Source: Pseudaminobacter soli (ex Zhang et al. 2022) (GTDB taxonomy: Bacteria; Pseudomonadota; Alphaproteobacteria; Rhizobiales; Rhizobiaceae). From it: a stretch of DNA of 64,000 nucleotides. Within the stretch, counting starts at the first letter, position 1. Every line of letters starts with the position of its first letter. The notes under the pieces are model-generated. The model was not told where the DNA came from and did not search any database. It saw only the letters and a list, made by a program, of their open reading frames with translations. The position numbers and the translations under genes are program-made. The DNA is taken from contig NZ_JABVCF010000015.1 in the NCBI RefSeq assembly GCF_014595955.1, forward strand, positions 1-64,000. The letters are read 5' to 3'. Below, one piece after another: positions 1 through 64,000 of the stretch.

Positions 1-92
1 TGGAACTCGACCCGCGCTACTGCGATGTGGCGGTGGAGCGCTGGCAGCGGTTTACCGGCCGGCAGGCGGTGCGCCAGGGTTCAGCATCGTAA
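1..92 (+). pseudogene. C-terminal end of a phage-type DNA methylase, cut by the window edge
   Basis: The frame beginning at base 3 reads ELDPRYCDVAVERWQRFTG and stops at 90-92. This is the C-terminal signature of adenine/cytosine-N4 DNA methylases carried by rhizobial prophages, the stretch after the SAM-binding FSGSGTT motif. The same ending (ELNPVYVDVAVERWQAFTG) recurs at 7236-7290. Only about 29 residues are inside the window, so whether the gene is intact upstream is unknown. Its stop overlaps the ATG of the next phage gene (TAATG), a typical phage-operon junction. Confidence 0.6.
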
Positions 93-487
93 TGGCTGCC
101 ATGCAGGGCATGAGCGAGCGGCACTATGCGCGACATGCCGGCGTCTCGCGCGGCGCCGTGCAGAAGGGGCGCATTGCCGGCCGGCTGGTGCTGTTTGCGG
201 ATGGCTCGATCGATGCGGCAGGCTCCGATGCGCGCCGGGCGGCGATGACCGATCCCGCCAAGCAGCGCCCGCCCCCCAGCCGGGCGAGGTTGAAGCCGGT
301 GCCAGAAGCGGCGCTATCTGCGGTCGGAGAGACGCTGCGCGAGCAGGGCCTGTCGGCTCCAACTGTGGGTGGCTCCCACCTTCCTGCAGGCCCGCACCGC
401 CAACACGATATCCGGCCGGCACCATCCATCTGCCCGCTTGGATCGACAGCGAATGGTGCAAGCAGTTTCTCGGCGAGCAACTGGTGA
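92..487 (+). pseudogene. Small phage protein of the 'elements of external origin' type, N-terminal part only
   Basis: The first ~65 residues (MSERHYARHAGVSRGAVQK, then a GRLVL-ADGSIDAAASDARRAAMTDP-like stretch) resemble the small DNA-binding phage proteins found just before the terminase large subunit in rhizobial prophages. They contain a helix-turn-helix-like segment (residues ~8-35). After about residue 90 the frame loses coherence and runs out of frame over the terminase fragment that follows, so the normal C-terminus has probably been deleted. The start overlaps the methylase stop. Not expected to be functional. Confidence 0.5.
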
Positions 488-885
488 CGGTCAGAACCAA
501 ACGCGGCTTTTCGCGCCTGGAATGGCAGAAGCTGCGGGAACGCAACCAAGCCCTCGACTGCCGCGTCTATGCCCGCGCCGCCGCCTGGCTGATCGGCGCC
601 GACCGCTGGCCGCCATCGTACTGGGCCGATCTCGAGGCAGAGTTCGGGCGGCTACCAGAGCCACGCAGCGGGACCGTCAGAAGAGACTACCGCGGCATCA
701 AGTCCTTCCACGCCGCCACCGCAGACAGGTACGCTCCGAAGCAGGCGGCCGCAGATGCGGCGCATCCGACCAAGCTCGTGGATGGCATAAGGGCGCACAG
801 GGACGACCGAACTCCGTCGACAACGCAACATGTGGGCCTGCCACCCGAAAGCTCCTGTCGGCTGAGTGTCAAGCACTACAGCTAA
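412..885 (+). pseudogene. C-terminal fragment of phage terminase large subunit (GpA-like)
   Basis: From about base 412 the plus frame reads GTIHLPAWIDSEWCKQFLGE, then a VRTKRGFSRLEWQKLRERNQ stretch and a segment ending near ADRWPPSYW. This is the C-terminal nuclease-domain end of GpA-family terminases. The ATPase domain and most of the protein are missing, and recognisable similarity fades after about base 665. Together with the two preceding pieces this is a decayed prophage packaging module with an internal deletion. Confidence 0.6.
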
Positions 886-1018
886 GTTGGGTCTGCCCGG
901 CGGTTCTTGACCTCAGCCCCTACGGACTCTGGCGCGAGGAAAGCCATTCCCGGTTACCATGCCGGCCCCTCTCTGACTGCGGCGGTGGGCGCTTACGTGG
1001 ACGCGCGCCTTGTCATGT

Positions 1019-1810
1019 CTACTCGCCGCGCATGCGCTGCTTGAAAAAGCCGAGATGTTTCTCCTGGGCCTTGATCATACGCTCACGATAGATCCCGTAG
1101 ATCTGATCGGTGTCGTGCAGTGTGACGCCGGCTATGGTAGGCGAGGCGAAGGTCGGCAGTTCGATGCCCTTCTCGCCCAGCTTCTGTGCCGTGCGGGCGA
1201 CGAGTTCGTGCATCATCATCATGGCGAGCACGGTGGAGGAACCGGCGACCGGACGCGACCAGCCGTCAACAGACACGATGGCATCTTCGATCGGTGCACA
1301 GGTGTCTATGACGATGTCGGCAGCATCGGCCAGTCTGAGGCCGGAGGTATGCGTCGCCGGCTTGTCGAGATTTGCCTTGGCGGTGATCGCCACGACCGTG
1401 ATGCCGCGCTTCTTCGCATAGATGGCGGCGTCAATCCCCGACGCGTTGCGGCCGCTGTGGCCGAAGATGACAATGCTGTCGCCGGGATTGAGCGGCTGGT
1501 GGTCGAGAAATTTTTCCGCATAGCGCTCGGTGCGCTCAAGCCACAGAAGTTCGCGCACGCCGCCCGCGCCGAGTATGTTGTGCCACATCACGCGTGGGTC
1601 GGTCAGCGGATTGAAGCCGACGTAGCTGCCGTAGCGGGGATAAGTTTCCTGCACCGGGAGCACCGAATGCCCCGATCCGTAGAGATGGATGAGCCCCTCC
1701 TGCTGGAGAGTTGCCGACAGCGCATTGGCCGCCTGCTCGAAGGCCGCCTCGTTCTCGGCCGCCGCCCGTTCTGCGAGTTGCACGAGACGGCTGATGTAGA
1801 GGGATGACAT
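1019..1810 (-). CDS. SIS-domain protein (UPF0309-like sugar-phosphate binding)
   Basis: 263 residues with a single SIS (sugar isomerase) domain. Residues ~42-50 (IHLYGSGHS) and ~110-120 (VIFGHSGRN) are the Ser-containing phosphosugar-binding loops, and the length matches the UPF0309 family of SIS proteins. It is the last gene of a minus-strand operon with an ABC sugar importer, a ROK kinase and a GntR regulator, so it probably isomerises, deaminates or cleaves the phosphosugar made by the kinase. Family and context argue for an amino sugar or N-acetylated sugar acid, but the exact substrate is not visible. Cytoplasmic. ATG start at 1808-1810 follows the GntR stop by 24 bp. Confidence 0.8.
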   Translation of the reverse strand: MSSLYISRLVQLAERAAAENEAAFEQAANALSATLQQEGLIHLYGSGHSVLPVQETYPRYGSYVGFNPLTDPRVMWHNILGAGGVRELLWLERTERYAEKFLDHQPLNPGDSIVIFGHSGRNASGIDAAIYAKKRGITVVAITAKANLDKPATHTSGLRLADAADIVIDTCAPIEDAIVSVDGWSRPVAGSSTVLAMMMMHELVARTAQKLGEKGIELPTFASPTIAGVTLHDTDQIYGIYRERMIKAQEKHLGFFKQRMRGE

Positions 1811-1834
1811 GGTGAATTTGCCTTTCCTTGATGG

Positions 1835-2575
1835 TTACACTTGTAGCCGCGACCGGATTTCGTATCGGTCGCCGCGCATGGTCGAGACGGTGTATTCGAA
1901 CGGCCCGCGGGCGTCCGACGTGATGCGCTGCACGACGAAGGCGGGGCTGCCCGCCTCAACCTCCAGCAATGCCGCGTCTTCAGCGGAGACAGTTCCGACG
2001 CGGTAGATTTCGCGGGCCACCTGCGGCGAAATACCGAACCGGTTCTTCAGCACTTCATAGAGCGACGGCACAGGCTCGCCGATGCCGAGGAAGCCCGGCA
2101 CGCGTGCGGCCGGCATGAAGGCGGTCTGGATGCCGATCGGCTGGTTGTTGCCGGCTCGCAGCCGCCGCACCTTCACAACCGTCTCGCCTTCGGCGATCTC
2201 CAGCGCGCTCGCCATTTCCGGCGTGGCCGGCAGTTCCACCATTTCGAGCACGCGCGAACCTACGACGAGGCCGCGATCGCTCATCTCCTGGGTAAAACTG
2301 GTCAGCCCACGAACGCCCGCCGTCACGGTCGACGTCCGCACGAAGGTGCCGCGGCCGTGTTCCCGCAGAAGCAGGCCGGATTCCTCGATATTGCGCAGGG
2401 CGTGTCGGATGGTAATGCGGCTCACCCCCAGCATCTCGCCGAGCTTGCCCTCATTGGGAAGCTGGGTGCCGTCCGGCCATGTGCCATCGGCGATCAGCGC
2501 GCGTAGCGCCTGCTCGGCTTGATGCCACAGCGGTTCGGGACGCGAGCGGTCCGGACGCCTGATATTGATCGTCAT
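1835..2575 (-). CDS. GntR-family transcriptional regulator with UTRA domain
   Basis: 246 residues. The N-terminal winged helix-turn-helix (residues ~15-80) contains LPNEGKLGEMLGVSRITIRH, and the C-terminal part (~95-240) is a UTRA effector-binding domain of the NagR/FarR type. HutC/NagR-type regulators usually sense a phosphorylated sugar made by the operon they control. It lies inside the sugar operon, overlapping the ROK kinase stop by 4 bp, so it is most likely the local repressor acting on the promoter upstream of 6535. The operator was not identified. Confidence 0.88.
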   Translation of the reverse strand: MTINIRRPDRSRPEPLWHQAEQALRALIADGTWPDGTQLPNEGKLGEMLGVSRITIRHALRNIEESGLLLREHGRGTFVRTSTVTAGVRGLTSFTQEMSDRGLVVGSRVLEMVELPATPEMASALEIAEGETVVKVRRLRAGNNQPIGIQTAFMPAARVPGFLGIGEPVPSLYEVLKNRFGISPQVAREIYRVGTVSAEDAALLEVEAGSPAFVVQRITSDARGPFEYTVSTMRGDRYEIRSRLQV

Positions 2576-3444
2576 GGCCTGTTCTCCAGCCAGATCGAAT
2601 GCCCGAGTGCGGCAAGCCCCGCGCCCGCGAGGGCTGCGCGCGAGCCGAAGTGCCCTGCGACAAGCCGGATATCGCGCAGATGCGGCGGCAGTTGACGGAC
2701 AAGCGCCGGTCTCATCAAGGGCGCAAGCGCGTCGAGGCTGTCAGCCACCCCGCCAGCGAAGATGACGAGAGGCGAACCCGTCAGCGCAACGGCGCCTGCG
2801 AGTGCTGCGCCCAGCGCCGCCATTGGCGGTTCGAGTGCAGCACGTGCTGTCTGATCGCCGCTGCGGGCGAGCGCGACGAGTGCGGGGCCGTCGGCTACAC
2901 CCATGCCGGCTGCGATGCGGTTGAGCGCGGTGCCCGAGGCGTTCCGTTCCAGCCAGCCATGCGCGTCGTCGCCTCGATCGTGGGGGTCGGCGCAGGCCCA
3001 GCCAAACGAGGCGGCGGCACCGCCCTCGCCTCTCAGGACGCGCCCGTCCGCCAACACCGCGGAGCCGATTCCGGTCCCGATTGCAAGCAGGATCGCGTTA
3101 GACGTCTCGCATGCGGCGCCCCCGGCCGCCTCTGCCAGTAGGGAGAGTTGGGCGTCGTTGCCCAGCGCCACGCGGAGGCCGGGGAACAGCATTGCGAGAT
3201 CGACACCGTCCAAGAAAGGCAGGTTCGGCACCCAGGCACAGACGGTGCCGCGCGCCAGCCCCGGAATGCCGACGCCGAGTTCGGTGGCGCCATGTTCGGC
3301 GAGCAGCGAATCGATGCGGGCGCGAAATTCCTCGAGGTTCGCCGGCGCGTTCCAGCGCCCGAGCGGCTTAGGCTCGATCGCTTCGCCTTGCACGAGGCCC
3401 GCGCGCAGGTTGGTGCCGCCGAGGTCGATCGCCAGCGCGCTCAT
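2572..3444 (-). CDS. ROK-family sugar kinase
   Basis: 290 residues from the ATG at 3444, which overlaps the upstream permease stop (ATGA). The N-terminus (LAIDLGGTNLRAGLV) is the ATP-binding phosphate-1 motif of the ROK family, GIPGLARGTV follows at ~60, and LAIGTGIGSAVLADGRVLRG (~120-140) is the ROK signature. The CxCGxxGC zinc motif of classic glucokinases and NagK is replaced by FGWACADPHDRG, so the zinc site is atypical. A longer in-frame start exists upstream but would run well into the permease gene. It likely phosphorylates the sugar imported by the neighbouring ABC system, since no PTS is present. Confidence 0.85.
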   Translation of the reverse strand: MSALAIDLGGTNLRAGLVQGEAIEPKPLGRWNAPANLEEFRARIDSLLAEHGATELGVGIPGLARGTVCAWVPNLPFLDGVDLAMLFPGLRVALGNDAQLSLLAEAAGGAACETSNAILLAIGTGIGSAVLADGRVLRGEGGAAASFGWACADPHDRGDDAHGWLERNASGTALNRIAAGMGVADGPALVALARSGDQTARAALEPPMAALGAALAGAVALTGSPLVIFAGGVADSLDALAPLMRPALVRQLPPHLRDIRLVAGHFGSRAALAGAGLAALGHSIWLENRP

Positions 3445-4298
3445 CCCTTGACCCCCGCGCTGACAATGCTGTCGACGAAGAAACGCTGCAGGAACACGAA
3501 CAGCACCAGCGGCGGCAGCACGGCGAGCGTCGCGCCGGCCATCACCAGCCCCGTGTTCATCGCGCCGCGATTGTAGGAGAGCAGCCGCCCGAGGCTGAGC
3601 ACGATGGGATATTCGGCCGTGTTGCCCTGCAGCACGGTTAGCGGCCACAGATAGGCATTCCAGTGATAGACGAAGGCGAAGAGCGCGAGTGCCGCGATCG
3701 CCGGCACGACGGAGGGCGCCACTATGGAAAAGACGATGCGAAGCTCCGACGCGCCGTCGACGCGGGCTGCGTCGATCAGTTCGTCCGGCACGACGGCGAT
3801 GAACTGCCGCATCAGGAAGATGCCGAACGCATTAGCCAGATTCGGGACGATTACCCCGATCAGGCTGGCGTTGAAGCCCATATAGGTGACGAGCCGGTAG
3901 AGCGGGATCAACGTCACAATCGGCGGCAGGAACATCGTCGCGATCATGACCGCAAACAGCGTCTCACGGCCGCGGAATCGGTATTTCGCGAAGGCGTAGC
4001 CGGCCATCAGCGAGGTGATGAGGATGCCGGCAGTCGTCGCCGTGGCGATGACGAAGGAGTTCCAGAACGAACGCCGCGCGTCGATCACACCAGCCACCTC
4101 GCCAAAGGCTGAGAGGTTCGGCGTTGCGGGTACCCAGACTGGCGGCGTCTGCATGCTTTCGGCCGGCGTCTTGAGGCTGGACACCACCATCCACACCAGC
4201 GGGAAAGCGGCCGCCACGGCAATCGCGATGATCAAGAGCAAGATCAGGGCGTCGGCCTTGCTCGGGCGCGGACCGCGGAAGAGGATACCGCCGCTCAT
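3441..4298 (-). CDS. ABC sugar importer permease, MalG/UgpE type
   Basis: 285 residues with about six membrane helices. The first spans ~17-38 (ALILLLIIAIAVAAAFPLVW). The EAA loop that contacts the ATPase lies around residues 180-200 (ELIDAARVDGASELRIVFSI). This is the second of the paired CUT1-family permeases. It overlaps the kinase start by 4 bp and lies 1 bp after the stop of the first permease. No ATP-binding subunit is encoded in this operon, so an ATPase encoded elsewhere (MsmK/UgpC-like) must energise it. Confidence 0.9.
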   Translation of the reverse strand: MSGGILFRGPRPSKADALILLLIIAIAVAAAFPLVWMVVSSLKTPAESMQTPPVWVPATPNLSAFGEVAGVIDARRSFWNSFVIATATTAGILITSLMAGYAFAKYRFRGRETLFAVMIATMFLPPIVTLIPLYRLVTYMGFNASLIGVIVPNLANAFGIFLMRQFIAVVPDELIDAARVDGASELRIVFSIVAPSVVPAIAALALFAFVYHWNAYLWPLTVLQGNTAEYPIVLSLGRLLSYNRGAMNTGLVMAGATLAVLPPLVLFVFLQRFFVDSIVSAGVKG

Positions 4299-4299
4299 G

Positions 4300-5190
4300 T
4301 CAGCGCTCCTCCTTCTGCCGGGCCATCGCGAAGATGAGCACGATAACGACGATCAGCGACAGCATCAGCATCACCGCCATGGCCGAGCCGAGCCCGCCCT
4401 GCGCCCGCTCGATGCCCACGCGGCGGATGTGGTAGGTCAGCACATTGGTGGCGTTTGCCGGTCCGCCCTGCGTGATCAGCGCCACCGGCTCGAACACCTG
4501 CACCGCGTTGATGACGGCGATGACGGCGCTGAACAGCAGCGTGCGGCGCAAGAGCGGAAGCGTCACGCCGAAGAACTCCTGGATGCGGTTGGCCCCGTCG
4601 ATCCGTGCGGCCTCGTAGAGGGGAGTCGGGATCTGCGTCAGCCCCGCAATCACCAGCACGGTGAAATAGCCGACCTGCTGCCAGACATTGAGGATCACGA
4701 TCGAGAACAGTGCAGTGTCGGGCGACGACAGCCACAGCTGCGGCCCGATGCCGACCCAGGACAGGATCTGGTTGATCGGCCCTTCGGTCGGTGAATAGAG
4801 CTTCGACCAGACCAGCGCCACTGCGATCATCGGCACCATGTAGGTCGAGAAGAGTACGGCGCGCAGCACATGTCCGCCGGCCACCCGCGTCTGGTGGACC
4901 AGGAGCCCGAGCATCACCGACAGCGGCAGGATGATGACAACCGAGAGGCCGGTATAGACCGCCGTGTTCAGGAAGGCCTGCTTGAAGTCGCGGCCGACCG
5001 AGATCGACCCGAACAGATCCTGATAGTTGCGCAACCCTACGAAACGGGCGGCTCCGAAACCGGTCTGCGTCGACCATTCATGGAAGGACAGCCAAATCGT
5101 CAGCACGATAGGCACAAAGATGAACACCGCGATCAGCGAGACCGCCGGTGTCAGCATCAGCCACGTGGCGCCTGTTCGGGAGCTTGTCAT
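4300..5190 (-). CDS. ABC sugar importer permease, MalF/UgpA type
   Basis: 296 residues with six predicted membrane helices. The first is at ~12-35 (MLTPAVSLIAVFIFVPIVLT) and the EAA loop (PLYEAARIDGANRIQEFFGV) is at ~190-210. It forms the heterodimeric channel with the MalG-like permease encoded next. The ATG at 5190 lies 61 bp after the binding-protein stop, consistent with a single operon read from 6535 downward. CUT1 family membership is clear, the transported sugar is not. Confidence 0.9.
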   Translation of the reverse strand: MTSSRTGATWLMLTPAVSLIAVFIFVPIVLTIWLSFHEWSTQTGFGAARFVGLRNYQDLFGSISVGRDFKQAFLNTAVYTGLSVVIILPLSVMLGLLVHQTRVAGGHVLRAVLFSTYMVPMIAVALVWSKLYSPTEGPINQILSWVGIGPQLWLSSPDTALFSIVILNVWQQVGYFTVLVIAGLTQIPTPLYEAARIDGANRIQEFFGVTLPLLRRTLLFSAVIAVINAVQVFEPVALITQGGPANATNVLTYHIRRVGIERAQGGLGSAMAVMLMLSLIVVIVLIFAMARQKEER

Positions 5191-5251
5191 TGGTTTGGTC
5201 AGGACGGGCCGGCGCGCGCGTCATGCCGACACACGCGCCGTCCAGTCCTGC

Positions 5252-6535
5252 TTACTGGGCCGCGCGCTCGAGGATCGAGGCGGCGTCGGCCTGGGCGTTG
5301 GCCTGCGCCTCTTCGGCGGTGATCTTGCCGTACTGAACCTGCTCGACCACCTGCTGCAGCGCCTCGGAGAACTCCTGGCCGCCGAGCACGATCGGGAAGC
5401 CCTGCGCATTGGCGAGCGTGGCGACATAGCCTTCGAGGAACGGACGGCCGAGCGCGTCCTTGTAGGCCTCGACGTCGGAGGTGCGCGACGGCAGGATGCC
5501 CATCGACTGCAATATGTCGGCCATGGCCGAAGCACCGTTCTTGCCGGATTCAGGACCGTTGAGCCAGGCGAGGAATTCCCATGCGGCCTTCTGTTGCGCC
5601 TCACCGGCGCCCGCATTCACCACGGTCTGCCACGAATAGGAGATGGAGCGTGCCTTATCGCCGCTCGGCCCGACCGGAATAGGCGCGGTGGCGATGTTCT
5701 CGAACGCATCGCCCATACCGCCCTTGAGCGCGCTTTCCCACCAGTTGGCCATGATGATCATGCCCGTCTTGCCGGAGACGAAATTGTCGAGGAAGGGACC
5801 TGTAGTGTTGGCATCGGCGGTGCCCATCGCGGCGACGGAGTAGCCTTCCTTGACCATCGTCGCGTAGAGCTGGAAGGTCTCCAGGGCCTGCTTGCTGTCG
5901 AGTTGCGGCTTGCCGTCGGCGATCAGCTGGCCGCCGTTGGAGACGAGCAGCGACGAGAAGGGGTGAACGACGCCCGCGGCCCAGGAGTTGATCATGCCGA
6001 ATCCCTGCCGGCCGGCAGACGCGTCGGTCAGCTTGGCGGCGGCGTCCTTCAGTTCGTCCCAGGTCTTCGGTGGGGCCGCGATGCCGGCCTCAGCGAACAG
6101 CTTCTTGTTGTAGTTCAGCGCATAGACGTTGATCTCGTTCGGAATGCCATAGACCTTGCCGTTTACGCTCGCGGCTGCGGCAATGCCGGCAGGCCAGTTG
6201 GCGGTCACATCCCCCGCCACGGATTCGGGAGCCGGCGCCACCAGTCCGTCCTTCACCAGCGCGGGCAGCCAAAGATCGTAGATGCTGGCAATTGTCGGGC
6301 CGTCGGTCCCGCCAGAGCGGATCGTGGTCAAAAGGTCGCCGAAGGGAACGGCACGCACCGAAATCGCCACGCCCGGGTACTTGGCGCTATAGGCGCCCGC
6401 GGCCTTTTCCAGCAGCGCGACGGTGTCAGGCGCCCAGTGGGTCAGATAGGTGAGTTGCACGTCCTGCGCATGGGCCGCGAGCGGTGACAGCGCAGTCGCG
6501 ACGGCGGCGATCCAGAGTCTCGAAATTGCATTCAT
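5252..6535 (-). CDS. Extracellular sugar-binding protein of a CUT1 ABC importer
   Basis: 427 residues with a cleavable signal peptide (first ~23 residues, LWIAAVATALSPLAAHAQDV) and a solute-binding fold of the MalE/UgpB family (family 1). First gene of the minus-strand operon SBP-permease-permease-ROK-GntR-SIS. The 250 bp upstream (6536-6790) are distinctly AT-rich around 6590-6640 and presumably hold the promoter. The periplasmic protein delivers sugar to the MalF/MalG-type channel. The ROK kinase and SIS enzyme point to an amino or acetylated sugar, but this is an inference from context. Confidence 0.88.
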   Translation of the reverse strand: MNAISRLWIAAVATALSPLAAHAQDVQLTYLTHWAPDTVALLEKAAGAYSAKYPGVAISVRAVPFGDLLTTIRSGGTDGPTIASIYDLWLPALVKDGLVAPAPESVAGDVTANWPAGIAAAASVNGKVYGIPNEINVYALNYNKKLFAEAGIAAPPKTWDELKDAAAKLTDASAGRQGFGMINSWAAGVVHPFSSLLVSNGGQLIADGKPQLDSKQALETFQLYATMVKEGYSVAAMGTADANTTGPFLDNFVSGKTGMIIMANWWESALKGGMGDAFENIATAPIPVGPSGDKARSISYSWQTVVNAGAGEAQQKAAWEFLAWLNGPESGKNGASAMADILQSMGILPSRTSDVEAYKDALGRPFLEGYVATLANAQGFPIVLGGQEFSEALQQVVEQVQYGKITAEEAQANAQADAASILERAAQ

Positions 6536-6789
6536 GATCGTTCTCCTCCCAGGGGACCGTGATGTTTACGGCTTATGGACGAATGTTCCCCAAGAGGTTA
6601 TAACAATATGATCTATTTCATGTAAATCATTGAAGCGAGCAGCGTAAGCGAAGACGACTGCCGTGAACGAGGCACACATGTGGCATTAAACCTGTCACCT
6701 AACGCCCGCCTGGATGTTCAAACGCGACGTCTACTCTTGCGCAATTCTCTGCCAAATGATTGGCGTCAGCGGCACCTGTGAAGCGAAAT

Positions 6790-7385
6790 AGCAAGCACAC
6801 CTCTGTCAGAACCGCTATCATCAACTCCCCCATTGCAGAGAATTCCGATCGGTGCCCATATTGTCTGGTTGTTGCCCAATATTCGGCGGTCTTCGTGGCG
6901 GGACTGGAAGCGGCAGGCTTTGTGATCCGCTTGCAAATCATCTGGGACAAGGCCCGGCTGATCATCGGCCGCGGCGACTATCATTTCCAGCATGAGCCGG
7001 CCTGGTATGCGGTGCGCAAGGGCCGGAAAGGCCACTGGTGCGGCGACCGCAAGCAGACCACGGTGTGGGCGATCCCGCACCCGCAAGTCCTCCACCGGCC
7101 ATAGCACCGAGAAGCCCGTGGAAATGCATGAAGCGGCCGCTCGAGAACAACTCCTCACCGGGGCAGGCCGTCTACGAGCCCTTCTCCGGCTCCGGCACCA
7201 CCATCATCGCCGCCGAGATGAGCGGCCGTGCCTGCCACGCCATCGAGCTCAACCCGGTTTATGTCGATGTCGCGGTGGAGCGCTGGCAAGCCTTCACCGG
7301 GAAAGAGGCAGTGCTGGAAGGATCAGGCCGCACGTTCGCCGAAATGAAGGCCGCGCGCCTGGCAGTTGAGAGGGCGGCTAGATGA
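6790..7385 (+). pseudogene. Frameshifted phage-type DNA methylase (N4/N6 class)
   Basis: Three successive plus-strand frames together encode a methylase C-terminal half. The first frame gives FVIRLQIIWDKARLIIGRGD, then YHFQHEPAWYAVRKG and KQTTVWAIP up to about 7080. A short stretch GHSTEKPVEM follows in another frame (~7097-7128), then ENNSSPGQAVYEPFSGSGTT in a third frame to the stop at 7385. FSGSGTT is the SAM-binding motif I. The breaks look like single-base indels, one near 7080 and one extra A in the run at ~7121. The N-terminal catalytic part is also missing. It shares its ending with the fragment at 1-92, so the two are duplicated prophage relics flanking the sugar operon. Confidence 0.8.
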
Positions 7386-7545
7386 CTTCCCCTTTCCTCT
7401 CAGTCTTGAACAGTTACCTTTGCGGATACGCTGCCAACGTCGCGCTCGGCTTTGCGACTGCTTTGCTCATCCAGAGCATTGTTGTCCCGATTTTAAGCAT
7501 CGAGACCACAATGGACGGAGACGGAGTCAACCATAGACCGCTCAT

Positions 7546-8325
7546 CTACCGCAGATACATCCGCTCTGGGTCCAGGTAGCGCAGAAACTCCAACTCCTCC
7601 GGCAGGGGCGGCTCGCTCGTCTCGATACTCGAAGCGACTTCGGGCCTGAAGCTCATATTTGCCAGCACGTCGTCAAGCGACACACCGGGATGCAGAGACT
7701 GGACCGAAAGCCGCCGGGTTTCGGGATGGAACCCGAAAATACACAAATCAGTGATGACCTTTAGCACCCCTCCAGCAATGAGGCCGGATTCGGCGCGGGA
7801 CTTTCCTCCGGAAACATATCCAGGGCTGGTAATGAAATCGACGTTCTCCACGAAGCGCTTGGTCTGGTGCGGCATGACCACGATGGTCTCGACCAGGCTG
7901 GATATGTCGTTGCCGCCGCCGCTGCCCGGCAGCCTTGTCGTCGGCCGCCTGACGTCACCGAGGTAGGAGCTGTTGACGTTGCCGTACTGGTCGATCTGCG
8001 CCCCGCCGATAAAGCCGATATCGACATAGCCGCGCTGCAGCAGGGACAGGACGTCCGTGACGTTCAGCAGCATGTTAGCCTTTTCGGCCGTTCGCATTTC
8101 ATTGGTGGAGGGCGGCAGCCTCCCTGGTTTTATGAACGGACCGATAATTCCGCCCTCAAAAAGGATGGTGAGATGAGGCGCATGACGGTTTTGCGCCAGC
8201 GTCGCCCCGAGAAGCGGCACGCCGACACCTGCGAAGACGATCTGGCCATCGGACATGGCGCGGCCACACATCACGGAGAGGAGTTCGGACGTGGTGTAGG
8301 CTCTCGTGTTGCTCATGTTGTTCAT
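7546..8325 (-). CDS. CoA-transferase subunit B (glutaconate CoA-transferase GctB-like)
   Basis: 259 residues of the family I CoA-transferase beta type. A glycine-rich segment near residues 30-40 (FAGVGVPLLGATLA) and GFIGGAQIDQYGNVN (~113-127) are hallmarks of this subunit, and PGSGGGNDISS (~142-152) is the CoA-binding loop. It pairs with subunit A encoded immediately upstream (10 bp gap). The pair moves CoA from a donor such as acetyl- or succinyl-CoA to a carboxylic acid released from the substrate of the cluster. Last gene of the hyuB-hyuA-gctA-gctB operon. An alternative ATG lies 3 codons downstream. Confidence 0.85.
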   Translation of the reverse strand: MNNMSNTRAYTTSELLSVMCGRAMSDGQIVFAGVGVPLLGATLAQNRHAPHLTILFEGGIIGPFIKPGRLPPSTNEMRTAEKANMLLNVTDVLSLLQRGYVDIGFIGGAQIDQYGNVNSSYLGDVRRPTTRLPGSGGGNDISSLVETIVVMPHQTKRFVENVDFITSPGYVSGGKSRAESGLIAGGVLKVITDLCIFGFHPETRRLSVQSLHPGVSLDDVLANMSFRPEVASSIETSEPPLPEELEFLRYLDPERMYLR

Positions 8326-8335
8326 TGCCGCCTCC

Positions 8336-9283
8336 CTATGCCCGACCGCTCACGCCGATTTTGTCGACGAACGAGCGCCAGTCCTTCGGCTCGAAAATGT
8401 GCTCGCGCATATAGCCGAGCGCGCCCTCCACACCTCCGGTCCGCTGCCGATCAGAATATTCGTTCATGTGCTTGTAATTGGCGTCGTAGAGCCCGGCGCA
8501 TTCGTGCGGCGCCGCGCCGAACGGGCATTCGACGACAGCATCCACGGCCAGGAAGGGAATTCTGGTGTGATCCGGTGCCGCCCGGATCTCGTCGTTGGAA
8601 ACGATCTTCTCGGTCGTCAGGATGACCCGATCCGCGGCCATCGCAATATCGGCATCCATGAAGGGCAGCCCGTCATACTGGGCGTTGCCGTAGACATCCG
8701 CACGCTGGACGTGAATAAGCGCGACGTTCGGGTTCAGCGCTGGAAGCAGCAGCAACTCGTCGCCGGTATAGGGACAACGCATGGTCTCGAGATGCGTGAC
8801 AAGGGCCGCTGGCATGCTGGAGCCCATCATCACCCTGGTCGGCATGAACGGCAGCCCCATCGCCCCGGCCCGATACATCATGCCGAGGCTCATATGACTC
8901 CATTCTTCGTATGTAACTTTTCCATTCTCTACGTAGTCGCGCATCACGCGTGAGAGGCCCCAGATGATGCCCTGGCTGAACCAGCTGGTCATGTACTTGT
9001 CGACGCAACCACCTGCGAGCAGGAAGTCGCCTTCTGTAGAAGTGATGCTGCGTGAGACAGTCAGATGCCGTTTCTGCTGCCGAACCAGTTCCCAGATCAG
9101 TGCAAATGGGGTCCGTGAAAACGTGTTGCCTCCAATCGCCACGTGGTCGTGATCGCTGATCGTCGCCACCGCCGCCGAAAGGCTCATCACCTTCTCGCGC
9201 AGGCCGCGATCTCGGCCGGACAGGCGTCGGCGCATCGCTAGATAGGGTGAAGATGAGTTCTGCGCGTCTGGAACTGCGGACAT
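8336..9283 (-). CDS. CoA-transferase subunit A (GctA-like)
   Basis: 315 residues. VAIGGNTFSRTPFALIWELV (~40-60) and SQGIIWGLSRVMRDYVENG are typical of the alpha subunit of glutaconate-type CoA-transferases, and PALNPNVALIHVQRADVYGN is the conserved segment shared with family I enzymes. The ATG at 9283 has a purine-rich ribosome-binding site just upstream. A TTG at 9307 in the same frame is less likely. It acts as an A/B complex in the cytoplasm with the product of 7546-8325. The true acid substrate is unknown and may be a ring-opened dicarboxylate or oxo acid from the HyuAB step. Confidence 0.85.
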   Translation of the reverse strand: MSAVPDAQNSSSPYLAMRRRLSGRDRGLREKVMSLSAAVATISDHDHVAIGGNTFSRTPFALIWELVRQQKRHLTVSRSITSTEGDFLLAGGCVDKYMTSWFSQGIIWGLSRVMRDYVENGKVTYEEWSHMSLGMMYRAGAMGLPFMPTRVMMGSSMPAALVTHLETMRCPYTGDELLLLPALNPNVALIHVQRADVYGNAQYDGLPFMDADIAMAADRVILTTEKIVSNDEIRAAPDHTRIPFLAVDAVVECPFGAAPHECAGLYDANYKHMNEYSDRQRTGGVEGALGYMREHIFEPKDWRSFVDKIGVSGRA

Positions 9284-9313
9284 GCTCTGTCTCCGGGTCG
9301 GCGCCAAGGATTT

Positions 9314-11422
9314 CTATTCCAGCGTGATGATGATGTTGCTCATTGCGTCGAGCCGCGCAGTCGCGTTCGGCGGTATGACGCAGGTGGTGTCGTATTCTTC
9401 GACTATGCACGGTCCGCGACGCGGCTCGGTGAGTGCCGAACGTGGGATTATTGCCGTATCGAGCCAGCCATGCTCGCTACCGAAATAGGCCTTGCGGGGC
9501 GGCTGCTCAGCGCGCAGATCGCCGGAATGCGCCTGCGGTTTGCCAGGCTTTGCCGAGCCAGGCCGTGCCGCGAGACCAGCGATCTGGATGCTGATCAGTT
9601 GAACCGGCTCGTCCAGCGAGGCGCGGTGTCCATAGGTACGTTCATGCTCCGTGCCGAACGCCTCCTCGATGGTAGCCAGTGACGCTTCGGTCAAAGGACC
9701 ATCCGGAAGCGAGATGTTCATCTCGAAGGTCTGGCCCTTGTAGCGCATGTTGGCAAAGCGCCGAATGTGGATTTCGTCCTCCGAAAATCCGTCGAGGCTC
9801 AGCTGGGCGCGCGCCTTGTCCTCAAGTCGAGACCAGCTGCGCAGCCAGGTATCGGGCTCGATGTCGCGCAGCAGCCGGCGCACGGTCTCTCCGTAATAGT
9901 GCTCCACGTCGGCATGAAGCAGTCCGTAGGCCGAGAACAGCCCAGCCGAAGGTGGCACCAGGATGCTCTTGATGCCGAGCTCTCTCGCCATGCCGGCGGC
10001 GAACAGCGCGCCGTTGCCGCCAAGCGCGAACAGCGTGAAGCCGCGCGGGTCGCGGCCGCGTTCAGAGGTCACCGCCTTGATGGCGCGGATCATGTTGGAG
10101 ATCGCGATCTGGCGCGCGCCATATGCGGCCGTGGTGACATCGACACCCAGCGGCTTTGCCAGCAGGCGGTCGAAGTGGTTCCTGGCGCGCGCGGCGTCCA
10201 GTTTCAGCTCGCCACCGACGAGGTACTCGGGATTGATGTAGCCGAGGATGACATTGGCATCGGTGACGGTCGGACGATCGCCGCCCTTGTTGTAGCATAC
10301 CGGTCCGGGGTTGGCGCCAGCGCTCTCGGGACCGATCTGCATCGATCCGCCGGCATCGATCCAGACGATGGATCCGCCCCCGGCGCCGACCTCCGCCACA
10401 TCGATCGCCGGAACGGCGAGCAGATAGCCGCCGCCGGTGAGCAGGCGCGACGAGATCATGATGCCGCCGCCTACTGAGTATTGCTGCGAAAGCACGAACT
10501 GACCATTTTCGGCTACCGAAGCCTTGGCCGTGGTTCCACCCATGTCGAAGCTGATGATGTCGCTATGGCCGCTGTTGACCGCGTGGCGCACAGCGCCGAC
10601 GACACCGGCCGCCGGACCGGATTCCACGATGTTGACGGGCTTTTCGGAGGCCTCCTCGGCCGTCGTCAAACCGCCGTTGGACTGCATCAGCAGGATCGGG
10701 GCCTTCATGCCTTCGTTGCGAAGGCTGTCGCCGAGATGCTTCAGATAGGACGCGACGATCGGCATGATGTATGCGTTGACGACCGTCGTCGAGGTTCTTT
10801 CATATTCCTTCATCTGCGGCAGCACGTCGGAGCTGATGCTGTAGGGCAGATCGGGTGCCAGTTCGCGGATGACTTCGGCGATCAGCCTTTCATGCGACGG
10901 GTTGGCATAGGAGTTCAGCAGGCAGACGGCGATGCCCTCCACCTTCTCTGCTAGCAGGCGCTGAACCGCCGCCTCGACCTCGCTCCGCGACAGAGGCGTG
11001 GTAATGGCGCCCGTGGCATCGACGCGTTCGTTGACGGTAAGACGCAGATAGCGCTCCACGAGGGGAGCCGGCTTGTCCCAGCGCAGATCATAGAGCCTGG
11101 GCATGCGTAGATTGCGGATTTCCAGAATATCGCGGAACCCCTTGGTTCCGATCAGGCCGATACGTGCCCCCTTCAACTCCAGAATGGTATTCGATCCCAC
11201 GGTCGTGCCGTGCAGAAACTCGCTGATCCGGTCGACGCTGAGGCCGGCCGGCTCCAGGACGCCGGCAAGGCCTTCGATAATGGCGCGGGCGTAGTTGTCA
11301 GCAGTCGAGGAGACCTTCTTCGTGAAGGTTTCGCCTTGATCGTTCACGACGACGAGGTCGGTGAAGGTTCCGCCAATATCGATGCCGACACGGCACGCGG
11401 CTGCTTTGGGTCTATCCAGCAT
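9314..11422 (-). CDS. Hydantoinase/oxoprolinase family subunit A (HyuA-like)
   Basis: About 702 residues. The actin-like ATPase signature RVGIDIGGTFTDLVV lies at ~11-25, and a second phosphate loop ISFDMGGTTAKASV lies around residue 290. Members of this family (N-methylhydantoinase A, 5-oxoprolinase N-half, acetone/acetophenone carboxylase beta) use ATP to phosphorylate an amide, lactam or enolate before hydrolysis or carboxylation. Partner HyuB is encoded directly upstream with a 16-28 bp gap. The ATG at 11422 is preferred because GGAA precedes it, and a GTG at 11434 is possible. Context favours opening of a cyclic amide or imide, but a carboxylase role cannot be excluded. Confidence 0.87.
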   Translation of the reverse strand: MLDRPKAAACRVGIDIGGTFTDLVVVNDQGETFTKKVSSTADNYARAIIEGLAGVLEPAGLSVDRISEFLHGTTVGSNTILELKGARIGLIGTKGFRDILEIRNLRMPRLYDLRWDKPAPLVERYLRLTVNERVDATGAITTPLSRSEVEAAVQRLLAEKVEGIAVCLLNSYANPSHERLIAEVIRELAPDLPYSISSDVLPQMKEYERTSTTVVNAYIMPIVASYLKHLGDSLRNEGMKAPILLMQSNGGLTTAEEASEKPVNIVESGPAAGVVGAVRHAVNSGHSDIISFDMGGTTAKASVAENGQFVLSQQYSVGGGIMISSRLLTGGGYLLAVPAIDVAEVGAGGGSIVWIDAGGSMQIGPESAGANPGPVCYNKGGDRPTVTDANVILGYINPEYLVGGELKLDAARARNHFDRLLAKPLGVDVTTAAYGARQIAISNMIRAIKAVTSERGRDPRGFTLFALGGNGALFAAGMARELGIKSILVPPSAGLFSAYGLLHADVEHYYGETVRRLLRDIEPDTWLRSWSRLEDKARAQLSLDGFSEDEIHIRRFANMRYKGQTFEMNISLPDGPLTEASLATIEEAFGTEHERTYGHRASLDEPVQLISIQIAGLAARPGSAKPGKPQAHSGDLRAEQPPRKAYFGSEHGWLDTAIIPRSALTEPRRGPCIVEEYDTTCVIPPNATARLDAMSNIIITLE

Positions 11423-11450
11423 CTTGTGTTCCACAAATTGTCGTTGAGGA

Positions 11451-13238
11451 TCAATTGACCCAATTCACGAACTCAGTCGCGTTACCGCGCTCAGCGCTAA
11501 GCGAAGCACGCAGTTTTTCGGTCGCAGCCTGGTCGACAGAAAGGGTGGCCTCGTCCAGGACCACGCCATATTCCTGGCGGGCCGCGGAGGCGCTGACGAT
11601 CTCGTTGCGGACGTCCTTCAACACGGCGACAGGATCACGCTGAAGCGGGTCGCCCCAGCCTCCTCCGCCGGGAAGCACATAACGGAATTCGTCGCCCTCC
11701 CTGACATTGATCGTGACTTTCGAGCCGATCGGATCGTTCGACGTGTTCGGGTTGAGGCTGACTGACCCCGGTTTTCCTGCCTTGCCGCCATGGAGGCCGT
11801 AGGGCCTGATCGTCTGCCGGTCGGCACGGATCTGAAGAATGGCATCGGGCACCTTGATGCGGTAGTCGCGATAGAACGGCGCCCCACCGCGAAATTTTCC
11901 TGCGCCACAGCGATCCTGAGCGAACTCGTAGGCAAGGATCTCGATCGGGTGTTCGGATTCGATTTGTTCGACCGATTGCGAGGCCATGTTCACGAAAATA
12001 TTGGAGATCCCGTCGATCCCGTCCGCCCAGGGTCGGCCACCCCAGGTGCCGCAGGAGAAATCGACATAAACGAAGCGGGAGCCGGAGCGGTCGAAACCGG
12101 CGACTGTGACACCCACATTGCCTCCGTCCGAAGCTGCGAATACCCGGTCCGGAACCATCTTCGACAATGCGCCGAAGGCGCAGTCGACCATGCGGAAGCC
12201 GGTCAGGGCTCGCGCGGCGCAGGCGCCCGGCATGGCGACATTGGCGATGCTGCCCTTCGGCGCGATCGTCCGTATGACGCGAAAGACGCCGTCATTGTTG
12301 GGAATGCCGCCCGGAAGGATCGAACGCAGCGCCGTGTAGGAAGCTGCTTCCGTGACCGAGAGCGTGCAATTGATCGCACCTCGCACCTGCGGCGCGCTGC
12401 CGGTCCAATCGAATTCGACCGTCTCGCCCTTCTTCCGGACAGTGACGAACAGCCGGATCGGCACGCCGACATCCATGCCGTCGTCGTCGATCCAGTCCTC
12501 GAAGTCGAACTCGCCGTCGGGCAGTTCGCGCAACGCGGCCCGCGCCAGGCGCTCGGTGTAATCGGTGATCTCGGCCATGTAGGAGCGGGCCGCTCCGAGC
12601 CCGTAGCGATCGGTAAGAGCGAGCACCTTGCGCTGCGCGATTTCGCAGGCAGCAAGCTGTGCCCGCAGATCGCCCAATAGCTGAATGGGCAGGCGCACAT
12701 TCGACTGGATGAGGCCCCAGAGCGCGACGTCGTGCTTCCCGCCGTTGACCAGTTTCAACGGGGGGATGCGAAGGCCTTCCTGGAAGATCTCGGTGGAATT
12801 GACTGAATTCGAACCGGGAACATGACCGCCGACATCGACGTGGTGCGCTGTCGTGGCAGCGAAGGCGATCAACTCGCCGCCTGAAAAGATCGGCTTGAGG
12901 ATGAAGATGTCCGGCAGGTGCATCCCGCCCTCGAACGGGTCGTTCAGGATGAACACGTCGCCATCGCCAATATCGCCGGCGTACTTGTTCATCACGGCTT
13001 CCAGAGCGGTGCGGATGGAGCCGAGGTGCACCGGCAGGGTGAGCCCTTGGGCAACCAGCCTGCCCTGCGCATCAGCAATTCCGGTCGAGAAATCCATGTT
13101 GTCACGCAGGACGCCGGAATATGTCGTCCGGCAGATCGTGACTGCCATCTCATCCGCGATCGAGAACAGCTCGTTCTTGAACAGCTCGAAATTGATGAAA
13201 TCGTCGCCCTTTGGCTGCCCCACAGGCAAGGCTGTCAT
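11451..13238 (-). CDS. Hydantoinase/oxoprolinase family subunit B (HyuB-like)
   Basis: 595 residues matching the HyuB family along its full length. SIADEMAVTICRTTYSGVLR (N-terminal), AATTAHHVDVGGHVPGS (metal-ligand region, two His), and VLPGGGGWGDPLQRDP near the C-terminus are all present. It works with HyuA as an ATP-dependent hydrolase or carboxylase. First gene of the operon hyuB-hyuA-gctA-gctB. The ATG at 13238 was chosen over a longer upstream start that would read through the putative TetR operator at 13271-13290. The operator placement suggests repression by the local TetR protein. Confidence 0.87.
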   Translation of the reverse strand: MTALPVGQPKGDDFINFELFKNELFSIADEMAVTICRTTYSGVLRDNMDFSTGIADAQGRLVAQGLTLPVHLGSIRTALEAVMNKYAGDIGDGDVFILNDPFEGGMHLPDIFILKPIFSGGELIAFAATTAHHVDVGGHVPGSNSVNSTEIFQEGLRIPPLKLVNGGKHDVALWGLIQSNVRLPIQLLGDLRAQLAACEIAQRKVLALTDRYGLGAARSYMAEITDYTERLARAALRELPDGEFDFEDWIDDDGMDVGVPIRLFVTVRKKGETVEFDWTGSAPQVRGAINCTLSVTEAASYTALRSILPGGIPNNDGVFRVIRTIAPKGSIANVAMPGACAARALTGFRMVDCAFGALSKMVPDRVFAASDGGNVGVTVAGFDRSGSRFVYVDFSCGTWGGRPWADGIDGISNIFVNMASQSVEQIESEHPIEILAYEFAQDRCGAGKFRGGAPFYRDYRIKVPDAILQIRADRQTIRPYGLHGGKAGKPGSVSLNPNTSNDPIGSKVTINVREGDEFRYVLPGGGGWGDPLQRDPVAVLKDVRNEIVSASAARQEYGVVLDEATLSVDQAATEKLRASLSAERGNATEFVNWVN

Positions 13239-13270
13239 CGCGTCCTCACACCGATCACGTTGTTGTCTAA

Positions 13271-13290
13271 GTAAGTATTCTTTTACAACG
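13271..13290. promoter_or_regulatory. Putative TetR operator A (upstream of hyuB)
   Basis: GTAAGTATTCTTTTACAACG is the weakest member of a set of six related palindromes. Left arm GTAAGTA is intact and the right arm keeps TTAC only. It lies 32 bp upstream of the HyuB ATG in the 314-bp divergent gap 13239-13552, which also holds operator B. Confidence 0.55.
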
Positions 13291-13387
13291 GACGTTGTCA
13301 ATGGCCCTTCGCCTCGGCATGCGACTCTTCACACCCCTGCTGAACTGGCGGAGCCCTGGCATCACCGGCGCTTGACAGCTCGCTCTT

Positions 13388-13407
13388 GTAAGTATCCTAT
13401 TACTTAC
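13388..13407. promoter_or_regulatory. Putative TetR operator B (upstream of first Liv-type binding protein)
   Basis: GTAAGTATCCTATTACTTAC is a perfect 7-bp inverted repeat (GTAAGTA/TACTTAC) with a 6-bp spacer. It lies 145 bp upstream of the binding-protein gene at 13553. The rest of the divergent gap 13239-13552 shows no gene. Confidence 0.75.
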
Positions 13408-13552
13408 GCAGCATCACCGCTGCGGGCGCTGTGAAATTATGAGCTGTGAAGCCCACTCTCCGATGCGCCGCGCAACGGTTCACCGGAAGCGGCGGAGCCA
13501 TGCCCAGTTTTGCGGCGTCGCATGAGGGCCTTCGTCCATCGGGAGTGAGCGC

Positions 13553-14704
13553 ATGAAGAACCGCATCGTATTGGCCGCATCAGCCTTGGCGCTGGCGCTG
13601 TCCTGTTCCACCAGTTACGCCGACACCATCAAGATAGGGGTGAATCAGCCCCTTACCGGGGCGGTCGCGGCGTCCGGCAATTACGTGACGAACGGCGCCA
13701 GGATTGCCGCTGACCAGATTAACGCCGCCGGCGGCGTCCTGGGGCAGCAGATCGAGCTGGTGATCGAGGACAACAAGAGCAATCCGACCGAAGCGGCCGC
13801 CGTTGCCGAGAAGCTCATCGTGCGTGACGAGGTTCCAGCCATGATGGGAGCATGGGGTTCGACCCATACGCTGGCGGTGATGCCCAAGCTGATGGAGTAT
13901 GAGGTTCCGATGGTGGTCGAGACGTCGTCGTCCGGCAAGATCACCACGTCGGGCAATCCATGGGTCTTCCGGATCGCCCCGACCAGCAAGATGCTTGCCG
14001 CCTCGTTCGCACCGTTCGTCCAGAAGTTCGGGATGAAGAAGGCCGCGTTCCTGGCCGTCAACAATGACTGGGGTCTCAGCAACACCAACGCCTATTCGGA
14101 CATGCTGACCGAGCAGGGCGTGCCCACCGAATTGCGCGAGACGATGGACGCCACTGCCGTCGATGTCTCCTCGCAGCTTGCCAAGATCAAGGCCTCGGAC
14201 GCCGACACCCTGCTGGTAACCACCGAGATCGAACAGCTCACGCTGATCTTCAAGCAGGCTCAGGCGCTTAAGCTGCCGCAGCGCATCATCGCCACGACCA
14301 CCTCCTCCACGCCGGACCAGGCGATCGACCATGCTGGCTCGGCCGCCGACGGCGCCTTCTTTACCGTGCTGTTTGCGCCCTGGTTCCCGGAAATGGCGCC
14401 GAACCCCGACATCGCGCGCGGCTTCGCGGAGGAATGGGAGAAGCGGGACTACGTCTTTGCAGGACGCATAGAAGGCCAGCGCGGCTACGACGCCATCCTC
14501 ACGATCGCCGCAGCGATTCAGAAAGCCGGCAAGGCCGAGCCTGACGCCATCCGCAAGGCCCTATGGGAGGTGGAGGTGAAAGGCGTCAACAGCAATGTGA
14601 AGTTTTTCAAGGAAGGCCCCGAAGGCCAGGAGAGCGGCCAGAACAATGCCAACATCTTTGTCGTCCAGGTCAAGGACGGCAAGGTGGTGAAGCCGGAGTT
14701 CTGA
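13553..14704 (+). CDS. Liv-type ABC transporter substrate-binding protein (first paralogue)
   Basis: 383 residues with a signal peptide (~23 residues ending SYADTIK) followed by KIGVNQPLTGAVAASGNYVT, the start of a Peripla_BP_6 (LivJ/AmiC-like) binding domain. It is a close paralogue of the binding protein at 26114-27262, sharing VEDNKSNP-EAAA-AEKLI-RDEV and DADTL-VTT. It stands alone on the plus strand with its own putative TetR operator, so it presumably feeds the LivHMGF system encoded at 22602-26020. Two binding proteins on one permease suggest two related ligands. The ligand is unlikely to be simply leucine given the catabolic context. Confidence 0.88.
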   Translation: MKNRIVLAASALALALSCSTSYADTIKIGVNQPLTGAVAASGNYVTNGARIAADQINAAGGVLGQQIELVIEDNKSNPTEAAAVAEKLIVRDEVPAMMGAWGSTHTLAVMPKLMEYEVPMVVETSSSGKITTSGNPWVFRIAPTSKMLAASFAPFVQKFGMKKAAFLAVNNDWGLSNTNAYSDMLTEQGVPTELRETMDATAVDVSSQLAKIKASDADTLLVTTEIEQLTLIFKQAQALKLPQRIIATTTSSTPDQAIDHAGSAADGAFFTVLFAPWFPEMAPNPDIARGFAEEWEKRDYVFAGRIEGQRGYDAILTIAAAIQKAGKAEPDAIRKALWEVEVKGVNSNVKFFKEGPEGQESGQNNANIFVVQVKDGKVVKPEF

Positions 14705-14719
14705 ACGGAGTGGAGTATG

Positions 14720-14754
14720 GGCTGCTGCGCGGGCCGGCGGCACGCGCAGCAGCC
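14720..14754. terminator. Hairpin between convergent operons
   Basis: A perfect 12-bp stem (GGCTGCTGCGCG with CGCGCAGCAGCC) and an 11-nt loop lies in the 63-bp gap between the binding-protein stop (14704) and the stop of the minus-strand Mo-hydroxylase operon (14768). No T-run follows, so it may act as a bidirectional or Rho-assisted terminator. Confidence 0.6.
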
Positions 14755-14767
14755 GCGCTCCCGCAGA

Positions 14768-15955
14768 TCAGCGTGAGAACAGCTTCCGAATGGTCGCGCC
14801 CAGCCACGATTTCAGGGCTGTGGCCATGCTTCCCGCAAGACGCAGTTCCCTCGGCTGCTGAGTTGCATTTGGCGCTTCCTCTGGCGACAGCGAGCGCTTC
14901 AGATTGTCGGCGAACTGCGCGGTGATCGCCGCGATGAAGTGGGTTACGATGCCGCCCCGGGCAAATTGGCCGAGTGCGCCCGACAACGAGTAGGTGACCT
15001 CAAGATCGACCCGCGTCGCTGCGCCGCCATTCATCTCATGCAACGCATAGCTGAGCTCACCTCGCGCCAGCGAGCCACTACGCTCGTCGCGGCCCGATCC
15101 GTGAATGACGCCGGTCAGCATGTCGTCATTCCGCTGCTGGTTGGCCGTGCCAGCGAATTGCGCGCCGATCGGCCCCATTTTGACGCGCATGCTGACCTGG
15201 AAGTTTCCGTCATCGGTGCGGCCGACCAGGGAGGCGCCGGGGATGCAGGGCACCATCGCGGGCACGTCGCCGAATCGGCTCCAGACCGTCTCGGGCGGAA
15301 ATTCGATGACGAAGGATTGCTTCACGGAGGGTGCCGTGGCCGCAAGCTTGCCCAGCTTGGCAGACTTGGGACTCGAGGCAGGAATCGGCGGCGTCATTGC
15401 CTGACGCGGCTTGGCCTCCGTCACCTGGCCGTGCCCGGAGCCTGCCGGGCCAAGACCCTGAGGAGCGCCTAGAGAGGGGGCCGTGCCGGCGGCTTGGCGC
15501 GCAAGCACGACGGAGCGGATCGCCTTTACGATCCCGGCGTAGCCTGTGCAGCGGCAAAGATTTCCTGCCAGCTCGAGCCGGATGCGTTCCTCGTCAGCGT
15601 CTCCGAGCCGCTCGACGATGTCTCGCGCCATGACCAGCATGCCAGGCGTACAGAAGCCACATTGCAGGGCGTGATGTTTGTTGAACGCCTCGCGCAGTTC
15701 GCCCATCAACGGATCGGCGTCGAAACTCTCGATGGTACGCACGTCGGCGCCGCTGCAGGACACGGCGGTGCTGATGCAGGAGCGCACCGGGACGCCATCG
15801 ACAAACACAGTGCAGGCGCCGCAGACACCTTGTTCGCAGCCCAGATGAGTGCCTGTCAGATTCAGGTTTTCGCGCAGCAGATCGGCCAGGCTGGTTCGCG
15901 GCTCGACATGCTCCGCTACCGGCAAGCCATTCACGGTGAGCCGGAGGCCGTTCAT
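14768..15955 (-). CDS. Mo-hydroxylase [2Fe-2S] small subunit fused to a CoxG-like domain
   Basis: 395 residues in two parts. Residues ~1-150 are a CoxS/XdhC-type two-cluster iron-sulfur subunit. GCEQGVCGACTVFVDG plus a later Cys carry the plant-type cluster, and CGFCTPG and CRCTGY carry the four-helix-bundle cluster. After a Pro/Ala/Gly-rich linker (~155-210), residues ~213-350 form a SRPBCC/CoxG domain (SFVIEFPPETVWSRFGDV, CIPGASLVG). A basic amphipathic tail (MATALKSWLGATIRKLFSR) could bind the membrane, as proposed for CoxG. The small subunit passes electrons from the Mo subunit to FAD. The two parts are usually separate genes. The start overlaps the FAD-subunit stop by 4 bp. Last gene of the 22396-14768 operon. 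Confidence 0.85.
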   Translation of the reverse strand: MNGLRLTVNGLPVAEHVEPRTSLADLLRENLNLTGTHLGCEQGVCGACTVFVDGVPVRSCISTAVSCSGADVRTIESFDADPLMGELREAFNKHHALQCGFCTPGMLVMARDIVERLGDADEERIRLELAGNLCRCTGYAGIVKAIRSVVLARQAAGTAPSLGAPQGLGPAGSGHGQVTEAKPRQAMTPPIPASSPKSAKLGKLAATAPSVKQSFVIEFPPETVWSRFGDVPAMVPCIPGASLVGRTDDGNFQVSMRVKMGPIGAQFAGTANQQRNDDMLTGVIHGSGRDERSGSLARGELSYALHEMNGGAATRVDLEVTYSLSGALGQFARGGIVTHFIAAITAQFADNLKRSLSPEEAPNATQQPRELRLAGSMATALKSWLGATIRKLFSR

Positions 15956-16791
15956 GCAATCACCTGTTCCAGAGCGCGCGCAAAGGCATTGCCATGCATG
16001 GCGTCCGTGATCGGGTCGTCGTCGATGCCGAGGTCAGCCACACGATCGCGGGCGCGCGCGAGAGCCGCTCCATTCGGCGCTGAAGACTCCCCGCCTCCGC
16101 GAAGAAGATCGCGGATATCATCGAGAACGAGAGGCCTGGACTGGGTTGCGCCGATGACACCGCGGTAGATGTTCAGCGCGGGATCGATAACTACGGCTGC
16201 CATCGCCTCGGCGAACTCACCGCGCTTGCGGCAGAACTTGTAATAGCCAAATCGGGCAGCCGGCGAAAACTTCCGGATCCGAATGCCGGCCAGGAACTCA
16301 CCATCGTCGAGATGAACGCCGAAAGCCATCATCATGAAGGCTTCCAGCGCGACGCGGCGTTCGCCCTGCGCCGTTGCCACGATAAGTTCCGCGTCGAGCG
16401 CAGTTAGCGTCGTGATCCAGTCCGCGGCGGGGTCGGCGTGGACCAGGCTGCCACCGATCGTACCGCGGTTCCGTACAGCGCGATAGGCGATGCCGCCCGC
16501 GACCCGGCGCAGGAATCCGTTGGCTGGATCCGGCACCCGGCCATCTTCGAACGCGGCATGGGTGATGCAGGCGCCGAAGACCACAGCATCGCGTTCCTCT
16601 GTAACCATCGTCAGAGCCGGAATTGCAGTGATGTCGACGATCTGCTCCGGCTGCGCCAAGCGAAGGTTGAGCATTGGCCCGAGCGATTGGCCCCCGGCCA
16701 TGATCTTGGCGCCACCCGCACCCTCGTTCAGCAGTTCGATCGCCTCCGGGATGGTTCCCGGGCGGCTATAACGAAAATCAACGGGCTTCAT
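15952..16791 (-). CDS. Mo-hydroxylase FAD-binding medium subunit (CoxM-like)
   Basis: 279 residues of the FAD-binding_5/CO-dehydrogenase flavoprotein C family. MAGGQSLGPMLNLRLAQP (~31-48) and TIGGSLVHADPAADW (~111-125) are the two FAD pyrophosphate-binding motifs. It accepts electrons from the iron-sulfur subunit and passes them on, probably to the quinone pool or a cytoplasmic acceptor. Overlaps both neighbours by 4 bp, so the three subunits are translationally coupled. Confidence 0.9.
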   Translation of the reverse strand: MKPVDFRYSRPGTIPEAIELLNEGAGGAKIMAGGQSLGPMLNLRLAQPEQIVDITAIPALTMVTEERDAVVFGACITHAAFEDGRVPDPANGFLRRVAGGIAYRAVRNRGTIGGSLVHADPAADWITTLTALDAELIVATAQGERRVALEAFMMMAFGVHLDDGEFLAGIRIRKFSPAARFGYYKFCRKRGEFAEAMAAVVIDPALNIYRGVIGATQSRPLVLDDIRDLLRGGGESSAPNGAALARARDRVADLGIDDDPITDAMHGNAFARALEQVIA

Positions 16792-19151
16792 TGCGCGACG
16801 GCTCCAGCGGCTTTCGCCCGAGCCTCGGCGATTGCCGAAAGCAGCCGGTGGGGTGTTACCGGCGTGGTCGCGACCTCGGCGCCCAATGGCCGCAACGCGT
16901 CATTGATTGCATTGGCGATCGCAGCCGGCGGTGCGATGGCGCCGCCTTCGCCGATGCCCTTGACGCCATGCGCCGTGAATGGCGAAGGCGTCTCCATGTG
17001 AACAATCCTGATATCCGGCACCTCGCATGGACCCGGAATGATATAGTCCATGAAGGTCGAAGCCAGCGGCTGACCGTCGGCGTTATAAGGCGATTCCTCA
17101 TACAGGGCGGTGCCGATCCCCTGGGCTACGCCACCCAGGATCTGGCCGTCCACGATGAGCGGGTTGACCAACGTGCCGCCGTCTTCCACCACGACGTAAT
17201 CGAGGATATCGACGGCGCCGAACTCGGGATCCACCGCCACGACGGCCGCATGGGTGGCATAGCTGAAGGTACCGCTGTCGACCTTGGGCTTGTAACCGGC
17301 GGTGACCTCCAGCCCCTCGGGAGCCACGTCGGCCGGCAGGGTCTCCGGCCGCTTGTACCAGGCATTAGCGATCTCGGCGAAGGTGACGCTGCCTCCCGCC
17401 GCCATGACCTTGCCATCGGAAACCGTGACCTGGTCCGGCGAAGACTGGAGCAGATGCGCTCCGATCACCTTGGCCCGTTCCGCGATGATCTCGCACGCGC
17501 GCGACACCGCCCCGCCTGCCATGACCATGGACCGCGACCCCCAGGTGCCGGTGGAATACGGTGTCAGCGCGGTGTCGCCATGCACCAGGTTGATCTGCGC
17601 GGGATCTATGCCGAGGATTTCGTTGGCGACCTGCGCCATCGAGGTTTCCATGCCTTGTCCATGAGAATGGACGCCGATACGCAGCTCCAGTCCACCGTCC
17701 GGCGTTACCCTTGCCGTTGCCTGCTCGAAGCCGGGCACCATCGGTATCCCCCAGCCCGAGTAGACCGTGGTGCCGTGGGCTGCCTGCTCGCAATAGGTGG
17801 CAAAGCCAATGCCCAGCAGACGCCCGTCATCCCCAGCGCTCCCTTGGCGGGCGCGCAATGCGGGCAGGTCGATCGCTTCGACGGCCTTGCGCACGCTTTC
17901 GGGATAGTCACCGCTGTCGAACAGCTTTCCGGTGATGTTGGTGAACGGCATCTGTTCGGGCCGGACCAGGTTGTCCAGCCGCACCTGCGATGGCTCGCGC
18001 CCGGCTTCACGCGCGATCGCATCCACGATCAGCTCGATCGCAAAGCACACACCCGTGCGGGCTACACCGCGGTAGGGCGTGAAGGGCGGCTTGTTGGTGG
18101 CGACCGAAACCGTACGGCAGGCGTAGTAAGGCATCACATAGGGGCCCGGCAGGATGCTGGCGATCTGCGCCGATTCCAGGCAGGCCGAGAACGGCCAGAC
18201 GGAGTATGCGCCGACATCGACGGCGACGTCGGCTTCAATGCCGAGCAGCCGGCCCTCGGCGTCAGCATAGCCAGTGATCCGGTAGTGATGCTCGCGCGTG
18301 TTCGCGGCGGCAACCAGGTGCTCGCGGCGATCTTCGAGCCAGCGAAACGGACGCCTGCGCGTCATCGCCAGCCATGCGATACAGACTTCCTCCGGCTGCA
18401 GGATACATTTGAACCCGAACGCGCCGCCGACATCCGGCGCAACGACATGGATCTGCCGTTCCTCGAGACCGAGGCATTCGGCGAGTCCGGTCCGCATCAT
18501 GTGCGGCAACTGGGTCGAGGTGTAGACGACGAGTTGGTCGAGACGTGAATCCCACCACGCCACCGTGCCCTTCCCCTCCAGCGGAGCCATGCACTGACGG
18601 CTCAGCCTTATCTCCCGCTCCACCTTGATCGCTGCATTGTCGAGGACGGCGCGGTCGCCCTTTTCGATCTTTGTCTCGAGATAGATGTTGTCGGCCCAAT
18701 CCTCGTGCACGCGGACGGCGTCCACCGCCTGGGCCGTGCCGGTATCGGCGAGTACCGGCAGCGCTTCGATGTCCACGTTGACCCGGCTGACCAGGTCTTC
18801 CGCCTGCGCCCGGTTCTCATCGACGCACATCGCCACCAGTTCGCCTGCAAAGCGGACCGTGCCTGTCGCCAGCGGCGGCTGGCTGGAGGGCTTGAAGCCG
18901 GGCAATCCCGAAACGGCCCGGATCGGCTTCACCCCGGCCATATCGGCCGAGGTGAAAACCCGGCCGGCGCAGTCTTCGGGCACATCGACCGAGACGATCC
19001 TGCCATGTGCCAGCGGACTGCGCAGGAATGCAACGTCCTGGAGGCCCGGCATGGAGATGTCTCCGACGAAAAGGCCGCGGCCGCGCATCAGCCGATCGTC
19101 TTCCTTGCGAGGAAGGCGTGCGCCAATGCCGACATTGGCTCTCTCGTTCAT
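16788..19151 (-). CDS. Molybdenum hydroxylase large subunit (CoxL/XdhB-like, not a CO dehydrogenase)
   Basis: 787 residues. The N-terminal hammerhead domain (ARLPRKEDDRLMRGRGLFVG) is followed by Mo-cofactor-binding domains, with VVAPDVGGAFGFK around residue 240 and SHGQGMETSMAQVANE in the C-half. The catalytic glutamate is E735 in GVKGIGEGGAIAPP. The active-site loop reads PYRGVARTGVCF and lacks the AYxCSFR signature of true CO dehydrogenase, so it should hydroxylate a carbon next to nitrogen or an aldehyde, as xanthine, nicotinate or quinoline oxidoreductases do. Soluble LMS heterotrimer. It needs Mo cofactor maturation genes that are not in the window. The substrate is unknown. Confidence 0.88.
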   Translation of the reverse strand: MNERANVGIGARLPRKEDDRLMRGRGLFVGDISMPGLQDVAFLRSPLAHGRIVSVDVPEDCAGRVFTSADMAGVKPIRAVSGLPGFKPSSQPPLATGTVRFAGELVAMCVDENRAQAEDLVSRVNVDIEALPVLADTGTAQAVDAVRVHEDWADNIYLETKIEKGDRAVLDNAAIKVEREIRLSRQCMAPLEGKGTVAWWDSRLDQLVVYTSTQLPHMMRTGLAECLGLEERQIHVVAPDVGGAFGFKCILQPEEVCIAWLAMTRRRPFRWLEDRREHLVAAANTREHHYRITGYADAEGRLLGIEADVAVDVGAYSVWPFSACLESAQIASILPGPYVMPYYACRTVSVATNKPPFTPYRGVARTGVCFAIELIVDAIAREAGREPSQVRLDNLVRPEQMPFTNITGKLFDSGDYPESVRKAVEAIDLPALRARQGSAGDDGRLLGIGFATYCEQAAHGTTVYSGWGIPMVPGFEQATARVTPDGGLELRIGVHSHGQGMETSMAQVANEILGIDPAQINLVHGDTALTPYSTGTWGSRSMVMAGGAVSRACEIIAERAKVIGAHLLQSSPDQVTVSDGKVMAAGGSVTFAEIANAWYKRPETLPADVAPEGLEVTAGYKPKVDSGTFSYATHAAVVAVDPEFGAVDILDYVVVEDGGTLVNPLIVDGQILGGVAQGIGTALYEESPYNADGQPLASTFMDYIIPGPCEVPDIRIVHMETPSPFTAHGVKGIGEGGAIAPPAAIANAINDALRPLGAEVATTPVTPHRLLSAIAEARAKAAGAVAQ

Positions 19152-19195
19152 TGTTGCCGCCTCCCCTCCTCAGCGGTCAGCCTTGACCGGCGCAC

Positions 19196-20425
19196 TTACG
19201 CCTCTTCGTGCTCCGCCAAAACCAGCTTGCGATACTGTTCGGGGTCGGTGGCGCCTTCGCAATTGATGACCAGAACCTTCGCCGTATGGTCAAGGCCGAA
19301 AAGCTGACGCGCCTTCGGGTCGTCGCACAGGGCAAGAAGACCGGCCAGGCCCGCACCTCCGGTTTCACCGGCAGTGATTGCTGGATCGCCATCCAGAGGC
19401 TTCGCGAGGAGGCGCATGGCCGCGACTGCCGCATCGTCCTCGATGCGCACGAAGCCGAATGCACCGGAATCGATCGTCGGCCATGCGAGATGCGACACGG
19501 CAGCACAGGACAGGCCGCCCATGATGGTCTCCAGGTCGCCGCCAACGACCGTCGAGTTTCCTTCGACGGCGCTGGCGAACACGCAGTCGGCCTTGATCGG
19601 CTCCACGATGATGAATTTCGGCGCCCGGTTTCCGAGCAACTGATGGAGCGAAGAGATCATCGCCGCGGCAAGGCCGCCGCACCCCGCCGTCAACATCATG
19701 TGGGTGGGCAGGTCATCGCCCAATTGGGCTACGAACTCCTGCGCCATCACCGAGTAACCGGTCATGCAAAGCGCCGGAATCTTAGTGTAGTGGGGAGTGG
19801 CGGAATCCGAGATCATCATCGCGCCGGGATTGACGTTCGCGTCCTGCTCCGCGGCCTCGTACGCCTCGTCGTAGATTCCGTCGATCCGGACCACCTCGGC
19901 GCCTTCGTCCCGCAGTGCCTGCTCCCGGCCCGGGCTGACGCCGGCGGGGATGTAGATGCGCGCGTGGCAACCCATCCGGCGCGCCGCGCTGGCAACCGAG
20001 AACCCGTGATTGCCGTCGGTTGCGCAGACCAGGCTGACATCGGCCAAGGCTTCGCGGTATTTGCCCTGCAGAAGGTCGAGGTCCGATACCGGCGTGTCGA
20101 GGCGGCCAGCCAGCAGGTCCAAAACTTCGCTGACCGCCGCGAACACCGCGCCGAGCGCCTTGAAGCTCGCAAGGCCGAGCCGCCGGCTCTCGTCCTTGCA
20201 GACAAGGGCACCAAGTCCCAGTCGCGCGGCTGCTCCAGGAAGCCGGTGCAGCGGCGTGACCTGATACTGTGGCCATCCGCCGATCCGGGCCTTTGCCTTA
20301 CGCGAATCGTCGGCGGTAAAGCCGCTGAGATCCGCCAGCCGCGATGAGTTCGCGTCGATCCGCGCGTTGAGCATCGCGGAGCCCTTGAATTGTCCGGCCA
20401 GTTGCAGAATTCGTTCTTCCGCCAT
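19196..20425 (-). CDS. Diaminopropionate ammonia-lyase-like PLP enzyme
   Basis: 409 residues of PLP fold type II. The Schiff-base lysine is K89 in LGLASFKALG. CATDGNHGFSVA (~133-144) carries the family Asp and the Asn of the substrate loop, and GGLAAAMISS (mid) with AGETGGAGLAGLLAL (late) are the phosphate-binding Gly loops. The family eliminates ammonia from 2,3-diaminopropionate to give pyruvate and two ammonia, and relatives act on other beta-substituted alanines. Within this operon it probably deaminates an intermediate after ring opening. The gap to the Mo subunit gene is 44 bp. Assigning exact DpaL activity would be premature. Confidence 0.8.
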   Translation of the reverse strand: MAEERILQLAGQFKGSAMLNARIDANSSRLADLSGFTADDSRKAKARIGGWPQYQVTPLHRLPGAAARLGLGALVCKDESRRLGLASFKALGAVFAAVSEVLDLLAGRLDTPVSDLDLLQGKYREALADVSLVCATDGNHGFSVASAARRMGCHARIYIPAGVSPGREQALRDEGAEVVRIDGIYDEAYEAAEQDANVNPGAMMISDSATPHYTKIPALCMTGYSVMAQEFVAQLGDDLPTHMMLTAGCGGLAAAMISSLHQLLGNRAPKFIIVEPIKADCVFASAVEGNSTVVGGDLETIMGGLSCAAVSHLAWPTIDSGAFGFVRIEDDAAVAAMRLLAKPLDGDPAITAGETGGAGLAGLLALCDDPKARQLFGLDHTAKVLVINCEGATDPEQYRKLVLAEHEEA

Positions 20426-20494
20426 GTTCCCCTCGTGCGCCTTCGCGAGTCTGCCTTGCCGGGTCCTCCGGCAAGGCGTCGATGTTGTGTCAGA

Positions 20495-21526
20495 TCAGTG
20501 CTCGGGTTCCAGGACGATCTTGCCGAAGACGCCACGGCCCTCTGCCATCCGATGTGCTTCGGCTGCATCCTTGAGCGGCAGCTTGGCGCCAATGATCGGG
20601 CGGAGCTTCTTGGCTTCCAGCAGTTTGATGATCGTCGAAAGCTCGTTCATGGTTCCATGATTCGAGCCGATGATGGTGAGTTGCTTGTGCCAGACATGGG
20701 CGGCGTTCATGGTGACCCGATAGCCCGACGAGGCGCCGCAGGTGACCAGACGGCCGAAGCGGGTCAGGCTCATGATGCTGTCTTCCCACACGTCGGCACC
20801 GATGTGTTCGAAGACCACGTCGACACCGCGCTTGTCGGTCAGCCTGCGCACTTCCTCACGGAAGTTCTGCTTCTTGTAGTTGATCATGTAGTCGGCGCCG
20901 AGTTCGAGACCCTTCTCGCATTTCTCGTCGCTACTTGCAGTCCCGATTACCCGCAGGCCGTGCAGCTTGGCGATCTGGAGCGCTGCCAGGCCGATACCGC
21001 TTCCGACCGCATGGATCAGGATGTCCTCGCCCGCACGGATATTGGCGCGGGCCAACTTGTGCCACGCGGTCAGGAACGTGATGTTGGTGGCGGCGCACTC
21101 GGCGAAATCGAGGCCCTTGTACATCGGGATCAGGTTCTGCGCCCGCACCGTGCAATACTGGGCATACCCACCCCAGAGGGCCGAGCCATAGTACTTGTAA
21201 TTCAGGCAGACATTCGGCTCGCCGCGACGGCACGACTCGCAAGTTCCGCAGCCGACGGTGGCATAGACGACGACTGGATCGCCGACTTTGACATTGGTGA
21301 CGTCGGAGCCGATCTCGGCGACCTCGCCGGCGATGTCGCCGCCAGCAATATGCGGAAAGCCCTTGTTGGGACGGTACTCGCCCTTGCGTCCGATGATGTC
21401 GAACCAGTTTACAGACGTCGCCTTCACCTTGATCAGCGCATCCGTGCGGCCGAGCGGAATTGGATCGACGTCCTCGTACTTCAGAACGTCCGGGGTACCG
21501 TACTCGTGATAGAGTGCAGCCTTCAT
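20495..21526 (-). CDS. Medium-chain dehydrogenase/reductase (zinc-binding, quinone reductase/enoyl reductase-like)
   Basis: 343 residues of the MDR superfamily. CGTCESCRRGEPNVC (~94-108) supplies four cysteines of the structural zinc site. The NAD(P) Rossmann segment (AVGSGIGLAALQIAKLHGLR) is around 170-190. The catalytic zinc ligand is not obvious in the position expected for alcohol dehydrogenases (SVNWFDIIGRKG in place of a Cys-containing motif), which favours a reductase of double bonds over an alcohol dehydrogenase. It sits between the PLP enzyme and the DUF1445 protein in the same operon. Confidence 0.82.
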   Translation of the reverse strand: MKAALYHEYGTPDVLKYEDVDPIPLGRTDALIKVKATSVNWFDIIGRKGEYRPNKGFPHIAGGDIAGEVAEIGSDVTNVKVGDPVVVYATVGCGTCESCRRGEPNVCLNYKYYGSALWGGYAQYCTVRAQNLIPMYKGLDFAECAATNITFLTAWHKLARANIRAGEDILIHAVGSGIGLAALQIAKLHGLRVIGTASSDEKCEKGLELGADYMINYKKQNFREEVRRLTDKRGVDVVFEHIGADVWEDSIMSLTRFGRLVTCGASSGYRVTMNAAHVWHKQLTIIGSNHGTMNELSTIIKLLEAKKLRPIIGAKLPLKDAAEAHRMAEGRGVFGKIVLEPEH

Positions 21527-21565
21527 TTAACTAATCTCCAGATAAATCTCAGACGGACAGCGCGG

Positions 21566-22396
21566 TCAGATCGCCGCGACCGCCTCGGAAAGCTTGTCGG
21601 TAACGAACAGGTGGCCCACCTTGTGGGTGATCATGAAATCGATCTTCGAGGCCAGCGCGACGGCCTGTGGTGTGCCACCGCATCCCCAGAAGACGGGTAC
21701 GTCGTCCTCGGCCAATTCGAAGACGCCGGTGTCGAAGTCGGTTCGGTTCAGATCCACGCCGATCAGCGTGGGGTCGCCGATATGGACGGGCGCACCGTGC
21801 GTGGCCGGGAAGCGTGACGTAACCTGCACTGCGCGGACGACCTGATCGCGCTTGACCGGTCGCATCGAGACGACCATCGGTCCGGCGAATCGGCCGGCCG
21901 GAACGCACTGCACGTTGGTCGTGTAGACCGAGACGATCTTGTTTTCGTCCTGGTGGCGCAGCGGAATGCCGGCGTTCAGCAGAGCCTGCTCGAAGGAGTA
22001 GCTGCAGCCGATCAGGAAGCCCACGAGATCGTCGCGCCAGTATTCCGAGATGTCGGTCGGCTGGTCGACCAGAACGCCTTCCTTGTAGACGCTGTAACGC
22101 GGCAGGTCGGTACGCAGGTCGGCCTTCGCCCACTGAGTGATCATCGGGCTGCCGGGATCGGTCACCTCGACGATCGGGCAAGGCTGCGGATTGCGCTGGC
22201 AGAAGATGAGGAACTCAAGCGCGACGTCCTTCGGGAGGATGATCAGATTGGCCTGCGCATAGCCGCGCGCCAGGCCTTCGGTGCCGCCGCTCCAGCGACC
22301 CTCACGGAAGACCGCCCGCAGCTGCTGGGGCGACAACCCCTCCAGATCCTCTTTCGTGACCGTGTCCGCAGCCTTGATCTTCGATTGCACTGTCAT
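21566..22396 (-). CDS. DUF1445 protein (putative hydro-lyase / D-glutamate cyclase family)
   Basis: 276 residues covering the whole DUF1445 domain: GYAQANLIILPKDVALEFLI (~44-63), VGFLIGCSYSFEQALLNAGI (~124-143), and C-terminal VPVFWGCGGTPQAVALASKI. Family members are annotated as putative hydro-lyases. The mitochondrial relative DGLUCY interconverts D-glutamate and 5-oxo-D-proline, which is chemically suggestive next to an oxoprolinase-type HyuAB. First gene of the operon 22396-14768. A strong putative TetR operator lies 30 bp upstream of its ATG. The actual reaction here is unknown. Confidence 0.82.
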   Translation of the reverse strand: MTVQSKIKAADTVTKEDLEGLSPQQLRAVFREGRWSGGTEGLARGYAQANLIILPKDVALEFLIFCQRNPQPCPIVEVTDPGSPMITQWAKADLRTDLPRYSVYKEGVLVDQPTDISEYWRDDLVGFLIGCSYSFEQALLNAGIPLRHQDENKIVSVYTTNVQCVPAGRFAGPMVVSMRPVKRDQVVRAVQVTSRFPATHGAPVHIGDPTLIGVDLNRTDFDTGVFELAEDDVPVFWGCGGTPQAVALASKIDFMITHKVGHLFVTDKLSEAVAAI

Positions 22397-22426
22397 GCTC
22401 GACCCTCCCTGGGATGCTCATCCGTT

Positions 22427-22446
22427 CTAAGTAATAAGTTACTTAC
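22427..22446. promoter_or_regulatory. Putative TetR operator C (upstream of DUF1445/Mo-hydroxylase operon)
   Basis: CTAAGTAATAAGTTACTTAC contains the core AAGTAA-N4-TTACTT as a perfect 6-bp inverted repeat. It lies 30 bp upstream of the ATG at 22396, where a bound repressor would block RNA polymerase or initiation. Confidence 0.78.
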
Positions 22447-22530
22447 TTGCGTGCCGGCCGTCAACACAATGTCAAGCGTGCGAGCAAAAAACTTTAGGTT
22501 GCGCCGCGTTTGCGGCTCAGTCGCGGTCGG

Positions 22531-22558
22531 CCGATGGCGCCACGAGGGGCGCCATCGG
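22531..22558 (-). terminator. Probable terminator of the liv operon
   Basis: A perfect 11-bp stem (CCGATGGCGCC/GGCGCCATCGG) with a 6-nt loop lies 44 bp beyond the livF-like stop. On the minus strand a second small stem (GCCGC/GCGGC) and a run of six T at about 22491-22486 follow. This separates the liv transcript from operator C of the next operon. Confidence 0.6.
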
Positions 22559-22601
22559 TGGTTCCCCCGCTACGCGGGTGATTGAAGAGAGGCCCCCCGC
22601 G

Positions 22602-23327
22602 TCAGCCCTCGTCACCGAGATAGGCTCGCCGGACATGCTGGTCGCGGATCAGATCCTCGCCCCTGCCGTGAAGCGCAATCTGCCCGGACTCCAGCAGGAA
22701 GGAACGATCGCACATCTCGAGCGCGGCGTAGGCATTCTGCTCGACCATGAGGACCGTTGTACCCTGTCGATTGATCTCCATGATGTAGTCGAAGGTCTTC
22801 TGCACGTTGTTGGGAGCCAGACCGAGCGATGGCTCGTCGAATATGACCAGCTTCGGCCGTGACATCAGGGCGCGCCCGATGGCGAGCATCTGCTGTTCTC
22901 CGCCGGAAAGAGTTCCGGCGGCCTGGCCGCGCCGTTCGCCGAGAACCGGGAAGCGATGATAGACGCCGTCCATGTCATCGGCGATCTGCTTCCGGTCGTT
23001 ACGACGATAGGCGCCGATTTCCAGGTTCTCCTCCACGGTCATGAAGGGGAAGATCCTGCGGCCTTCCGGGCAATGGGCGATGCCCATTTCGAGGATGCGA
23101 CGCGGCGATGCATTGGTGATGTCCTCCCCGAGGAAGGAGATTCGGCCGGAGACGGGCGGAAGGAGGCCGGAAATGGCGCGCAGAGTGCTGCTCTTTCCGG
23201 CACCGTTGGCGCCGATCAGCGTGACAAGTTCGCCTTGCTTCACGTCTACCGAGACTTTGTGAAGGACATTGGCCTTGCCGTAGCGGCACTCGATGTTCTC
23301 GACCTCAAGCATGCTTTTGCGCTCCAT
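22602..23327 (-). CDS. Liv-type ABC transporter ATPase (LivF-like)
   Basis: 241 residues. Walker A GANGAGKSS (~39-47), signature LSGGEQQMLAIGRAL (~140-154), Walker B KLVIFDEPSLGLAP (~160-173) and the switch histidine replaced within VLMVEQNAYAAL, as usual for LivF. It overlaps the LivG-like gene by about 23 bp, and a start 5 codons later would still overlap. It energises import with the LivG-like ATPase. Last gene of the operon 27262-22602. Confidence 0.92.
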   Translation of the reverse strand: MERKSMLEVENIECRYGKANVLHKVSVDVKQGELVTLIGANGAGKSSTLRAISGLLPPVSGRISFLGEDITNASPRRILEMGIAHCPEGRRIFPFMTVEENLEIGAYRRNDRKQIADDMDGVYHRFPVLGERRGQAAGTLSGGEQQMLAIGRALMSRPKLVIFDEPSLGLAPNNVQKTFDYIMEINRQGTTVLMVEQNAYAALEMCDRSFLLESGQIALHGRGEDLIRDQHVRRAYLGDEG

Positions 23328-24102
23328 GGCCGAGATAGGCCCGCACCACTTCCGGGTTCTTCTGGATTTCGGCAGGCGGGCCGTTCGCGATGATCTTGCC
23401 GTGGTTGAGGACGACCACGCGATCGGAGACGCCCATCACCATCCTCATGTTGTGTTCGACCAGGAGGATGGTGATCCGCCGCTCGCTGATGCTTGACAGA
23501 AGTTTGCGGAAGCTAAGCGCCTCGGTCGGGTTCATGCCGCAGGCCGGTTCGTCCAGCAGCAGAAGCGACGGCTTGGCGGCAAGGGCGACGGCAATCTCCA
23601 GCAGCCGCTGCTCGCCATAGGCCAGCGAACCGGCGAGTTCCTCTCCCCTATGCCCGAGCCCAACGAAATCAAGGATTTCGCGGACTTCATCCCGCAACTG
23701 CCTTTCCCTGCGCCGGACCTTGGGAAGGGCCAGCAAGGTCTCCCATGTCGAGGCGGCGCTGACCCGATGCAAGCCGATCAGGACGTTCTCGAATACTGTG
23801 TTGTTGCCGAAGATGCTGGTTTTCTGGAACGTCCGCACCAATCCCGCCTCGGCGATCTCGTGCGGACGCAGGCCATTGAGGCGCTGCCCCCTGTAGACGA
23901 TCTCGCCCTGCGTGGCGCGAAGAAAGCCCGAGATGACGTTGAATGCCGTGGTCTTGCCGGCGCCGTTCGGTCCGATCAGGCTTACGATCTCGCCTTCATC
24001 GACGGCGAAGCTGGCATCGGAGATGGCTACCAGACCGCCGAAATGCACGGCGAGGTTATTGACGGCAAGAACAGGCGAGCCAGCCATGCTGTGCGTGTTC
24101 AT
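23305..24102 (-). CDS. Liv-type ABC transporter ATPase (LivG-like)
   Basis: 265 residues. Walker A GPNGAGKTTAFNVISGFL, signature SLAYGEQRLLEIAVAL and Walker B SLLLLDEPACGMNP, with the extra insert (REREQL-like region RRRERQLRDEV) typical of LivG. It overlaps the LivM-like stop by 4 bp. It heterodimerises with the LivF-like subunit on the cytoplasmic face of LivHM. Confidence 0.92.
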   Translation of the reverse strand: MNTHSMAGSPVLAVNNLAVHFGGLVAISDASFAVDEGEIVSLIGPNGAGKTTAFNVISGFLRATQGEIVYRGQRLNGLRPHEIAEAGLVRTFQKTSIFGNNTVFENVLIGLHRVSAASTWETLLALPKVRRRERQLRDEVREILDFVGLGHRGEELAGSLAYGEQRLLEIAVALAAKPSLLLLDEPACGMNPTEALSFRKLLSSISERRITILLVEHNMRMVMGVSDRVVVLNHGKIIANGPPAEIQKNPEVVRAYLGHGAQKHA

Positions 24103-25151
24103 CCCTCCTGCTCCTGGGGATTGCGGCCGAGCGACACGTTCGTCGCCACAACCTGGTCGCGCTTGCTACGGTATGCCGTCCACCACTTGTTGACCGCCGG
24201 CACGATGCCCTGGGGCAAGAAGTAGACGATCAGGATCATGAGCGCGCCATAGATCATCCATTGCACTTCCGGCACCGTGTGCCCCCGCAGGAATTCGGGC
24301 AGCAAGCCGAAGATCACGCCGCCGACCACCGGCCCAGCCAATGTCCCCTTGCCGCCGGACACCACCATGATGACCATGGTAACCGTGTAGATGAACAGGA
24401 AGACGTCGGGATCGACGATACGGACGTAGTGGGCGTACAGACCACCGGCTGCGCCGGCGATCGCGGCAGACGCGATCGCCGCGAGAACCAGATAGCGGGT
24501 CACATCGATACCGACGGACTTGGCCAATGCCTCGTTTTCCCGCAGCGCCACCATGGCCCGGCCAAGCCGGGACTGGATGATCCGCTTGATGACCAAGAAG
24601 GAGAATACGGCGACGCCCAGCACGATGTAGTAGTTGACGATCTTGCGCTGCAGCGGTCCGCTATCGAACCCGGGCAATGCAGTCGCGAGAGGCGGTATGT
24701 TGTTCAGCGCCATCGGACCTTCGGTCAGGTCGACCCAGTTCAGCGCGACCAGCCGCACCACTTCCGCGAAGCTGATGGTGACGATGACGAAATATGCGCC
24801 ACGGACCCGGAACGAAAGCTTGCCGATGAACCAGCCGCACAGGCCGGCCAGCGTAACGCTGCATATCAAGGAAAACCAGGCCGGCTTCGGCGCTAGTACG
24901 AAGGTGTAGGTTTCGGTGATCTGAATATCGAAGCCGAGCGAGACCAGCGCACTCGTATAGGCACCGATCCCGAAGAAGGCGACGTGGCCCAGGCTGAGTT
25001 GCCCCGTATAGCCGAGCAGCAGGTTCAGGCTCATTGCTCCGATGGTGAAGATCCCCATCATGATCAGGACATGGAAGAAATACTGGTCGTGCATGACGAG
25101 GGGCAGGCCAGCGAGTGCGGCCACGAAGAGCCATTGCATGGTCGTGGTCAT
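24099..25151 (-). CDS. Liv-type ABC transporter permease (LivM-like)
   Basis: 350 residues with eight to ten hydrophobic segments. LLGYTGQLSLGHVAFFGIGA (~44-63) is the conserved first cytoplasmic motif of LivM. GRAMVALRENEALAKSVGID (~193-212) is the coupling region contacting the ATPases. It overlaps the LivH-like stop and the LivG-like start by 4 bp each, showing tight coupling. It forms the channel with LivH. Confidence 0.92.
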   Translation of the reverse strand: MTTTMQWLFVAALAGLPLVMHDQYFFHVLIMMGIFTIGAMSLNLLLGYTGQLSLGHVAFFGIGAYTSALVSLGFDIQITETYTFVLAPKPAWFSLICSVTLAGLCGWFIGKLSFRVRGAYFVIVTISFAEVVRLVALNWVDLTEGPMALNNIPPLATALPGFDSGPLQRKIVNYYIVLGVAVFSFLVIKRIIQSRLGRAMVALRENEALAKSVGIDVTRYLVLAAIASAAIAGAAGGLYAHYVRIVDPDVFLFIYTVTMVIMVVSGGKGTLAGPVVGGVIFGLLPEFLRGHTVPEVQWMIYGALMILIVYFLPQGIVPAVNKWWTAYRSKRDQVVATNVSLGRNPQEQEG

Positions 25152-26020
25152 CCGATGCGCTCCGATCTTGCGAACAGTCCGGTGGGCTTGACCATCAGGA
25201 CCAGGATGATGAGCAGGAAGCCCATGGCGTCGCGATAGCCCGACGAGACGTAGCCGGCACCGAACTCCTCGACCAGGGCAAGGACAAACCCGCCAATGGC
25301 GGCTCCCTTCATGTTGCCGAGACCGCCCAGAATCACGATGGCGAACGCCTTCAGCACCGCCAAATTGCCCATCGTCGGCATGACGATGAAGATCGGGCCG
25401 AGCAGGGCGCCGGCTGCAGACGCAAGGCCCGAACCCAGTGCGAAGGTGGCGAGATAGATCACGTTGATATTGATACCCATGAGGGCTGCGGTATCGCGGT
25501 CCTGGAAGGTCGCACGCATGGCCTTGCCCAGTCGCGTGCGCTGGATGATCGTCTGCGCCAGGATTATCAGCGCAATGGCGACGACGAAGACAAAGACGCG
25601 AGACCAGGCAACCGAGACCAGGCCCAACGAAAGCGGCTCTTCGGGGAATGGCGTGGGTATCGACTTGGCAACTCCGCTCCAGATGAGTTGCTCGCCATTC
25701 TGCATGATGATCCAGGCGCCGATCATCACCAGCATCGTGGTGTCGACGTCGGCGCCGCGCAGCTTCCGCAGGAGCGTGTATTCGATGGCCGCGCCGAGCA
25801 GCACCCCGAGAACGATGGCTATGGCGATCGCCAGCAGAAAGTTGACGCCGAGGATCACCGAAAACAGATAAACCATGTAGGCGCCGAACGTGTAGAGCTC
25901 GCCATGAGCGAAGTTCACGACACGCATGATGCCGAAGATGAACGTCAGGCCTATCCCTAGCAGGGCGTAAGTGGACCCTAATATGATGGCATTGACGAGA
26001 TGCTGCAGGAGCTGTTCCAA
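25148..26020 (-). CDS. Liv-type ABC transporter permease (LivH-like)
   Basis: 290 residues, around eight membrane helices, with ILGSTYALLGIGLTFIFGIM at the N-terminus and VNFAHGELYTFGAY typical of LivH, plus the coupling motif RLGKAMRATFQDRDTAALMG. The best start is TTG at 26020, since no upstream ATG gives a sensible N-terminus. A strong hairpin lies between it and the binding-protein gene upstream, which would lower permease expression relative to the binding protein. Confidence 0.9.
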   Translation of the reverse strand: MEQLLQHLVNAIILGSTYALLGIGLTFIFGIMRVVNFAHGELYTFGAYMVYLFSVILGVNFLLAIAIAIVLGVLLGAAIEYTLLRKLRGADVDTTMLVMIGAWIIMQNGEQLIWSGVAKSIPTPFPEEPLSLGLVSVAWSRVFVFVVAIALIILAQTIIQRTRLGKAMRATFQDRDTAALMGININVIYLATFALGSGLASAAGALLGPIFIVMPTMGNLAVLKAFAIVILGGLGNMKGAAIGGFVLALVEEFGAGYVSSGYRDAMGFLLIILVLMVKPTGLFARSERIG

Positions 26021-26055
26021 GCTTACGTTCCCTGTAGAGGCCGGTCAGTTGAGAA

Positions 26056-26084
26056 TGCTCTCCGGAGCCTTCTCGGCTCCGGAG
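26056..26084 (-). terminator. Intercistronic hairpin between binding protein and livH
   Basis: CTCTCCGGAGCC and GGCTCCGGAGAG form a perfect 12-bp stem with a 5-nt loop in the 93-bp gap between the binding protein and LivH. Such structures commonly stabilise the upstream mRNA or attenuate transcription into the permease genes. Confidence 0.6.
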
Positions 26085-26113
26085 AGACCTTCGCGCACGA
26101 AGCTTGAGTTCGC

Positions 26114-27262
26114 TTAGAGGTTAGGAAGGGACAGCTTTCCGTCCTTGATCTGGACGACGTACACGTTTGGCAGGTTCTGGCCGCTTTCGCTGCCCTCGAC
26201 GCCGGCCTTCTCGAACTTGATGTTGCCGTTCACGCCCTTGACGTCGATCTCCCACAATGCCTTGCGTATGGCCTCCCGGTCCGGCGCTCCCGCCTTCTCG
26301 ATGGCGGCGGCAAGCGCCGTGACAGCGTCATAGCCCCGGAACCCGTCGGAGAGGCCGGAGGCATCATAACCCTTGCCGTTCCAGGCATCGATGTAGCGCT
26401 TGGCGACCTCCGGATTTGCCGCGGCATCAGGGAACCAAGGGGCGAAGAACAGAATATGCAGGCTGCCTTCGGCAGCGGATCCAAGCTGTTCGACAAGTCG
26501 ATCGGGGAACTGAGACCCTCCGGTCGTGATAATGCGCCTATCCAGACCCTGCGCCTTGGCCTGCTTCAGCACCAGGCTGAGTTGCTCGAACCCGGTGGTC
26601 ACGAACAGCGTGTCCGCGTCCGAGCTCTTGATCTTTGCGAGTTGCGCGGAGACATCCTGCGCAGCCGGATCCATGGTTTCTACCATGCCGGTAGCAACGC
26701 CGCTCGCTTCCAGCATTTTTTTGAACTCGGCGGAAGCACCGAGCCCCCAATCGTTGTTGACGACCAGGAAATCGGCTTTCTTGACTCCGATTTGGCCGAC
26801 CATCGGCGAGAAGGCCTTTGCCTCCATCTCCGAAGTCGCGGAAATGCGGAAGACCCACGGGTTGCCTGCGCTGGTGACCTTGCTGGACGAGGCGGTCTCC
26901 ACGACCATCGGCACGCCATACTCTTCCAGCTTGGGCATGACCGCGAGCGTGAAGCTCGAGCCCCAAGCGCCCACCATCGCTGAAACCTCGTCGCGCGTGA
27001 TCAGCTTTTCGGCAGCGGCAGCGGCTTCGCTGGGGTTGCTCTTGTTGTCCTCGACGACCAACTCGATCTGCTCGCCCAGCACGCCACCATTGGCATTGAT
27101 GGCCTCGGCTGCTAGCTTCGCGCCGTCGGTTATGAAGTTGCCTGACGCGGCGACGGAGCCTGTTAGAGGCTGATTAATGCCGATTTTGATCGGGTCTGCC
27201 GACGCGCTGCTGGCCGCCAACACCAGCGCGAACGCGGCAAGCGTAGAATTGAATGCCTTCAT
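26114..27262 (-). CDS. Liv-type ABC transporter substrate-binding protein (second paralogue)
   Basis: 382 residues from the ATG at 27262, with signal peptide (LAAFALVLAASSASADPI) and mature start KIGINQPLTGSVAASGNFIT. Peripla_BP_6 family. It is highly similar to the orphan binding protein at 13553-14704. The ATG at 27262 is preceded by GGGAGGAC. The longer frame back to 27316 would include the operator at 27281-27300 and is rejected. First gene of the livJHMGF-type operon. A putative TetR operator lies only 18 bp upstream of the start. Confidence 0.9.
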   Translation of the reverse strand: MKAFNSTLAAFALVLAASSASADPIKIGINQPLTGSVAASGNFITDGAKLAAEAINANGGVLGEQIELVVEDNKSNPSEAAAAAEKLITRDEVSAMVGAWGSSFTLAVMPKLEEYGVPMVVETASSSKVTSAGNPWVFRISATSEMEAKAFSPMVGQIGVKKADFLVVNNDWGLGASAEFKKMLEASGVATGMVETMDPAAQDVSAQLAKIKSSDADTLFVTTGFEQLSLVLKQAKAQGLDRRIITTGGSQFPDRLVEQLGSAAEGSLHILFFAPWFPDAAANPEVAKRYIDAWNGKGYDASGLSDGFRGYDAVTALAAAIEKAGAPDREAIRKALWEIDVKGVNGNIKFEKAGVEGSESGQNLPNVYVVQIKDGKLSLPNL

Positions 27263-27280
27263 ATTGATGTCCTCCCTGAC

Positions 27281-27300
27281 GTAAGTAATAAAACACTTAC
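27281..27300. promoter_or_regulatory. Putative TetR operator D (upstream of liv operon)
   Basis: GTAAGTAATAAAACACTTAC has arms GTAAGTA and CACTTAC (one mismatch to perfect dyad) with the same 6-bp spacer as operator B. It lies 18 bp upstream of the binding-protein ATG, in a 180-bp divergent gap shared with operator E. Confidence 0.75.
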
Positions 27301-27371
27301 AAGGGAATCCTGTCAACAGGTCGTTTGGCCTGGGGACAGAGGGAGCACCCGTTCGGGCAGCTTGACATTGG

Positions 27372-27391
27372 ACAAGTAAGAAGTCACTTCA
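27372..27391. promoter_or_regulatory. Putative TetR operator E (upstream of acyl-CoA ligase)
   Basis: ACAAGTAAGAAGTCACTTCA keeps AAGTAA-N4-TCACTT, one mismatch from a perfect 6-bp dyad. It lies about 51 bp upstream of the ligase start on the plus strand. Confidence 0.65.
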
Positions 27392-27442
27392 ACGCGAATT
27401 GGGCCAGCCCATAGGCCCGCTCGGCGCATTTTCTCAGGTTCT

Positions 27443-29074
27443 TTGACCGTGTCAAAAAAAGCCTCCTACCGCCAAGACCTTGACCAGAATTCTGCCAACT
27501 ATGTCCCACTTAGCCCCGTTTCGTTTCTCGCGCGTTCGGCTCGGGCCTTCCCCGAGAAGATTGCGGTCGTTGATGGCGATCGGCGGTTCACGTATCGCGA
27601 ATTTCAGCAACGATGCCTGAGGCTGGCCTCAGCACTGGAACGGTCAGGCGTACAGGAGGGCGATACGGTTGCCGTTCTCGCTCCGAACGTGACAGCTCTG
27701 CTTGAAGCCCACTATGGCGTACCCATGCTGGGCGCAGTACTGAACGCCCTGAACACACGCCTCGACGCCGCGTCCATTGCCTTCTGCCTCGGCCATGGCG
27801 AAGCCAAGATAGTCTTGGTCGATGCCGAATTCGTTGGCTTGATTGATGCCGCCTTGGCCGCAGCCGGTTTGTCGATTCCGGTCGTAGTTATTGCACTCGA
27901 ACCAACAAGCTCCGCTAGTCAAGCCGACTACGAAGCATTTCTCATGACCGGTGATCCGGCGGGCCCGCGAACTCAAATTGCGGATGAGTGGACGGCGATC
28001 ACACTCGGCTATACGTCTGGCACCACAGGCGATCCCAAGGGGGTCGTCTGCCACCACCGCGGAGCCTATCTAAATGCACTCGGCAATGCACTAGCCGCGC
28101 GCTTGGAGCCGGAAGCGGTCTACCTCTGGACCCTTCCGATGTTTCACTGCAACGGTTGGAGCCACACATGGGCTGTCACGGCGGTCGGCGGTACACATGT
28201 ATGCCTGCGCAAGGTCGAGCCAGTTCGCATCTTCGAGTTGATTGAGCGCGAGAAGGTGACCCATATGAGCGCCGCTCCGGTTGTGCTCAATATGCTGGCT
28301 CACGCCCCCGAGATCGCAGGCCTTCGTTTTGACTGGGGAATAAACATCTTGACGGGCGGATCGGCGCCGCCGACCGCGGTGATGACGGCAATGGAAGGTG
28401 CCGGCTTCAACGTCATGCACATTTATGGCCTGACAGAGAGCACTGGACCGAGCTTGATCTGTGAATGGCACCAAGACTGGAACGGCCTGCCTCTGCAAGC
28501 ACGTATGCAGTTGAACGCACGGCAGGGCGTCAATCTGGTCACGCTCGAAGACGCGATGGTAGCCGATCCCGACAGTTGCAGCGAAGTACCGTCCGACGGC
28601 GCTACGATGGGCGAGATCATGCTACGCGGCAGCACAATCATGATGGGCTATCTGAAGAACCCGTCAGCCAGCGCCAAGGCGTTCGCCGGCGGCTGGTTCC
28701 ATACTGGCGACCTTGCCGTGCGTCATCCCGACGGTTACATCGAGATCAAGGACCGCGCCAAGGACGTCATCATCTCGGGCGGCGAGAACATCTCCTCAGT
28801 TGAGATCGAGGAAATTCTCTATAGGCATCCCGCGATCTTGGAGGCCGCTGTGGTTTCACGGCCGGATCCGAAATGGGGCGAGCACCCTTGCGCCTTCGTC
28901 AGCTTCAAGGAAGGCGCAACGCCGCCCGGGTCTGAAGAACTGACAGAATATTGCCGCGCCAATCTAGCCCGGTTCAAAGTGCCGAAAACCTTCGTATTCG
29001 GTACGTTACCCAAAACCTCGACCGGCAAGATCCAAAAGTTCCTGCTGCGGCGACAGGCGCAGGCACTGACTTAA
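27443..29074 (+). CDS. Acyl-CoA ligase (AMP-forming, DmdB/medium-chain type)
   Basis: 543 residues of the ANL superfamily. AMP-binding P-loop GYTSGTTGDPKGVV (~190-203), motif HIYGLTEST (~328-336), GWFHTGDLAV (~417-426) and catalytic C-terminal lysine in KTSTGKIQKF. It activates a carboxylic acid as acyl-AMP and transfers it to CoA. Length and motifs resemble 3-methylmercaptopropionyl-CoA ligase and medium-chain fatty-acyl ligases. Alternative starts are TTG 27443 or GTG 27449, with no ATG nearby. It is divergent from the liv operon and 16 bp from the convergent TetR gene, within the same putative TetR regulon. Confidence 0.87.
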   Translation: MTVSKKASYRQDLDQNSANYVPLSPVSFLARSARAFPEKIAVVDGDRRFTYREFQQRCLRLASALERSGVQEGDTVAVLAPNVTALLEAHYGVPMLGAVLNALNTRLDAASIAFCLGHGEAKIVLVDAEFVGLIDAALAAAGLSIPVVVIALEPTSSASQADYEAFLMTGDPAGPRTQIADEWTAITLGYTSGTTGDPKGVVCHHRGAYLNALGNALAARLEPEAVYLWTLPMFHCNGWSHTWAVTAVGGTHVCLRKVEPVRIFELIEREKVTHMSAAPVVLNMLAHAPEIAGLRFDWGINILTGGSAPPTAVMTAMEGAGFNVMHIYGLTESTGPSLICEWHQDWNGLPLQARMQLNARQGVNLVTLEDAMVADPDSCSEVPSDGATMGEIMLRGSTIMMGYLKNPSASAKAFAGGWFHTGDLAVRHPDGYIEIKDRAKDVIISGGENISSVEIEEILYRHPAILEAAVVSRPDPKWGEHPCAFVSFKEGATPPGSEELTEYCRANLARFKVPKTFVFGTLPKTSTGKIQKFLLRRQAQALT

Positions 29075-29090
29075 GACGGACAGCAGTGCG

Positions 29091-29783
29091 TCAGGACGTC
29101 GTCGGCGCGCAGAGATAGCACATGATGACCTCAAGCACGTGACGCCTGCGGCTCTCGAGCCATTGCGTGTCGGTCAAGTCGACCTGCAATGTCCAGGACA
29201 TGGTGTGTTTGTTGGCGAGATGAACCCAGCACAAGGAAAAGATCGACAGCCAAAGCTGTATCGGATCCGGCTTCCGGCGGAAAACACCTGTTTCGTAGCC
29301 GTTGTCTAGTAACGACTTAACGGAACTCGAGAGCTTCGTGGTCATCATTGGGACCAGATCAGACTTCTTCAAATAGGTGGCACGCTGGATGTTTTCGTTC
29401 ATCACGATCCTGATCAGGTCCGGATGCTCGGCAAAATGGGTGAATGTGAAGTCGACTAAGCGCTCGAGCCCCTTCTTGGGATCGTCTTCCTCTATATGGA
29501 GGTCCTGCTCGGCCGAGCGCACGTCGCGGTACACCTCTTCGATGACCGCGATGTAGAGTTGCTCCTTGTCGTGGAAATAGTGGTAGAGCAGCCGCATGTT
29601 GGCATTTGCAGTCTTGGCGATCGATTCGACCCGGGCACCACTAAATCCCTTTTCAGCAAATTCGGCGACAGCTGCGTCCAGGATTCGCTTTTTAGTGGCC
29701 GCGGGATCGCGCGGGATGTAATCGTATTTTCGGCCTGCCCTGCTTCGCTTTGCTTCTTTGCGCCTTTCAGGCATATCGGTCAT
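29091..29783 (-). CDS. TetR-family regulator, candidate controller of the 7.5-29.8 kb cluster
   Basis: 230 residues. The N-terminus is basic (residues 1-25, RRKEAKRSRAGRK). The TetR helix-turn-helix spans ~30-75 (AATKKRILDAAVAEFAEKGF, VESIAKTANANMRLLYHYFH). The C-terminal ligand domain resembles the TetR_C/CerR-like class of RutR relatives (HFAEHPDLIRIVMNENIQRA). RutR itself senses pyrimidines. A perfect palindrome lies 49 bp upstream of its ATG and five similar ones precede the other units of the cluster, so it very likely represses itself and the whole cluster, with an intermediate as inducer. The basic N-terminal arm could contact the minor groove of the AT-rich operator. Confidence 0.88.
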   Translation of the reverse strand: MTDMPERRKEAKRSRAGRKYDYIPRDPAATKKRILDAAVAEFAEKGFSGARVESIAKTANANMRLLYHYFHDKEQLYIAVIEEVYRDVRSAEQDLHIEEDDPKKGLERLVDFTFTHFAEHPDLIRIVMNENIQRATYLKKSDLVPMMTTKLSSSVKSLLDNGYETGVFRRKPDPIQLWLSIFSLCWVHLANKHTMSWTLQVDLTDTQWLESRRRHVLEVIMCYLCAPTTS

Positions 29784-29832
29784 ATCGCGTTCCTAATGTT
29801 CAGTCGTGCCTGATCGCAGCAACGAGCACGAC

Positions 29833-29852
29833 TGAAGTAATCCCTTACTTAG
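29833..29852. promoter_or_regulatory. Putative TetR operator F (autoregulatory)
   Basis: TGAAGTAATCCCTTACTTAG carries a perfect AAGTAA-N4-TTACTT dyad and lies 49 bp upstream of the TetR start codon, the arrangement expected for autoregulation. Confidence 0.78.
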
Positions 29853-30392
29853 CGCGCGTCGAGTGTCATTCTCGTAGGTCTCCAAAGCAGTGAGGCAAAC
29901 GTGCGGGGCTGAACTGCCTCCGAACGGCGTCGCTGGCCAAGCACCTTGCCCGTGTTACAGGTCATGGGGGTTGCTCCCAGGGTCTTCCTTAAGGCGCGGC
30001 ATAACCCGGCGGCGGCGCCACCAGCTCTAGTCTAGTTGGAGTGCGAAAACGCGCAGAAAAATCGACGTGATCTGGGCCAGGAGTGCCATGATCCGGTTCG
30101 CTTGTGTTGTCTTGCAGCGTATGCGCTCCAGTGGGGGTGACACTTTCCCACGCTGTGCCTGGCGCGTGCTGCTCCGGCGCGCATTCCCCCTCCCTCCATC
30201 GCTTCCCCGGCAGCATGGGCTGCGTTGTTCGGCAACTTCGCAGGTCACTATGAGCAGGTCCGATTTCGCCTGGACGTTCATCCTCGGGTCGCGGGTGCGC
30301 GCTTTTTGACGCGGACCGCCGCGCCAACCATGACGTTGGTCGTCCAAGGGACTTCCCGGTTCCCCGCAGGTCTTTCGGGACGCACGGAGAAG

Positions 30393-30421
30393 GTTATATT
30401 CCGGTCCCCTCCCCTCTACCA
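30393..30421 (+). repeat. Copy 1 of a dispersed 29-bp motif
   Basis: GGTTATATTCCGGTCCCCTC followed by CCCTCTACC matches 24 of 29 positions of the copy at 54599-54627. Both copies lie in non-coding DNA. The origin is unknown. It may be the 3' end of a small repeated element or a decayed RNA gene. Confidence 0.45.
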
Positions 30422-30466
30422 ACCCCAACCTGCCAAATCGTCTCCGCTCCGGACTATCAGCCTCAG

Positions 30467-30489
30467 AAGCCCAGGATTTCTGGGTTTTT
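30467..30489 (+). terminator. Stand-alone intrinsic terminator
   Basis: AAGCCCAG-GATTT-CTGGGTTTTT forms an 8-bp stem (one G-T pair) with a terminal T-run on the plus strand. No plus-strand gene ends nearby, so it may end a small RNA transcribed through 30000-30490. Confidence 0.55.
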
Positions 30490-30853
30490 AGACAAGGCCT
30501 TTTGCTGACGGGTCTCGCTTTTGGCGCCGATTTGCTCTCTCCGGGCCGATTTTCTCCAAACCTTGTGACGAGGCAAATCCGACACAAGGTTTTCTAGCAT
30601 AGATTTTGTTCATCTTTTTTGGTCGGCATCTTGTGTCGGTTGGCTTCGGGGCGCCGGCATTCGGGCGCCCCGCTTTGTCGAGTGAACTAGGCTCCGATGG
30701 GCTTCGATTGGGGACCGACAAGGCCGAACGCGCCCCAAATCGCCGCCACAAGATCTCGGGCGACAATGACCGCGCCCATGCTCCCGAATCGAGTTTCCGT
30801 CTCGGACTTGACCAGGTAGCGCCGGCAGAGTGTTGGCGATTGCTGCTGCCGGC

Positions 30854-32209
30854 TCAGCGCGGTGTGCCTGCCGAGCGCGCATCAGCCGGCAGGATCTGGT
30901 TGAGCAGGATCGCCCAGACCGCCCCGAAAGCGATCGACGAACCAAGCAAATATTGCACCAGGTCCGGCAAAGCTTTCACATAGTCGGGCGGCACCAAGGT
31001 CGCGAACAGAGCCATCAGGATCGGCAACCCGACCACGAACATGTTGCGCTCGGTGAGTTGGGCGCTGCGCACTACACGAAAGCCATTCATCGCGATCACC
31101 GCGCACAGCACAGCGAAGACACCGCCGATCACCGGCCCGGGGATCGCGGCGATCAGCGCCGCAAGCTTCCCAACCAGCCCAAAGCAAACGAGCAATATGC
31201 CGGCCGCGGCGAAAGCTGCGCGGCTGGCCACGCCCGTGATGGCGATAATGCCAGCATTGGAAGAATAGCCGGTCACCGGCGTGCTGCACAAAAGGGCGCT
31301 GATCAGGCAGCCCAGTCCCTCCCCGGTCGCGCCGCGATCCAACTGGTCTTCCGTCACCGGCCGGTCGATCACCGCACCCACGGCAAACCAGGTTCCAGTC
31401 GTCTCGGCCAGAACCACGAGATAGACCAGCACCATCGTCAGGATTGCCGGTACGGAGAACGTGACATCGAAGGTAATGAAGGCGATTCGGGGCAAGGTGA
31501 GCCAGCCGGCTTCAGCCACGCCACGCAGGCTGAACTGCCCCATCAGACTCGCCGTGATGCAGCCGCCGACAAGCGCGATGATGACCGAGGAGAGCCGGAG
31601 CCATGTGCCTTTCACACCCATTCGAATGCCAGCCATCATGCAGCCGACGAGCAGAACCGCTGTCACTGTGGCAAGCAAGATATTGCCGCCGACCGTACCT
31701 GTCCCATGCACCGCAAAGACGCTCTCCTTGAGCGCGACCGGCATAAGCGCAATACCGACGACGATAATGATGGCACCCCCAACGATCGGTGGCACGAGGC
31801 GACCAACGATGCGGTGGAACAGCTTGGTCGGCGAGCCGAGCAGCGCAATCAGGATCGCCCCCGGGATGAGGGCACCGATGACGTCGGAGAGCCCTTCAAG
31901 GCCGCCACCGGCGCCAAAGGCGATGGCCAGTATGGCCCCGATTGGCACGTAGGACGGACCCTGCACGACCGGCAGGCGCATCAAGACCTGCGACTGGATC
32001 AGCGTCGCCACACCTGCGGCAACGAATGCCGATTGGATGAAGGCGGCTGAATCGGCAAAACTGAAGGCGAGTACCGAAGCAATGATGAAGGGGACGATAT
32101 AAACGTCCATCGCCAGGACGTGCTGCAGTCCCAGGAACGCCGCGCGACCAACGGGCAACGGATCGTCCGGCTGCGACACAAGTGTCCCTTCGAATGCTTG
32201 ATGCTCCAT
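30854..32209 (-). CDS. NCS2-family nucleobase/purine permease
   Basis: 451 residues with about 12-14 membrane segments of the xanthine/uracil permease family. The N-terminus (FLGLQHVLAMDVYIVPFIIA) is the conserved TM1, and the NCS2 signature lies near LVVLAETTGTWFAVG. The following GCLISALLCSTPVTGYSSNA supplies the reentrant substrate loop (TPVT replaces the more common TPxTTY). The ATG at 32209 follows GGAGGGGGAC, so it is preferred to a TTG at 32221. It is divergent from guanine deaminase with a ~160-bp gap, so the transported base is probably guanine, xanthine or a related purine. Inner membrane, probably proton-coupled. Confidence 0.87.
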   Translation of the reverse strand: MEHQAFEGTLVSQPDDPLPVGRAAFLGLQHVLAMDVYIVPFIIASVLAFSFADSAAFIQSAFVAAGVATLIQSQVLMRLPVVQGPSYVPIGAILAIAFGAGGGLEGLSDVIGALIPGAILIALLGSPTKLFHRIVGRLVPPIVGGAIIIVVGIALMPVALKESVFAVHGTGTVGGNILLATVTAVLLVGCMMAGIRMGVKGTWLRLSSVIIALVGGCITASLMGQFSLRGVAEAGWLTLPRIAFITFDVTFSVPAILTMVLVYLVVLAETTGTWFAVGAVIDRPVTEDQLDRGATGEGLGCLISALLCSTPVTGYSSNAGIIAITGVASRAAFAAAGILLVCFGLVGKLAALIAAIPGPVIGGVFAVLCAVIAMNGFRVVRSAQLTERNMFVVGLPILMALFATLVPPDYVKALPDLVQYLLGSSIAFGAVWAILLNQILPADARSAGTPR

Positions 32210-32372
32210 GTCCCCCTCCAAAACGCGATGGTGCAGTTTCTAACCTAACCGGCTGACCTTGCGGTACCCAGCCTTGGCTTGCCTTGAAAGACTTTCAACA
32301 TTTTTGCATCGAGGTGAGCGGCAGTGCGGGTCGCAGAGAGAGCGTCGGTCCGATACTGGGTCGCAACAATTC

Positions 32373-33767
32373 ATGGACGACATTGTGCAAAGGATGGGCA
32401 AGGTGAACGACAAATGGATCTGTGGCACCGCCTTCCACACGCCGCAACGCGGTGTGCTCGAAGTACTGGACGAGGTGCTGATTGCCGTCGATGAGACAGG
32501 GAGCATTTCCCAGATCGTCCGGAACAATGAGCCTCGCTTCGGCGAAATCAAGGCTGCGGCTGACCGTGAAGGTCGTCTGACTGAACTGGCCGACAGCCAG
32601 TTTCTCTTGCCGGGTCTTGTCGACCTTCACATCCACGCTCCGCAATGGCCGCAGCTTGGGAAGGCGCTCGATGTCCCGCTCGAAGTCTGGCTTCAGAAAT
32701 ACACCTTTCCGCTCGAGGCCAAATACGCCGACATCGATTTCGCGCGCGAGGTCTACGGCGACCTCGTCGATGCCCTGTTGGCAAATGGAACGACGACCGC
32801 GGTGTATTTTGCGACGATCCACATGGAAGCTTCGCTGGCGTTGGCCGAAATCTGCCAGCAAAAAGGCCAACGTGCCTTTGTCGGCAAAGTCGCAATGGAT
32901 GATCCTGATCAGTGTCCGGAGATCTACCGCGACAGCGATGCGGCGACTGCGGTCAGCGAAATGAGGGCGTTCATCCAACGCGTGAGGGAATTCTCTGGCG
33001 GCGCGAATGCGCTGGTCCAGCCGATCATTACGCCAAGATTCATCCCCAGTTGCACCGATGCGCTGCTCCAAGGCTTGGGCGAGCTTGCTGCGGAGACCGG
33101 CTGTCTCGTCCAAACGCATTGCTCGGAAAGCGATTGGGAGCGAGACTTTGTAGAGGCGCGCTTTGGCAAAACTGATACCGAGGTTCTTAGGGGCTTCGGC
33201 CTGCTGCGGCAAAGCACCGTGCTTGCCCATTCCAATTTCGTCAGCGACGAAGATCTGAGTTTGATCGGAAAGGCGGGCGCGGCAATCGCTCATTGCCCCT
33301 TGTCCAACGTCTACTTTGCCCGTGCCGTTTTCCCGTTGCGCGCTGCGCTTGACCGCAATGTGCATGTCGGTCTGGGGAGCGACGTGTCGGGTGGTCACAG
33401 CCCCTCGATCCTTGACGGTTGCCGCCACGCATTGTCGGCCGCGCGTGCACGGGAGGGCGGTGTGGACCCATCATTGGCGGCGGCCGAACGGGGCGTTGCG
33501 AATTCGGCCATCGGGGTTGCCGACGCGTTCTGGCTGGCGACTGCCGGTGGCGGCGAGGCGCTCGGCCTGCCGATTGGTAAGTTCGAGCCCGGCTACAAAT
33601 TCGACGCGATATTGATTGACCTTGATGCGCCCGGTTCCAATTTGCGTCATTGGCCGACGCTCGACGGACTGGACGATGTATTTCAGAAGATCGTGCTGAA
33701 CGCGAACCGCGCAAATGTCATGCGGACTTGGGTGAACGGTAAGCTGGTATATGCGGCACAAGTTTAG
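32373..33767 (+). CDS. guaD: Guanine deaminase
   Basis: About 464 residues of the amidohydrolase superfamily. The zinc ligands are visible as LPGLVDLHIHAPQW (HxH), QTHCSESDWE (His), VLAHSNFV (His) and GLGSDVSGG (Asp). PLEVWLQKYTFPLEAKYAD is a guanine-deaminase-specific segment. It converts guanine to xanthine and ammonia in the cytoplasm. The start is uncertain: ATG 32373, ATG 32394, or GTG 32403 with AAAGGA 9 bp upstream. Divergent to the NCS2 permease, together forming a purine uptake and salvage or nitrogen-acquisition pair. Confidence 0.9.
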   Translation: MDDIVQRMGKVNDKWICGTAFHTPQRGVLEVLDEVLIAVDETGSISQIVRNNEPRFGEIKAAADREGRLTELADSQFLLPGLVDLHIHAPQWPQLGKALDVPLEVWLQKYTFPLEAKYADIDFAREVYGDLVDALLANGTTTAVYFATIHMEASLALAEICQQKGQRAFVGKVAMDDPDQCPEIYRDSDAATAVSEMRAFIQRVREFSGGANALVQPIITPRFIPSCTDALLQGLGELAAETGCLVQTHCSESDWERDFVEARFGKTDTEVLRGFGLLRQSTVLAHSNFVSDEDLSLIGKAGAAIAHCPLSNVYFARAVFPLRAALDRNVHVGLGSDVSGGHSPSILDGCRHALSAARAREGGVDPSLAAAERGVANSAIGVADAFWLATAGGGEALGLPIGKFEPGYKFDAILIDLDAPGSNLRHWPTLDGLDDVFQKIVLNANRANVMRTWVNGKLVYAAQV

Positions 33768-33842
33768 CTCATGGCCGGTCGAAAAGTAGCCGAAACGCTT
33801 TTCAGTCCTTGGCCCGCTCGCCTCGGCGAGCCGTCGTCACAC

Positions 33843-34493
33843 TCAACTCCGTCCATGTTTGGTAGCTGCATAGAGCGCAACCGCCATTGCACGATTGCGG
33901 ACACCGAGCTTGTCGTACAAGTTCTTCAGATGATACTTGACCGTATTCTCCGAAATACCCGTCCTGGTGGCAATCTGCAGATTGGTCCAGCCGTTGGCGA
34001 GCACAGCGAGCAGTTCCAGTTCGCGCGTCGTCAAGGCAGACAGTGGCGTTTCATTGATCTTCGAGACATCCATGTAGGGTATGCAGATGCGGCCATTTGC
34101 GACTGCAGCAAGAGTGTCGAACAGAATGCCAAGATCGTCGAACTGATAGCAGAAACCATGTGCACCGAGGCGCACGCACTGCTTCAGGATACCTACGTCA
34201 TGATCAGCACAGAAGATGACCACACGCGTCGTGCTCTCCCGACGACGAAGTTCGACCAGCAGTTCGGCGGCGTTCATATCGGATAGTTTCCAGCCGACGA
34301 TTGCGAGGTCAAAGCCTGCCTGTGGCTCCTCCGTGGCTTTCAGGAACGCTTTGCCGCTGTGGATGCCGGCAGCAAAGTCAAATCGTTCGTCCCGGCTTAT
34401 CATGTCGCGCAACGCCGAAACCACCAGTTGATTGCGCTCCGCAATCAGCAGTCTTTTGGGCCGCGACGGGTTTTTGACGAGACCGCCATGCAT
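33843..34493 (-). CDS. LuxR/NarL-type regulator with a degenerate receiver domain
   Basis: 216 residues. The N-terminal ~125 residues have the response-regulator fold, and the C-terminal LuxR helix-turn-helix (~150-210) reads LTTRELELLAVLANGWTNLQ then ISENTVKYHLKNLYDKLGVR. The receiver lacks key residues. The acidic pair that binds magnesium is ER in LLIAERNQLV, and the phospho-acceptor Asp is Gly in FDLAIVGWKLSD. It should therefore not be switched by phosphorylation and may respond to a ligand or partner. No histidine kinase is nearby. The target is unknown. It ends 75 bp from the guanine deaminase stop (convergent). Confidence 0.85.
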   Translation of the reverse strand: MHGGLVKNPSRPKRLLIAERNQLVVSALRDMISRDERFDFAAGIHSGKAFLKATEEPQAGFDLAIVGWKLSDMNAAELLVELRRRESTTRVVIFCADHDVGILKQCVRLGAHGFCYQFDDLGILFDTLAAVANGRICIPYMDVSKINETPLSALTTRELELLAVLANGWTNLQIATRTGISENTVKYHLKNLYDKLGVRNRAMAVALYAATKHGRS

Positions 34494-34904
34494 CGATCAA
34501 TCACAACCTTCGAGGGGAAACGCCCGGTCCGCGGCGCGGCGGGCCAAGGAAACCGTGTTTGCCATGAGCAGCGCAACATTCATCGCCACGCCCCGCCCTT
34601 AACCGCCACGATGGCGATCGCCTGCTCCGCGTCCCATCAAATAGTCGACGCCGCCGAGCAGCCTCGAATTGCCGCTGGCACCGCCGTGGATGCGGTTGAT
34701 GCCGTAGTTCGACAATGCAAGATGTCGGATTACGGCAGCCACTGCGGGAACGCTAGCACAGCCCTCGCGGAACTCAACTGCCATGAATGTTTTTTTCCTC
34801 GTGGGAGAAACGACTGAGCCAGACGGCCGTCAAGGCGCCCCGCCGCACGTGCGCCTTGCCGGCACTGAAGCACCGGACGGTCAGGGCATCGGAACGGCGC
34901 CAAC
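34494..34904. other. Intergenic stretch, no gene recognised
   Basis: 411 bp between the pseudo-receiver regulator start and the glycerate kinase stop. Short open frames exist on both strands but none resembles a protein family or has a convincing ribosome-binding site. It presumably contains the promoter of the regulator and the end of the serine-cycle transcript. Confidence 0.5.
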
Positions 34905-36209
34905 TTATTGCATCAACAGTATCTGCAGGTCGGCGACATTGGTGCCGGTCGGGCCTGTCATCAACAAGTCGCCCGAAAGCGCCAGCGCGTGGTAGGAGTC
35001 ATTGTTGTTCAGACACCTTTCTGGACTGCAGCCCAGTTGCCGCATCCAGCTTGTCGAGCCGGCATCGACAAGGCCGCCCGCCGCATCAGTCGGGCCGTCC
35101 CGACCGTCGGTGCCACCGCTCAGAAAGACCCACGGTCTTCTGATCGAGGTCCGCTCATTTAGCAACGCGAAGCGAAGCGCCAGTTCCTGGTTGCGCCCGC
35201 CCCTGCCGCTGCCACGCACCCTGACCGTCGGTTCTCCTCCGGCGACGATGGCGACCGGGGCTCGTCTCGCCGCGGACACAGTCAGGCGGTGGAGCATCGC
35301 GGCCGCCTCCGATACGTCGCCATCCAGCCAGTCATCGGCCTTGACGACTACGGCATATTGCGAGCCGGCGCTGCTCATCACGCGTTGCAGGCTGATCGCG
35401 TTGCTGCCGATGACGACATTCTCGACATGGTCGAAGCACGCGGCGTCGGGCTCCGCCCGAGCGGCTGAGCCGTTGAAATACGCGCACAGGGTCGGGGGCA
35501 AAGTCCCAAGGAGGTCGTACCGCTCGAGGATGGCGGTAGCGTCCGCCGCGCAGGTCACGGGTTTTGCGGTGGGGCCGCTGGCGATGGTGGCGACATCGTC
35601 GCCGGGCACGTCAGAGAGAAACAGCGACAGCACTTTTGCGCCCGAAGCGAGCTGGGCGAGACGTCCGCCCTTCAGCCTCGAGAATTTCTGCCTGACGGCG
35701 TTTACCTCAGTAATGTCGGCGCCGCTGCGGATCAGCGCTTGATTGAGTGCGATCTTGTCGGCGAGAGAAACACCGGGCACCGGCGCGCAGGTGAGCGCCG
35801 AACCGCCGCCGCTGACCAGAACGAGCAGCAGGTCGCCGGGCGTTGCCGAACGCGCGGCGCTTTCAATTGCGTCGGCACCTCGGACGCTTCCCTCGTCGGG
35901 CAGCGGATGGCCGCCGGCAATAACCTCGACGCCGGGGACCTCGACCAGGTTTTCACGATTGGTCACCACACAGGCCGTCTGCAGCTTGTCGCCGACAAAA
36001 GGCAGGGCCGCCCGCGCCATCGTGCAGGCCGCCTTGCCGAAAGCGACGAGGATGACGCGCCGAGCCGCAGCTATGGTGTCCATCCGTGCTCTCAGGGCCG
36101 AGGCGACTGCCGACTCGGGATCGGACGCGGCGACGCCTTCCCGAAACAGTTCGACTGCCTGCGCGCGAAGCTTGAGCAGATCCGAGGCCGAGCCGCCGAG
36201 GGCCATCAC
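34905..36209 (-). CDS. gckA: Glycerate 2-kinase (serine cycle)
   Basis: 434 residues of the MOFRL/DUF4147 glycerate kinase family. LVLVSGGGSALTCAPVPGVS (~128-147) and the C-terminal MOFRL segment (RGSGRGGRNQELALRFALLN, then FLSGGTDGRDGPTDAAGG) are diagnostic. It phosphorylates D-glycerate to 2-phosphoglycerate, linking hydroxypyruvate reductase to PEP carboxylase in formaldehyde assimilation. The start overlaps the hprA stop by 4 bp. Last gene of the sga-mcl-mtkA-mtkB-hprA-gck operon. Confidence 0.92.
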   Translation of the reverse strand: MMALGGSASDLLKLRAQAVELFREGVAASDPESAVASALRARMDTIAAARRVILVAFGKAACTMARAALPFVGDKLQTACVVTNRENLVEVPGVEVIAGGHPLPDEGSVRGADAIESAARSATPGDLLLVLVSGGGSALTCAPVPGVSLADKIALNQALIRSGADITEVNAVRQKFSRLKGGRLAQLASGAKVLSLFLSDVPGDDVATIASGPTAKPVTCAADATAILERYDLLGTLPPTLCAYFNGSAARAEPDAACFDHVENVVIGSNAISLQRVMSSAGSQYAVVVKADDWLDGDVSEAAAMLHRLTVSAARRAPVAIVAGGEPTVRVRGSGRGGRNQELALRFALLNERTSIRRPWVFLSGGTDGRDGPTDAAGGLVDAGSTSWMRQLGCSPERCLNNNDSYHALALSGDLLMTGPTGTNVADLQILLMQ

Positions 36210-37183
36210 ACCACTCGGTCCGGCACGGGACGCCCTTCGAAGAACGCGACGAGGTTTTCGACCGCCCTCATGCCCATCGCAACGCGTGTTTCCTCGGAAG
36301 CGCTGCCAAGATGCGGCAGCAGCACCACATTCTCCGTTTCGATCAGTGCGGCCGGCACGGCAGGCTCGCCGTCATAGACGTCGAGACCCGCACCAGCGAT
36401 CTTGCCTTCCCGAAGCGCGGCCACCAGAGCCTTCTGGTCGACCACGTCGCCGCGGGCCGTGTTGATGAGGAAGGCCCCACGCTTCATCGCGCCCAGCCGC
36501 TCGGCATTGATGAGATGACGGTTCTCTGCACCGCCGGGGCAGTGCAGCGAAACGAAATCGGCCTCGGCCAGCACGTCGTCGATGCTGGCGAGTTGGCGGG
36601 CACCCATCGCCCGGGTTTCCCCGTCATCGACCTTGGACCGGTTGTAGAAAACGACGTCCATGCCGAAGCCGAAATGCGCCCGCCGGGCCATTGCCTTGCC
36701 GATGCGGCCCATGCCGATGATGCCGAGTGTCTTGCCGGTCACCTTGGTGCCGATCATGTGGGTGGGGCACCAGCCGGCCCACCCGCCGGCGCGCAACTGG
36801 CGTTCGCCCTCCCCCGTCCTGCGGGCCACCGAGAGCAGCAGGCTCATCGCGATGTCGGCGGTGCAGTCGGTCAGCACGCCCGGCGTAATAGTCACGGTGA
36901 TACCGCGGGCCTTGGCCAAGTCGATGTCGATATGGCTGAAGCCGACGCCGAAATTGGCGAGCAGCCGGGTACGGATGTCCGCATCCGGGAAGATGCCGGC
37001 CGGCAGCTTGTCGCTGACGGTCGGCAGGATCGCGTCGAAGTTAAGGAACGCGGCCTTGAGCTGGGTCGGGCTCAGCGGCGCGTCGCCCTCGTTGAAGGTG
37101 GCGTCGAACCGCTCCGCCAGGATTTGTTCGACGGCCGCCGGCCAGCGCCGCGTGACGATAACGCGTGGTTTCATTTTTCTCAT
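36206..37183 (-). CDS. hprA: Hydroxypyruvate/glyoxylate reductase (serine cycle)
   Basis: 325 residues of the D-2-hydroxyacid dehydrogenase family. The Rossmann motif GIIGMGRIGKAMARR is at ~154-168, the catalytic Arg is in LHCPGGAENRHLINAE/NTARGDVVD, and the His is in VVLLPHLGSAS. It reduces hydroxypyruvate from the aminotransferase step to D-glycerate with NAD(P)H. Two starts are possible, ATG 37183 and ATG 37174. The 51-bp gap upstream contains a palindrome shared with the methylated-amine genes, the only real break in this operon besides the sga-mcl junction. Confidence 0.9.
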   Translation of the reverse strand: MRKMKPRVIVTRRWPAAVEQILAERFDATFNEGDAPLSPTQLKAAFLNFDAILPTVSDKLPAGIFPDADIRTRLLANFGVGFSHIDIDLAKARGITVTITPGVLTDCTADIAMSLLLSVARRTGEGERQLRAGGWAGWCPTHMIGTKVTGKTLGIIGMGRIGKAMARRAHFGFGMDVVFYNRSKVDDGETRAMGARQLASIDDVLAEADFVSLHCPGGAENRHLINAERLGAMKRGAFLINTARGDVVDQKALVAALREGKIAGAGLDVYDGEPAVPAALIETENVVLLPHLGSASEETRVAMGMRAVENLVAFFEGRPVPDRVV

Positions 37184-37202
37184 TTCCGCGGTCTGGTATG
37201 AT

Positions 37203-37218
37203 GGTGCCGTTCGGCACC
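37203..37218. promoter_or_regulatory. Palindrome TGCC-N4-GGCA between mtkB and hprA
   Basis: GGTGCCGTTCGGCACC is a perfect 6-bp dyad with a 4-bp spacer, the same architecture as sites upstream of the trimethylamine monooxygenase, NCS1 and Rieske genes. It lies in the 51-bp mtkB-hprA gap and could be an operator of an internal promoter or an mRNA hairpin. Confidence 0.5.
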
Positions 37219-37234
37219 GCTTCGGAAGGCCGGG

Positions 37235-38134
37235 TCAGGCGGCCTTCTTCTGCTGCTCCAGCACGCCCATGACGGTCGTGCCAAATGCCGACGGCGTCGG
37301 TACGATCGTCACGCCGGCGTCGCGGAGGATCTCGACCTTCTCCTGTGCCGACTCGCCGAATGCCGAGATGATGGCACCGGCGTGGCCCATGCGCTTGCCC
37401 TTTGGCGCCGAAAGGCCGGCGACATAGGCGATCAGCGGCTTGCGCATGGAATGCTTGGCCCATTCGGCGGCTTCGGCCTCCTGCGGACCGCCGATCTCGC
37501 CGATCATCACCACGGCGTCGGTATCGGGATCGTCTTCGAACAGCTTGAGGATGTCCTTGAACGACGAGCCATTGATCGGGTCGCCGCCGATGCCGACGCT
37601 GGTGGACACACCGATGCCGAGTGCCTTCATCTGCGAGGCCGCCTCGTAGCCCAGCGTGCCGGAGCGGCCGACGATGCCGACACGGCCCGGCAGGTAGATG
37701 TTGCCCGGCATGATGCCCATCAGCGCCTGGCCGGGAGTGATGACGCCGGCACAGTTCGGGCCGATCAGGCGCATGCGTTCCTCGTAGCGGAAGCGGAGCA
37801 TGTAACGCTTGACCCGCATCATGTCCTGCGAGGGAATGCCGTCGGTGATGCAGACGCAGAGCTTGAGACCAGCTTCGGCGGCCTCCATGATCGAGTCGGC
37901 CGCGAAGGGCGGCGGCACGAAGACGATCGATGCCTCGGCGCCGGTCTCGCGTACCGCGCCCTTGACCGTGTTGAAGACCGGGATGCCCTGGTGAACCTGA
38001 CCGCCCTTGCCGGGGGTGACGCCGCCGACCACGTTGGTGCCGTAGCGCTTCATGTCGTCGGCGTGGAACGAGCCGATCTTGCCGGTGAGGCCCTGGACGA
38101 TGACGCGCGTCCTGCGATTCAAGAGAACTGCCAT
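37235..38134 (-). CDS. mtkB: Malate thiokinase alpha subunit
   Basis: 299 residues of the succinyl-CoA synthetase alpha family. CoA-binding Rossmann part at the N-terminus (VIVQGLTGKIGSFHADDMKR), the Gly-rich GVTPGKGG, and the phosphohistidine in KGKRMGHAGAIIS (His in GHAGA). With MtkA it makes malyl-CoA from malate, CoA and ATP. The position between malyl-CoA lyase/mtkA and hprA identifies it as malate thiokinase and not a TCA-cycle SucD. 11 bp after the mtkA stop. Confidence 0.93.
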   Translation of the reverse strand: MAVLLNRRTRVIVQGLTGKIGSFHADDMKRYGTNVVGGVTPGKGGQVHQGIPVFNTVKGAVRETGAEASIVFVPPPFAADSIMEAAEAGLKLCVCITDGIPSQDMMRVKRYMLRFRYEERMRLIGPNCAGVITPGQALMGIMPGNIYLPGRVGIVGRSGTLGYEAASQMKALGIGVSTSVGIGGDPINGSSFKDILKLFEDDPDTDAVVMIGEIGGPQEAEAAEWAKHSMRKPLIAYVAGLSAPKGKRMGHAGAIISAFGESAQEKVEILRDAGVTIVPTPSAFGTTVMGVLEQQKKAA

Positions 38135-38145
38135 TTCTGCCTCCC

Positions 38146-39330
38146 TCAGTTCTTTTTTGACTTGGCGAAGGCGCGCATTGCCTCGACCGACCTTTCGGCG
38201 GCTTCCGCCAGCGTGTCGGCGACGATGACCTTCTCCCCGGACTCGGCGAGGATCCGCCTGCCCTCGTCGACATTGGTGCCGGCAAGACGGACCACCAGCG
38301 GCACGTTTACGCCTACCTCACGGATCGCCTTGATGACGCCCTCGGCCACCCAGTCGCAGCGGTTGATGCCGGCGAAGATGTTGACCAGGATCGTCTCGAC
38401 GTTCTTGTCGGCGAGCACCGCGCGAAAAGCCTTGGCCACGCGCTCGGGCGAGGCGCCGCCGCCGATGTCGAGGAAATTCGCCGGCTCGCCTCCGGACAGC
38501 TTGATCATGTCCATGGTGGCCATGGCGAGGCCGGCACCGTTGATGATGCAGCCGATGTTGCCGTCGAGCCCGACATAAGAGAGGCCGCGGTCGCTCGCGA
38601 AGGTCTCGCGCGGGTCTTCCTGCGACTTGTCGCGCAGCTCCGAGATCTCCGGGCGGCGGAACAGCGCGTTTTCGTCGAACGACATCTTGGCGTCGAGCGC
38701 GATCAGGTTGCCGTCCTTGGTGACGACCAGCGGATTGATCTCGAGCATCGAGGCGTCGAAATCGCGGAACACGCGGTAGCAGCCGAGCAGCGTGTCCACC
38801 GCTCTGCCGATCAGGCTGTTTTCCAGCCCGAGCCCGAAGGCGATCTCGCGGGCCTGGAACTGCTGCATGCCGGCGCCCGGATCGACGATGGCGCGGATGA
38901 TCGAGTCGGGCTGCTTTTCCGCAATCTCCTCGATCTCCATGCCACCGGAGGCGGAGGCCACGATCATCACCCGTTCGGACTTACGGTCGAGCACCATGCC
39001 AAGATAAAGCTCCTGGCGGATGTCGACGGTCTCCTCGACGTAGAGCCGCGACACCAGCTTGCCCTTCGGCCCGGTCTGGTGAGTCACCAGCTTGCGGCCG
39101 AGCATGGATTCGGCGGCTTGCGACACCTCGCTGTCCGACTTGCAGATGCGGATGCCGCCGGCCTTGCCGCGCGCACCGGAATGGATCTGCGCCTTCACCA
39201 CCCACTTGCCGCCGCCGATCTCGCTGGCGCGGTAGGTCGCCTGCTCGGGGCTGTAGGCGAGGCCGCCGCGGGGAATTTGCACGGAATAGCGCGAGAGCAG
39301 TTCTTTGGCCTGATATTCATGAATATCCAT
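38146..39330 (-). CDS. mtkA: Malate thiokinase beta subunit
   Basis: 394 residues of the SucC/ATP-grasp family. It begins [20 protein letters not shown], the classic start. [19 protein letters not shown] binds ATP, and [15 protein letters not shown] plus [13 protein letters not shown] form the CoA/phosphate interface with the alpha subunit. The ATG at 39330 gives the family start and is 13 bp after the malyl-CoA lyase stop. It catalyses the ATP-dependent step of malyl-CoA formation with MtkB. Confidence 0.93.
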
Positions 39331-39343
39331 GTCGAACTCCTCC

Positions 39344-40306
39344 TCAGTTTGGCAGGCCCGTGCGCGACCGTGCCGACTCGATCGCCTCGTGCATGACCAG
39401 CACATTGCGCGCCATGCGTTCGGATGCGGCGTCGATCATCTTGCCATCCAGGGCGGCGGCCCCCTTGCCTTGCTCCTCGGCTTCCTTGAGCACTTCGATG
39501 ATGCGGCGGGCGCGGGTGACCTCCTTCTCCGGCGGCGAGAACACGGCGTTCGCCAGCTCGATCTGCGAGGGGTGGATGGCCCACTTGCCTTCGATGCCGA
39601 GGGCCGCTGCGCGCTTGGCTGCAGCGATGTAGGCATCCGGATCGGAGAAGTCGCCGAACGGTCCGTCGATGGCGCGCAGGCCGTAGGCGCGGCAGGCGAC
39701 CGTCATGCGCGACAGCGCTGCATGCCACTGGTCGCCCGGATAATCGGGGTTGAGGCCGCCGATGTTGACGGTGCGCGCCTTGCAGCTCGCTGCATAGTCG
39801 GCGACACCGAAATGCATGGCCTCGAGCCGGCCGCCATAGGCCGCGATCGCCTCCACATTGGCCATGCCCAGCGCGGTCTCGATCAGCGCTTCAAGGCCGA
39901 CGCGTGTCGTGAAGCCCCTGGCGGTCTCGATCTGGTTGACCATGGCCTCGACCATATAGAGGTCGGCCGGCACGCCGACCTTGGGCACCAGGATGGTGTC
40001 CAGCCGGTCGCCGGCCTGCTCCATCACGTCGACCACGTCCCGGTACATGTAGTGGGTGTCGAGCCCGTTGATGCGCACCGAGATCGTCTTGCCGCGGGCG
40101 CGCCAGTCGATCCCGTTGAGCGCTTCGATGATGTTCCTGCGGGCCCGCTCCTTGTCCGGCGGCGCGACGGCGTCCTCGATATCGAGGAAGATGTAGTCGG
40201 CGGCTCCGTCCGCAGCCTTGCGGATCATATCCGGATTGGAGCCCGGCACCGCGAGCTCGCTGCGTTGCAGGCGCAGCTTGCGCAGGTGGTGGATGGTGTG
40301 GCTCAT
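39344..40306 (-). CDS. mclA: Malyl-CoA lyase (serine cycle)
   Basis: 320 residues of the HpcH/HpaI-CitE family. [20 protein letters not shown] (N-terminal), [17 protein letters not shown] (metal-binding DIED region), [16 protein letters not shown], and [20 protein letters not shown] are all present. It cleaves malyl-CoA to acetyl-CoA and glyoxylate, closing the serine cycle. The ATG at 40306 has an excellent GGGAGGAG site, whereas the longer frame would overlap sga. 53 bp downstream of sga. Confidence 0.93.
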
Positions 40307-40359
40307 GATTTCTCCTCCCATTGGAGCGCCGCGCATCAGGCAAAACGCGGCACCGAGCC

Positions 40360-41550
40360 TCAGGCCGCCTTGGCGATGGCCGGCTGCGTGGATAGGCGGT
40401 AGTGCTCGAGGGCTGCGCCGACGCCCGACCCCGGCTGGACCTTCACGCCGCAATCGCGCAGCGCCATTTCGGCCGCCGAGATGGCGCCGCACATCATCAC
40501 CTCGTTGACCCAGCCGAGATGACCGATGCGGAACACCTTGCCGGCGACCTTGTTGAGGCCGACGCCGAGCGAGGTCTGGTAGCCGTGAAAAGCGCGGCGA
40601 ACGACCTCGGCGCTATCGATGCCCTCCGGTACCTGGATCGCGCTGACGGTGTCGGAGTGCCACTTGGCTTCCTTAGCGCAGAGCTTGAGGCCCCACGCCG
40701 CGGCCGCCTTGCGCACACCGGTGGCAAGCCGGTTGTGGCGCTCGAAGATGTTGTCGAGGCCTTCCTCCTGGATCAGGTCGAGCGCTGCCCGCAGGCCGCG
40801 CAGCAACTGCACCGCCGGCGTGTAGGGGAAGTAGCCGGTGTCATTGGCCCGGATCTGGTCCTCGAAGGAGAAGTAGCAGCGATTGTGCTTTGCCGTCCTC
40901 GCGGCTGCCAGCGCCTTCTGGCTGACCGACAGGAAGCCGAGGCCGGGCGGCAGCATGAAGCCCTTCTGCGAACCGGACACGGCACAGTCGACACCCCACT
41001 CTTCCTGGCGGAAATCGATCGAGCCGACCGAGGATACGCCGTCGACAAACAGAAGCGCCGGGTGATTGGCGGCGTTCAGCGCCGCACGTACCGCGCCGAC
41101 GTCGCTGGTCACGCCCGTCGCCGTCTCGTTGTGGGTGACGAACACCGCCTTGATGCGGTGCTCCTTGTCCGCGGCGAGGCGCTCGGCATAGATCTCGACG
41201 GGAACGCCCCTCCCCCACTCGACATCGACCACGTCGACATCGAGGCCGAACCTCTCGGCCATGTCGACCCACAGATGTGAGAACTGGCCGAAACGCGACA
41301 TCAGCACGCGATCACCGGGGCTCAACGTGTTGGCGATCGCCGATTCCCAGGCACCCGTGCCCGAGGACGGGAAGATAAAGACCCGGCCGGTCTCGTTGCG
41401 GAACACCTTCATCAGGTCGGTGAAGAGACCGCGCGTGAAGCTCGGATAATCCGGCGCGCGCATGTCCTCCATCGGCATGTTCATCGCCTGCCGGACGACC
41501 TCCGGAACATTGGTCGGTCCCGGAACGAAGAGGTGGGTGAAGCCGGCCAT
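40360..41550 (-). CDS. sgaA: Serine-glyoxylate aminotransferase (serine cycle)
   Basis: 396 residues of PLP fold type I, class V. It begins FTHLFVPGPTNVPEVVRQAM, has the ATP-like phosphate loop FPSSGTGAWESAI (~69-81), FVDGVSSVGSIDFRQEEWGV (cofactor Asp) and the Schiff-base lysine in AVSGSQKGFMLPP. It transfers the amino group of serine to glyoxylate, giving hydroxypyruvate and glycine. First gene of the minus-strand serine-cycle operon and divergent from ppc with a 278-bp gap. Its leader can form a stem that masks the ribosome-binding site (41558-41609). Confidence 0.93.
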   Translation of the reverse strand: MAGFTHLFVPGPTNVPEVVRQAMNMPMEDMRAPDYPSFTRGLFTDLMKVFRNETGRVFIFPSSGTGAWESAIANTLSPGDRVLMSRFGQFSHLWVDMAERFGLDVDVVDVEWGRGVPVEIYAERLAADKEHRIKAVFVTHNETATGVTSDVGAVRAALNAANHPALLFVDGVSSVGSIDFRQEEWGVDCAVSGSQKGFMLPPGLGFLSVSQKALAAARTAKHNRCYFSFEDQIRANDTGYFPYTPAVQLLRGLRAALDLIQEEGLDNIFERHNRLATGVRKAAAAWGLKLCAKEAKWHSDTVSAIQVPEGIDSAEVVRRAFHGYQTSLGVGLNKVAGKVFRIGHLGWVNEVMMCGAISAAEMALRDCGVKVQPGSGVGAALEHYRLSTQPAIAKAA

Positions 41551-41557
41551 AGAAAAA

Positions 41558-41609
41558 TCCTCCCGAAGACTGCGGCGGGCGAGATGCCCACCTTTGGCGT
41601 ACGGGAGGA
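41558..41609 (-). promoter_or_regulatory. sgaA leader hairpin masking the ribosome-binding site
   Basis: On the minus strand TCCTCCCG (41609-41602) is perfectly complementary to CGGGAGGA (41565-41558), which is the ribosome-binding site 7 bp before the sgaA ATG. Between them a second stem, GGTGGGC/GCCCGCC (one G-T pair) with an ATCTC loop, can stack inside. It does not match a riboswitch class I know. A translational switch is plausible. Confidence 0.55.
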
Positions 41610-41828
41610 GGATCGGGATTGCGCCAATCTCTCACAACACCTTTCCAGATAGAAACCGCTACCACCGAGGGTTTGAGGAAGCTGCCTGGAAGGGGAAAGA
41701 CAGTCACTTCCGGATAGGTCGATCCTACCCGCCGGAGCCACCCGAACGAAACGGGAATTCTACCCGTCCGGGCGTTTTCACCGGCGCGCAAAACCGGTCT
41801 GCTTGCTCTTCTGAAAACGGGGTTTCGG

Positions 41829-44576
41829 ATGGCCGCCTCAGCGGTTCGAGATTCCGGACAACACGGGATGAATGGGTGTCGCTTGGAGGAAAGCAGACCA
41901 CTCAGCTTTCGCGAAGACGTCCGCAGCCTGCTTTTCAGGCTGCTTCTGGCCGTTGTCAGCGAACGTGAGCCCAATATGGCGGAGGTGCTTTCCGGCCGGG
42001 TGAGCCTCGATGCGCTGGCCAGCGAACAGCGCATCGCAGCGCTGCAAGCGACCGGCATCTGGTTCCAACTCATCGCCATTGCCAATGAGTTGCTTGCCAT
42101 GCGCTCACGCCGTGAGCTTGAGCAGATGGGCGGTGCCGACGAGGTGGTCGGCTCCTTCTCCAATGTCATGAGTGAAATAGCAGCCGGCGGCTACCCGGCC
42201 GAGCAGATCCAGGCCACCCTGGATGACCTCTGCGTCGGACCGACCATGACCGCGCATCCGACCGAAGCCAAGCGGGTCACCGTTCTCGAGATCCATCGCC
42301 GAATCTACCGCAAGCTGACCGAACTCGAACAGCAGCGCTGGGCGCCGCGCGAGCGCGAGCGCCTCATCGACGACCTCAAGAGCGAAATCGAGCTTTTGTG
42401 GATGACGGGCGAACTGCGGCTCGAACGGCCGTCGGTCGAACGCGAGATTGCGTGGGGGCTGCACTTCTTCCGCGAGGTGATCTTCGAGGCGACGCCCAAG
42501 CTCTATGACAGCGTCGAAGAAGCCTTGGCACGCCACTACCCGGAATATGATCTCAGGGTGCCGTCCTTCATGCGCTATGCGTCATGGATCGGCGGTGACC
42601 GTGACGGCAATCCGAATGTGACGGCAAGGACCACCGCCTATGCGCTCAACGAGTGCCGCCAGGCGATCATCGGCTGGTATGTCCAGCAGGTGCGCCGGCT
42701 GGTCACAGTGCTCAGCGTCAGCGCCAAGGTTGTCGACCTCCCGGAAGCCTTCACCAAGGCGCTTGGTCAAGCGCTGCATCGCAGCGGCAACGCCTCGGAG
42801 ATCGTTGCGCGCAATCCCAACGAGCCGCTGCGCCAGTTCGCGGCCGCGATGCTCGACCGCCTGGAGGCGATGCGCGGCGAGGCGTCGGCCAAGCCCTATG
42901 CCCGTTCGGACGCCCTTCTGGCCGACCTCCGTGAGCTTGAAGACGTGCTGGTCCAGATCGGCGGCAAGCAGATCGCCAAGCGTTTCGTCCGGCCCCTGCG
43001 TCAACAGGTCGAGACTTTCGGCTTCCGCACCGTTTCGCTCGACATTCGCCAGAACTCCACCGTCGTCAATCGCGTTCTGGCCGAGCTTTTCAAGCTCGCC
43101 GACCCGGCCGGCGCACCCGCGCCCGACACACCGCAATGGACATCGCGTATCCGAGCGGCGCTGAATTCCGGCGAACAGTTGGAGGTCGACCGGCTGGCTC
43201 TCTCCGAAGAAGCGCAGGAGCTTCTCGACCTGTTCGACGTCATCCGCAAAGCGTCGGCTGGACCGAACGACGGCGGCATCGGCGCCTTCATCCTCTCGAT
43301 GACCCGGTCGAGCGATGACCTTCTGGCCGTCTACCTGCTTGCGCAATATTCCGGTCTGGCGACGGCGATGGACGGCAGCGGAACCGTTGCGCTCCGCGTC
43401 GTGCCGCTGTTCGAGACCATTGCCGATCTGCGCGCTGCGCCAGACATCCTCGACCAACTGTTCAGCGTCTCCATCGTGCGCCGCTCGGTGCGCGATTTCG
43501 GCAACCGGCAGGAAGTCATGCTCGGCTATTCCGACTCCAACAAGGACGGTGGCTTCCTCGCCTCGAACTGGGAGCTAAACAAGGCGCAGAGGCGGATTGC
43601 CGCCCTCGGCCGAAAGCGCAAGGTCAAGATCAGCTTCTTCCATGGCCGTGGCGGTTCGGTGAGCCGCGGCGGTGCACCGACCGGCCGGGCGATCGCCGCC
43701 CAGCCTGCCGGCACGGTGGGCGGCGCCATGCGCGTCACCGAGCAGGGCGAGGTGGTGTCGTCGAAATTCGCCAACCGCGGCACCGGGCACTACCAACTCG
43801 AAATCCTCGCCGCGAGTGTCTTTGCCCATAGCGTCAAGTCGCCGAACGAAGCGGAGCTCAAGGACAACCCCGAGTTCAGCGAGGCGCTGGAAGCGCTGAC
43901 CGGCATGTCCCAGGCCTCCTATTCCGGCCTCATCAATGAGCCGGGCTTCATCGACTATTTCAACCAGGCAAGCCCGGTCGAGGAATTGTCGCTGCTCAAG
44001 ATCGGTTCGCGCCCGGCGCGCCGTTTCGGTTGCCGCGACATCTCCGATCTCCGCGCCATCCCGTGGGTTTTTGCCTGGAGCCAGAACCGTCACCTTCTGA
44101 CCAACTGGTACGGCATCGGCAGTGCGCTCAATTCGTTCGTCAATGTTCGAGGCGACGCCGGGCTGGAATTGCTGAGGCAGATGTTCGAGCGTTCGCGCTT
44201 CTTCCGTCTCATCGTCGACGAGGTCGACAAGGGGCTTTACCAGACTGATATGGAAATCGGCGCGCTCTATGCCGGTCTGGTGCAGGATTGCCAGGCGAGC
44301 GACCGTATCTATCGCAAGATCGCCGCGGAATTTGCGCTGACCCGGAAGATGATCGCCCAGGTCAATGGCGGCGCGAAGCTTTCGGAGCGTTTCCCTGCCT
44401 TCAAGCGGCATTTCGACCGCATCCGCCCGCAGATGGACAGCATACATCGGCTGCAGGTTCAGCTCCTGCGCGAGGTCCGGGCGCAGGACGGCGCGGCCGC
44501 AAAATCCAACCGGGCGGTCACTGCGCTTCTGCTGTCCATCAACTGCATTTCCGCCGGCCTCGGCTGGACTGGGTAA
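41829..44576 (+). CDS. ppcA: PEP carboxylase (serine cycle)
   Basis: Up to 915 residues. An internal ATG at 41868 is an alternative start. Catalytic motifs are complete: [11 protein letters not shown] (active His), [39 protein letters not shown] and [11 protein letters not shown]. It carboxylates PEP to oxaloacetate for the serine cycle. The extreme C-terminus is GLGWTG where most enzymes end in RNTG. That Asn (N881 in E. coli) binds the inhibitor aspartate, so feedback inhibition is probably weakened, in keeping with serine-cycle enzymes described as insensitive to TCA intermediates. Divergent from sgaA and followed after 43 bp by glyA. Confidence 0.95.
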
Positions 44577-44619
44577 ACGACAATTCATGGCGCCGCATGG
44601 CGCCCAAGGGAGGAGCCTC

Positions 44620-45924
44620 ATGAATATTACCACCAGACCTGGCATCGGCGGCGCACATCGTTTCTTCCGCACCGGAGTGGCGCACGCGGATCCCGCCGTC
44701 AGCGATGCCATGCAGCGCGAACTCAATCGCCAGCGCGACGAGATCGAGTTGATCGCCTCCGAAAACATCGTCTCCAAGGCGGTTCTCGAGGCGCAGGGCT
44801 CGGTGCTGACAAACAAATATGCGGAAGGCTATCCCGGCCGCCGCTACTATGGCGGCTGCCAGTTCGTCGACGAGGTCGAGGATCTGGCGCGTGAGCGCGC
44901 CAAGGCGTTGTTCGGCTGCACCTTCGCAAACGTCCAGCCCAACTCCGGCAGCCAGGCCAACCAGTCAGTGTTCATGGCGCTGATGCAGCCGGGCGACACG
45001 TTCCTCGGTCTCAACCTCGCTGCGGGCGGGCATCTCACGCATGGGGCGCCGGTCAACCAGTCCGGCAAGTGGTTCAACGTCGTTTCCTATGGAGTCCAAC
45101 CTGACACTCATCGCATCGACCTCGACGAAGTGCGCGACCTGGCGCGAAAGCATCAACCGAAGGTGATTCTCGCCGGCGGCTCGGCCTATCCGCGCATCAT
45201 CGACTTCAAGGCGTTCCGCGAAATCGCCGACGAGGTTGGCGCCAAGCTGTTCGTCGACATGGCGCATTTCGCCGGTCTGGTCGCCGGCGGCGTCCATCCC
45301 AACCCGCTTGAGCACGCCCATGTCGTGACCACCACAACCCACAAGACCTTGCGCGGCCCGCGCGGTGGCATGGTGCTGTCCAATGACGAGGAGATCGGCA
45401 AGAAAATCAATTCGGCGGTGTTTCCCGGCCTGCAGGGCGGACCGCTGATGCATATCATCGCTGCCAAGGCGGTCGCATTTGGCGAGGCGCTGGCCCCCGA
45501 CTTCAAGGTCTATGCCGCCAACATCGTCGCCAATGCCAAAGTGCTGGCCGAAACACTCGCCGACGGCGGCGTCGACATCGTTTCGGGCGGTACGGACACG
45601 CATCTGATGCTGGTCGACCTGCGTCGCAAGAACCTTACCGGCAAGGCTGTGGAAGCGGCCCTCGGTCGGGCCCACATTACCTGCAACAAGAACGGCATTC
45701 CGTTCGACCCGCAGGGACCGATGGTCACCTCGGGCATTCGGCTTGGCACGCCCGCCTGCACGACACGCGGCTTCCTCACCGACGAGTTCCGTCAGGTGGG
45801 CCGCATGACGATGCGGGTGATCGACGGGCTGGCGGCTCACGGCGAGGAAGGCAACGCCGCAACCGAGGCAAGCGTTCGCGAAGAAGCACGCGAATTGGTC
45901 GCCCGGTTCCCAATCTACGACTAG
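44620..45924 (+). CDS. glyA: Serine hydroxymethyltransferase
   Basis: 434 residues. [40 protein letters not shown], the PLP lysine in [16 protein letters not shown], and [15 protein letters not shown] are all canonical. It adds the methylene-tetrahydrofolate C1 unit to glycine, giving serine, the entry reaction of the serine cycle. The ATG at 44620 lies 5 bp after AGGAG and gives a family-like start, whereas the longer open frame is an overlap with ppcA. Being paired with ppcA here suggests a dedicated methylotrophic SHMT, with a housekeeping copy possibly elsewhere. Confidence 0.95.
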
Positions 45925-46106
45925 TTCCCGTCACTGGAGTGCAGGCACTGCCTGAAGATCGGGACGTAGGCTGCGTCCGGCACGATTTGCCGCCGGACAT
46001 GCCTCAAGCGAACTTAGGGTTCTTGCGCGGAGCTTAACCGGGGAAGCGAGATGCCTGAACGCTCGTTTGCCTGATGCAGCCGCTCCTCCTGAGCTTGGAG
46101 GCAAAT

Positions 46107-46847
46107 TCACTGAATTTGAGCGCGCTTCGCACGAAGAATGCGATCGATGAGTTCCAGCATCCTTTCGCGTCCGAAAGACTGATAATGCCCGGCGAACACC
46201 GTATTGACCGGCAATCCGCGAAGCCGCTCTAGAGTGTCGGCAAATGTGATCGGGTCGCCAACCGCAAAATCTCGCTCCAGCACAGGATCATCGTAAAGTG
46301 TGTCGCAGGTGAACAGACTGCCAGTCGCGGCTTCCCAAAGCACCATACTACCCGGCGTCACTCCCGGGACGTGGAGAACTTCCAGCCGTCGATCTCCCAA
46401 ATCGATGATGTCGCCGTCATCGAAGCATACAGTCGGCGGAGCACCCTGCATGCGATAGTTCGCGGCCTCAAACCCATCGTAGGGCAGAGCAGTTAGCATA
46501 GCCTCACTGACGTAGGTCGAAACGACAGATGATTCATCGGTAGGATTCGCGATCTGGTCTGCATCCAAGCGATGACATCCTCGCTCTGCGAAATAATGAA
46601 GTCCGCCCGCGTGATCGTAGTAGCAGGCGCATGCCACCGCGAGGACCGGCTTGTTGACCATGGAATCGATTACCAGACGCGGCGACACGATGCCGGTTCC
46701 GGCGTCGATGACGAGATCACGCTCCGAACCCCGAACGAGCCAGATGTTTCCTGCGAGATAGGGGTCGATCCAAGTCTCGCGCAAACGCAGGACATTGTGA
46801 TGGCAGGCCTCGATGCCGTACCAGAATTCAGCGACCGGCTTTTGCAC
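46107..46847 (-). CDS. Metallo-beta-lactamase-fold protein with a degenerate metal site
   Basis: 246 residues of the MBL fold (LAGNIWLVRGSERDLVIDAG at ~31-50). The HxHxDH motif reads ACYYDH in VACACYYDHAGGLHYF, so the first two histidines are lost while Asp and His remain. The later ligands are HVPGVTPGS (first His kept), CDTLYDD (Asp kept) and FAGHYQSF (His kept). It could therefore bind one metal or act differently from ordinary hydrolases. Relatives include glyoxalase II-like thioesterases and small-molecule hydrolases. It has no operon partner, lying between glyA (convergent) and the tmm upstream region. The function is unknown. Confidence 0.8.
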   Translation of the reverse strand: MQKPVAEFWYGIEACHHNVLRLRETWIDPYLAGNIWLVRGSERDLVIDAGTGIVSPRLVIDSMVNKPVLAVACACYYDHAGGLHYFAERGCHRLDADQIANPTDESSVVSTYVSEAMLTALPYDGFEAANYRMQGAPPTVCFDDGDIIDLGDRRLEVLHVPGVTPGSMVLWEAATGSLFTCDTLYDDPVLERDFAVGDPITFADTLERLRGLPVNTVFAGHYQSFGRERMLELIDRILRAKRAQIQ

Positions 46848-47395
46848 GAATGCTTCTCCCTACATGATGCGAGAACTTGAAATTGGCGGGGCCCTTCGAA
46901 ATATAGCTGCCCGGCTCCGGCAGGTTCGCGGCCGCGGTTCGGTGATTCCACGGGCGAAAGACTGTCGCGCTTCTCTCGTTGTCTGATCTTGCCGTCGGAT
47001 TAAAAGGCAGGGTGTATGATCGCGCCGGCTAATCCGTTAGCCTCCCGTAATCAGGGACTAGGGAATTCATCGCGGCCTCGCATTCTTATGATTTGTTGAG
47101 CTTTATACCCCCGGCACTTCGGGAGCGATGGTGCCAAAAGGCATATGCTCCGCGTGTCCGGCGTCAGCCCGAAGAGACGAGATCGGCTGCAGTGCCATGC
47201 GCAGGCAATATGGTGCGGGACAGAAGATCCGCATCGCGCTGGAGGGTTTGCCGGGCTGACCTTCAGCCAACCCTATCGCTGGTGTCACGAGCGGTTCCAG
47301 ACGCCTTGTCGAGGCGCTGTGGTGACCAATGGCATTATTGCCAAGTCGCCTCCTCTAAGCCTTTTCACGCGAGAAAAGACTTCGGAGGAGACTGT
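46848..47395. other. 548-bp upstream region of tmm without a gene
   Basis: No convincing gene. It contains the promoter of the MBL-fold gene near 46850-46900, an AT-richer stretch around 47000-47110 and the palindrome at 47128-47146. A long open frame starting at 47093 and continuous with tmm is not used, because the conserved tmm N-terminus begins at 47396. Confidence 0.55.
47128..47146. promoter_or_regulatory. Palindrome upstream of tmm (TGCC-N4-GGCA family)
   Basis: ATGGTGCCAAAAGGCATAT keeps the TGCC-N4-GGCA core with imperfect outer arms. It is 250 bp upstream of the tmm start. Related perfect copies precede the NCS1 and Rieske genes. Confidence 0.5.
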
Positions 47396-48787
47396 ATGGA
47401 CAAAAGGGTAGCAGTCATCGGCGCGGGCCCGTCGGGTCTTGCACAACTGAGAGCATTTCAATCCGCCGCGAAGAAGGGCGCAGACATCCCGGAAATTGTC
47501 TGCTTCGAGAAGCAGTCGGACTGGGGCGGCCTGTGGAACTACACCTGGCGCACCGGCACCGACGAGCACGGTGATCCGGTGCATGGCTCGATGTACCGTT
47601 ATCTGTGGTCGAACGGGCCGAAGGAATGCCTGGAGTTCGCAGACTATTCCTTTGAGGAGCATTTCGGCCGGCCGATCGCCTCCTATCCGCCGCGCGCCGT
47701 GCTGTGGGACTATATCAAGGGGCGGGTGGAGAAGGCGGACGTGCGCAAATGGGTGCGCTTCAACACCGCCGTGCGCATGGTCACCTATTCGGAGGCCACC
47801 GGCAGGTTCACCGTCACCGTGCACGACCGCACCAAGGACGTGGTCTATGCCGAGGAATTCGACCATGTCGTCGTCGCCTCGGGCCATTTCTCGACGCCGA
47901 ACGTGCCGCATTTCGAGGGCATCGAGAAGTTCGGCGGCCGCGTCATGCATTCGCACGACTTCCGCGACGCGCTGGAGTTCAAGGACAAGGACGTGCTTTT
48001 GATCGGCCGCAGCTACTCGGCCGAGGACATCGGCTCGCAATGCTACAAGTACGGCGCCCGCTTCATCGCCAACAGTTACCGCACCAAGCCGATGGGCTTC
48101 AAATGGCCGGAGAACTGGGAAGAGAAGCCGCTGTTGATGCGGGTGGAAGGCAAGACCTGCCACTTCAAGGATGGCAGCTCACGCGACTTCGACGCCATCA
48201 TAATGTGCACGGGCTACCTGCACTACTTCCCTTTCCTGACCGAGGACCTGCGGCTGAAGACCGACAACCGGCTGTGGCCGCTCGGACTCTACGAGGGCGT
48301 CGTTTCGGAGAAGAACCCGAAGCTGTTCTATCTCGGCATGCAGGACCAGTTCTACACCTTCAACATGTTCGACGCGCAGGCCTGGTTCGCGCGCGACGTC
48401 ATGCTGGGCCGCATCGCGCTGCCGTCGCAGGTCGAGATGGCCGCCCACAGCCAGGCCTGGCGCGAGCGCGAGGAAGGACTGGAGAACGCCGAGCAGATGA
48501 TCTGGTTCCAGGGCGACTATGTGAAGGAGCTGATCGACAGGACTGACTACCCCTCCTTCGATATCGACAAGGTCAACGAGACCTTCATGGAGTGGGAGCA
48601 CCACAAGATGGAGGACATTATGGGCTTCCGCAACCACGGTTACCGCTCCGTACTCACCGGCACCATGGCCCCCAAACACCATACCCCCTGGCTCAAAGCC
48701 CTCGACGATTCCATGGAGGCGTACCTGCAGCTTCTCAGGCCCGCTGAAGCAAAACTGGTCCACGGCAACCAGAAGGAGGTTTGTTGA
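47396..48787 (+). CDS. tmm: Trimethylamine monooxygenase (flavin-dependent)
   Basis: 463 residues matching bacterial Tmm end to end. FAD site [20 protein letters not shown] (4-23), [43 protein letters not shown] site [19 protein letters not shown], and C-terminal [18 protein letters not shown] are all typical. It oxidises trimethylamine to trimethylamine N-oxide with NADPH and O2, the first step of methylated-amine use, feeding C1 units to the serine cycle next door. The ATG at 47396 follows GGAGGAG. The TMAO demethylase (tdm) is not in the window. Cytoplasmic. A hairpin terminator follows at 48805. Confidence 0.93.
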
Positions 48788-48804
48788 CGCTGCTTTCCGT
48801 ACCT

Positions 48805-48831
48805 CCCCGAAATCATTCGAGATTTTCGGGG
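48805..48831 (+). terminator. Terminator-like hairpin after tmm
   Basis: CCCCGAAA and TTTTCGGGG pair across a 10-nt loop 17 bp after the tmm stop. There is no strong T-run after it, and the T-rich right arm may serve either strand. Confidence 0.55.
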
Positions 48832-48957
48832 AAGCATATTCATGCGAGGAGTTGACCCGTTCAAAGAAGCTGTCAAACTCCGCTTTGGAGGTCGAGCTTC
48901 GAGTGGCCATGTTCGCCTTTCAGATGTTGGGATCCCCGCTTAGCCGAGGAACCTGGG

Positions 48958-50016
48958 ATGATTGATGAAGAACAGACCCTCGTCGCGCTCACCAATCTGG
49001 CAAGGGATATCGGCGAACCCAATTTTCACCTTCGCCTTCTCGAACTCGTCGGCGCCGTACTGCCGCACGACATGGGCTGGATAGTTCGTTATCGTGCCGG
49101 TTCGGAGCCGGACGTCCTCTACACCAAGGCCATAGAAGCCACCCTGGTCGACTACTATCTCCAGATGAAGCCCAACTCGGGCGACCCCTATCTCTGTTCC
49201 TGGCGCAGCAATTCGCATGCGAGGGTTGAAACGATGGACGCCGCGTTGCCGCTGGCGATCGATCGGGATTTCTATGCCCAGGAATTCAGGCGTAAGGCCG
49301 AGTTCACGGACGAGTTGGCCGTCTTCCTGCCCGTGCCAGGCGCATCCTGCATTTCCCTTTTTCTCGAAAGGCGCGATCGCTGCTTCAGCTGCGACGATGT
49401 CAATCAGGTCCAGCGGCTGTTCCCGGCCATGCTCGACTTTCACCAAACCCATATGCGTTTGCTCTTTGCCAACCTCTCGCACGAAATGGCGGATCGGCGC
49501 GCAATTGAAGATTGCGCCATCAGCGTGCTCGACCGTTCGGGGCGGATCGTCTTTTCCACGCCGGGCTGGAGGGAGCTCGAGGCACGTGATCGCCGTATGA
49601 TGGCATTGCTGGACGCAACTTCTTCTCACGATGCCGCCGAAATCGTTGCCAACATCGCATTACCGTTTCGCCTGCTTCCCCTGGACGAGATGAACCCGAT
49701 AGCTCCCGGCGGCGTACTGATCTATGCCGCCGAGGAGACCAGCTTCGCCGATGCGAAGAATGGCGAGGCTGCATCGGCAGTAATCGATCAACTCACACCG
49801 CGCGAACGCGACATCATGCTTTTCACCCTTGAGGGGCTGAGCACCGGCGCGATCGCCCAAAGGCTCGGAATCGCCAAGGGTTCGATCAAGAACTGCCGTT
49901 TGCGCATGTATCGTAAGTTCGGCGTGACGTCCGAACGCGCGATGATCTCCGCGGTCATGCCCTTCACCAGTCAGTTGAAGGCACGGCTCGAGGCCGGCGA
50001 ACGCAATTCACGCTAA
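48958..50016 (+). CDS. LuxR-family transcriptional regulator, candidate controller of methylated-amine genes
   Basis: 352 residues. The C-terminal LuxR helix-turn-helix (~277-335) reads LTPRERDIMLFTLEGLSTGA then RLGIAKGSIKNCRLRMYRKF. The first ~200 residues resemble the sensor part of rhizobial LuxR solos but match no autoinducer or receiver domain I can name. No phospho-acceptor motif is visible. It is placed between tmm and the NCS1/Rieske genes, in the same direction. A shared palindrome, RGTGCC-N4-GGCAYY, upstream of those units is a plausible target. GAGGA precedes the ATG. Confidence 0.8.
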   Translation: MIDEEQTLVALTNLARDIGEPNFHLRLLELVGAVLPHDMGWIVRYRAGSEPDVLYTKAIEATLVDYYLQMKPNSGDPYLCSWRSNSHARVETMDAALPLAIDRDFYAQEFRRKAEFTDELAVFLPVPGASCISLFLERRDRCFSCDDVNQVQRLFPAMLDFHQTHMRLLFANLSHEMADRRAIEDCAISVLDRSGRIVFSTPGWRELEARDRRMMALLDATSSHDAAEIVANIALPFRLLPLDEMNPIAPGGVLIYAAEETSFADAKNGEAASAVIDQLTPRERDIMLFTLEGLSTGAIAQRLGIAKGSIKNCRLRMYRKFGVTSERAMISAVMPFTSQLKARLEAGERNSR

Positions 50017-50459
50017 GGAACCTCGACAGCCAGGCTACCGCGGCGAAACGGTGCTCTTTCACCCCGACACGTGCCGCTCCGGCCTTCCGAAACGCCATCA
50101 CCTGCAGACCTGATCCGTATCCGGCACGCCCGACTGATAGTCCGACATTGTGAAAGAAAGCGTCGATCTTCGTCGAGCGCTGCTGTTGCAGGTCTTGGCG
50201 GACTGGAACTTTCCCGACCGAGCGTAGTGCCATCCGGCACTATTGCGGCACTACTCGGGACTGCCGAGAGTTCCCTAGCGCAAGACCCTGCCGGCCTCGA
50301 CCGCCGATAGCCGTCAGCACCGGCGCCAGATTCAGAAAGGAGGCTCGGTATCCGCCGGATCCGGCTCGTAAGCGCCTTTCAAGCCGCTTCGGAACGGGCG
50401 GCTGCGAAACGTTTACACGCCAGCAGGTGAGCCCAATTCACGACAACAAGGGGAAGCCA
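50017..50459. other. Intergenic region upstream of the small protein/NCS1 pair
   Basis: 443 bp with no recognisable gene. It holds the palindrome at 50225-50242 and a partial third arm (GCGGCACTACT) just beyond it. Presumably the promoter region of the transporter operon. Confidence 0.55.
50225..50242. promoter_or_regulatory. Palindrome upstream of the NCS1 transporter operon
   Basis: TAGTGCCATCCGGCACTA is a perfect 7-bp inverted repeat with a 4-bp spacer. It lies 217 bp upstream of the small-protein ATG. Another half-site (GGCACTA) follows at 50247-50253. Confidence 0.6.
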
Positions 50460-50636
50460 ATGCAAGCAACTCAGATGGATTTCACGGCGGATGCCATTAC
50501 GGAGAGTCCGGACGATAGAATCGACTTGCTGGAGTTCATGCCCACAGGCGAGCCGCTCACGCGCAAGGATGTGATCGTTCTATGTCTTAGCGGCATTGTG
50601 GCACCTGCACTCCTGCTGATCTGGGGATGGGCATGA
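50460..50636 (+). CDS. 58-residue single-span membrane protein coupled to the NCS1 permease
   Basis: 58 residues. An acidic soluble N-terminus (DAITESPDDRIDLLEFMPTG) is followed by a short basic stretch (LTRKD) and one hydrophobic helix (VIVLCLSGIVAPALLLIWGW, ~38-57). The ATG at 50460 has GGGGAAG upstream. Its stop codon overlaps the start of the permease gene (ATGA at 50633), so the two are translationally coupled. It may be an accessory or stabilising subunit of the transporter. I recognise no family. The overlap and ribosome-binding site argue that it is real. Confidence 0.65.
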   Translation: MQATQMDFTADAITESPDDRIDLLEFMPTGEPLTRKDVIVLCLSGIVAPALLLIWGWA

Positions 50637-52057
50637 AAGGCGGCATTTCCGGCGATGTGATCGATCAGTCGGTGGAAAGTTGGCCGGTGCCATTGGCTCA
50701 ACGCACCTGGGGAGGCTGGCATGCTGGAGCGGTATCGCTCACAGCGGGTGTGGCAACCTGGTCTTTCGTTGTTGGGGGCTTCGCGGCCAATTATGTAGAT
50801 GCTCGCGCAGGCACCGCCGCGATGCTGGCGGGAGGTCTGATCTCCCAATTCCTGGTCAGTCTGGCTCAAATTCCGGCTGTCACCAAATATGGCCTGGAGA
50901 CTGTCAGTACGACCAAACCGCAGTTGGGCACGCGCGGTTCGGCCTTCGCCCTGTTCATCCAATACCTGACCCTGATTGGCTGGAATTGCGTCCTCATCAT
51001 CTTCCTTGGACGTGCCGTTTCCTCGACATTGCTACAACTGGGACTCATAACGGGAGACATGCACGGCAGCGTGGCGATCGTCGCTTCGGTGCTTGCCACC
51101 TTCAGTATCTGGGTGCTTTTGCTGCTCGGAGCAGAGGGGTTGAAATATACCGGCGTGATCGTGGCAGCCGGAATATTCATCATCGGGACGTGGATGTACG
51201 TTCTGCTGTTTCAAACCTATGGCCTGGCAGCCATAGTCGAGGCGAAGCCACTTGCTCCGCTTCCGCAAGGGCGCCTCATGAACTACACGATTGCAATGGA
51301 GGTGTTGCTGGTCTCATCGATCGGTTGGTGGGCCTATATGGGCAGCATGTTCAGGCTGGTGAATAAAGCCGGCAGGGCGGTCTATCCATCCATGGGATCG
51401 CTCGGATTTGGCTGGGCCGCCATCGGTCTGATCGGTCTCTATTCGGGCCTAATCGTAGGCCAACCGGATCCGGCGATCTGGATCGTGGAAGTTGCCGGCC
51501 CTGTGGCCGGTGTCGGGGTGCTGCTTTTCGTTATCATGGCGAATCTCGGGTCTGCGGTCGTTGCCTCTCACGCAGCGGCGCTCGGTGTCGGTCAGGTGCC
51601 GATATTGAACAAGCTCCTGTCCTGGCCGCTGAAGACATTCCTGGTTCTGCTGCCGATGTTCATCGTGGACATCTTTTTCCCGAGCGCCTTCTACGACAAC
51701 ATCGGTACGTTCATGGCCTTCATCGGCATCTTCATCGCGCCGCTGGTCGGGGTGCAGATTGTCGACTGGTTCGCCTTCAGGCGCATCGATACGCTTCATG
51801 TTCCCTCCCTGTTCAGGCACGATCAGCGATCATGCTACTGGTACAAGGGCGGCATCAATCCGCCTGGAATAGTGGCATTGGTCTTGGGAGCCCTGACCTA
51901 TATCGCGCTGCTCGACCCTGTCTCGTTCGTCCCGAACCTGGAAATGGTCCAGTATACGACGGCTACGCTACCGTCGGCGCTGGTCGGCGCTGTGGTCTAT
52001 TATCTGGGCATGAGATTGTTCGGCGACATCAACCCCGAGGCCAAGCGGGCCCGCTAG
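50633..52057 (+). CDS. NCS1-family permease (cytosine/purine/hydantoin type)
   Basis: About 474 residues with twelve membrane segments. VPLAQRTWGGWHAGAVSLTA (N-terminal) and FVVGGFAANYVDARAGTAAM resemble the conserved TM1-TM2 region of NCS1 cation symporters, and the later FIAPLVGVQIVDWFAFRRID is the typical cytoplasmic-loop motif. Family substrates are nucleobases, hydantoins, allantoin and pyridoxine-like compounds. The neighbouring Rieske demethylase suggests an N-methylated substrate here. The ATG at 50633 overlapping the small-protein stop is preferred, and 50627 is also possible. Confidence 0.83.
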   Translation: MKGGISGDVIDQSVESWPVPLAQRTWGGWHAGAVSLTAGVATWSFVVGGFAANYVDARAGTAAMLAGGLISQFLVSLAQIPAVTKYGLETVSTTKPQLGTRGSAFALFIQYLTLIGWNCVLIIFLGRAVSSTLLQLGLITGDMHGSVAIVASVLATFSIWVLLLLGAEGLKYTGVIVAAGIFIIGTWMYVLLFQTYGLAAIVEAKPLAPLPQGRLMNYTIAMEVLLVSSIGWWAYMGSMFRLVNKAGRAVYPSMGSLGFGWAAIGLIGLYSGLIVGQPDPAIWIVEVAGPVAGVGVLLFVIMANLGSAVVASHAAALGVGQVPILNKLLSWPLKTFLVLLPMFIVDIFFPSAFYDNIGTFMAFIGIFIAPLVGVQIVDWFAFRRIDTLHVPSLFRHDQRSCYWYKGGINPPGIVALVLGALTYIALLDPVSFVPNLEMVQYTTATLPSALVGAVVYYLGMRLFGDINPEAKRAR

Positions 52058-52164
52058 GGCGCCGAGCGCTTCTCGGGCGCTGAGATTATCCGACATCCCG
52101 CCGCGTCCGGACCGATACCCGGGCGCGGCGCCTCAATCACATCACCTTCTACAGCCCGTTCGTT

Positions 52165-52180
52165 GGTGCCAAAGGGCACC
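52165..52180. promoter_or_regulatory. Palindrome upstream of the Rieske oxygenase
   Basis: GGTGCCAAAGGGCACC is a perfect dyad, extending to 7-bp arms TGGTGCC/GGCACCA. It lies 96 bp upstream of the Rieske ATG and shares its layout with the sites at 47128, 50225 and 37203. Confidence 0.6.
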
Positions 52181-52276
52181 ATTGCGACGGGTCCGGCAAT
52201 GCACCCACACTTCAGACAGCGCAGAGGCGCGCCGCCCGCTTCCCCGGCCCACAAACTTGAACAGGAGGAGAACCCA

Positions 52277-53416
52277 ATGTTGAAGAAAAACGATCAGGAA
52301 CTCTTCGGATTGGAACGCTTCAACCCCGATGATGCGAGCCGCTCCTACACTCTTCCCGGCAATCTTTATTACGACCCAGAGATCTTTGAGGTCGAAAAGG
52401 AGGCGATTTTCTACAAAGCCTGGAATTTTGTGTGTGCCGCCAATCAGCTTGAGGCACCGGGCTCCTACACGACAACACGGGTCGGCGACCAGAACATCGC
52501 CATCGTGCGCGGTCGCGATGGCGAGATCCGCGCGTTCCACAATGTCTGTTCCCACCGCGCCCACCAACTCCTGAGTGGCGAGGGCAAGACGCGGATGATC
52601 GTCTGCCCCTATCACGCCTGGACCTACGACCTGGATGGCAGCCTGCGGTCAAACTCGATCCTGGAGACGGTGGACGGTTTTGCCAAGGAGGAGTTCTGCC
52701 TCAAGCCTGTCAAGGTGGAGATCTTCCTCGGCTTCGTGTGGATCAACCTTGATCTCGATGCGGTTCCGCTCGTCGAGCAGTCGGGGGGCTTCGGGGATGA
52801 CGTGCGCCGCTATGTCGATACCCCCGAAACCTTGAAGTTCGCTGGCCGGCTCACTTTTGAAATCAAGGCCAACTGGAAGAATGTCGTCGAGAATTTCCAG
52901 GAGTGCTACCACTGCCCGCCCGCCCATCCGGCGCTGGTCGAGCTTTTCGACCACGGGATCTACCGGACGAAAAACTACGGCATCTGTTCGAGCCACATTG
53001 CGCCGGCGCGCGAAGACAACTCAGCCTACAAGTTCGACGCCAGCAAGAAGGGCAATCAGCTGATGTATGCCGCCTGGTTCCTGTGGCCGAACCTGACCTT
53101 CAACGCCTTCCCCGGCCGCCGAAACCTGTCCTTCATGCACATCATGCCGACTGGCCCGGAGACGACCTTCGAGCACTGGGACTTCTTCCTTGAAGACGAG
53201 ACCCCCAACGAGGAGGAGGTCGCGGCGATGGACTACATCAAGAACGTTCTTCAGCCGGAGGATATCGGCTTGGTCGAAAGCGTCCAGCGCGGTCTTCATT
53301 CGAAGGCCTACAGCCAGGGCCGGCTGGTCATAGACAATGATCGCACCTCCAACAGCGAGCACGGCATCCATCATTTCCAGTCGATCTACTACAAGGCAAT
53401 GACCGCAAACCGCTGA
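52277..53416 (+). CDS. Rieske non-heme iron oxygenase, quaternary-amine demethylase type
   Basis: 379 residues. The Rieske cluster is in NVCSHRAHQLLSGEG...VCPYHAWTYDLDG (CxH and CxxH, ~87-118). The mononuclear iron site is NFQECYHCPPAHPAL (two His), with a late Asp in QPEDIGLVESVQRGLHSKAY. The bridging acid is Glu in ECYHC, as in carnitine oxygenase CntA and the glycine betaine and proline betaine demethylases. It probably hydroxylates an N-methyl group and releases formaldehyde, which the serine cycle next door can assimilate. The ATG at 52277 follows AGGAGGAG. Its reductase is encoded 71 bp downstream. The substrate is not determinable from sequence. Confidence 0.88.
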   Translation: MLKKNDQELFGLERFNPDDASRSYTLPGNLYYDPEIFEVEKEAIFYKAWNFVCAANQLEAPGSYTTTRVGDQNIAIVRGRDGEIRAFHNVCSHRAHQLLSGEGKTRMIVCPYHAWTYDLDGSLRSNSILETVDGFAKEEFCLKPVKVEIFLGFVWINLDLDAVPLVEQSGGFGDDVRRYVDTPETLKFAGRLTFEIKANWKNVVENFQECYHCPPAHPALVELFDHGIYRTKNYGICSSHIAPAREDNSAYKFDASKKGNQLMYAAWFLWPNLTFNAFPGRRNLSFMHIMPTGPETTFEHWDFFLEDETPNEEEVAAMDYIKNVLQPEDIGLVESVQRGLHSKAYSQGRLVIDNDRTSNSEHGIHHFQSIYYKAMTANR

Positions 53417-53487
53417 CAGACGATTGCTCGACATGCCGGCGGCGCTCGCCGCCAGTATCTCAACCCGCGACAAATTGGGACGACCAT

Positions 53488-54501
53488 ATGGCCCATAAGG
53501 TCTCGATACGTCAGTTCGACTGCGCGATCGATGTGAAGGATGGCCAATCCATTCTGGATGCAGCGCTGAAGGCGGGGCTGGATTATCCTTATGCGTGCCG
53601 TTCAGGCACCTGTTCTGCCTGCAAGACCGAACTTCTTTCGGGTGATGTCAAGCACCGGGCCTACGACGCGCTTGCGTTAAGCGAGATAGAACGGGCGGCC
53701 GGCATCATCCTGGCCTGCCGCGCCAGTCCTGTTTCCAATTGCGAAGTGGCGTTTCTCGAGGACGATGCTCTCGAATACACGCCACGAAAGGTGGAATGCA
53801 GGATCTCGCATATCGAGCACGCCACTCACGACATTGCAGTCGTACGGGCCGTCGCGCGCGATGGTACGGCACTACAATTCGCGGCCGGACAGTTTGCCAT
53901 GCTGACACTGCCCGGCCTGCCGCCACGCGAGTATTCCTTCGCCAGTCGACCTGGTTCGCTTGAGCTGGAGTTCCACGTCCGCTCCCGCCAGGGGGGACAT
54001 GTCAGCTCGCACATATTCGAGCGCAGTAGGGTCGGCGATCACTTCCTGCTCAATGGACCCTTCGGCAACGCCTATCTGCGCAAGGAACACTCGGGACCGA
54101 TCATTCTTGTCGTCGGCGGGACCGGATTGGCCCCCGCGATGTCCATCCTGCGGGAGTGCCTGGCGACACTGCCCGGACGCGAGATAAAGCTCTTCTTTTC
54201 GGTAAGGCAGGAGGGCGATTTATATTTCGGCGAATTGCTGAGGCGCATGTCCGAAGAGCACTCGAATTTCACGTTCTATCCGGTGATATACGATCCGGTC
54301 AGCGGATATGCTCAATATCGGGGGAATGTCCTCGAATTCATGGAAAATATCTCCCTGAACTTCCGCTCAGCCAAAGTGTATACCTGCGGCCCACCGGGAC
54401 TGGTGAGCGCCTGTCAGAGGTTCGTCACGCGGATGGGCACCTTGCCCGAGAATTGCCATGCGGACTCCTTCGTTAGCCAGGAGGAAAAAATCGCGAGTTG
54501 A
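53488..54501 (+). CDS. Reductase of the Rieske system, N-terminal ferredoxin plus FAD/NAD domains
   Basis: 337 residues. A plant-type [2Fe-2S] ferredoxin is at the N-terminus (YACRSGTCSACKTELLSG, with a fourth Cys in ILACRASP), followed by FAD-binding (PPREYSFAS) and NAD-binding (VVGGTGLAPAMSILRECLA, VYTCGPPGLV) domains. This order is that of benzoate/toluate dioxygenase reductases and MmoC. GbcB and CntB-type betaine/carnitine reductases carry the ferredoxin at the C-terminus, so this pair mixes a betaine-type oxygenase with a BenC-type reductase. It transfers electrons from NADH to the Rieske oxygenase. Confidence 0.9.
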   Translation: MAHKVSIRQFDCAIDVKDGQSILDAALKAGLDYPYACRSGTCSACKTELLSGDVKHRAYDALALSEIERAAGIILACRASPVSNCEVAFLEDDALEYTPRKVECRISHIEHATHDIAVVRAVARDGTALQFAAGQFAMLTLPGLPPREYSFASRPGSLELEFHVRSRQGGHVSSHIFERSRVGDHFLLNGPFGNAYLRKEHSGPIILVVGGTGLAPAMSILRECLATLPGREIKLFFSVRQEGDLYFGELLRRMSEEHSNFTFYPVIYDPVSGYAQYRGNVLEFMENISLNFRSAKVYTCGPPGLVSACQRFVTRMGTLPENCHADSFVSQEEKIAS

Positions 54502-54598
54502 TGCGGCATCAGAACACGACCGCCCCGGCCGCAATGCCGTCTGCCTGGAACAATTGGGCCATCTTCTGAGCCAAGCTGGATATTTGACCAGGAAAAAA

Positions 54599-54627
54599 GG
54601 TTAGACTCCAGTCCTCTGCCCTCTACC
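54599..54627 (+). repeat. Copy 2 of the dispersed 29-bp motif
   Basis: GGTTAGACTCCAGTCCTCTG followed by CCCTCTACC matches 24 of 29 positions of the copy at 30393-30421. It lies in the 295-bp gap between the reductase stop and the NfeD gene, which otherwise shows no gene. Confidence 0.45.
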
Positions 54628-54796
54628 CATGTCGCGCGACCAATTGAGCCTTTAGCTGTCAACGAGTCTCCAACTCCAGTCGATGGCTGCTTCGGTGGGG
54701 CGTGACGAGACGCGTCAGCCCGCTTGGGGCAGGCAAGTGACGCGTCATGGAATTCGGCAAAATCGAGCCCATATCTCTGTATATGGAGCTTTGAGC

Positions 54797-56206
54797 GTGA
54801 AAATCGCGCGTATGGCCCTTCTTGCTGTGGCTCTCGTGGCCGCTGCGGCCTTTGCTCCCCTCTCCTCAACCGAAAAGGCGAGCGGCCGGGCGAAGCTGGC
54901 GTTGACCATCGACATCGACGGGGCCATCGGCCCAGCCAGCGCACGGCAACTGACGGAAGGCCTGGCGACGGCGGTTGCGCGCAACGCCGAGGTGGTCATC
55001 CTCGAGTTGAACACGCCAGGCGGGCTGGCCACCTCCATGCGCGAGATGATCGCCGATATCGTGGCATCGCCAATTCCCGTCATCGGCTATGTCGCGCCGT
55101 CAGGCGCCCATGCGGCAAGCGCCGGCACCTATATCCTCTATGCAACCCATCTGGCTGCTATGGCGCCGGGCACCAATCTGGGTGCTGCGACGCCGGTCGA
55201 ACTTGGCGGGCCGCCGTCCCCCTTGCCTGGCGGCGGCGGCGACAAGGGCGGCAACGGCGAAAACCAGAAGAACGCGACCGAGCCCAATCCGTCGAGCGAC
55301 GCGATGACGGCCAAGGTGACCAATGATGCGGTTGCCTTTATCCGGTCATTGGCCGAACTGCGCGGGCGCAACGCTGACTGGGCGGAAAAGGCGGTGCGTG
55401 AGGCGGCCAGTCTCTCCGCCACTGCTGCCCTGCAGCAGCACGTCATCGAGATCATTGCCAAGGATCCCGCCGATCTGCTGCAACAGGCAAACGGGCGCAC
55501 GGTCGAGGTGGCCGGCAGGCAGGACGTGCTGGCGACGAACGACCTGACGGTCGAGACGCTGGAAGCCGGCGGGCTGATCCGGCTCTTGTCCATCATCACC
55601 GACCCGAATGTCGCAATCATCCTGTTGCTGGTGGGCGTCTACGGCCTCGTCTTCGAGTTTTCGAGCCCCGGCATGGTGGCGCCTGGTGTCGTCGGCACCC
55701 TGGCCCTGTTGCTTGCGCTTTATGCGCTGGATCTTCTGCCGATCAACTATGCCGGCCTGGCGCTGATGCTGCTCGGCATCGCCTTCCTCGTCATGGAGGC
55801 CTTCAACCCGACGGCGGTGCTTGGCCTCGGAGGTGTCGCGGCGTTCCTCCTGGGGGCTGCCATGCTGCTCAGGGTGCAGGGTCCTGGATATGAAATGTCG
55901 TGGGTCGTCATCAGCATTGCCGCCGCCTTGACGCTTGGCTTGGCATTGCTGTCGGGCAGCTATCTGTGGGCGGCGCGCAAGAGGCCCTCGCGGGTCGGCG
56001 CGCAGGCGATGAACGGGTTGCCGGTCGAGGTCATCGACTGGTCGGGCGATCAAGGCCATGTGTTCGCGCAGGGCGAGCGCTGGCGGGCGAAAGCCGACGA
56101 ACCTCTTGGTCCTGGAGACAGCGCCGAGGTGGTGGGTGTCAAGGATCTCGTCCTGCTGATCCGACGCCGAGCGACGCGACAAACAAGCAATGGAGGACCG
56201 CAATGA
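54797..56206 (+). CDS. NfeD-family membrane protease (long form)
   Basis: About 469 residues. Signal or anchor helix at 6-25, then a ClpP-like serine protease domain ([20 protein letters not shown]; nucleophile Ser in [16 protein letters not shown]; Lys in the [16 protein letters not shown] region), three to four membrane helices (~270-390), and a C-terminal OB-fold. A low-complexity insert ([18 protein letters not shown]) precedes the catalytic Lys. The GTG at 54797 with GGAG upstream is the best start, and ATG 54812 is an alternative. Coupled by ATGA overlap to the stomatin-like gene, a standard pair in which the protease cleaves or regulates the SPFH partner. Confidence 0.88.
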
Positions 56207-56967
56207 CCATTGCCTATGTGGCCTACCTGGTACTCGCTGCGGTTGTTGCCCTGTTCCTGTTCGCCACCATCCGCATCCTGAGGGAATATGAGCGCGGCGT
56301 CGTGTTCACGCTCGGCCGCTTCACGGGCGTGAAGGGACCGGGGCTGATCATCCTCATTCCCTTCGTCCAGCAGATGGTAAGGGTTGATCTCCGCGTGGTG
56401 GTGCAGGACGTGCCGCCGCAGGACGTGATCTCGCGCGACAACGTGTCGGTGAAGGTCAATGCGGTGCTTTATTTCCGCATCGTCGATCCCGAACGGGCGA
56501 TCATCAAGGTTGAGGACTACATGGCTGCGACCAGCCAGCTTGCGCAGACGACGGTGCGCTCGGTGCTCGGCAAGCATGAACTCGATGAGATGCTGGCCGA
56601 ACGCGATAAGCTCAATGCAGACATCCAGGAGATTCTCGACCAGCAGACCGATGCCTGGGGCATCAAGGTGACGAATGTCGAGATTAAGCATGTCGACCTC
56701 AATGAAAGCATGATCCGGGCGATTGCCAAGCAGGCCGAGGCCGAGCGACTGCGCCGCGCCAAGGTCATCAATGCCGACGGCGAACAGCAGGCGGCGCAAA
56801 AGCTGGTCGAGGCCGGCAAGATGCTGGCCAAGGAGCCGCAGGCGATGCAGTTGCGCTATTTCGAGGCGCTGCACGACATCTCCGGCGAACGCTCGTCGAC
56901 CGTCGTGTTTCCGCTGCCCATCGACCTGCTCGGTCTATTCGACAAGACACCTCGCGATACGAAGTGA
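56203..56967 (+). CDS. SPFH/stomatin-like membrane protein
   Basis: 254 residues: one N-terminal membrane helix ([20 protein letters not shown]), then an SPFH domain ([60 protein letters not shown]) and a coiled-coil C-terminus ([20 protein letters not shown]). It forms oligomeric membrane scaffolds with the NfeD protease encoded just before it (4-bp overlap). The role is membrane quality control or microdomain organisation. Confidence 0.92.
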
Positions 56968-56974
56968 GTTCACT

Positions 56975-57290
56975 TTCGAAAGATCTTGTATGGCGTCAGG
57001 TAGAAGAGCTTGGCGTCCGCCCCCCCGGATGGCACGGCGGATCGAGGGCCCCTTGTGGGAGCCGAGATTGTCCATCACCACGACGTCGCCCGGTTGGAGA
57101 GCAGATGCGAGGAACTGCTCCACCCAGGCTGCAAAGCTGGTTCCGTTGATCGGCCGTCGACGACGCAGGGCGCGTCGATGCGGTCATGGCGCAGGGCAGC
57201 CAGGAAGGTGAGCGTGGGCCATTTGCTGTCCGGGGCCTTGGCGGGGCTCGTACACCATCGTACCGGACGCATTGCGGTTCAGCATCTTGA
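56975..57290 (-). pseudogene. IS630-family transposase fragment
   Basis: Scattered across minus-strand frames are TFLAALRHDRIDAPCVV, VEQFLASALQPGDVVVMDNL and GSHKGPSIRRAI. The DNLGSHKG segment is the second-Asp region of IS630/Tc1-mariner transposases. At least two frameshifts and missing N- and C-terminal parts make it non-functional. It starts just after the stomatin-like stop and ends near the ABC ATPase stop, so an old insertion sits between these units. No terminal inverted repeats were found. Confidence 0.7.
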
Positions 57291-57301
57291 CCTCATGTGT
57301 C

Positions 57302-58093
57302 TCAACATTGACCGCGGGCGCTGCAGCCAGAAGAAGCGGGATGGAACCGGAAGATCCTCGCGCCATCGGCGGGATCGGTGATGATGCTGGCGCGGACGCC
57401 GAAAACCGAACTGACGCGCTCGGCCGTCAGCACATCGTGCGGCGCACCCACCGCGACCAGCCTTCCGCCCGACATCACGCCGATCCGGTCGCAGGAAAGC
57501 GCCTGGTTGAGATCGTGCAGAGCGACCACGGACGTGACGGGCAAGCTGGCGACGAGGTCGAGGATCGAGAGCTGATGCTGGATGTCGAGGTGGTTCGTCG
57601 GCTCGTCGAGAAGCAGGATTTTTGGGCGCTGCGCGAGCGCGCGGGCTAGGTGCGCGCGCTGACGTTCGCCGCCGGACAACGTGGTCCAGGAGCGCCGCTC
57701 GAACCCGGACATGTCGGCATCGGCGAGCGCCTGTGCCACGATCCGATCGTCCTCGGCGGACCAGGGCTGCAGTGGCGTCAGCCACGGTGTTCGGCCGAGT
57801 TCTACCGCGTCCCTAACGGTGATCGCCTCTGTTGTTTCGGACTGCTGCTCGAGAAAGGCAATCAGTTGCGCCGCCTCACGTCGCGGCATTGCTTCCAAGG
57901 CTTTGCCTTTGACAAGCACACTGCCCGAGGTCGGCTGCCGAATGCCGGCCAGCAGCTTCATCAAGGTGGATTTTCCGGAGCCGTTCGGACCGACAAGGCC
58001 GAGTGTTTCCCCCGCGTTCACGACAAGGTCCACGGCCGTCACGATCGGCTTGCCGCGCGCCGACCAGCCGAGATTGCGCGCCTCCAGGATCAT
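57302..58093 (-). CDS. Corrinoid/iron-chelate ABC importer ATPase (BtuD/FecE-like)
   Basis: 263 residues from the ATG at 58093: Walker A GLVGPNGSGKSTLMKLLAGI, signature TLSGGERQRAHLARALAQRP, Walker B ILLLDEPTNHLDI and switch VVALHDLNQAL. It overlaps the permease stop by 4 bp. Much longer open frames extending upstream are shadows of the permease gene. Because the operon is preceded by a cobalamin riboswitch, the cargo is most likely cobalamin or a cobalamin precursor and not an iron siderophore. Confidence 0.9.
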   Translation of the reverse strand: MILEARNLGWSARGKPIVTAVDLVVNAGETLGLVGPNGSGKSTLMKLLAGIRQPTSGSVLVKGKALEAMPRREAAQLIAFLEQQSETTEAITVRDAVELGRTPWLTPLQPWSAEDDRIVAQALADADMSGFERRSWTTLSGGERQRAHLARALAQRPKILLLDEPTNHLDIQHQLSILDLVASLPVTSVVALHDLNQALSCDRIGVMSGGRLVAVGAPHDVLTAERVSSVFGVRASIITDPADGARIFRFHPASSGCSARGQC

Positions 58094-59142
58094 GGGGCGC
58101 GACGACCGCGGAGAAGGATCAGCGCGAAGGCCGGCGCGCCGACAAGCGCGGTGATGACGCCGATCGGCAGGACCTGCCCCGGTATGATGGTGCGCGACAG
58201 AACGTCCGCCGCGATAAGGAATGCAGCGCCGATGAGTGCAGCCGCCGGCCCGAGCCTGCCGTGGCGTACGCCGACCAGGAACCGTGCCGCATGCGGGATG
58301 ACCAGTCCGACAAACCCGATCGACCCGACGATGCTGACCATGACGGCCGTCACCAGTGCGGTGAGGCCGATCAGCACGATCTGCACCCGGCGCACCGGAA
58401 CGCCCAGCGATGATGCCGACTCCGCACCGAAGGCGAAGGCATCGAGCGCCCGGGCGTACCAGATGCAGGCCGACAGTCCGACAAGCGCGATAGGGACCGC
58501 CAGCCAGACGTCCGGCCAGCGCGCGCCGCTCAGGTTTCCGAGCAGCCAGAACATGATGCCGCGCGCCTGTTCGGCATTGGCCGACTTGGTGATGATGAAG
58601 GAGGTCAGGGCATTGAAGAGCTGCGAGCCGGCAATGCCAGCAAGCACGATCTGCGTGGTGCCATGCAGCGTCGCGCCGCCGCCCGCCGCCCGCGCCAACA
58701 CGGCCACCATCAGGAACGCGGCGACCGCACCGGCGAAGGCGCCGAGCGACATCGAGATCGCGCCGGCGCCGAGCCCGGCGACGGTCACCGCCACCGCGCC
58801 CGTCGAGGCGCCCGCGGAGATGCCAAGGAGGTAAGGATCGGCAAGCGCGTTGCGCAGCAGCGATTGTAGGACCATGCCGGAGATCGCAAGGCCCGATCCG
58901 CAGCAGGCCGCGACGATCGCGCGCGGCAGGCGATAGTTCCAGATGATCCCCATGTCGATCGGGTCGATGGCGTAGGTCGAGCCGAGGATCTTGTTGGACA
59001 GTGTCTGCAGCACTGTACCGACCGCGATCGGCGTCTCGCCTATGCAGGTGCCTGCGAGCACCGCGACGGCCAGCGCCATGATTCCCAGCATCCCCCGGCC
59101 GAGACGGGAGACGTGGATGGCTTGCGAAGACGTGCCGCTCAC
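58090..59142 (-). CDS. Corrinoid/iron-chelate ABC importer permease (BtuC/FecCD-like)
   Basis: 350 residues and about ten membrane helices of the FecCD family (WNYRLPRAIVAACCGSGLAI, LLRNALADPYLLGISAGAST, ARFLVGVRHGRLGPAAALIG). The GTG start at 59142 overlaps the binding-protein stop (GTGA) and gives a family-like N-terminus. Channel of the riboswitch-controlled importer. A single permease is expected to dimerise. Confidence 0.9.
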   Translation of the reverse strand: MSGTSSQAIHVSRLGRGMLGIMALAVAVLAGTCIGETPIAVGTVLQTLSNKILGSTYAIDPIDMGIIWNYRLPRAIVAACCGSGLAISGMVLQSLLRNALADPYLLGISAGASTGAVAVTVAGLGAGAISMSLGAFAGAVAAFLMVAVLARAAGGGATLHGTTQIVLAGIAGSQLFNALTSFIITKSANAEQARGIMFWLLGNLSGARWPDVWLAVPIALVGLSACIWYARALDAFAFGAESASSLGVPVRRVQIVLIGLTALVTAVMVSIVGSIGFVGLVIPHAARFLVGVRHGRLGPAAALIGAAFLIAADVLSRTIIPGQVLPIGVITALVGAPAFALILLRGRRAP

Positions 59143-60155
59143 TTGGCCAATCCGCAGCCCTTGAGCGACTTGGACAGCATCTCGATGCCGGCGACCGTGC
59201 GGATGGTCGCACCCATGGCATGCGCATCCATCACGACGATGCGGCTGTTCTTCACCGCATCCATCTGGCTGGCCACCGGATCGGATTTCAGGAACTCCAG
59301 CTTCTTCTCGTAATCGTCGGCGGGAAAGCGGCGGCGATCCATCTTGGCGATAACGATCAGCGTCGGGTTCGCCTTGGCGATCGTCTCCCAGCCGACCACC
59401 GGCCACTCCTCATCGGATTCGACGACGTTCCTGATGCCGAGCTTGTCCATCATGTAGGCGGGAGCGCCCTTGCGGCCGGCCACATACGGGTCGATGTCCA
59501 TTTCGGCGCTGGAAAACCAGAACACGGCCGAGACACCCTCGAGATTGAGCGCTTTGGCCTCCTCGATCGCCGCATTCTCGCGTTCGGTGAGGCTGGCGAC
59601 CAGTTCCTCGCCCTTGTCCTGGACGTCGAAGATCTCTGCCAGTTCGCGCACGCCCTGATGAATGGTCCTGGTCGAGAACAGCTCACTGCGCGTGCCATCG
59701 ACGCCGATCGTGTTATCCTTGGCGACGCAGTCGGCGGGCAGGACATAGGTCGGGATGCCGACGTCGTGGAACTGCGTACGGCTGGCGACAATCCCGTCCG
59801 GACCGACGTGCCAGATGAACTGCACTGTCACCAGTTCCGGCTTCTTGGCCACGACGCTCTCGAAGCTCGGGTCGTTGTCTGCGAGCCGCTCCACCTTGTC
59901 GTTGACCTCCTTGAACTCGGGCAGGACCTCGTTGAACCAGACCGAGGTACCGGTCACCCTGTCTCCGAGCCCCAGCGAATAGAGCACTTCGGTAGCAGCC
60001 TGGCCGACCGTCACGGTCGAGGCAGGCGCGTTTTGGAAGGTGAGCGTCTCTCCGCAGTTTTCGAGGGCAAGGGGGTATTTCGTTGGCTCAGCCGCCGCGA
60101 CGGCGGTGAGAAGCCCCAGACTGCCCACGGCCAGGGCAACAGGTGAAACGGTCAT
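59139..60155 (-). CDS. Periplasmic binding protein of the riboswitch-controlled importer
   Basis: 338 residues with a signal peptide (VALAVGSLGLLTAVAAAEPT) and a two-lobed Peripla_BP_2/BtuF-like fold (VGQAATEVLYSLGLGDRVTG, NPTLIVIAKMDRRRFPADDY). Related proteins bind vitamin B12 or iron-siderophores, and the upstream cobalamin riboswitch (163 bp away) argues for a corrinoid. First gene of the three-gene operon. Corrinoid supply matters here because serine-cycle organisms that regenerate glyoxylate by the ethylmalonyl-CoA pathway need B12-dependent mutases. Confidence 0.87.
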   Translation of the reverse strand: MTVSPVALAVGSLGLLTAVAAAEPTKYPLALENCGETLTFQNAPASTVTVGQAATEVLYSLGLGDRVTGTSVWFNEVLPEFKEVNDKVERLADNDPSFESVVAKKPELVTVQFIWHVGPDGIVASRTQFHDVGIPTYVLPADCVAKDNTIGVDGTRSELFSTRTIHQGVRELAEIFDVQDKGEELVASLTERENAAIEEAKALNLEGVSAVFWFSSAEMDIDPYVAGRKGAPAYMMDKLGIRNVVESDEEWPVVGWETIAKANPTLIVIAKMDRRRFPADDYEKKLEFLKSDPVASQMDAVKNSRIVVMDAHAMGATIRTVAGIEMLSKSLKGCGLAK

Positions 60156-60317
60156 GGTGCACAGATCTCCGATCGGTAGTTAGCCAGACTTCGGAGGTAC
60201 GAGTCAGGACGGCAATGACCGGCGACACGCCCGAAAGAACGTGGACCTATTGCGCACCAAACGTGCCTTGCATCATCGACACCCCCCCGGACGCCCCGCC
60301 GGCTTGTTGAGTTACGG
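60156..60317. other. Leader between riboswitch and binding protein
   Basis: Untranslated leader of the importer operon on the minus strand, with no reading frame that looks coding. It presumably carries the expression platform of the riboswitch. I could not identify the regulatory hairpin with certainty. Confidence 0.45.
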
Positions 60318-60485
60318 ACGTCGGTAGGTCTCCTGACTGACGGGTCATCGTCTCTCTCGGCCTTCCCGGGAGTGCAGCCCAGTGGCATGTTCGAGAGGGA
60401 CTGGCCGCCTACAGTTGCGGGGGCAGTTTCGGTTCGCGGCAAGCCGCGGCGAATTCCCTGTTACTTCCTTGCGGAAACCGACGTT
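60318..60485 (-). ncRNA. Cobalamin riboswitch
   Basis: On the minus strand the ordered conserved blocks of the adenosylcobalamin riboswitch are all present. CAGGGAAT at the 5' side (~60462-60455) is followed by CCCCCGCAACTGTAGGCGG (B12-box region, 60411-60427), TGCCACTGGG (60378-60387), CCGGGAAGGC (~60361-60370), and the 3' block GTCAGGAGACC (60327-60337). It lies directly upstream of the three-gene importer and represses it when cobalamin is plentiful. Confidence 0.92.
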
Positions 60486-61179
60486 GGGGTTCGTAGCCAA
60501 TTGCGCCGATCGGATCAAGCCGCATGCGCCAAGCGCCGGACAATCGCCTTAGGTAAACGAGGAGGCTCCAGCAGAGCCGGTTGTTCCGCGCATCCAATTT
60601 GCTGTGCAGGTCTTTGGCGAGATCACGAAGCCGCCTTCTAGCGTCCGGGAAATGTACTTTCCCAAAGGATGAGCTTTTCGAATTGGCGCAAGGACTCCAT
60701 GATCGATCCGCTCCTGGATGAAGGATTCGCACCGGCCAGGCGCGGTCGTCGCCAACCCTCGATTCGTATCTGGGCCGCAAAGCGGTCTGGCAGTTTCTGG
60801 CTCCGCGACGAAAATTGCAGACGTTCAACCTACTGCGACCGACCAGGACCGCCCCTGCTGCAAGCGCGGGTGCTCGACCATCGATCCCACGCGGCCAGCG
60901 CCGCGGCCGAGCCGAGTATCGCGCCAGCCAGTACATTGATCCTCGTCAATGCAGCGCCTTGATCTCTGTAGCATTGTCAAATTTGGTCGCGGATTCTCCC
61001 TTGGCCGCGACCGGCCGCCAGCGCCACCGAAGGATGCAAACTTCGGACGAGCTAGGGATTGAAGCACACCGCCTGCCAAGGACCAATGGACCCGCCCTGC
61101 GGGCGCCGCATGACGCCTCTCGAAAGGCGGCAGAGCGATCAGTTCTGCGTCATGCGGCCAAGACAACAGGAGAAGTTCA
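60486..61179. other. Intergenic stretch with no recognisable gene
   Basis: About 690 bp upstream of the riboswitch on one side and of the TIGR03118 gene on the other. Several short open frames exist but none resembles a family. A frame that runs antisense through the riboswitch is rejected. The right end carries the inverted repeat at 61105-61158. Confidence 0.5.
61105..61158. repeat. 12-bp inverted repeat in front of the TIGR03118 gene
   Basis: GCCGCATGACGC (61105-61116) and GCGTCATGCGGC (61147-61158) are perfectly complementary across 30 bp. It ends 21 bp before the ATG at 61180, next to the AGGAG ribosome-binding site, so it could be a leader hairpin or a spaced operator. Confidence 0.5.
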
Positions 61180-62274
61180 ATGGATACCGTTGCTCATTCT
61201 CGCCCCCATGCGCAAAAGACAACCTTCGCCCAGACGAACCTCGTCTCGGACGGGTTTGTCCAAGCACCGGTGATCGACCCGAACCTCATCAATCCCTGGG
61301 GAGTCTCAACGCCCGCCCCTAATCGGTTCTGGGTGTCGGATAACGGCACAGGCGTGACGACGATCTATGACGGTAGGGGAAATCCCCAGACGGTGGCCGG
61401 TCATACTGCCATCACGATTGCCGCGCCTCCAGGACAAACGGAGCCGTCGAGCCCGACCGGACAGGTGTTCAACAAATCAGGACACGGCTTCAAAATTTCC
61501 AGCGGAGGCAAGACAGGTTCGTCGGTCTTCATGTTCGCAACGGAAGACGGGACGATCTCGGGCTGGAACCCGAATGTGAACAGCGGCAGTTCCGTATTGG
61601 CTGTCGACAACTCCAACGGCGGTGAAGGGGCCGTGTACAAGGGGCTTGCGATTGCTGACACCAAGCACGGTGCCAGGCTCTATGCCGCCAATTTCAGAAG
61701 CGGGAAGGTGGAGGCCTACGACCAGAATTTCGACTTGGTGCGACGTTTCACCGACCGTCATCTCCCAAAGGGCTTTGCGCCCTTCAACGTGCAGGTTCTC
61801 GACAACCGGCTGTTCGTCAGCTTCGCCTTGCAGGATGCCGACAAGAAGGACGATGTCGCCGGCGCCGGGAACGGCTTCGTCGACGAATTCGATCTCAAGG
61901 GGAATTTGCTGAACCGCGTGGCATCCCGCGGACCGCTCAATTCTCCGTGGGGGCTCGCGACCGCGCCGAAGGACTTTGGAAAGTTCTCGCGTGATCTTCT
62001 GGTCGGGAATTTCGGTGACGGCACGATCAATGCCTTCGATCGGAAGACCGACAAGTTCGAGGGCAAGCTGCGCGGGGCCGATGGTAAGCCGATAACGATC
62101 GGCGACCTGTGGGCGCTCGTTCCCGGCAGTAGCCGGCCGAACGGCAACCCGAAGAAGATCTACTTCACCGCTGGCGTAGAGAACGAGGAGCATGGTCTCT
62201 TCGGCACATTGAGCGCAATCAACGATCACAAACACCCGACAGTAGCGGTACACGGTTCGCATTCGTTTGGCTGA
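61180..62274 (+). CDS. TIGR03118-family protein (beta-propeller-like)
   Basis: 364 residues. TTFAQTNLVSDGFVQAPVID-PNLINPWGVS is the start of the TIGR03118 family. Repeats such as SGWNPNVNSG, YAANFRSGKVEAYDQNFDLV and LLVGNFGDGTINAFDRKTDK resemble blades of an NHL-type propeller. No signal peptide is visible, unlike many relatives. It is directly upstream (34 bp) of a type I secretion ABC exporter gene in the same direction, so it might be a secreted substrate, although no glycine-rich RTX repeats are present. The function is unknown. Confidence 0.82.
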   Translation: MDTVAHSRPHAQKTTFAQTNLVSDGFVQAPVIDPNLINPWGVSTPAPNRFWVSDNGTGVTTIYDGRGNPQTVAGHTAITIAAPPGQTEPSSPTGQVFNKSGHGFKISSGGKTGSSVFMFATEDGTISGWNPNVNSGSSVLAVDNSNGGEGAVYKGLAIADTKHGARLYAANFRSGKVEAYDQNFDLVRRFTDRHLPKGFAPFNVQVLDNRLFVSFALQDADKKDDVAGAGNGFVDEFDLKGNLLNRVASRGPLNSPWGLATAPKDFGKFSRDLLVGNFGDGTINAFDRKTDKFEGKLRGADGKPITIGDLWALVPGSSRPNGNPKKIYFTAGVENEEHGLFGTLSAINDHKHPTVAVHGSHSFG

Positions 62275-62308
62275 CATCACGAAGAGGCTCATGTAAGGAG
62301 TATCTCTC

Positions 62309-64000
62309 GTGGCGTTCTTCGCCCGACGGCGTTCGGACGCGGGGAGCCAGGTTCCGCAGCTTGAAGGCTCCGCCTTCACCGCGGAGCCGGAACAATTGGC
62401 GGCGGCTGCTTCCAGTCAGCACGTCCGATCGGCCCGGGACGGGCTTCAACCGCGTCTTCGGGCCGTGATCGCAGCGGCCCATTTTCACGGCATAGAGCTC
62501 GATCCCCGCGACTATGCCGGTAACCGTGAGGCGGCGGCGCCGTCCGCCGCGGCGTTGTCCGCATGGCTCCAGGATGCGGGTCTGTGGGCAAAGGCGGTGC
62601 GGTTGCGCTGGCGAGATCTCATTGGTCTCCGCGAAACCGGTCCTGTCGTCCTGTTCCTAAGGGACGGCGGGGCCGCCCTGATGGTTGGGGCAGACCCGGC
62701 ACGAAATCTCGTCGGCGTCAAAAGTCCGGATTGGCCTGCAGGCGCGGAGGCCATCGCCGTCGATCAATTGCGCCTGGAGCAGGTCTGGTCGGGCGATGCT
62801 CTGCTGTTGCGGAGCAAACGTGCTCGATCGTCGGCCGAGGCGCCGTTCACGCTTGGCTGGCTGGCTTCTCTCGTCTTGCGGGAGCGGCGATTGCTCCGGG
62901 ACATAGGGGTAGCCTCGCTGACATTGAGCTTTCTGACGATCTTCCCGCCCTTGCTGGTCATGACGGTCGTGGACAGGGTGCTGACCCACCACAGCTATTC
63001 GACGCTTGTCCTTCTTGGGGCGCTCCTTGCCATAGCAACGGTGTTCGAGACATTCCTCGGCTATGCCCGGCGGCTGATCGTGTTGATCGTGGGCACGCGG
63101 CTTGATGCCAAGCTCAATCTCCACGTCTTCAACCGCTTGCTGCGACTGCCGCTCGACTATTTCGAGCGCCATCCGGCCGGCGAGACCATGCACAAGATCG
63201 CTCAGGTCTACAAAGTTCGGGAATTCCTTACAGGCAAGCTTCTGACCACGTTCCTGGATCTCATGACCCTGGTCGTGCTTCTGCCCTTCCTGTTCTTCCT
63301 CAACCCCTTCCTCGCCGGATTGGTGCTGGCCTGCTCGGCCTTGATCATGCTTGTCATCCTGGCCTTTCTGCGCCCGATGCGCAGCAGCTTTGCCGAGGTG
63401 ATCTTCGCTGAGACCGAGAAGGCTTCCGTGCTCGGCGAGACCGTGTTCGGTATCAAGACGATAAAGTCTCTGGCGCTTGAACCGCAGCGGAACGCTTTGT
63501 GGGACGATCGGGTCGCCGATGTCGGGACGTCGCGCCTGGCCTTCGGCAAGCTGGCAAATTGGCCCCAGACCCTCATCACCCCGCTCGAGCGGTTCATGTC
63601 TATCGGGCTTGTGCTGATTGGCGCTTACATGGCGCTCGAGGACAGCACGGGCTACGCGGTCGGCGCGCTGTTCGCCTTCATGATGCTCAGCATGCGGGTG
63701 GCGCAGCCCTTGGTGGCACTTGCGCGCCTCATCGAGGATTACGAGGGAGTGGCTCTCGCAATCGTCGAGGCCGCCTCGGTGCTCAACCGGCCGCCGGAGG
63801 CGGATGCGGTATCCGGAGGATTGCGACCCCGGTTCGCAGGTGCGGTCTCTTTCGAGGATGTAAGCTTCACCTATGCTGGCACCCGACTTCCCGCCCTCGA
63901 TCGCGTCGCCTTCGAAATACCGGCCGGCACGATGCTGGGCATCGTCGGGCGCAGCGGGTCTGGAAAGTCGACGCTGACCCGGCTCCTGCAGGGGATAAAC
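62309..64000 (+). CDS. Type I secretion ABC exporter (HlyB/PrtD-like), 3' end outside the window
   Basis: At least 564 residues, open to the right edge. A degenerate C39-like N-terminal domain (~45-150) is followed by a six-helix ABC transporter membrane domain (LTIFPPLLVMTVVDRVLTHH, LFFLNPFLAGLVLACSALIM), and then the nucleotide-binding domain begins. FEDVSFTYAGTRLPALDRVA is the A-loop region and Walker A is GIVGRSGSGKSTLTRLLQG, only ~15 residues before the edge. The C39 catalytic Cys is absent, as in HlyB-type exporters of unprocessed proteins. GTG start with AAGGAG 8 bp upstream. An HlyD-type adaptor should follow outside the window. Confidence 0.87.
   Translation, partial: MAFFARRRSDAGSQVPQLEGSAFTAEPEQLAAAASSQHVRSARDGLQPRLRAVIAAAHFHGIELDPRDYAGNREAAAPSAAALSAWLQDAGLWAKAVRLRWRDLIGLRETGPVVLFLRDGGAALMVGADPARNLVGVKSPDWPAGAEAIAVDQLRLEQVWSGDALLLRSKRARSSAEAPFTLGWLASLVLRERRLLRDIGVASLTLSFLTIFPPLLVMTVVDRVLTHHSYSTLVLLGALLAIATVFETFLGYARRLIVLIVGTRLDAKLNLHVFNRLLRLPLDYFERHPAGETMHKIAQVYKVREFLTGKLLTTFLDLMTLVVLLPFLFFLNPFLAGLVLACSALIMLVILAFLRPMRSSFAEVIFAETEKASVLGETVFGIKTIKSLALEPQRNALWDDRVADVGTSRLAFGKLANWPQTLITPLERFMSIGLVLIGAYMALEDSTGYAVGALFAFMMLSMRVAQPLVALARLIEDYEGVALAIVEAASVLNRPPEADAVSGGLRPRFAGAVSFEDVSFTYAGTRLPALDRVAFEIPAGTMLGIVGRSGSGKSTLTRLLQGIN

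Follow-up and report, generated by a model that had tools for sequence, protein, structure and literature searches.

The question raised by this locus is whether the palindromes in front of its catabolic genes are operators, and which regulator they would serve. The window, meaning the whole stretch of DNA analysed, comprises 64,000 nucleotides of Pseudaminobacter soli (contig NZ_JABVCF010000015.1). A pattern search of the window found the core AAGTAA-N4-TTACTT at all six places listed in an earlier note, with 0 to 3 mismatches and with a separate transcription unit behind each, as that note had claimed. We put a probability of roughly 0.87 on the reading that the six sites are operators, predicted from sequence, of a local, autoregulated TetR repressor that would occlude the promoters and be released by a pathway compound. 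The main interest lies in the pathway that would be under TetR control.

Predicted operators and promoters in the window

The sites follow a consensus of about GTAAGTAATNNATTACTTAC, a 20-bp imperfect palindrome (Table 1). Mismatches to the core number 3, 1, 0, 2, 1 and 0 for A to F, and dyad pairing in A and E extends to only 5 of 10 positions; the earlier description of the sites as near-identical was overstated. The perfect dyad arms ascribed to C and F (6 bp) and to B (7 bp) were borne out by the sequence. The earlier 20-mer coordinates begin two bases before the core. Site A was present as described but not at the position given, since the 20-mer starting at 13271 scored 12.8 on the matrix against 20.8 for 13267-13286; the overlapping core register at 13273 also has 3 mismatches. 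Two or three overlapping registers with a 4-bp shift were seen in the matrix scan at some operators, and at operator C a second register 4 bp to the right scored 15.8. The absence of further similar sites from the window was confirmed, the sole other place being at 18124, with 3 mismatches, inside the Mo-subunit gene.

Table 1. Coordinates of predicted operators, -35 boxes and cluster genes in the window.
Feature	Position	Strand	Remarks
Operator A	13267..13286	-	hyuB promoter; matrix score 20.8; core starts at 13269; earlier register 13271, best register four bases left
Operator B	13388..13407	+	binding protein 1 promoter; matrix score 27.0; core starts at 13390; perfect 7-bp arms
Operator C	22427..22446	-	DUF1445 operon promoter; matrix score 29.9; core starts at 22429
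Operator D	27281..27300	-	liv operon promoter; matrix score 27.9; core starts at 27283
Operator E	27372..27391	+	acyl-CoA ligase promoter; matrix score 19.4, lowest of six; core starts at 27374
Operator F	29833..29852	-	tetR promoter; matrix score 22.7; core starts at 29835; perfect 6-bp arms
hyuB -35 TTGACA	13296..13301	-	11 bp from core; same in both relatives
Binding protein 1 -35 TTGACA	13372..13377	+	12 bp from core; same spacing in both relatives
DUF1445 operon -35 TTGACG	22459..22464	-	14 bp from core
liv operon -35 TTGACA	27311..27316	-	12 bp from core
Ligase -35 TTGACA	27362..27367	+	6 bp from core
Two-subunit CoA-transferase	7546..9307	-	subunit 8336-9307 nearest to glutaconate CoA-transferase 1poi
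hyuA	9314-11434	-	with hyuB, ATP-dependent hydantoinase/lactamase-type pair
hyuB	11451-13238	-	start read from sequence; nearest solved chain 7hk5, N-methylhydantoinase
Binding protein 1	13553..14704	+	Peripla_BP_6
Three-subunit molybdenum hydroxylase (Mo, FAD, 2Fe-2S)	14768..19151	-	
Diaminopropionate ammonia-lyase-like PLP enzyme	19196..20425	-	NF006058 406.7 bits, cut-off 276; nearest solved chain 4d9g
Zinc-type alcohol dehydrogenase / enoyl reductase-like protein	20495..21526	-	
DUF1445 / D-glutamate cyclase family	21566..22396	-	PF07286 191.1 bits; NF003969 367 bits, cut-off 324
livH, livM, livG, livF, branched-chain-type ABC transporter	22602..26020	-	
livK-type binding protein 2	26114..27262	-	Peripla_BP_6; start codon 27262 read from sequence
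Acyl-CoA ligase	27443..29074	+	Pfam AMP-binding; NF006020 815.6 bits, cut-off 677; exact start unsure
tetR	29091..29783	-	230 aa; TetR_N + TetR_C_29

For the -35 boxes, the gene's strand was searched between 22 bp upstream of the core and 9 bp into it, and the hexamer closest to TTGACA was taken. The sample was 16 sites in the window genome and in two relatives that share the cluster (see below), which form orthologous sets and are not independent. Of the 16 promoters, 13 have TTGAC[A/G/T] 6-14 bp upstream of the core, among them 5 of 6 in the window; in 12 of the 13 the distance is 11-14 bp. As background, ten intergenic stretches of the window, the site-bearing ones included, offer 8504 positions, of which 151 have TTGAC 5-16 bp upstream. 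The exceptions were the tetR promoter of the window, with ATGACA at 13 bp, and the ligase promoters of both relatives, where the site overlaps the best -35 hexamer. Measured from the first base of the -35 box, the operator centre was 25-28 bases away in 12 of the 13 TTGAC promoters and 20 bases away in the remaining one, that of the window ligase. Because the TTGAC box stands 6-14 bp upstream, the operator would cover the spacer and the -10 box. A scan for consensus promoters and terminators gave no more hits than shuffled sequence and left the six-site promoters unflagged, because their -10 boxes are poor.

By the proposed mechanism, a TetR dimer would bind the 20-bp imperfect palindrome at each promoter, and the dimer bound over the spacer or -10 would shut RNA polymerase out of six transcription units. 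These units, tetR included, would comprise 18 genes for an importer, activation, ring opening, oxidation, CoA transfer and the regulator. A pathway compound, probably the substrate or an acyl-CoA intermediate, would release TetR. We infer TetR binding, repression, occlusion and release by an inducer from the arrangement of sites and genes. That TetR activates instead, or both activates and represses, is improbable: poor -10 boxes are found at activator-dependent promoters, and activation is known for a few TetR-family proteins, but an operator centred over the spacer or the -10 is in a position that blocks polymerase.

The cluster and its tetR gene in two relatives

Aminobacter aganoensis (G753) belongs to the same family as the window genome. 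Among 394 genomes of this family, close relatives of the TetR protein were found in A. aganoensis (73-75% identity) and in a second genome, G621 (72-73%), with the next match at 45%. At E<=1e-60 the protein was found in none of three other genomes of the window's genus, one of which is 85% complete. All 18 cluster genes are present in both relatives with 63-91% protein identity, whereas the 19 genes queried from either side of the cluster (1019-6535 and 30830-48787) gave no match of >=60% within the 80 kb examined in each relative. The reach of the operators therefore equals the conserved unit.

A matrix made from the window sites alone was used to rank places in 80 kb around the cluster of each relative. 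The five corresponding promoters (hyuB, binding protein 1, DUF1445, livK and ligase) were top-ranked in both, with scores of 18.6-29.3. The best score away from them was 10.8 in one relative and 12.1 in the other, the latter inside the ligase gene. Over the whole genomes of the relatives, places with <=1 mismatch were in the cluster in 1 of 2 cases (A. aganoensis) and 2 of 2 cases (G621). In the intergenic alignment, three-way identity inside the 20-mers was 95% at A, 60% at B, 90% at C and 90% at D, and 20-28% outside the sites. At site A, 24 bases (TAAGTAAGTATTCTTTTACAACGG) are identical in all three genomes, and the core of site D is identical in A. aganoensis and has one change in G621. 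Site E is unaligned, with 15% three-way identity (rank 143 of 179 windows of the alignment). The ligase promoter of both relatives has a site, with its stronger half on the opposite side compared with site E of the window. By this comparison site E appears to be the weakest case of conservation.

In the window, tetR is inverted and convergent with the ligase gene, with 16 bp between them, and it has its own promoter with the perfect core F; the distance of 49 bp from this site to the gene had been given correctly. Thus tetR has its own operator exactly where its own promoter is needed. In both relatives tetR and the ligase gene share a strand, tetR directly following the ligase, and the 450 bp upstream of tetR hold no operator for it, the best core there having 4 or 5 mismatches. 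The weak matrix match upstream of the G621 tetR gene (12.1, p 0.02) is a place inside the ligase gene. This arrangement suggests autoregulation via the ligase promoter, through which, from gene position, tetR of the relatives would be controlled. The autoregulatory layout reported for this gene therefore holds in the window, with site F, and not in the relatives.

The regulator and its relatives

As judged by its domains, the tetR product is a member of the TetR/AcrR family. Pfam matches were obtained for the N-terminal helix-turn-helix (PF00440, 51.0 bits, cut-off 24) and for the C-terminal ligand domain (PF17938 TetR_C_29, 121.3 bits, cut-off 26.2), and palindromic sites are located at the promoters, its own included. 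None of 18 matching NCBIfam models (RutR, FadR, BetI, AcuR and others) reached its cut-off; the protein scored 54.2 bits with FadR of the Bacillus type (NF053878, cut-off 200) and 36.5 bits with AcuR (NF051457, cut-off 247). The nearest solved chain is 3npi, which is named just TetR family regulatory protein.

The comparison of upstream DNA took in 98 distant relatives in addition to the window gene and its two orthologues; 60 of the 98 were hand-picked from further listed matches before their upstream DNA was seen, and the other 38 consisted of sets of 27 and 11 loci. The proteins were classed by the recognition-helix residue after a conserved Asn, as M/I/V (n=16, as here), K (n=79) or other (n=3). 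Each locus was scanned within 500 bp upstream with the window matrix and 200 shuffles, and the p values are uncorrected. A match at p<=0.01 was obtained for 11 of 16 loci of the M/I/V class, and the other five (L048, L050, L088, L094, L095) had no upstream site within 500 bp. In the K class 14 of 79 also reached p<=0.01, more weakly, with scores up to 18.8 and via a related half-site. The core at <=2 mismatches stood upstream of 7 of 16 M/I/V and 16 of 79 K genes. GTAA-N4/8-TTAC or a longer version of it was found at 8/16 M/I/V and 0/79 K loci (shuffles 0.2%), and TAAC-N1-7-GTTA at 0/16 and 38/79 (shuffles 0.9%); the three relatives with another residue had neither form. Regulators related to this TetR are accompanied by predicted operators of this type. 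Those bearing the motif have 38-50% identity and come from other families, one of them from another order. The exact core was located upstream of the TetR relative at L093 and 2 kb from the one at L118, and at L031 (G038) a second exact core stands directly before an ATG.

In a tree of all 101 TetR proteins the M/I/V and K classes are split by one change. Since the residue label changes only once, the difference is one between clades and does not represent independent switches. An independent specificity code of K versus M/I/V was rejected for this reason; the Fisher values are no evidence of independent events, and closely related proteins, for example L089-L091, amount to a single case.

The gene arrangement around some of these relatives resembles that of the window. 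At L115 and L116 the TetR relative adjoins a liv-type importer operon with a site in the shared intergenic region, and at L117 the layout is the same and the site weaker, its matrix score being 21.7; no such operon was found beside the TetR gene at L112, L114 and L119. L115 also has hyuAB and DUF1445 homologues of 30-47% identity and may be regarded as a distant parallel to the window cluster.

These comparisons bear on whether the sites could be operators of a regulator encoded elsewhere, with tetR merely one of its targets. A regulator's own site shows only that the regulator is regulated, yet tetR is the sole regulator gene in the syntenic block common to the three genomes, and operators of this type also stand in front of the genes for its distant relatives. 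One candidate would be a second TetR of this family, a K-type protein of 37% identity encoded 109 kb away (C7:139030-139659). Its upstream DNA ranks next after the six sites among separate matrix places in 144 kb, although far weaker (12.1), and the site there, GTAACTAGGTAGTTGGTTAC, fits its K-type class. Because it is a K-type protein with a different upstream site, this second TetR is an unlikely alternative, and we give little credence to control from elsewhere. The claim of a TetR-controlled regulon was thus supported by sites at the promoters of two relatives, by the sole shared regulator and by the operator type before distant relatives.

Concentration in the cluster bears on the remaining alternative. 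At <=3 mismatches the window has 9 matches, and 0 of 100 shuffles reach 9. Across the whole genome (6.1 Mb), all 4 places with <=1 mismatch are inside the cluster. At <=2 mismatches 5 of 18 places are inside the cluster, and the reversed pattern has 56 places genome-wide; positions 13271-29852 make up 0.27% of the genome. There is some circularity in the genome-wide count, the pattern having been derived from these six sites, and therefore the tests on other sequence weigh more. Of the 13 outside places with <=2 mismatches, ten were scored with the six-site matrix, and none exceeded 15.7; the lowest score among the six sites is 19.4. The six sites outscored every other separate place in 144 kb of the contig, the next one scoring 12.1, and with leave-one-out matrices they ranked 1-7, overlapping registers counted. 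The exact core was present in 23 of 397 genomes of the order. Of 24 foreign exact-core places in other genomes of the order 22 were examined, and within 1.5 kb none of these 22 loci encodes a protein related to the window TetR (E<=1e-3), so that the exact core alone is mostly chance and no mark of this TetR. AT-rich promoter elements arising by chance, or a dispersed repeat, which would fit AT-rich sites placed in promoters of a window of 59-66% G+C whose shuffles average 2.85 places at 3 mismatches, were rejected as very improbable in view of the concentration in the cluster, the seven-bit gap to the next place in 144 kb, the low scores of the ten outside places scored and the retention of the sites in relatives whose surrounding DNA has diverged.

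The pathway and comparison with known systems

The 18 genes include two binding proteins, the liv importer, the ligase, the HyuAB pair, the Mo hydroxylase, whose 2Fe-2S subunit is fused to a CoxG-like domain, the CoA-transferase and TetR. Together with the Escherichia coli and plasmid parallels described below, the gene set suggests a cyclic ureide, a lactam or another N-heterocycle as the substrate. The two subunits of the Hyu pair scored 557.3 and 302.6 bits against the NCBIfam models of caprolactamase CapAB, below the cut-offs of 1000. Of two plasmid ammonia-lyase neighbourhoods viewed, the one in Rhizobium daejeonense has the homologue next to a dihydropyrimidinase and to an N-carbamoyl hydrolase, an arrangement that points to ring-opened ureides; the other had no related genes. 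When plasmids were searched with TetR, HyuB, the ammonia-lyase and DUF1445, only relatives of <60% identity were obtained within the E-value limits.

No published description of this cluster or regulator was found in a search that covered few subscription journals, and exact operator strings gave no relevant match in literature text. In an association study of nodule competitiveness in Sinorhizobium meliloti, the COGs include diaminopropionate ammonia-lyase, Mo hydroxylase and glutaconate CoA-transferase, and the excerpted text of that study gives no sign that these three lie together (PMC8407117).

We suggest, tentatively and with rather more doubt than belief, that the 18 genes are a portable catabolic unit for an undescribed compound, in which an N-heterocycle, cyclic ureide or lactam would be converted to a diaminopropionate-like amino acid and a glutaconate-like acid. 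As part of the same proposal, the TetR clade would keep a GTAAGTAA operator across families, and a sister clade, with M/I/V changed to K at one recognition-helix position, would have switched to TAAC..GTTA. Starting from raw sequence, the analysis arrives at a precise, testable regulon of one repressor, six promoters, 18 genes and one 20-bp consensus. The inducer of the repressor would point to the substrate of the cluster, and a biosensor could be built from the regulator with its operators. For the TetR subgroup as a whole, some members of which stand beside liv-type importers, the operator type offers a candidate target motif.

Among known systems, RutR is a TetR-family repressor of nitrogen-compound catabolism whose regulon is described, in the excerpted source, as that of pyrimidine catabolism (PMC5343134). 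The profile match to RutR is partial, the window TetR scoring 53.4 bits against the equivalog cut-off of 368 of TIGR03613. The RutR operator, TTGACCA..TGGTCAA, is unlike the window operators. According to the same excerpts, LiuQ, FadP and PsrA are TetR regulators of CoA-linked acid degradation with sites from comparative genomics, and LiuQ and FadP are unique to betaproteobacteria (PMC5343134). The likeness to these three is by description, as a TetR protein with CoA-linked catabolism, their operators and genes being outside the comparison. QacR and CprB bind as pairs of dimers, and the overlapping registers in some window operators could allow more than one dimer; the shift in the window is 4 bp, however, and occurs in only some sites.

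In the yge region of Escherichia coli, a hydantoinase, diaminopropionate ammonia-lyase and Mo hydroxylase are found together, as far as the excerpted source describes it (PMC2276186). The same three kinds of enzyme are encoded in the window cluster. The yge/xdh region has reportedly been linked to a reductive urate pathway. The window cluster differs from it in that the hydantoinase is of the ATP-dependent HyuAB type, in that the 18 genes are without carbamoyltransferase, carbamate kinase and M20 hydrolase, and in that a CoA ligase, a CoA-transferase and the liv importer are added. As a regulatory arrangement, the predicted regulon is a well-known kind of system, a local TetR regulon.

Predicted operator classes within the TetR family

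TAAC-N1-7-GTTA palindromes were found upstream of 38 of 79 TetR relatives with Lys after the conserved Asn of the recognition helix (K-type; chance, 0.9%), such as those at loci L049, L055-L060, L062 and L130. By sequence, these palindromes represent a predicted second operator class within the same family, and the tree of TetR relatives contains one change of class.

The source genome encodes a second TetR of this family outside the window (37% identity). Its recognition helix is K-type, and the upstream sequence GTAACTAGGTAGTTGGTTAC is an operator-like site, related to the window operators but different from them.

Further predicted operators

In several predicted operators, in the window and at corresponding positions in two relatives, the palindrome can be read in overlapping registers that lie 4 bp apart (GTAAGTAAGTAA); a single operator of this kind may therefore accommodate more than one dimer. 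In G038, a predicted operator on contig 157 (score 30.1) is followed directly 3' by AGGGAG (Shine-Dalgarno-like) and ATG. The TetR relative encoded by this genome is accompanied by an exact site on a different contig, and the operator on contig 157 is probably a second target.

Coordinates of the features
Feature	Location	Positions
Second TetR	G000, contig 7	139030-139659
Operator-like site	G000, contig 7	138856-138875
Shifted registers	Window	22427-22450
Predicted operator	G038, contig 157 (L031)	1499-1518
Mo hydroxylase 2Fe-2S subunit	Window	14768-15955

Enzymes and pathway

The Mo hydroxylase 2Fe-2S subunit carries a fused CoxG/SRPBCC-like domain. Rhizobium daejeonense plasmid NZ_CP048425.1 (L180) encodes a diaminopropionate ammonia-lyase homologue (44%). 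This gene lies next to those for dihydropyrimidinase, an N-carbamoyl hydrolase and a Zn hydrolase, an arrangement that suggests a route from ureide to diaminopropionate.
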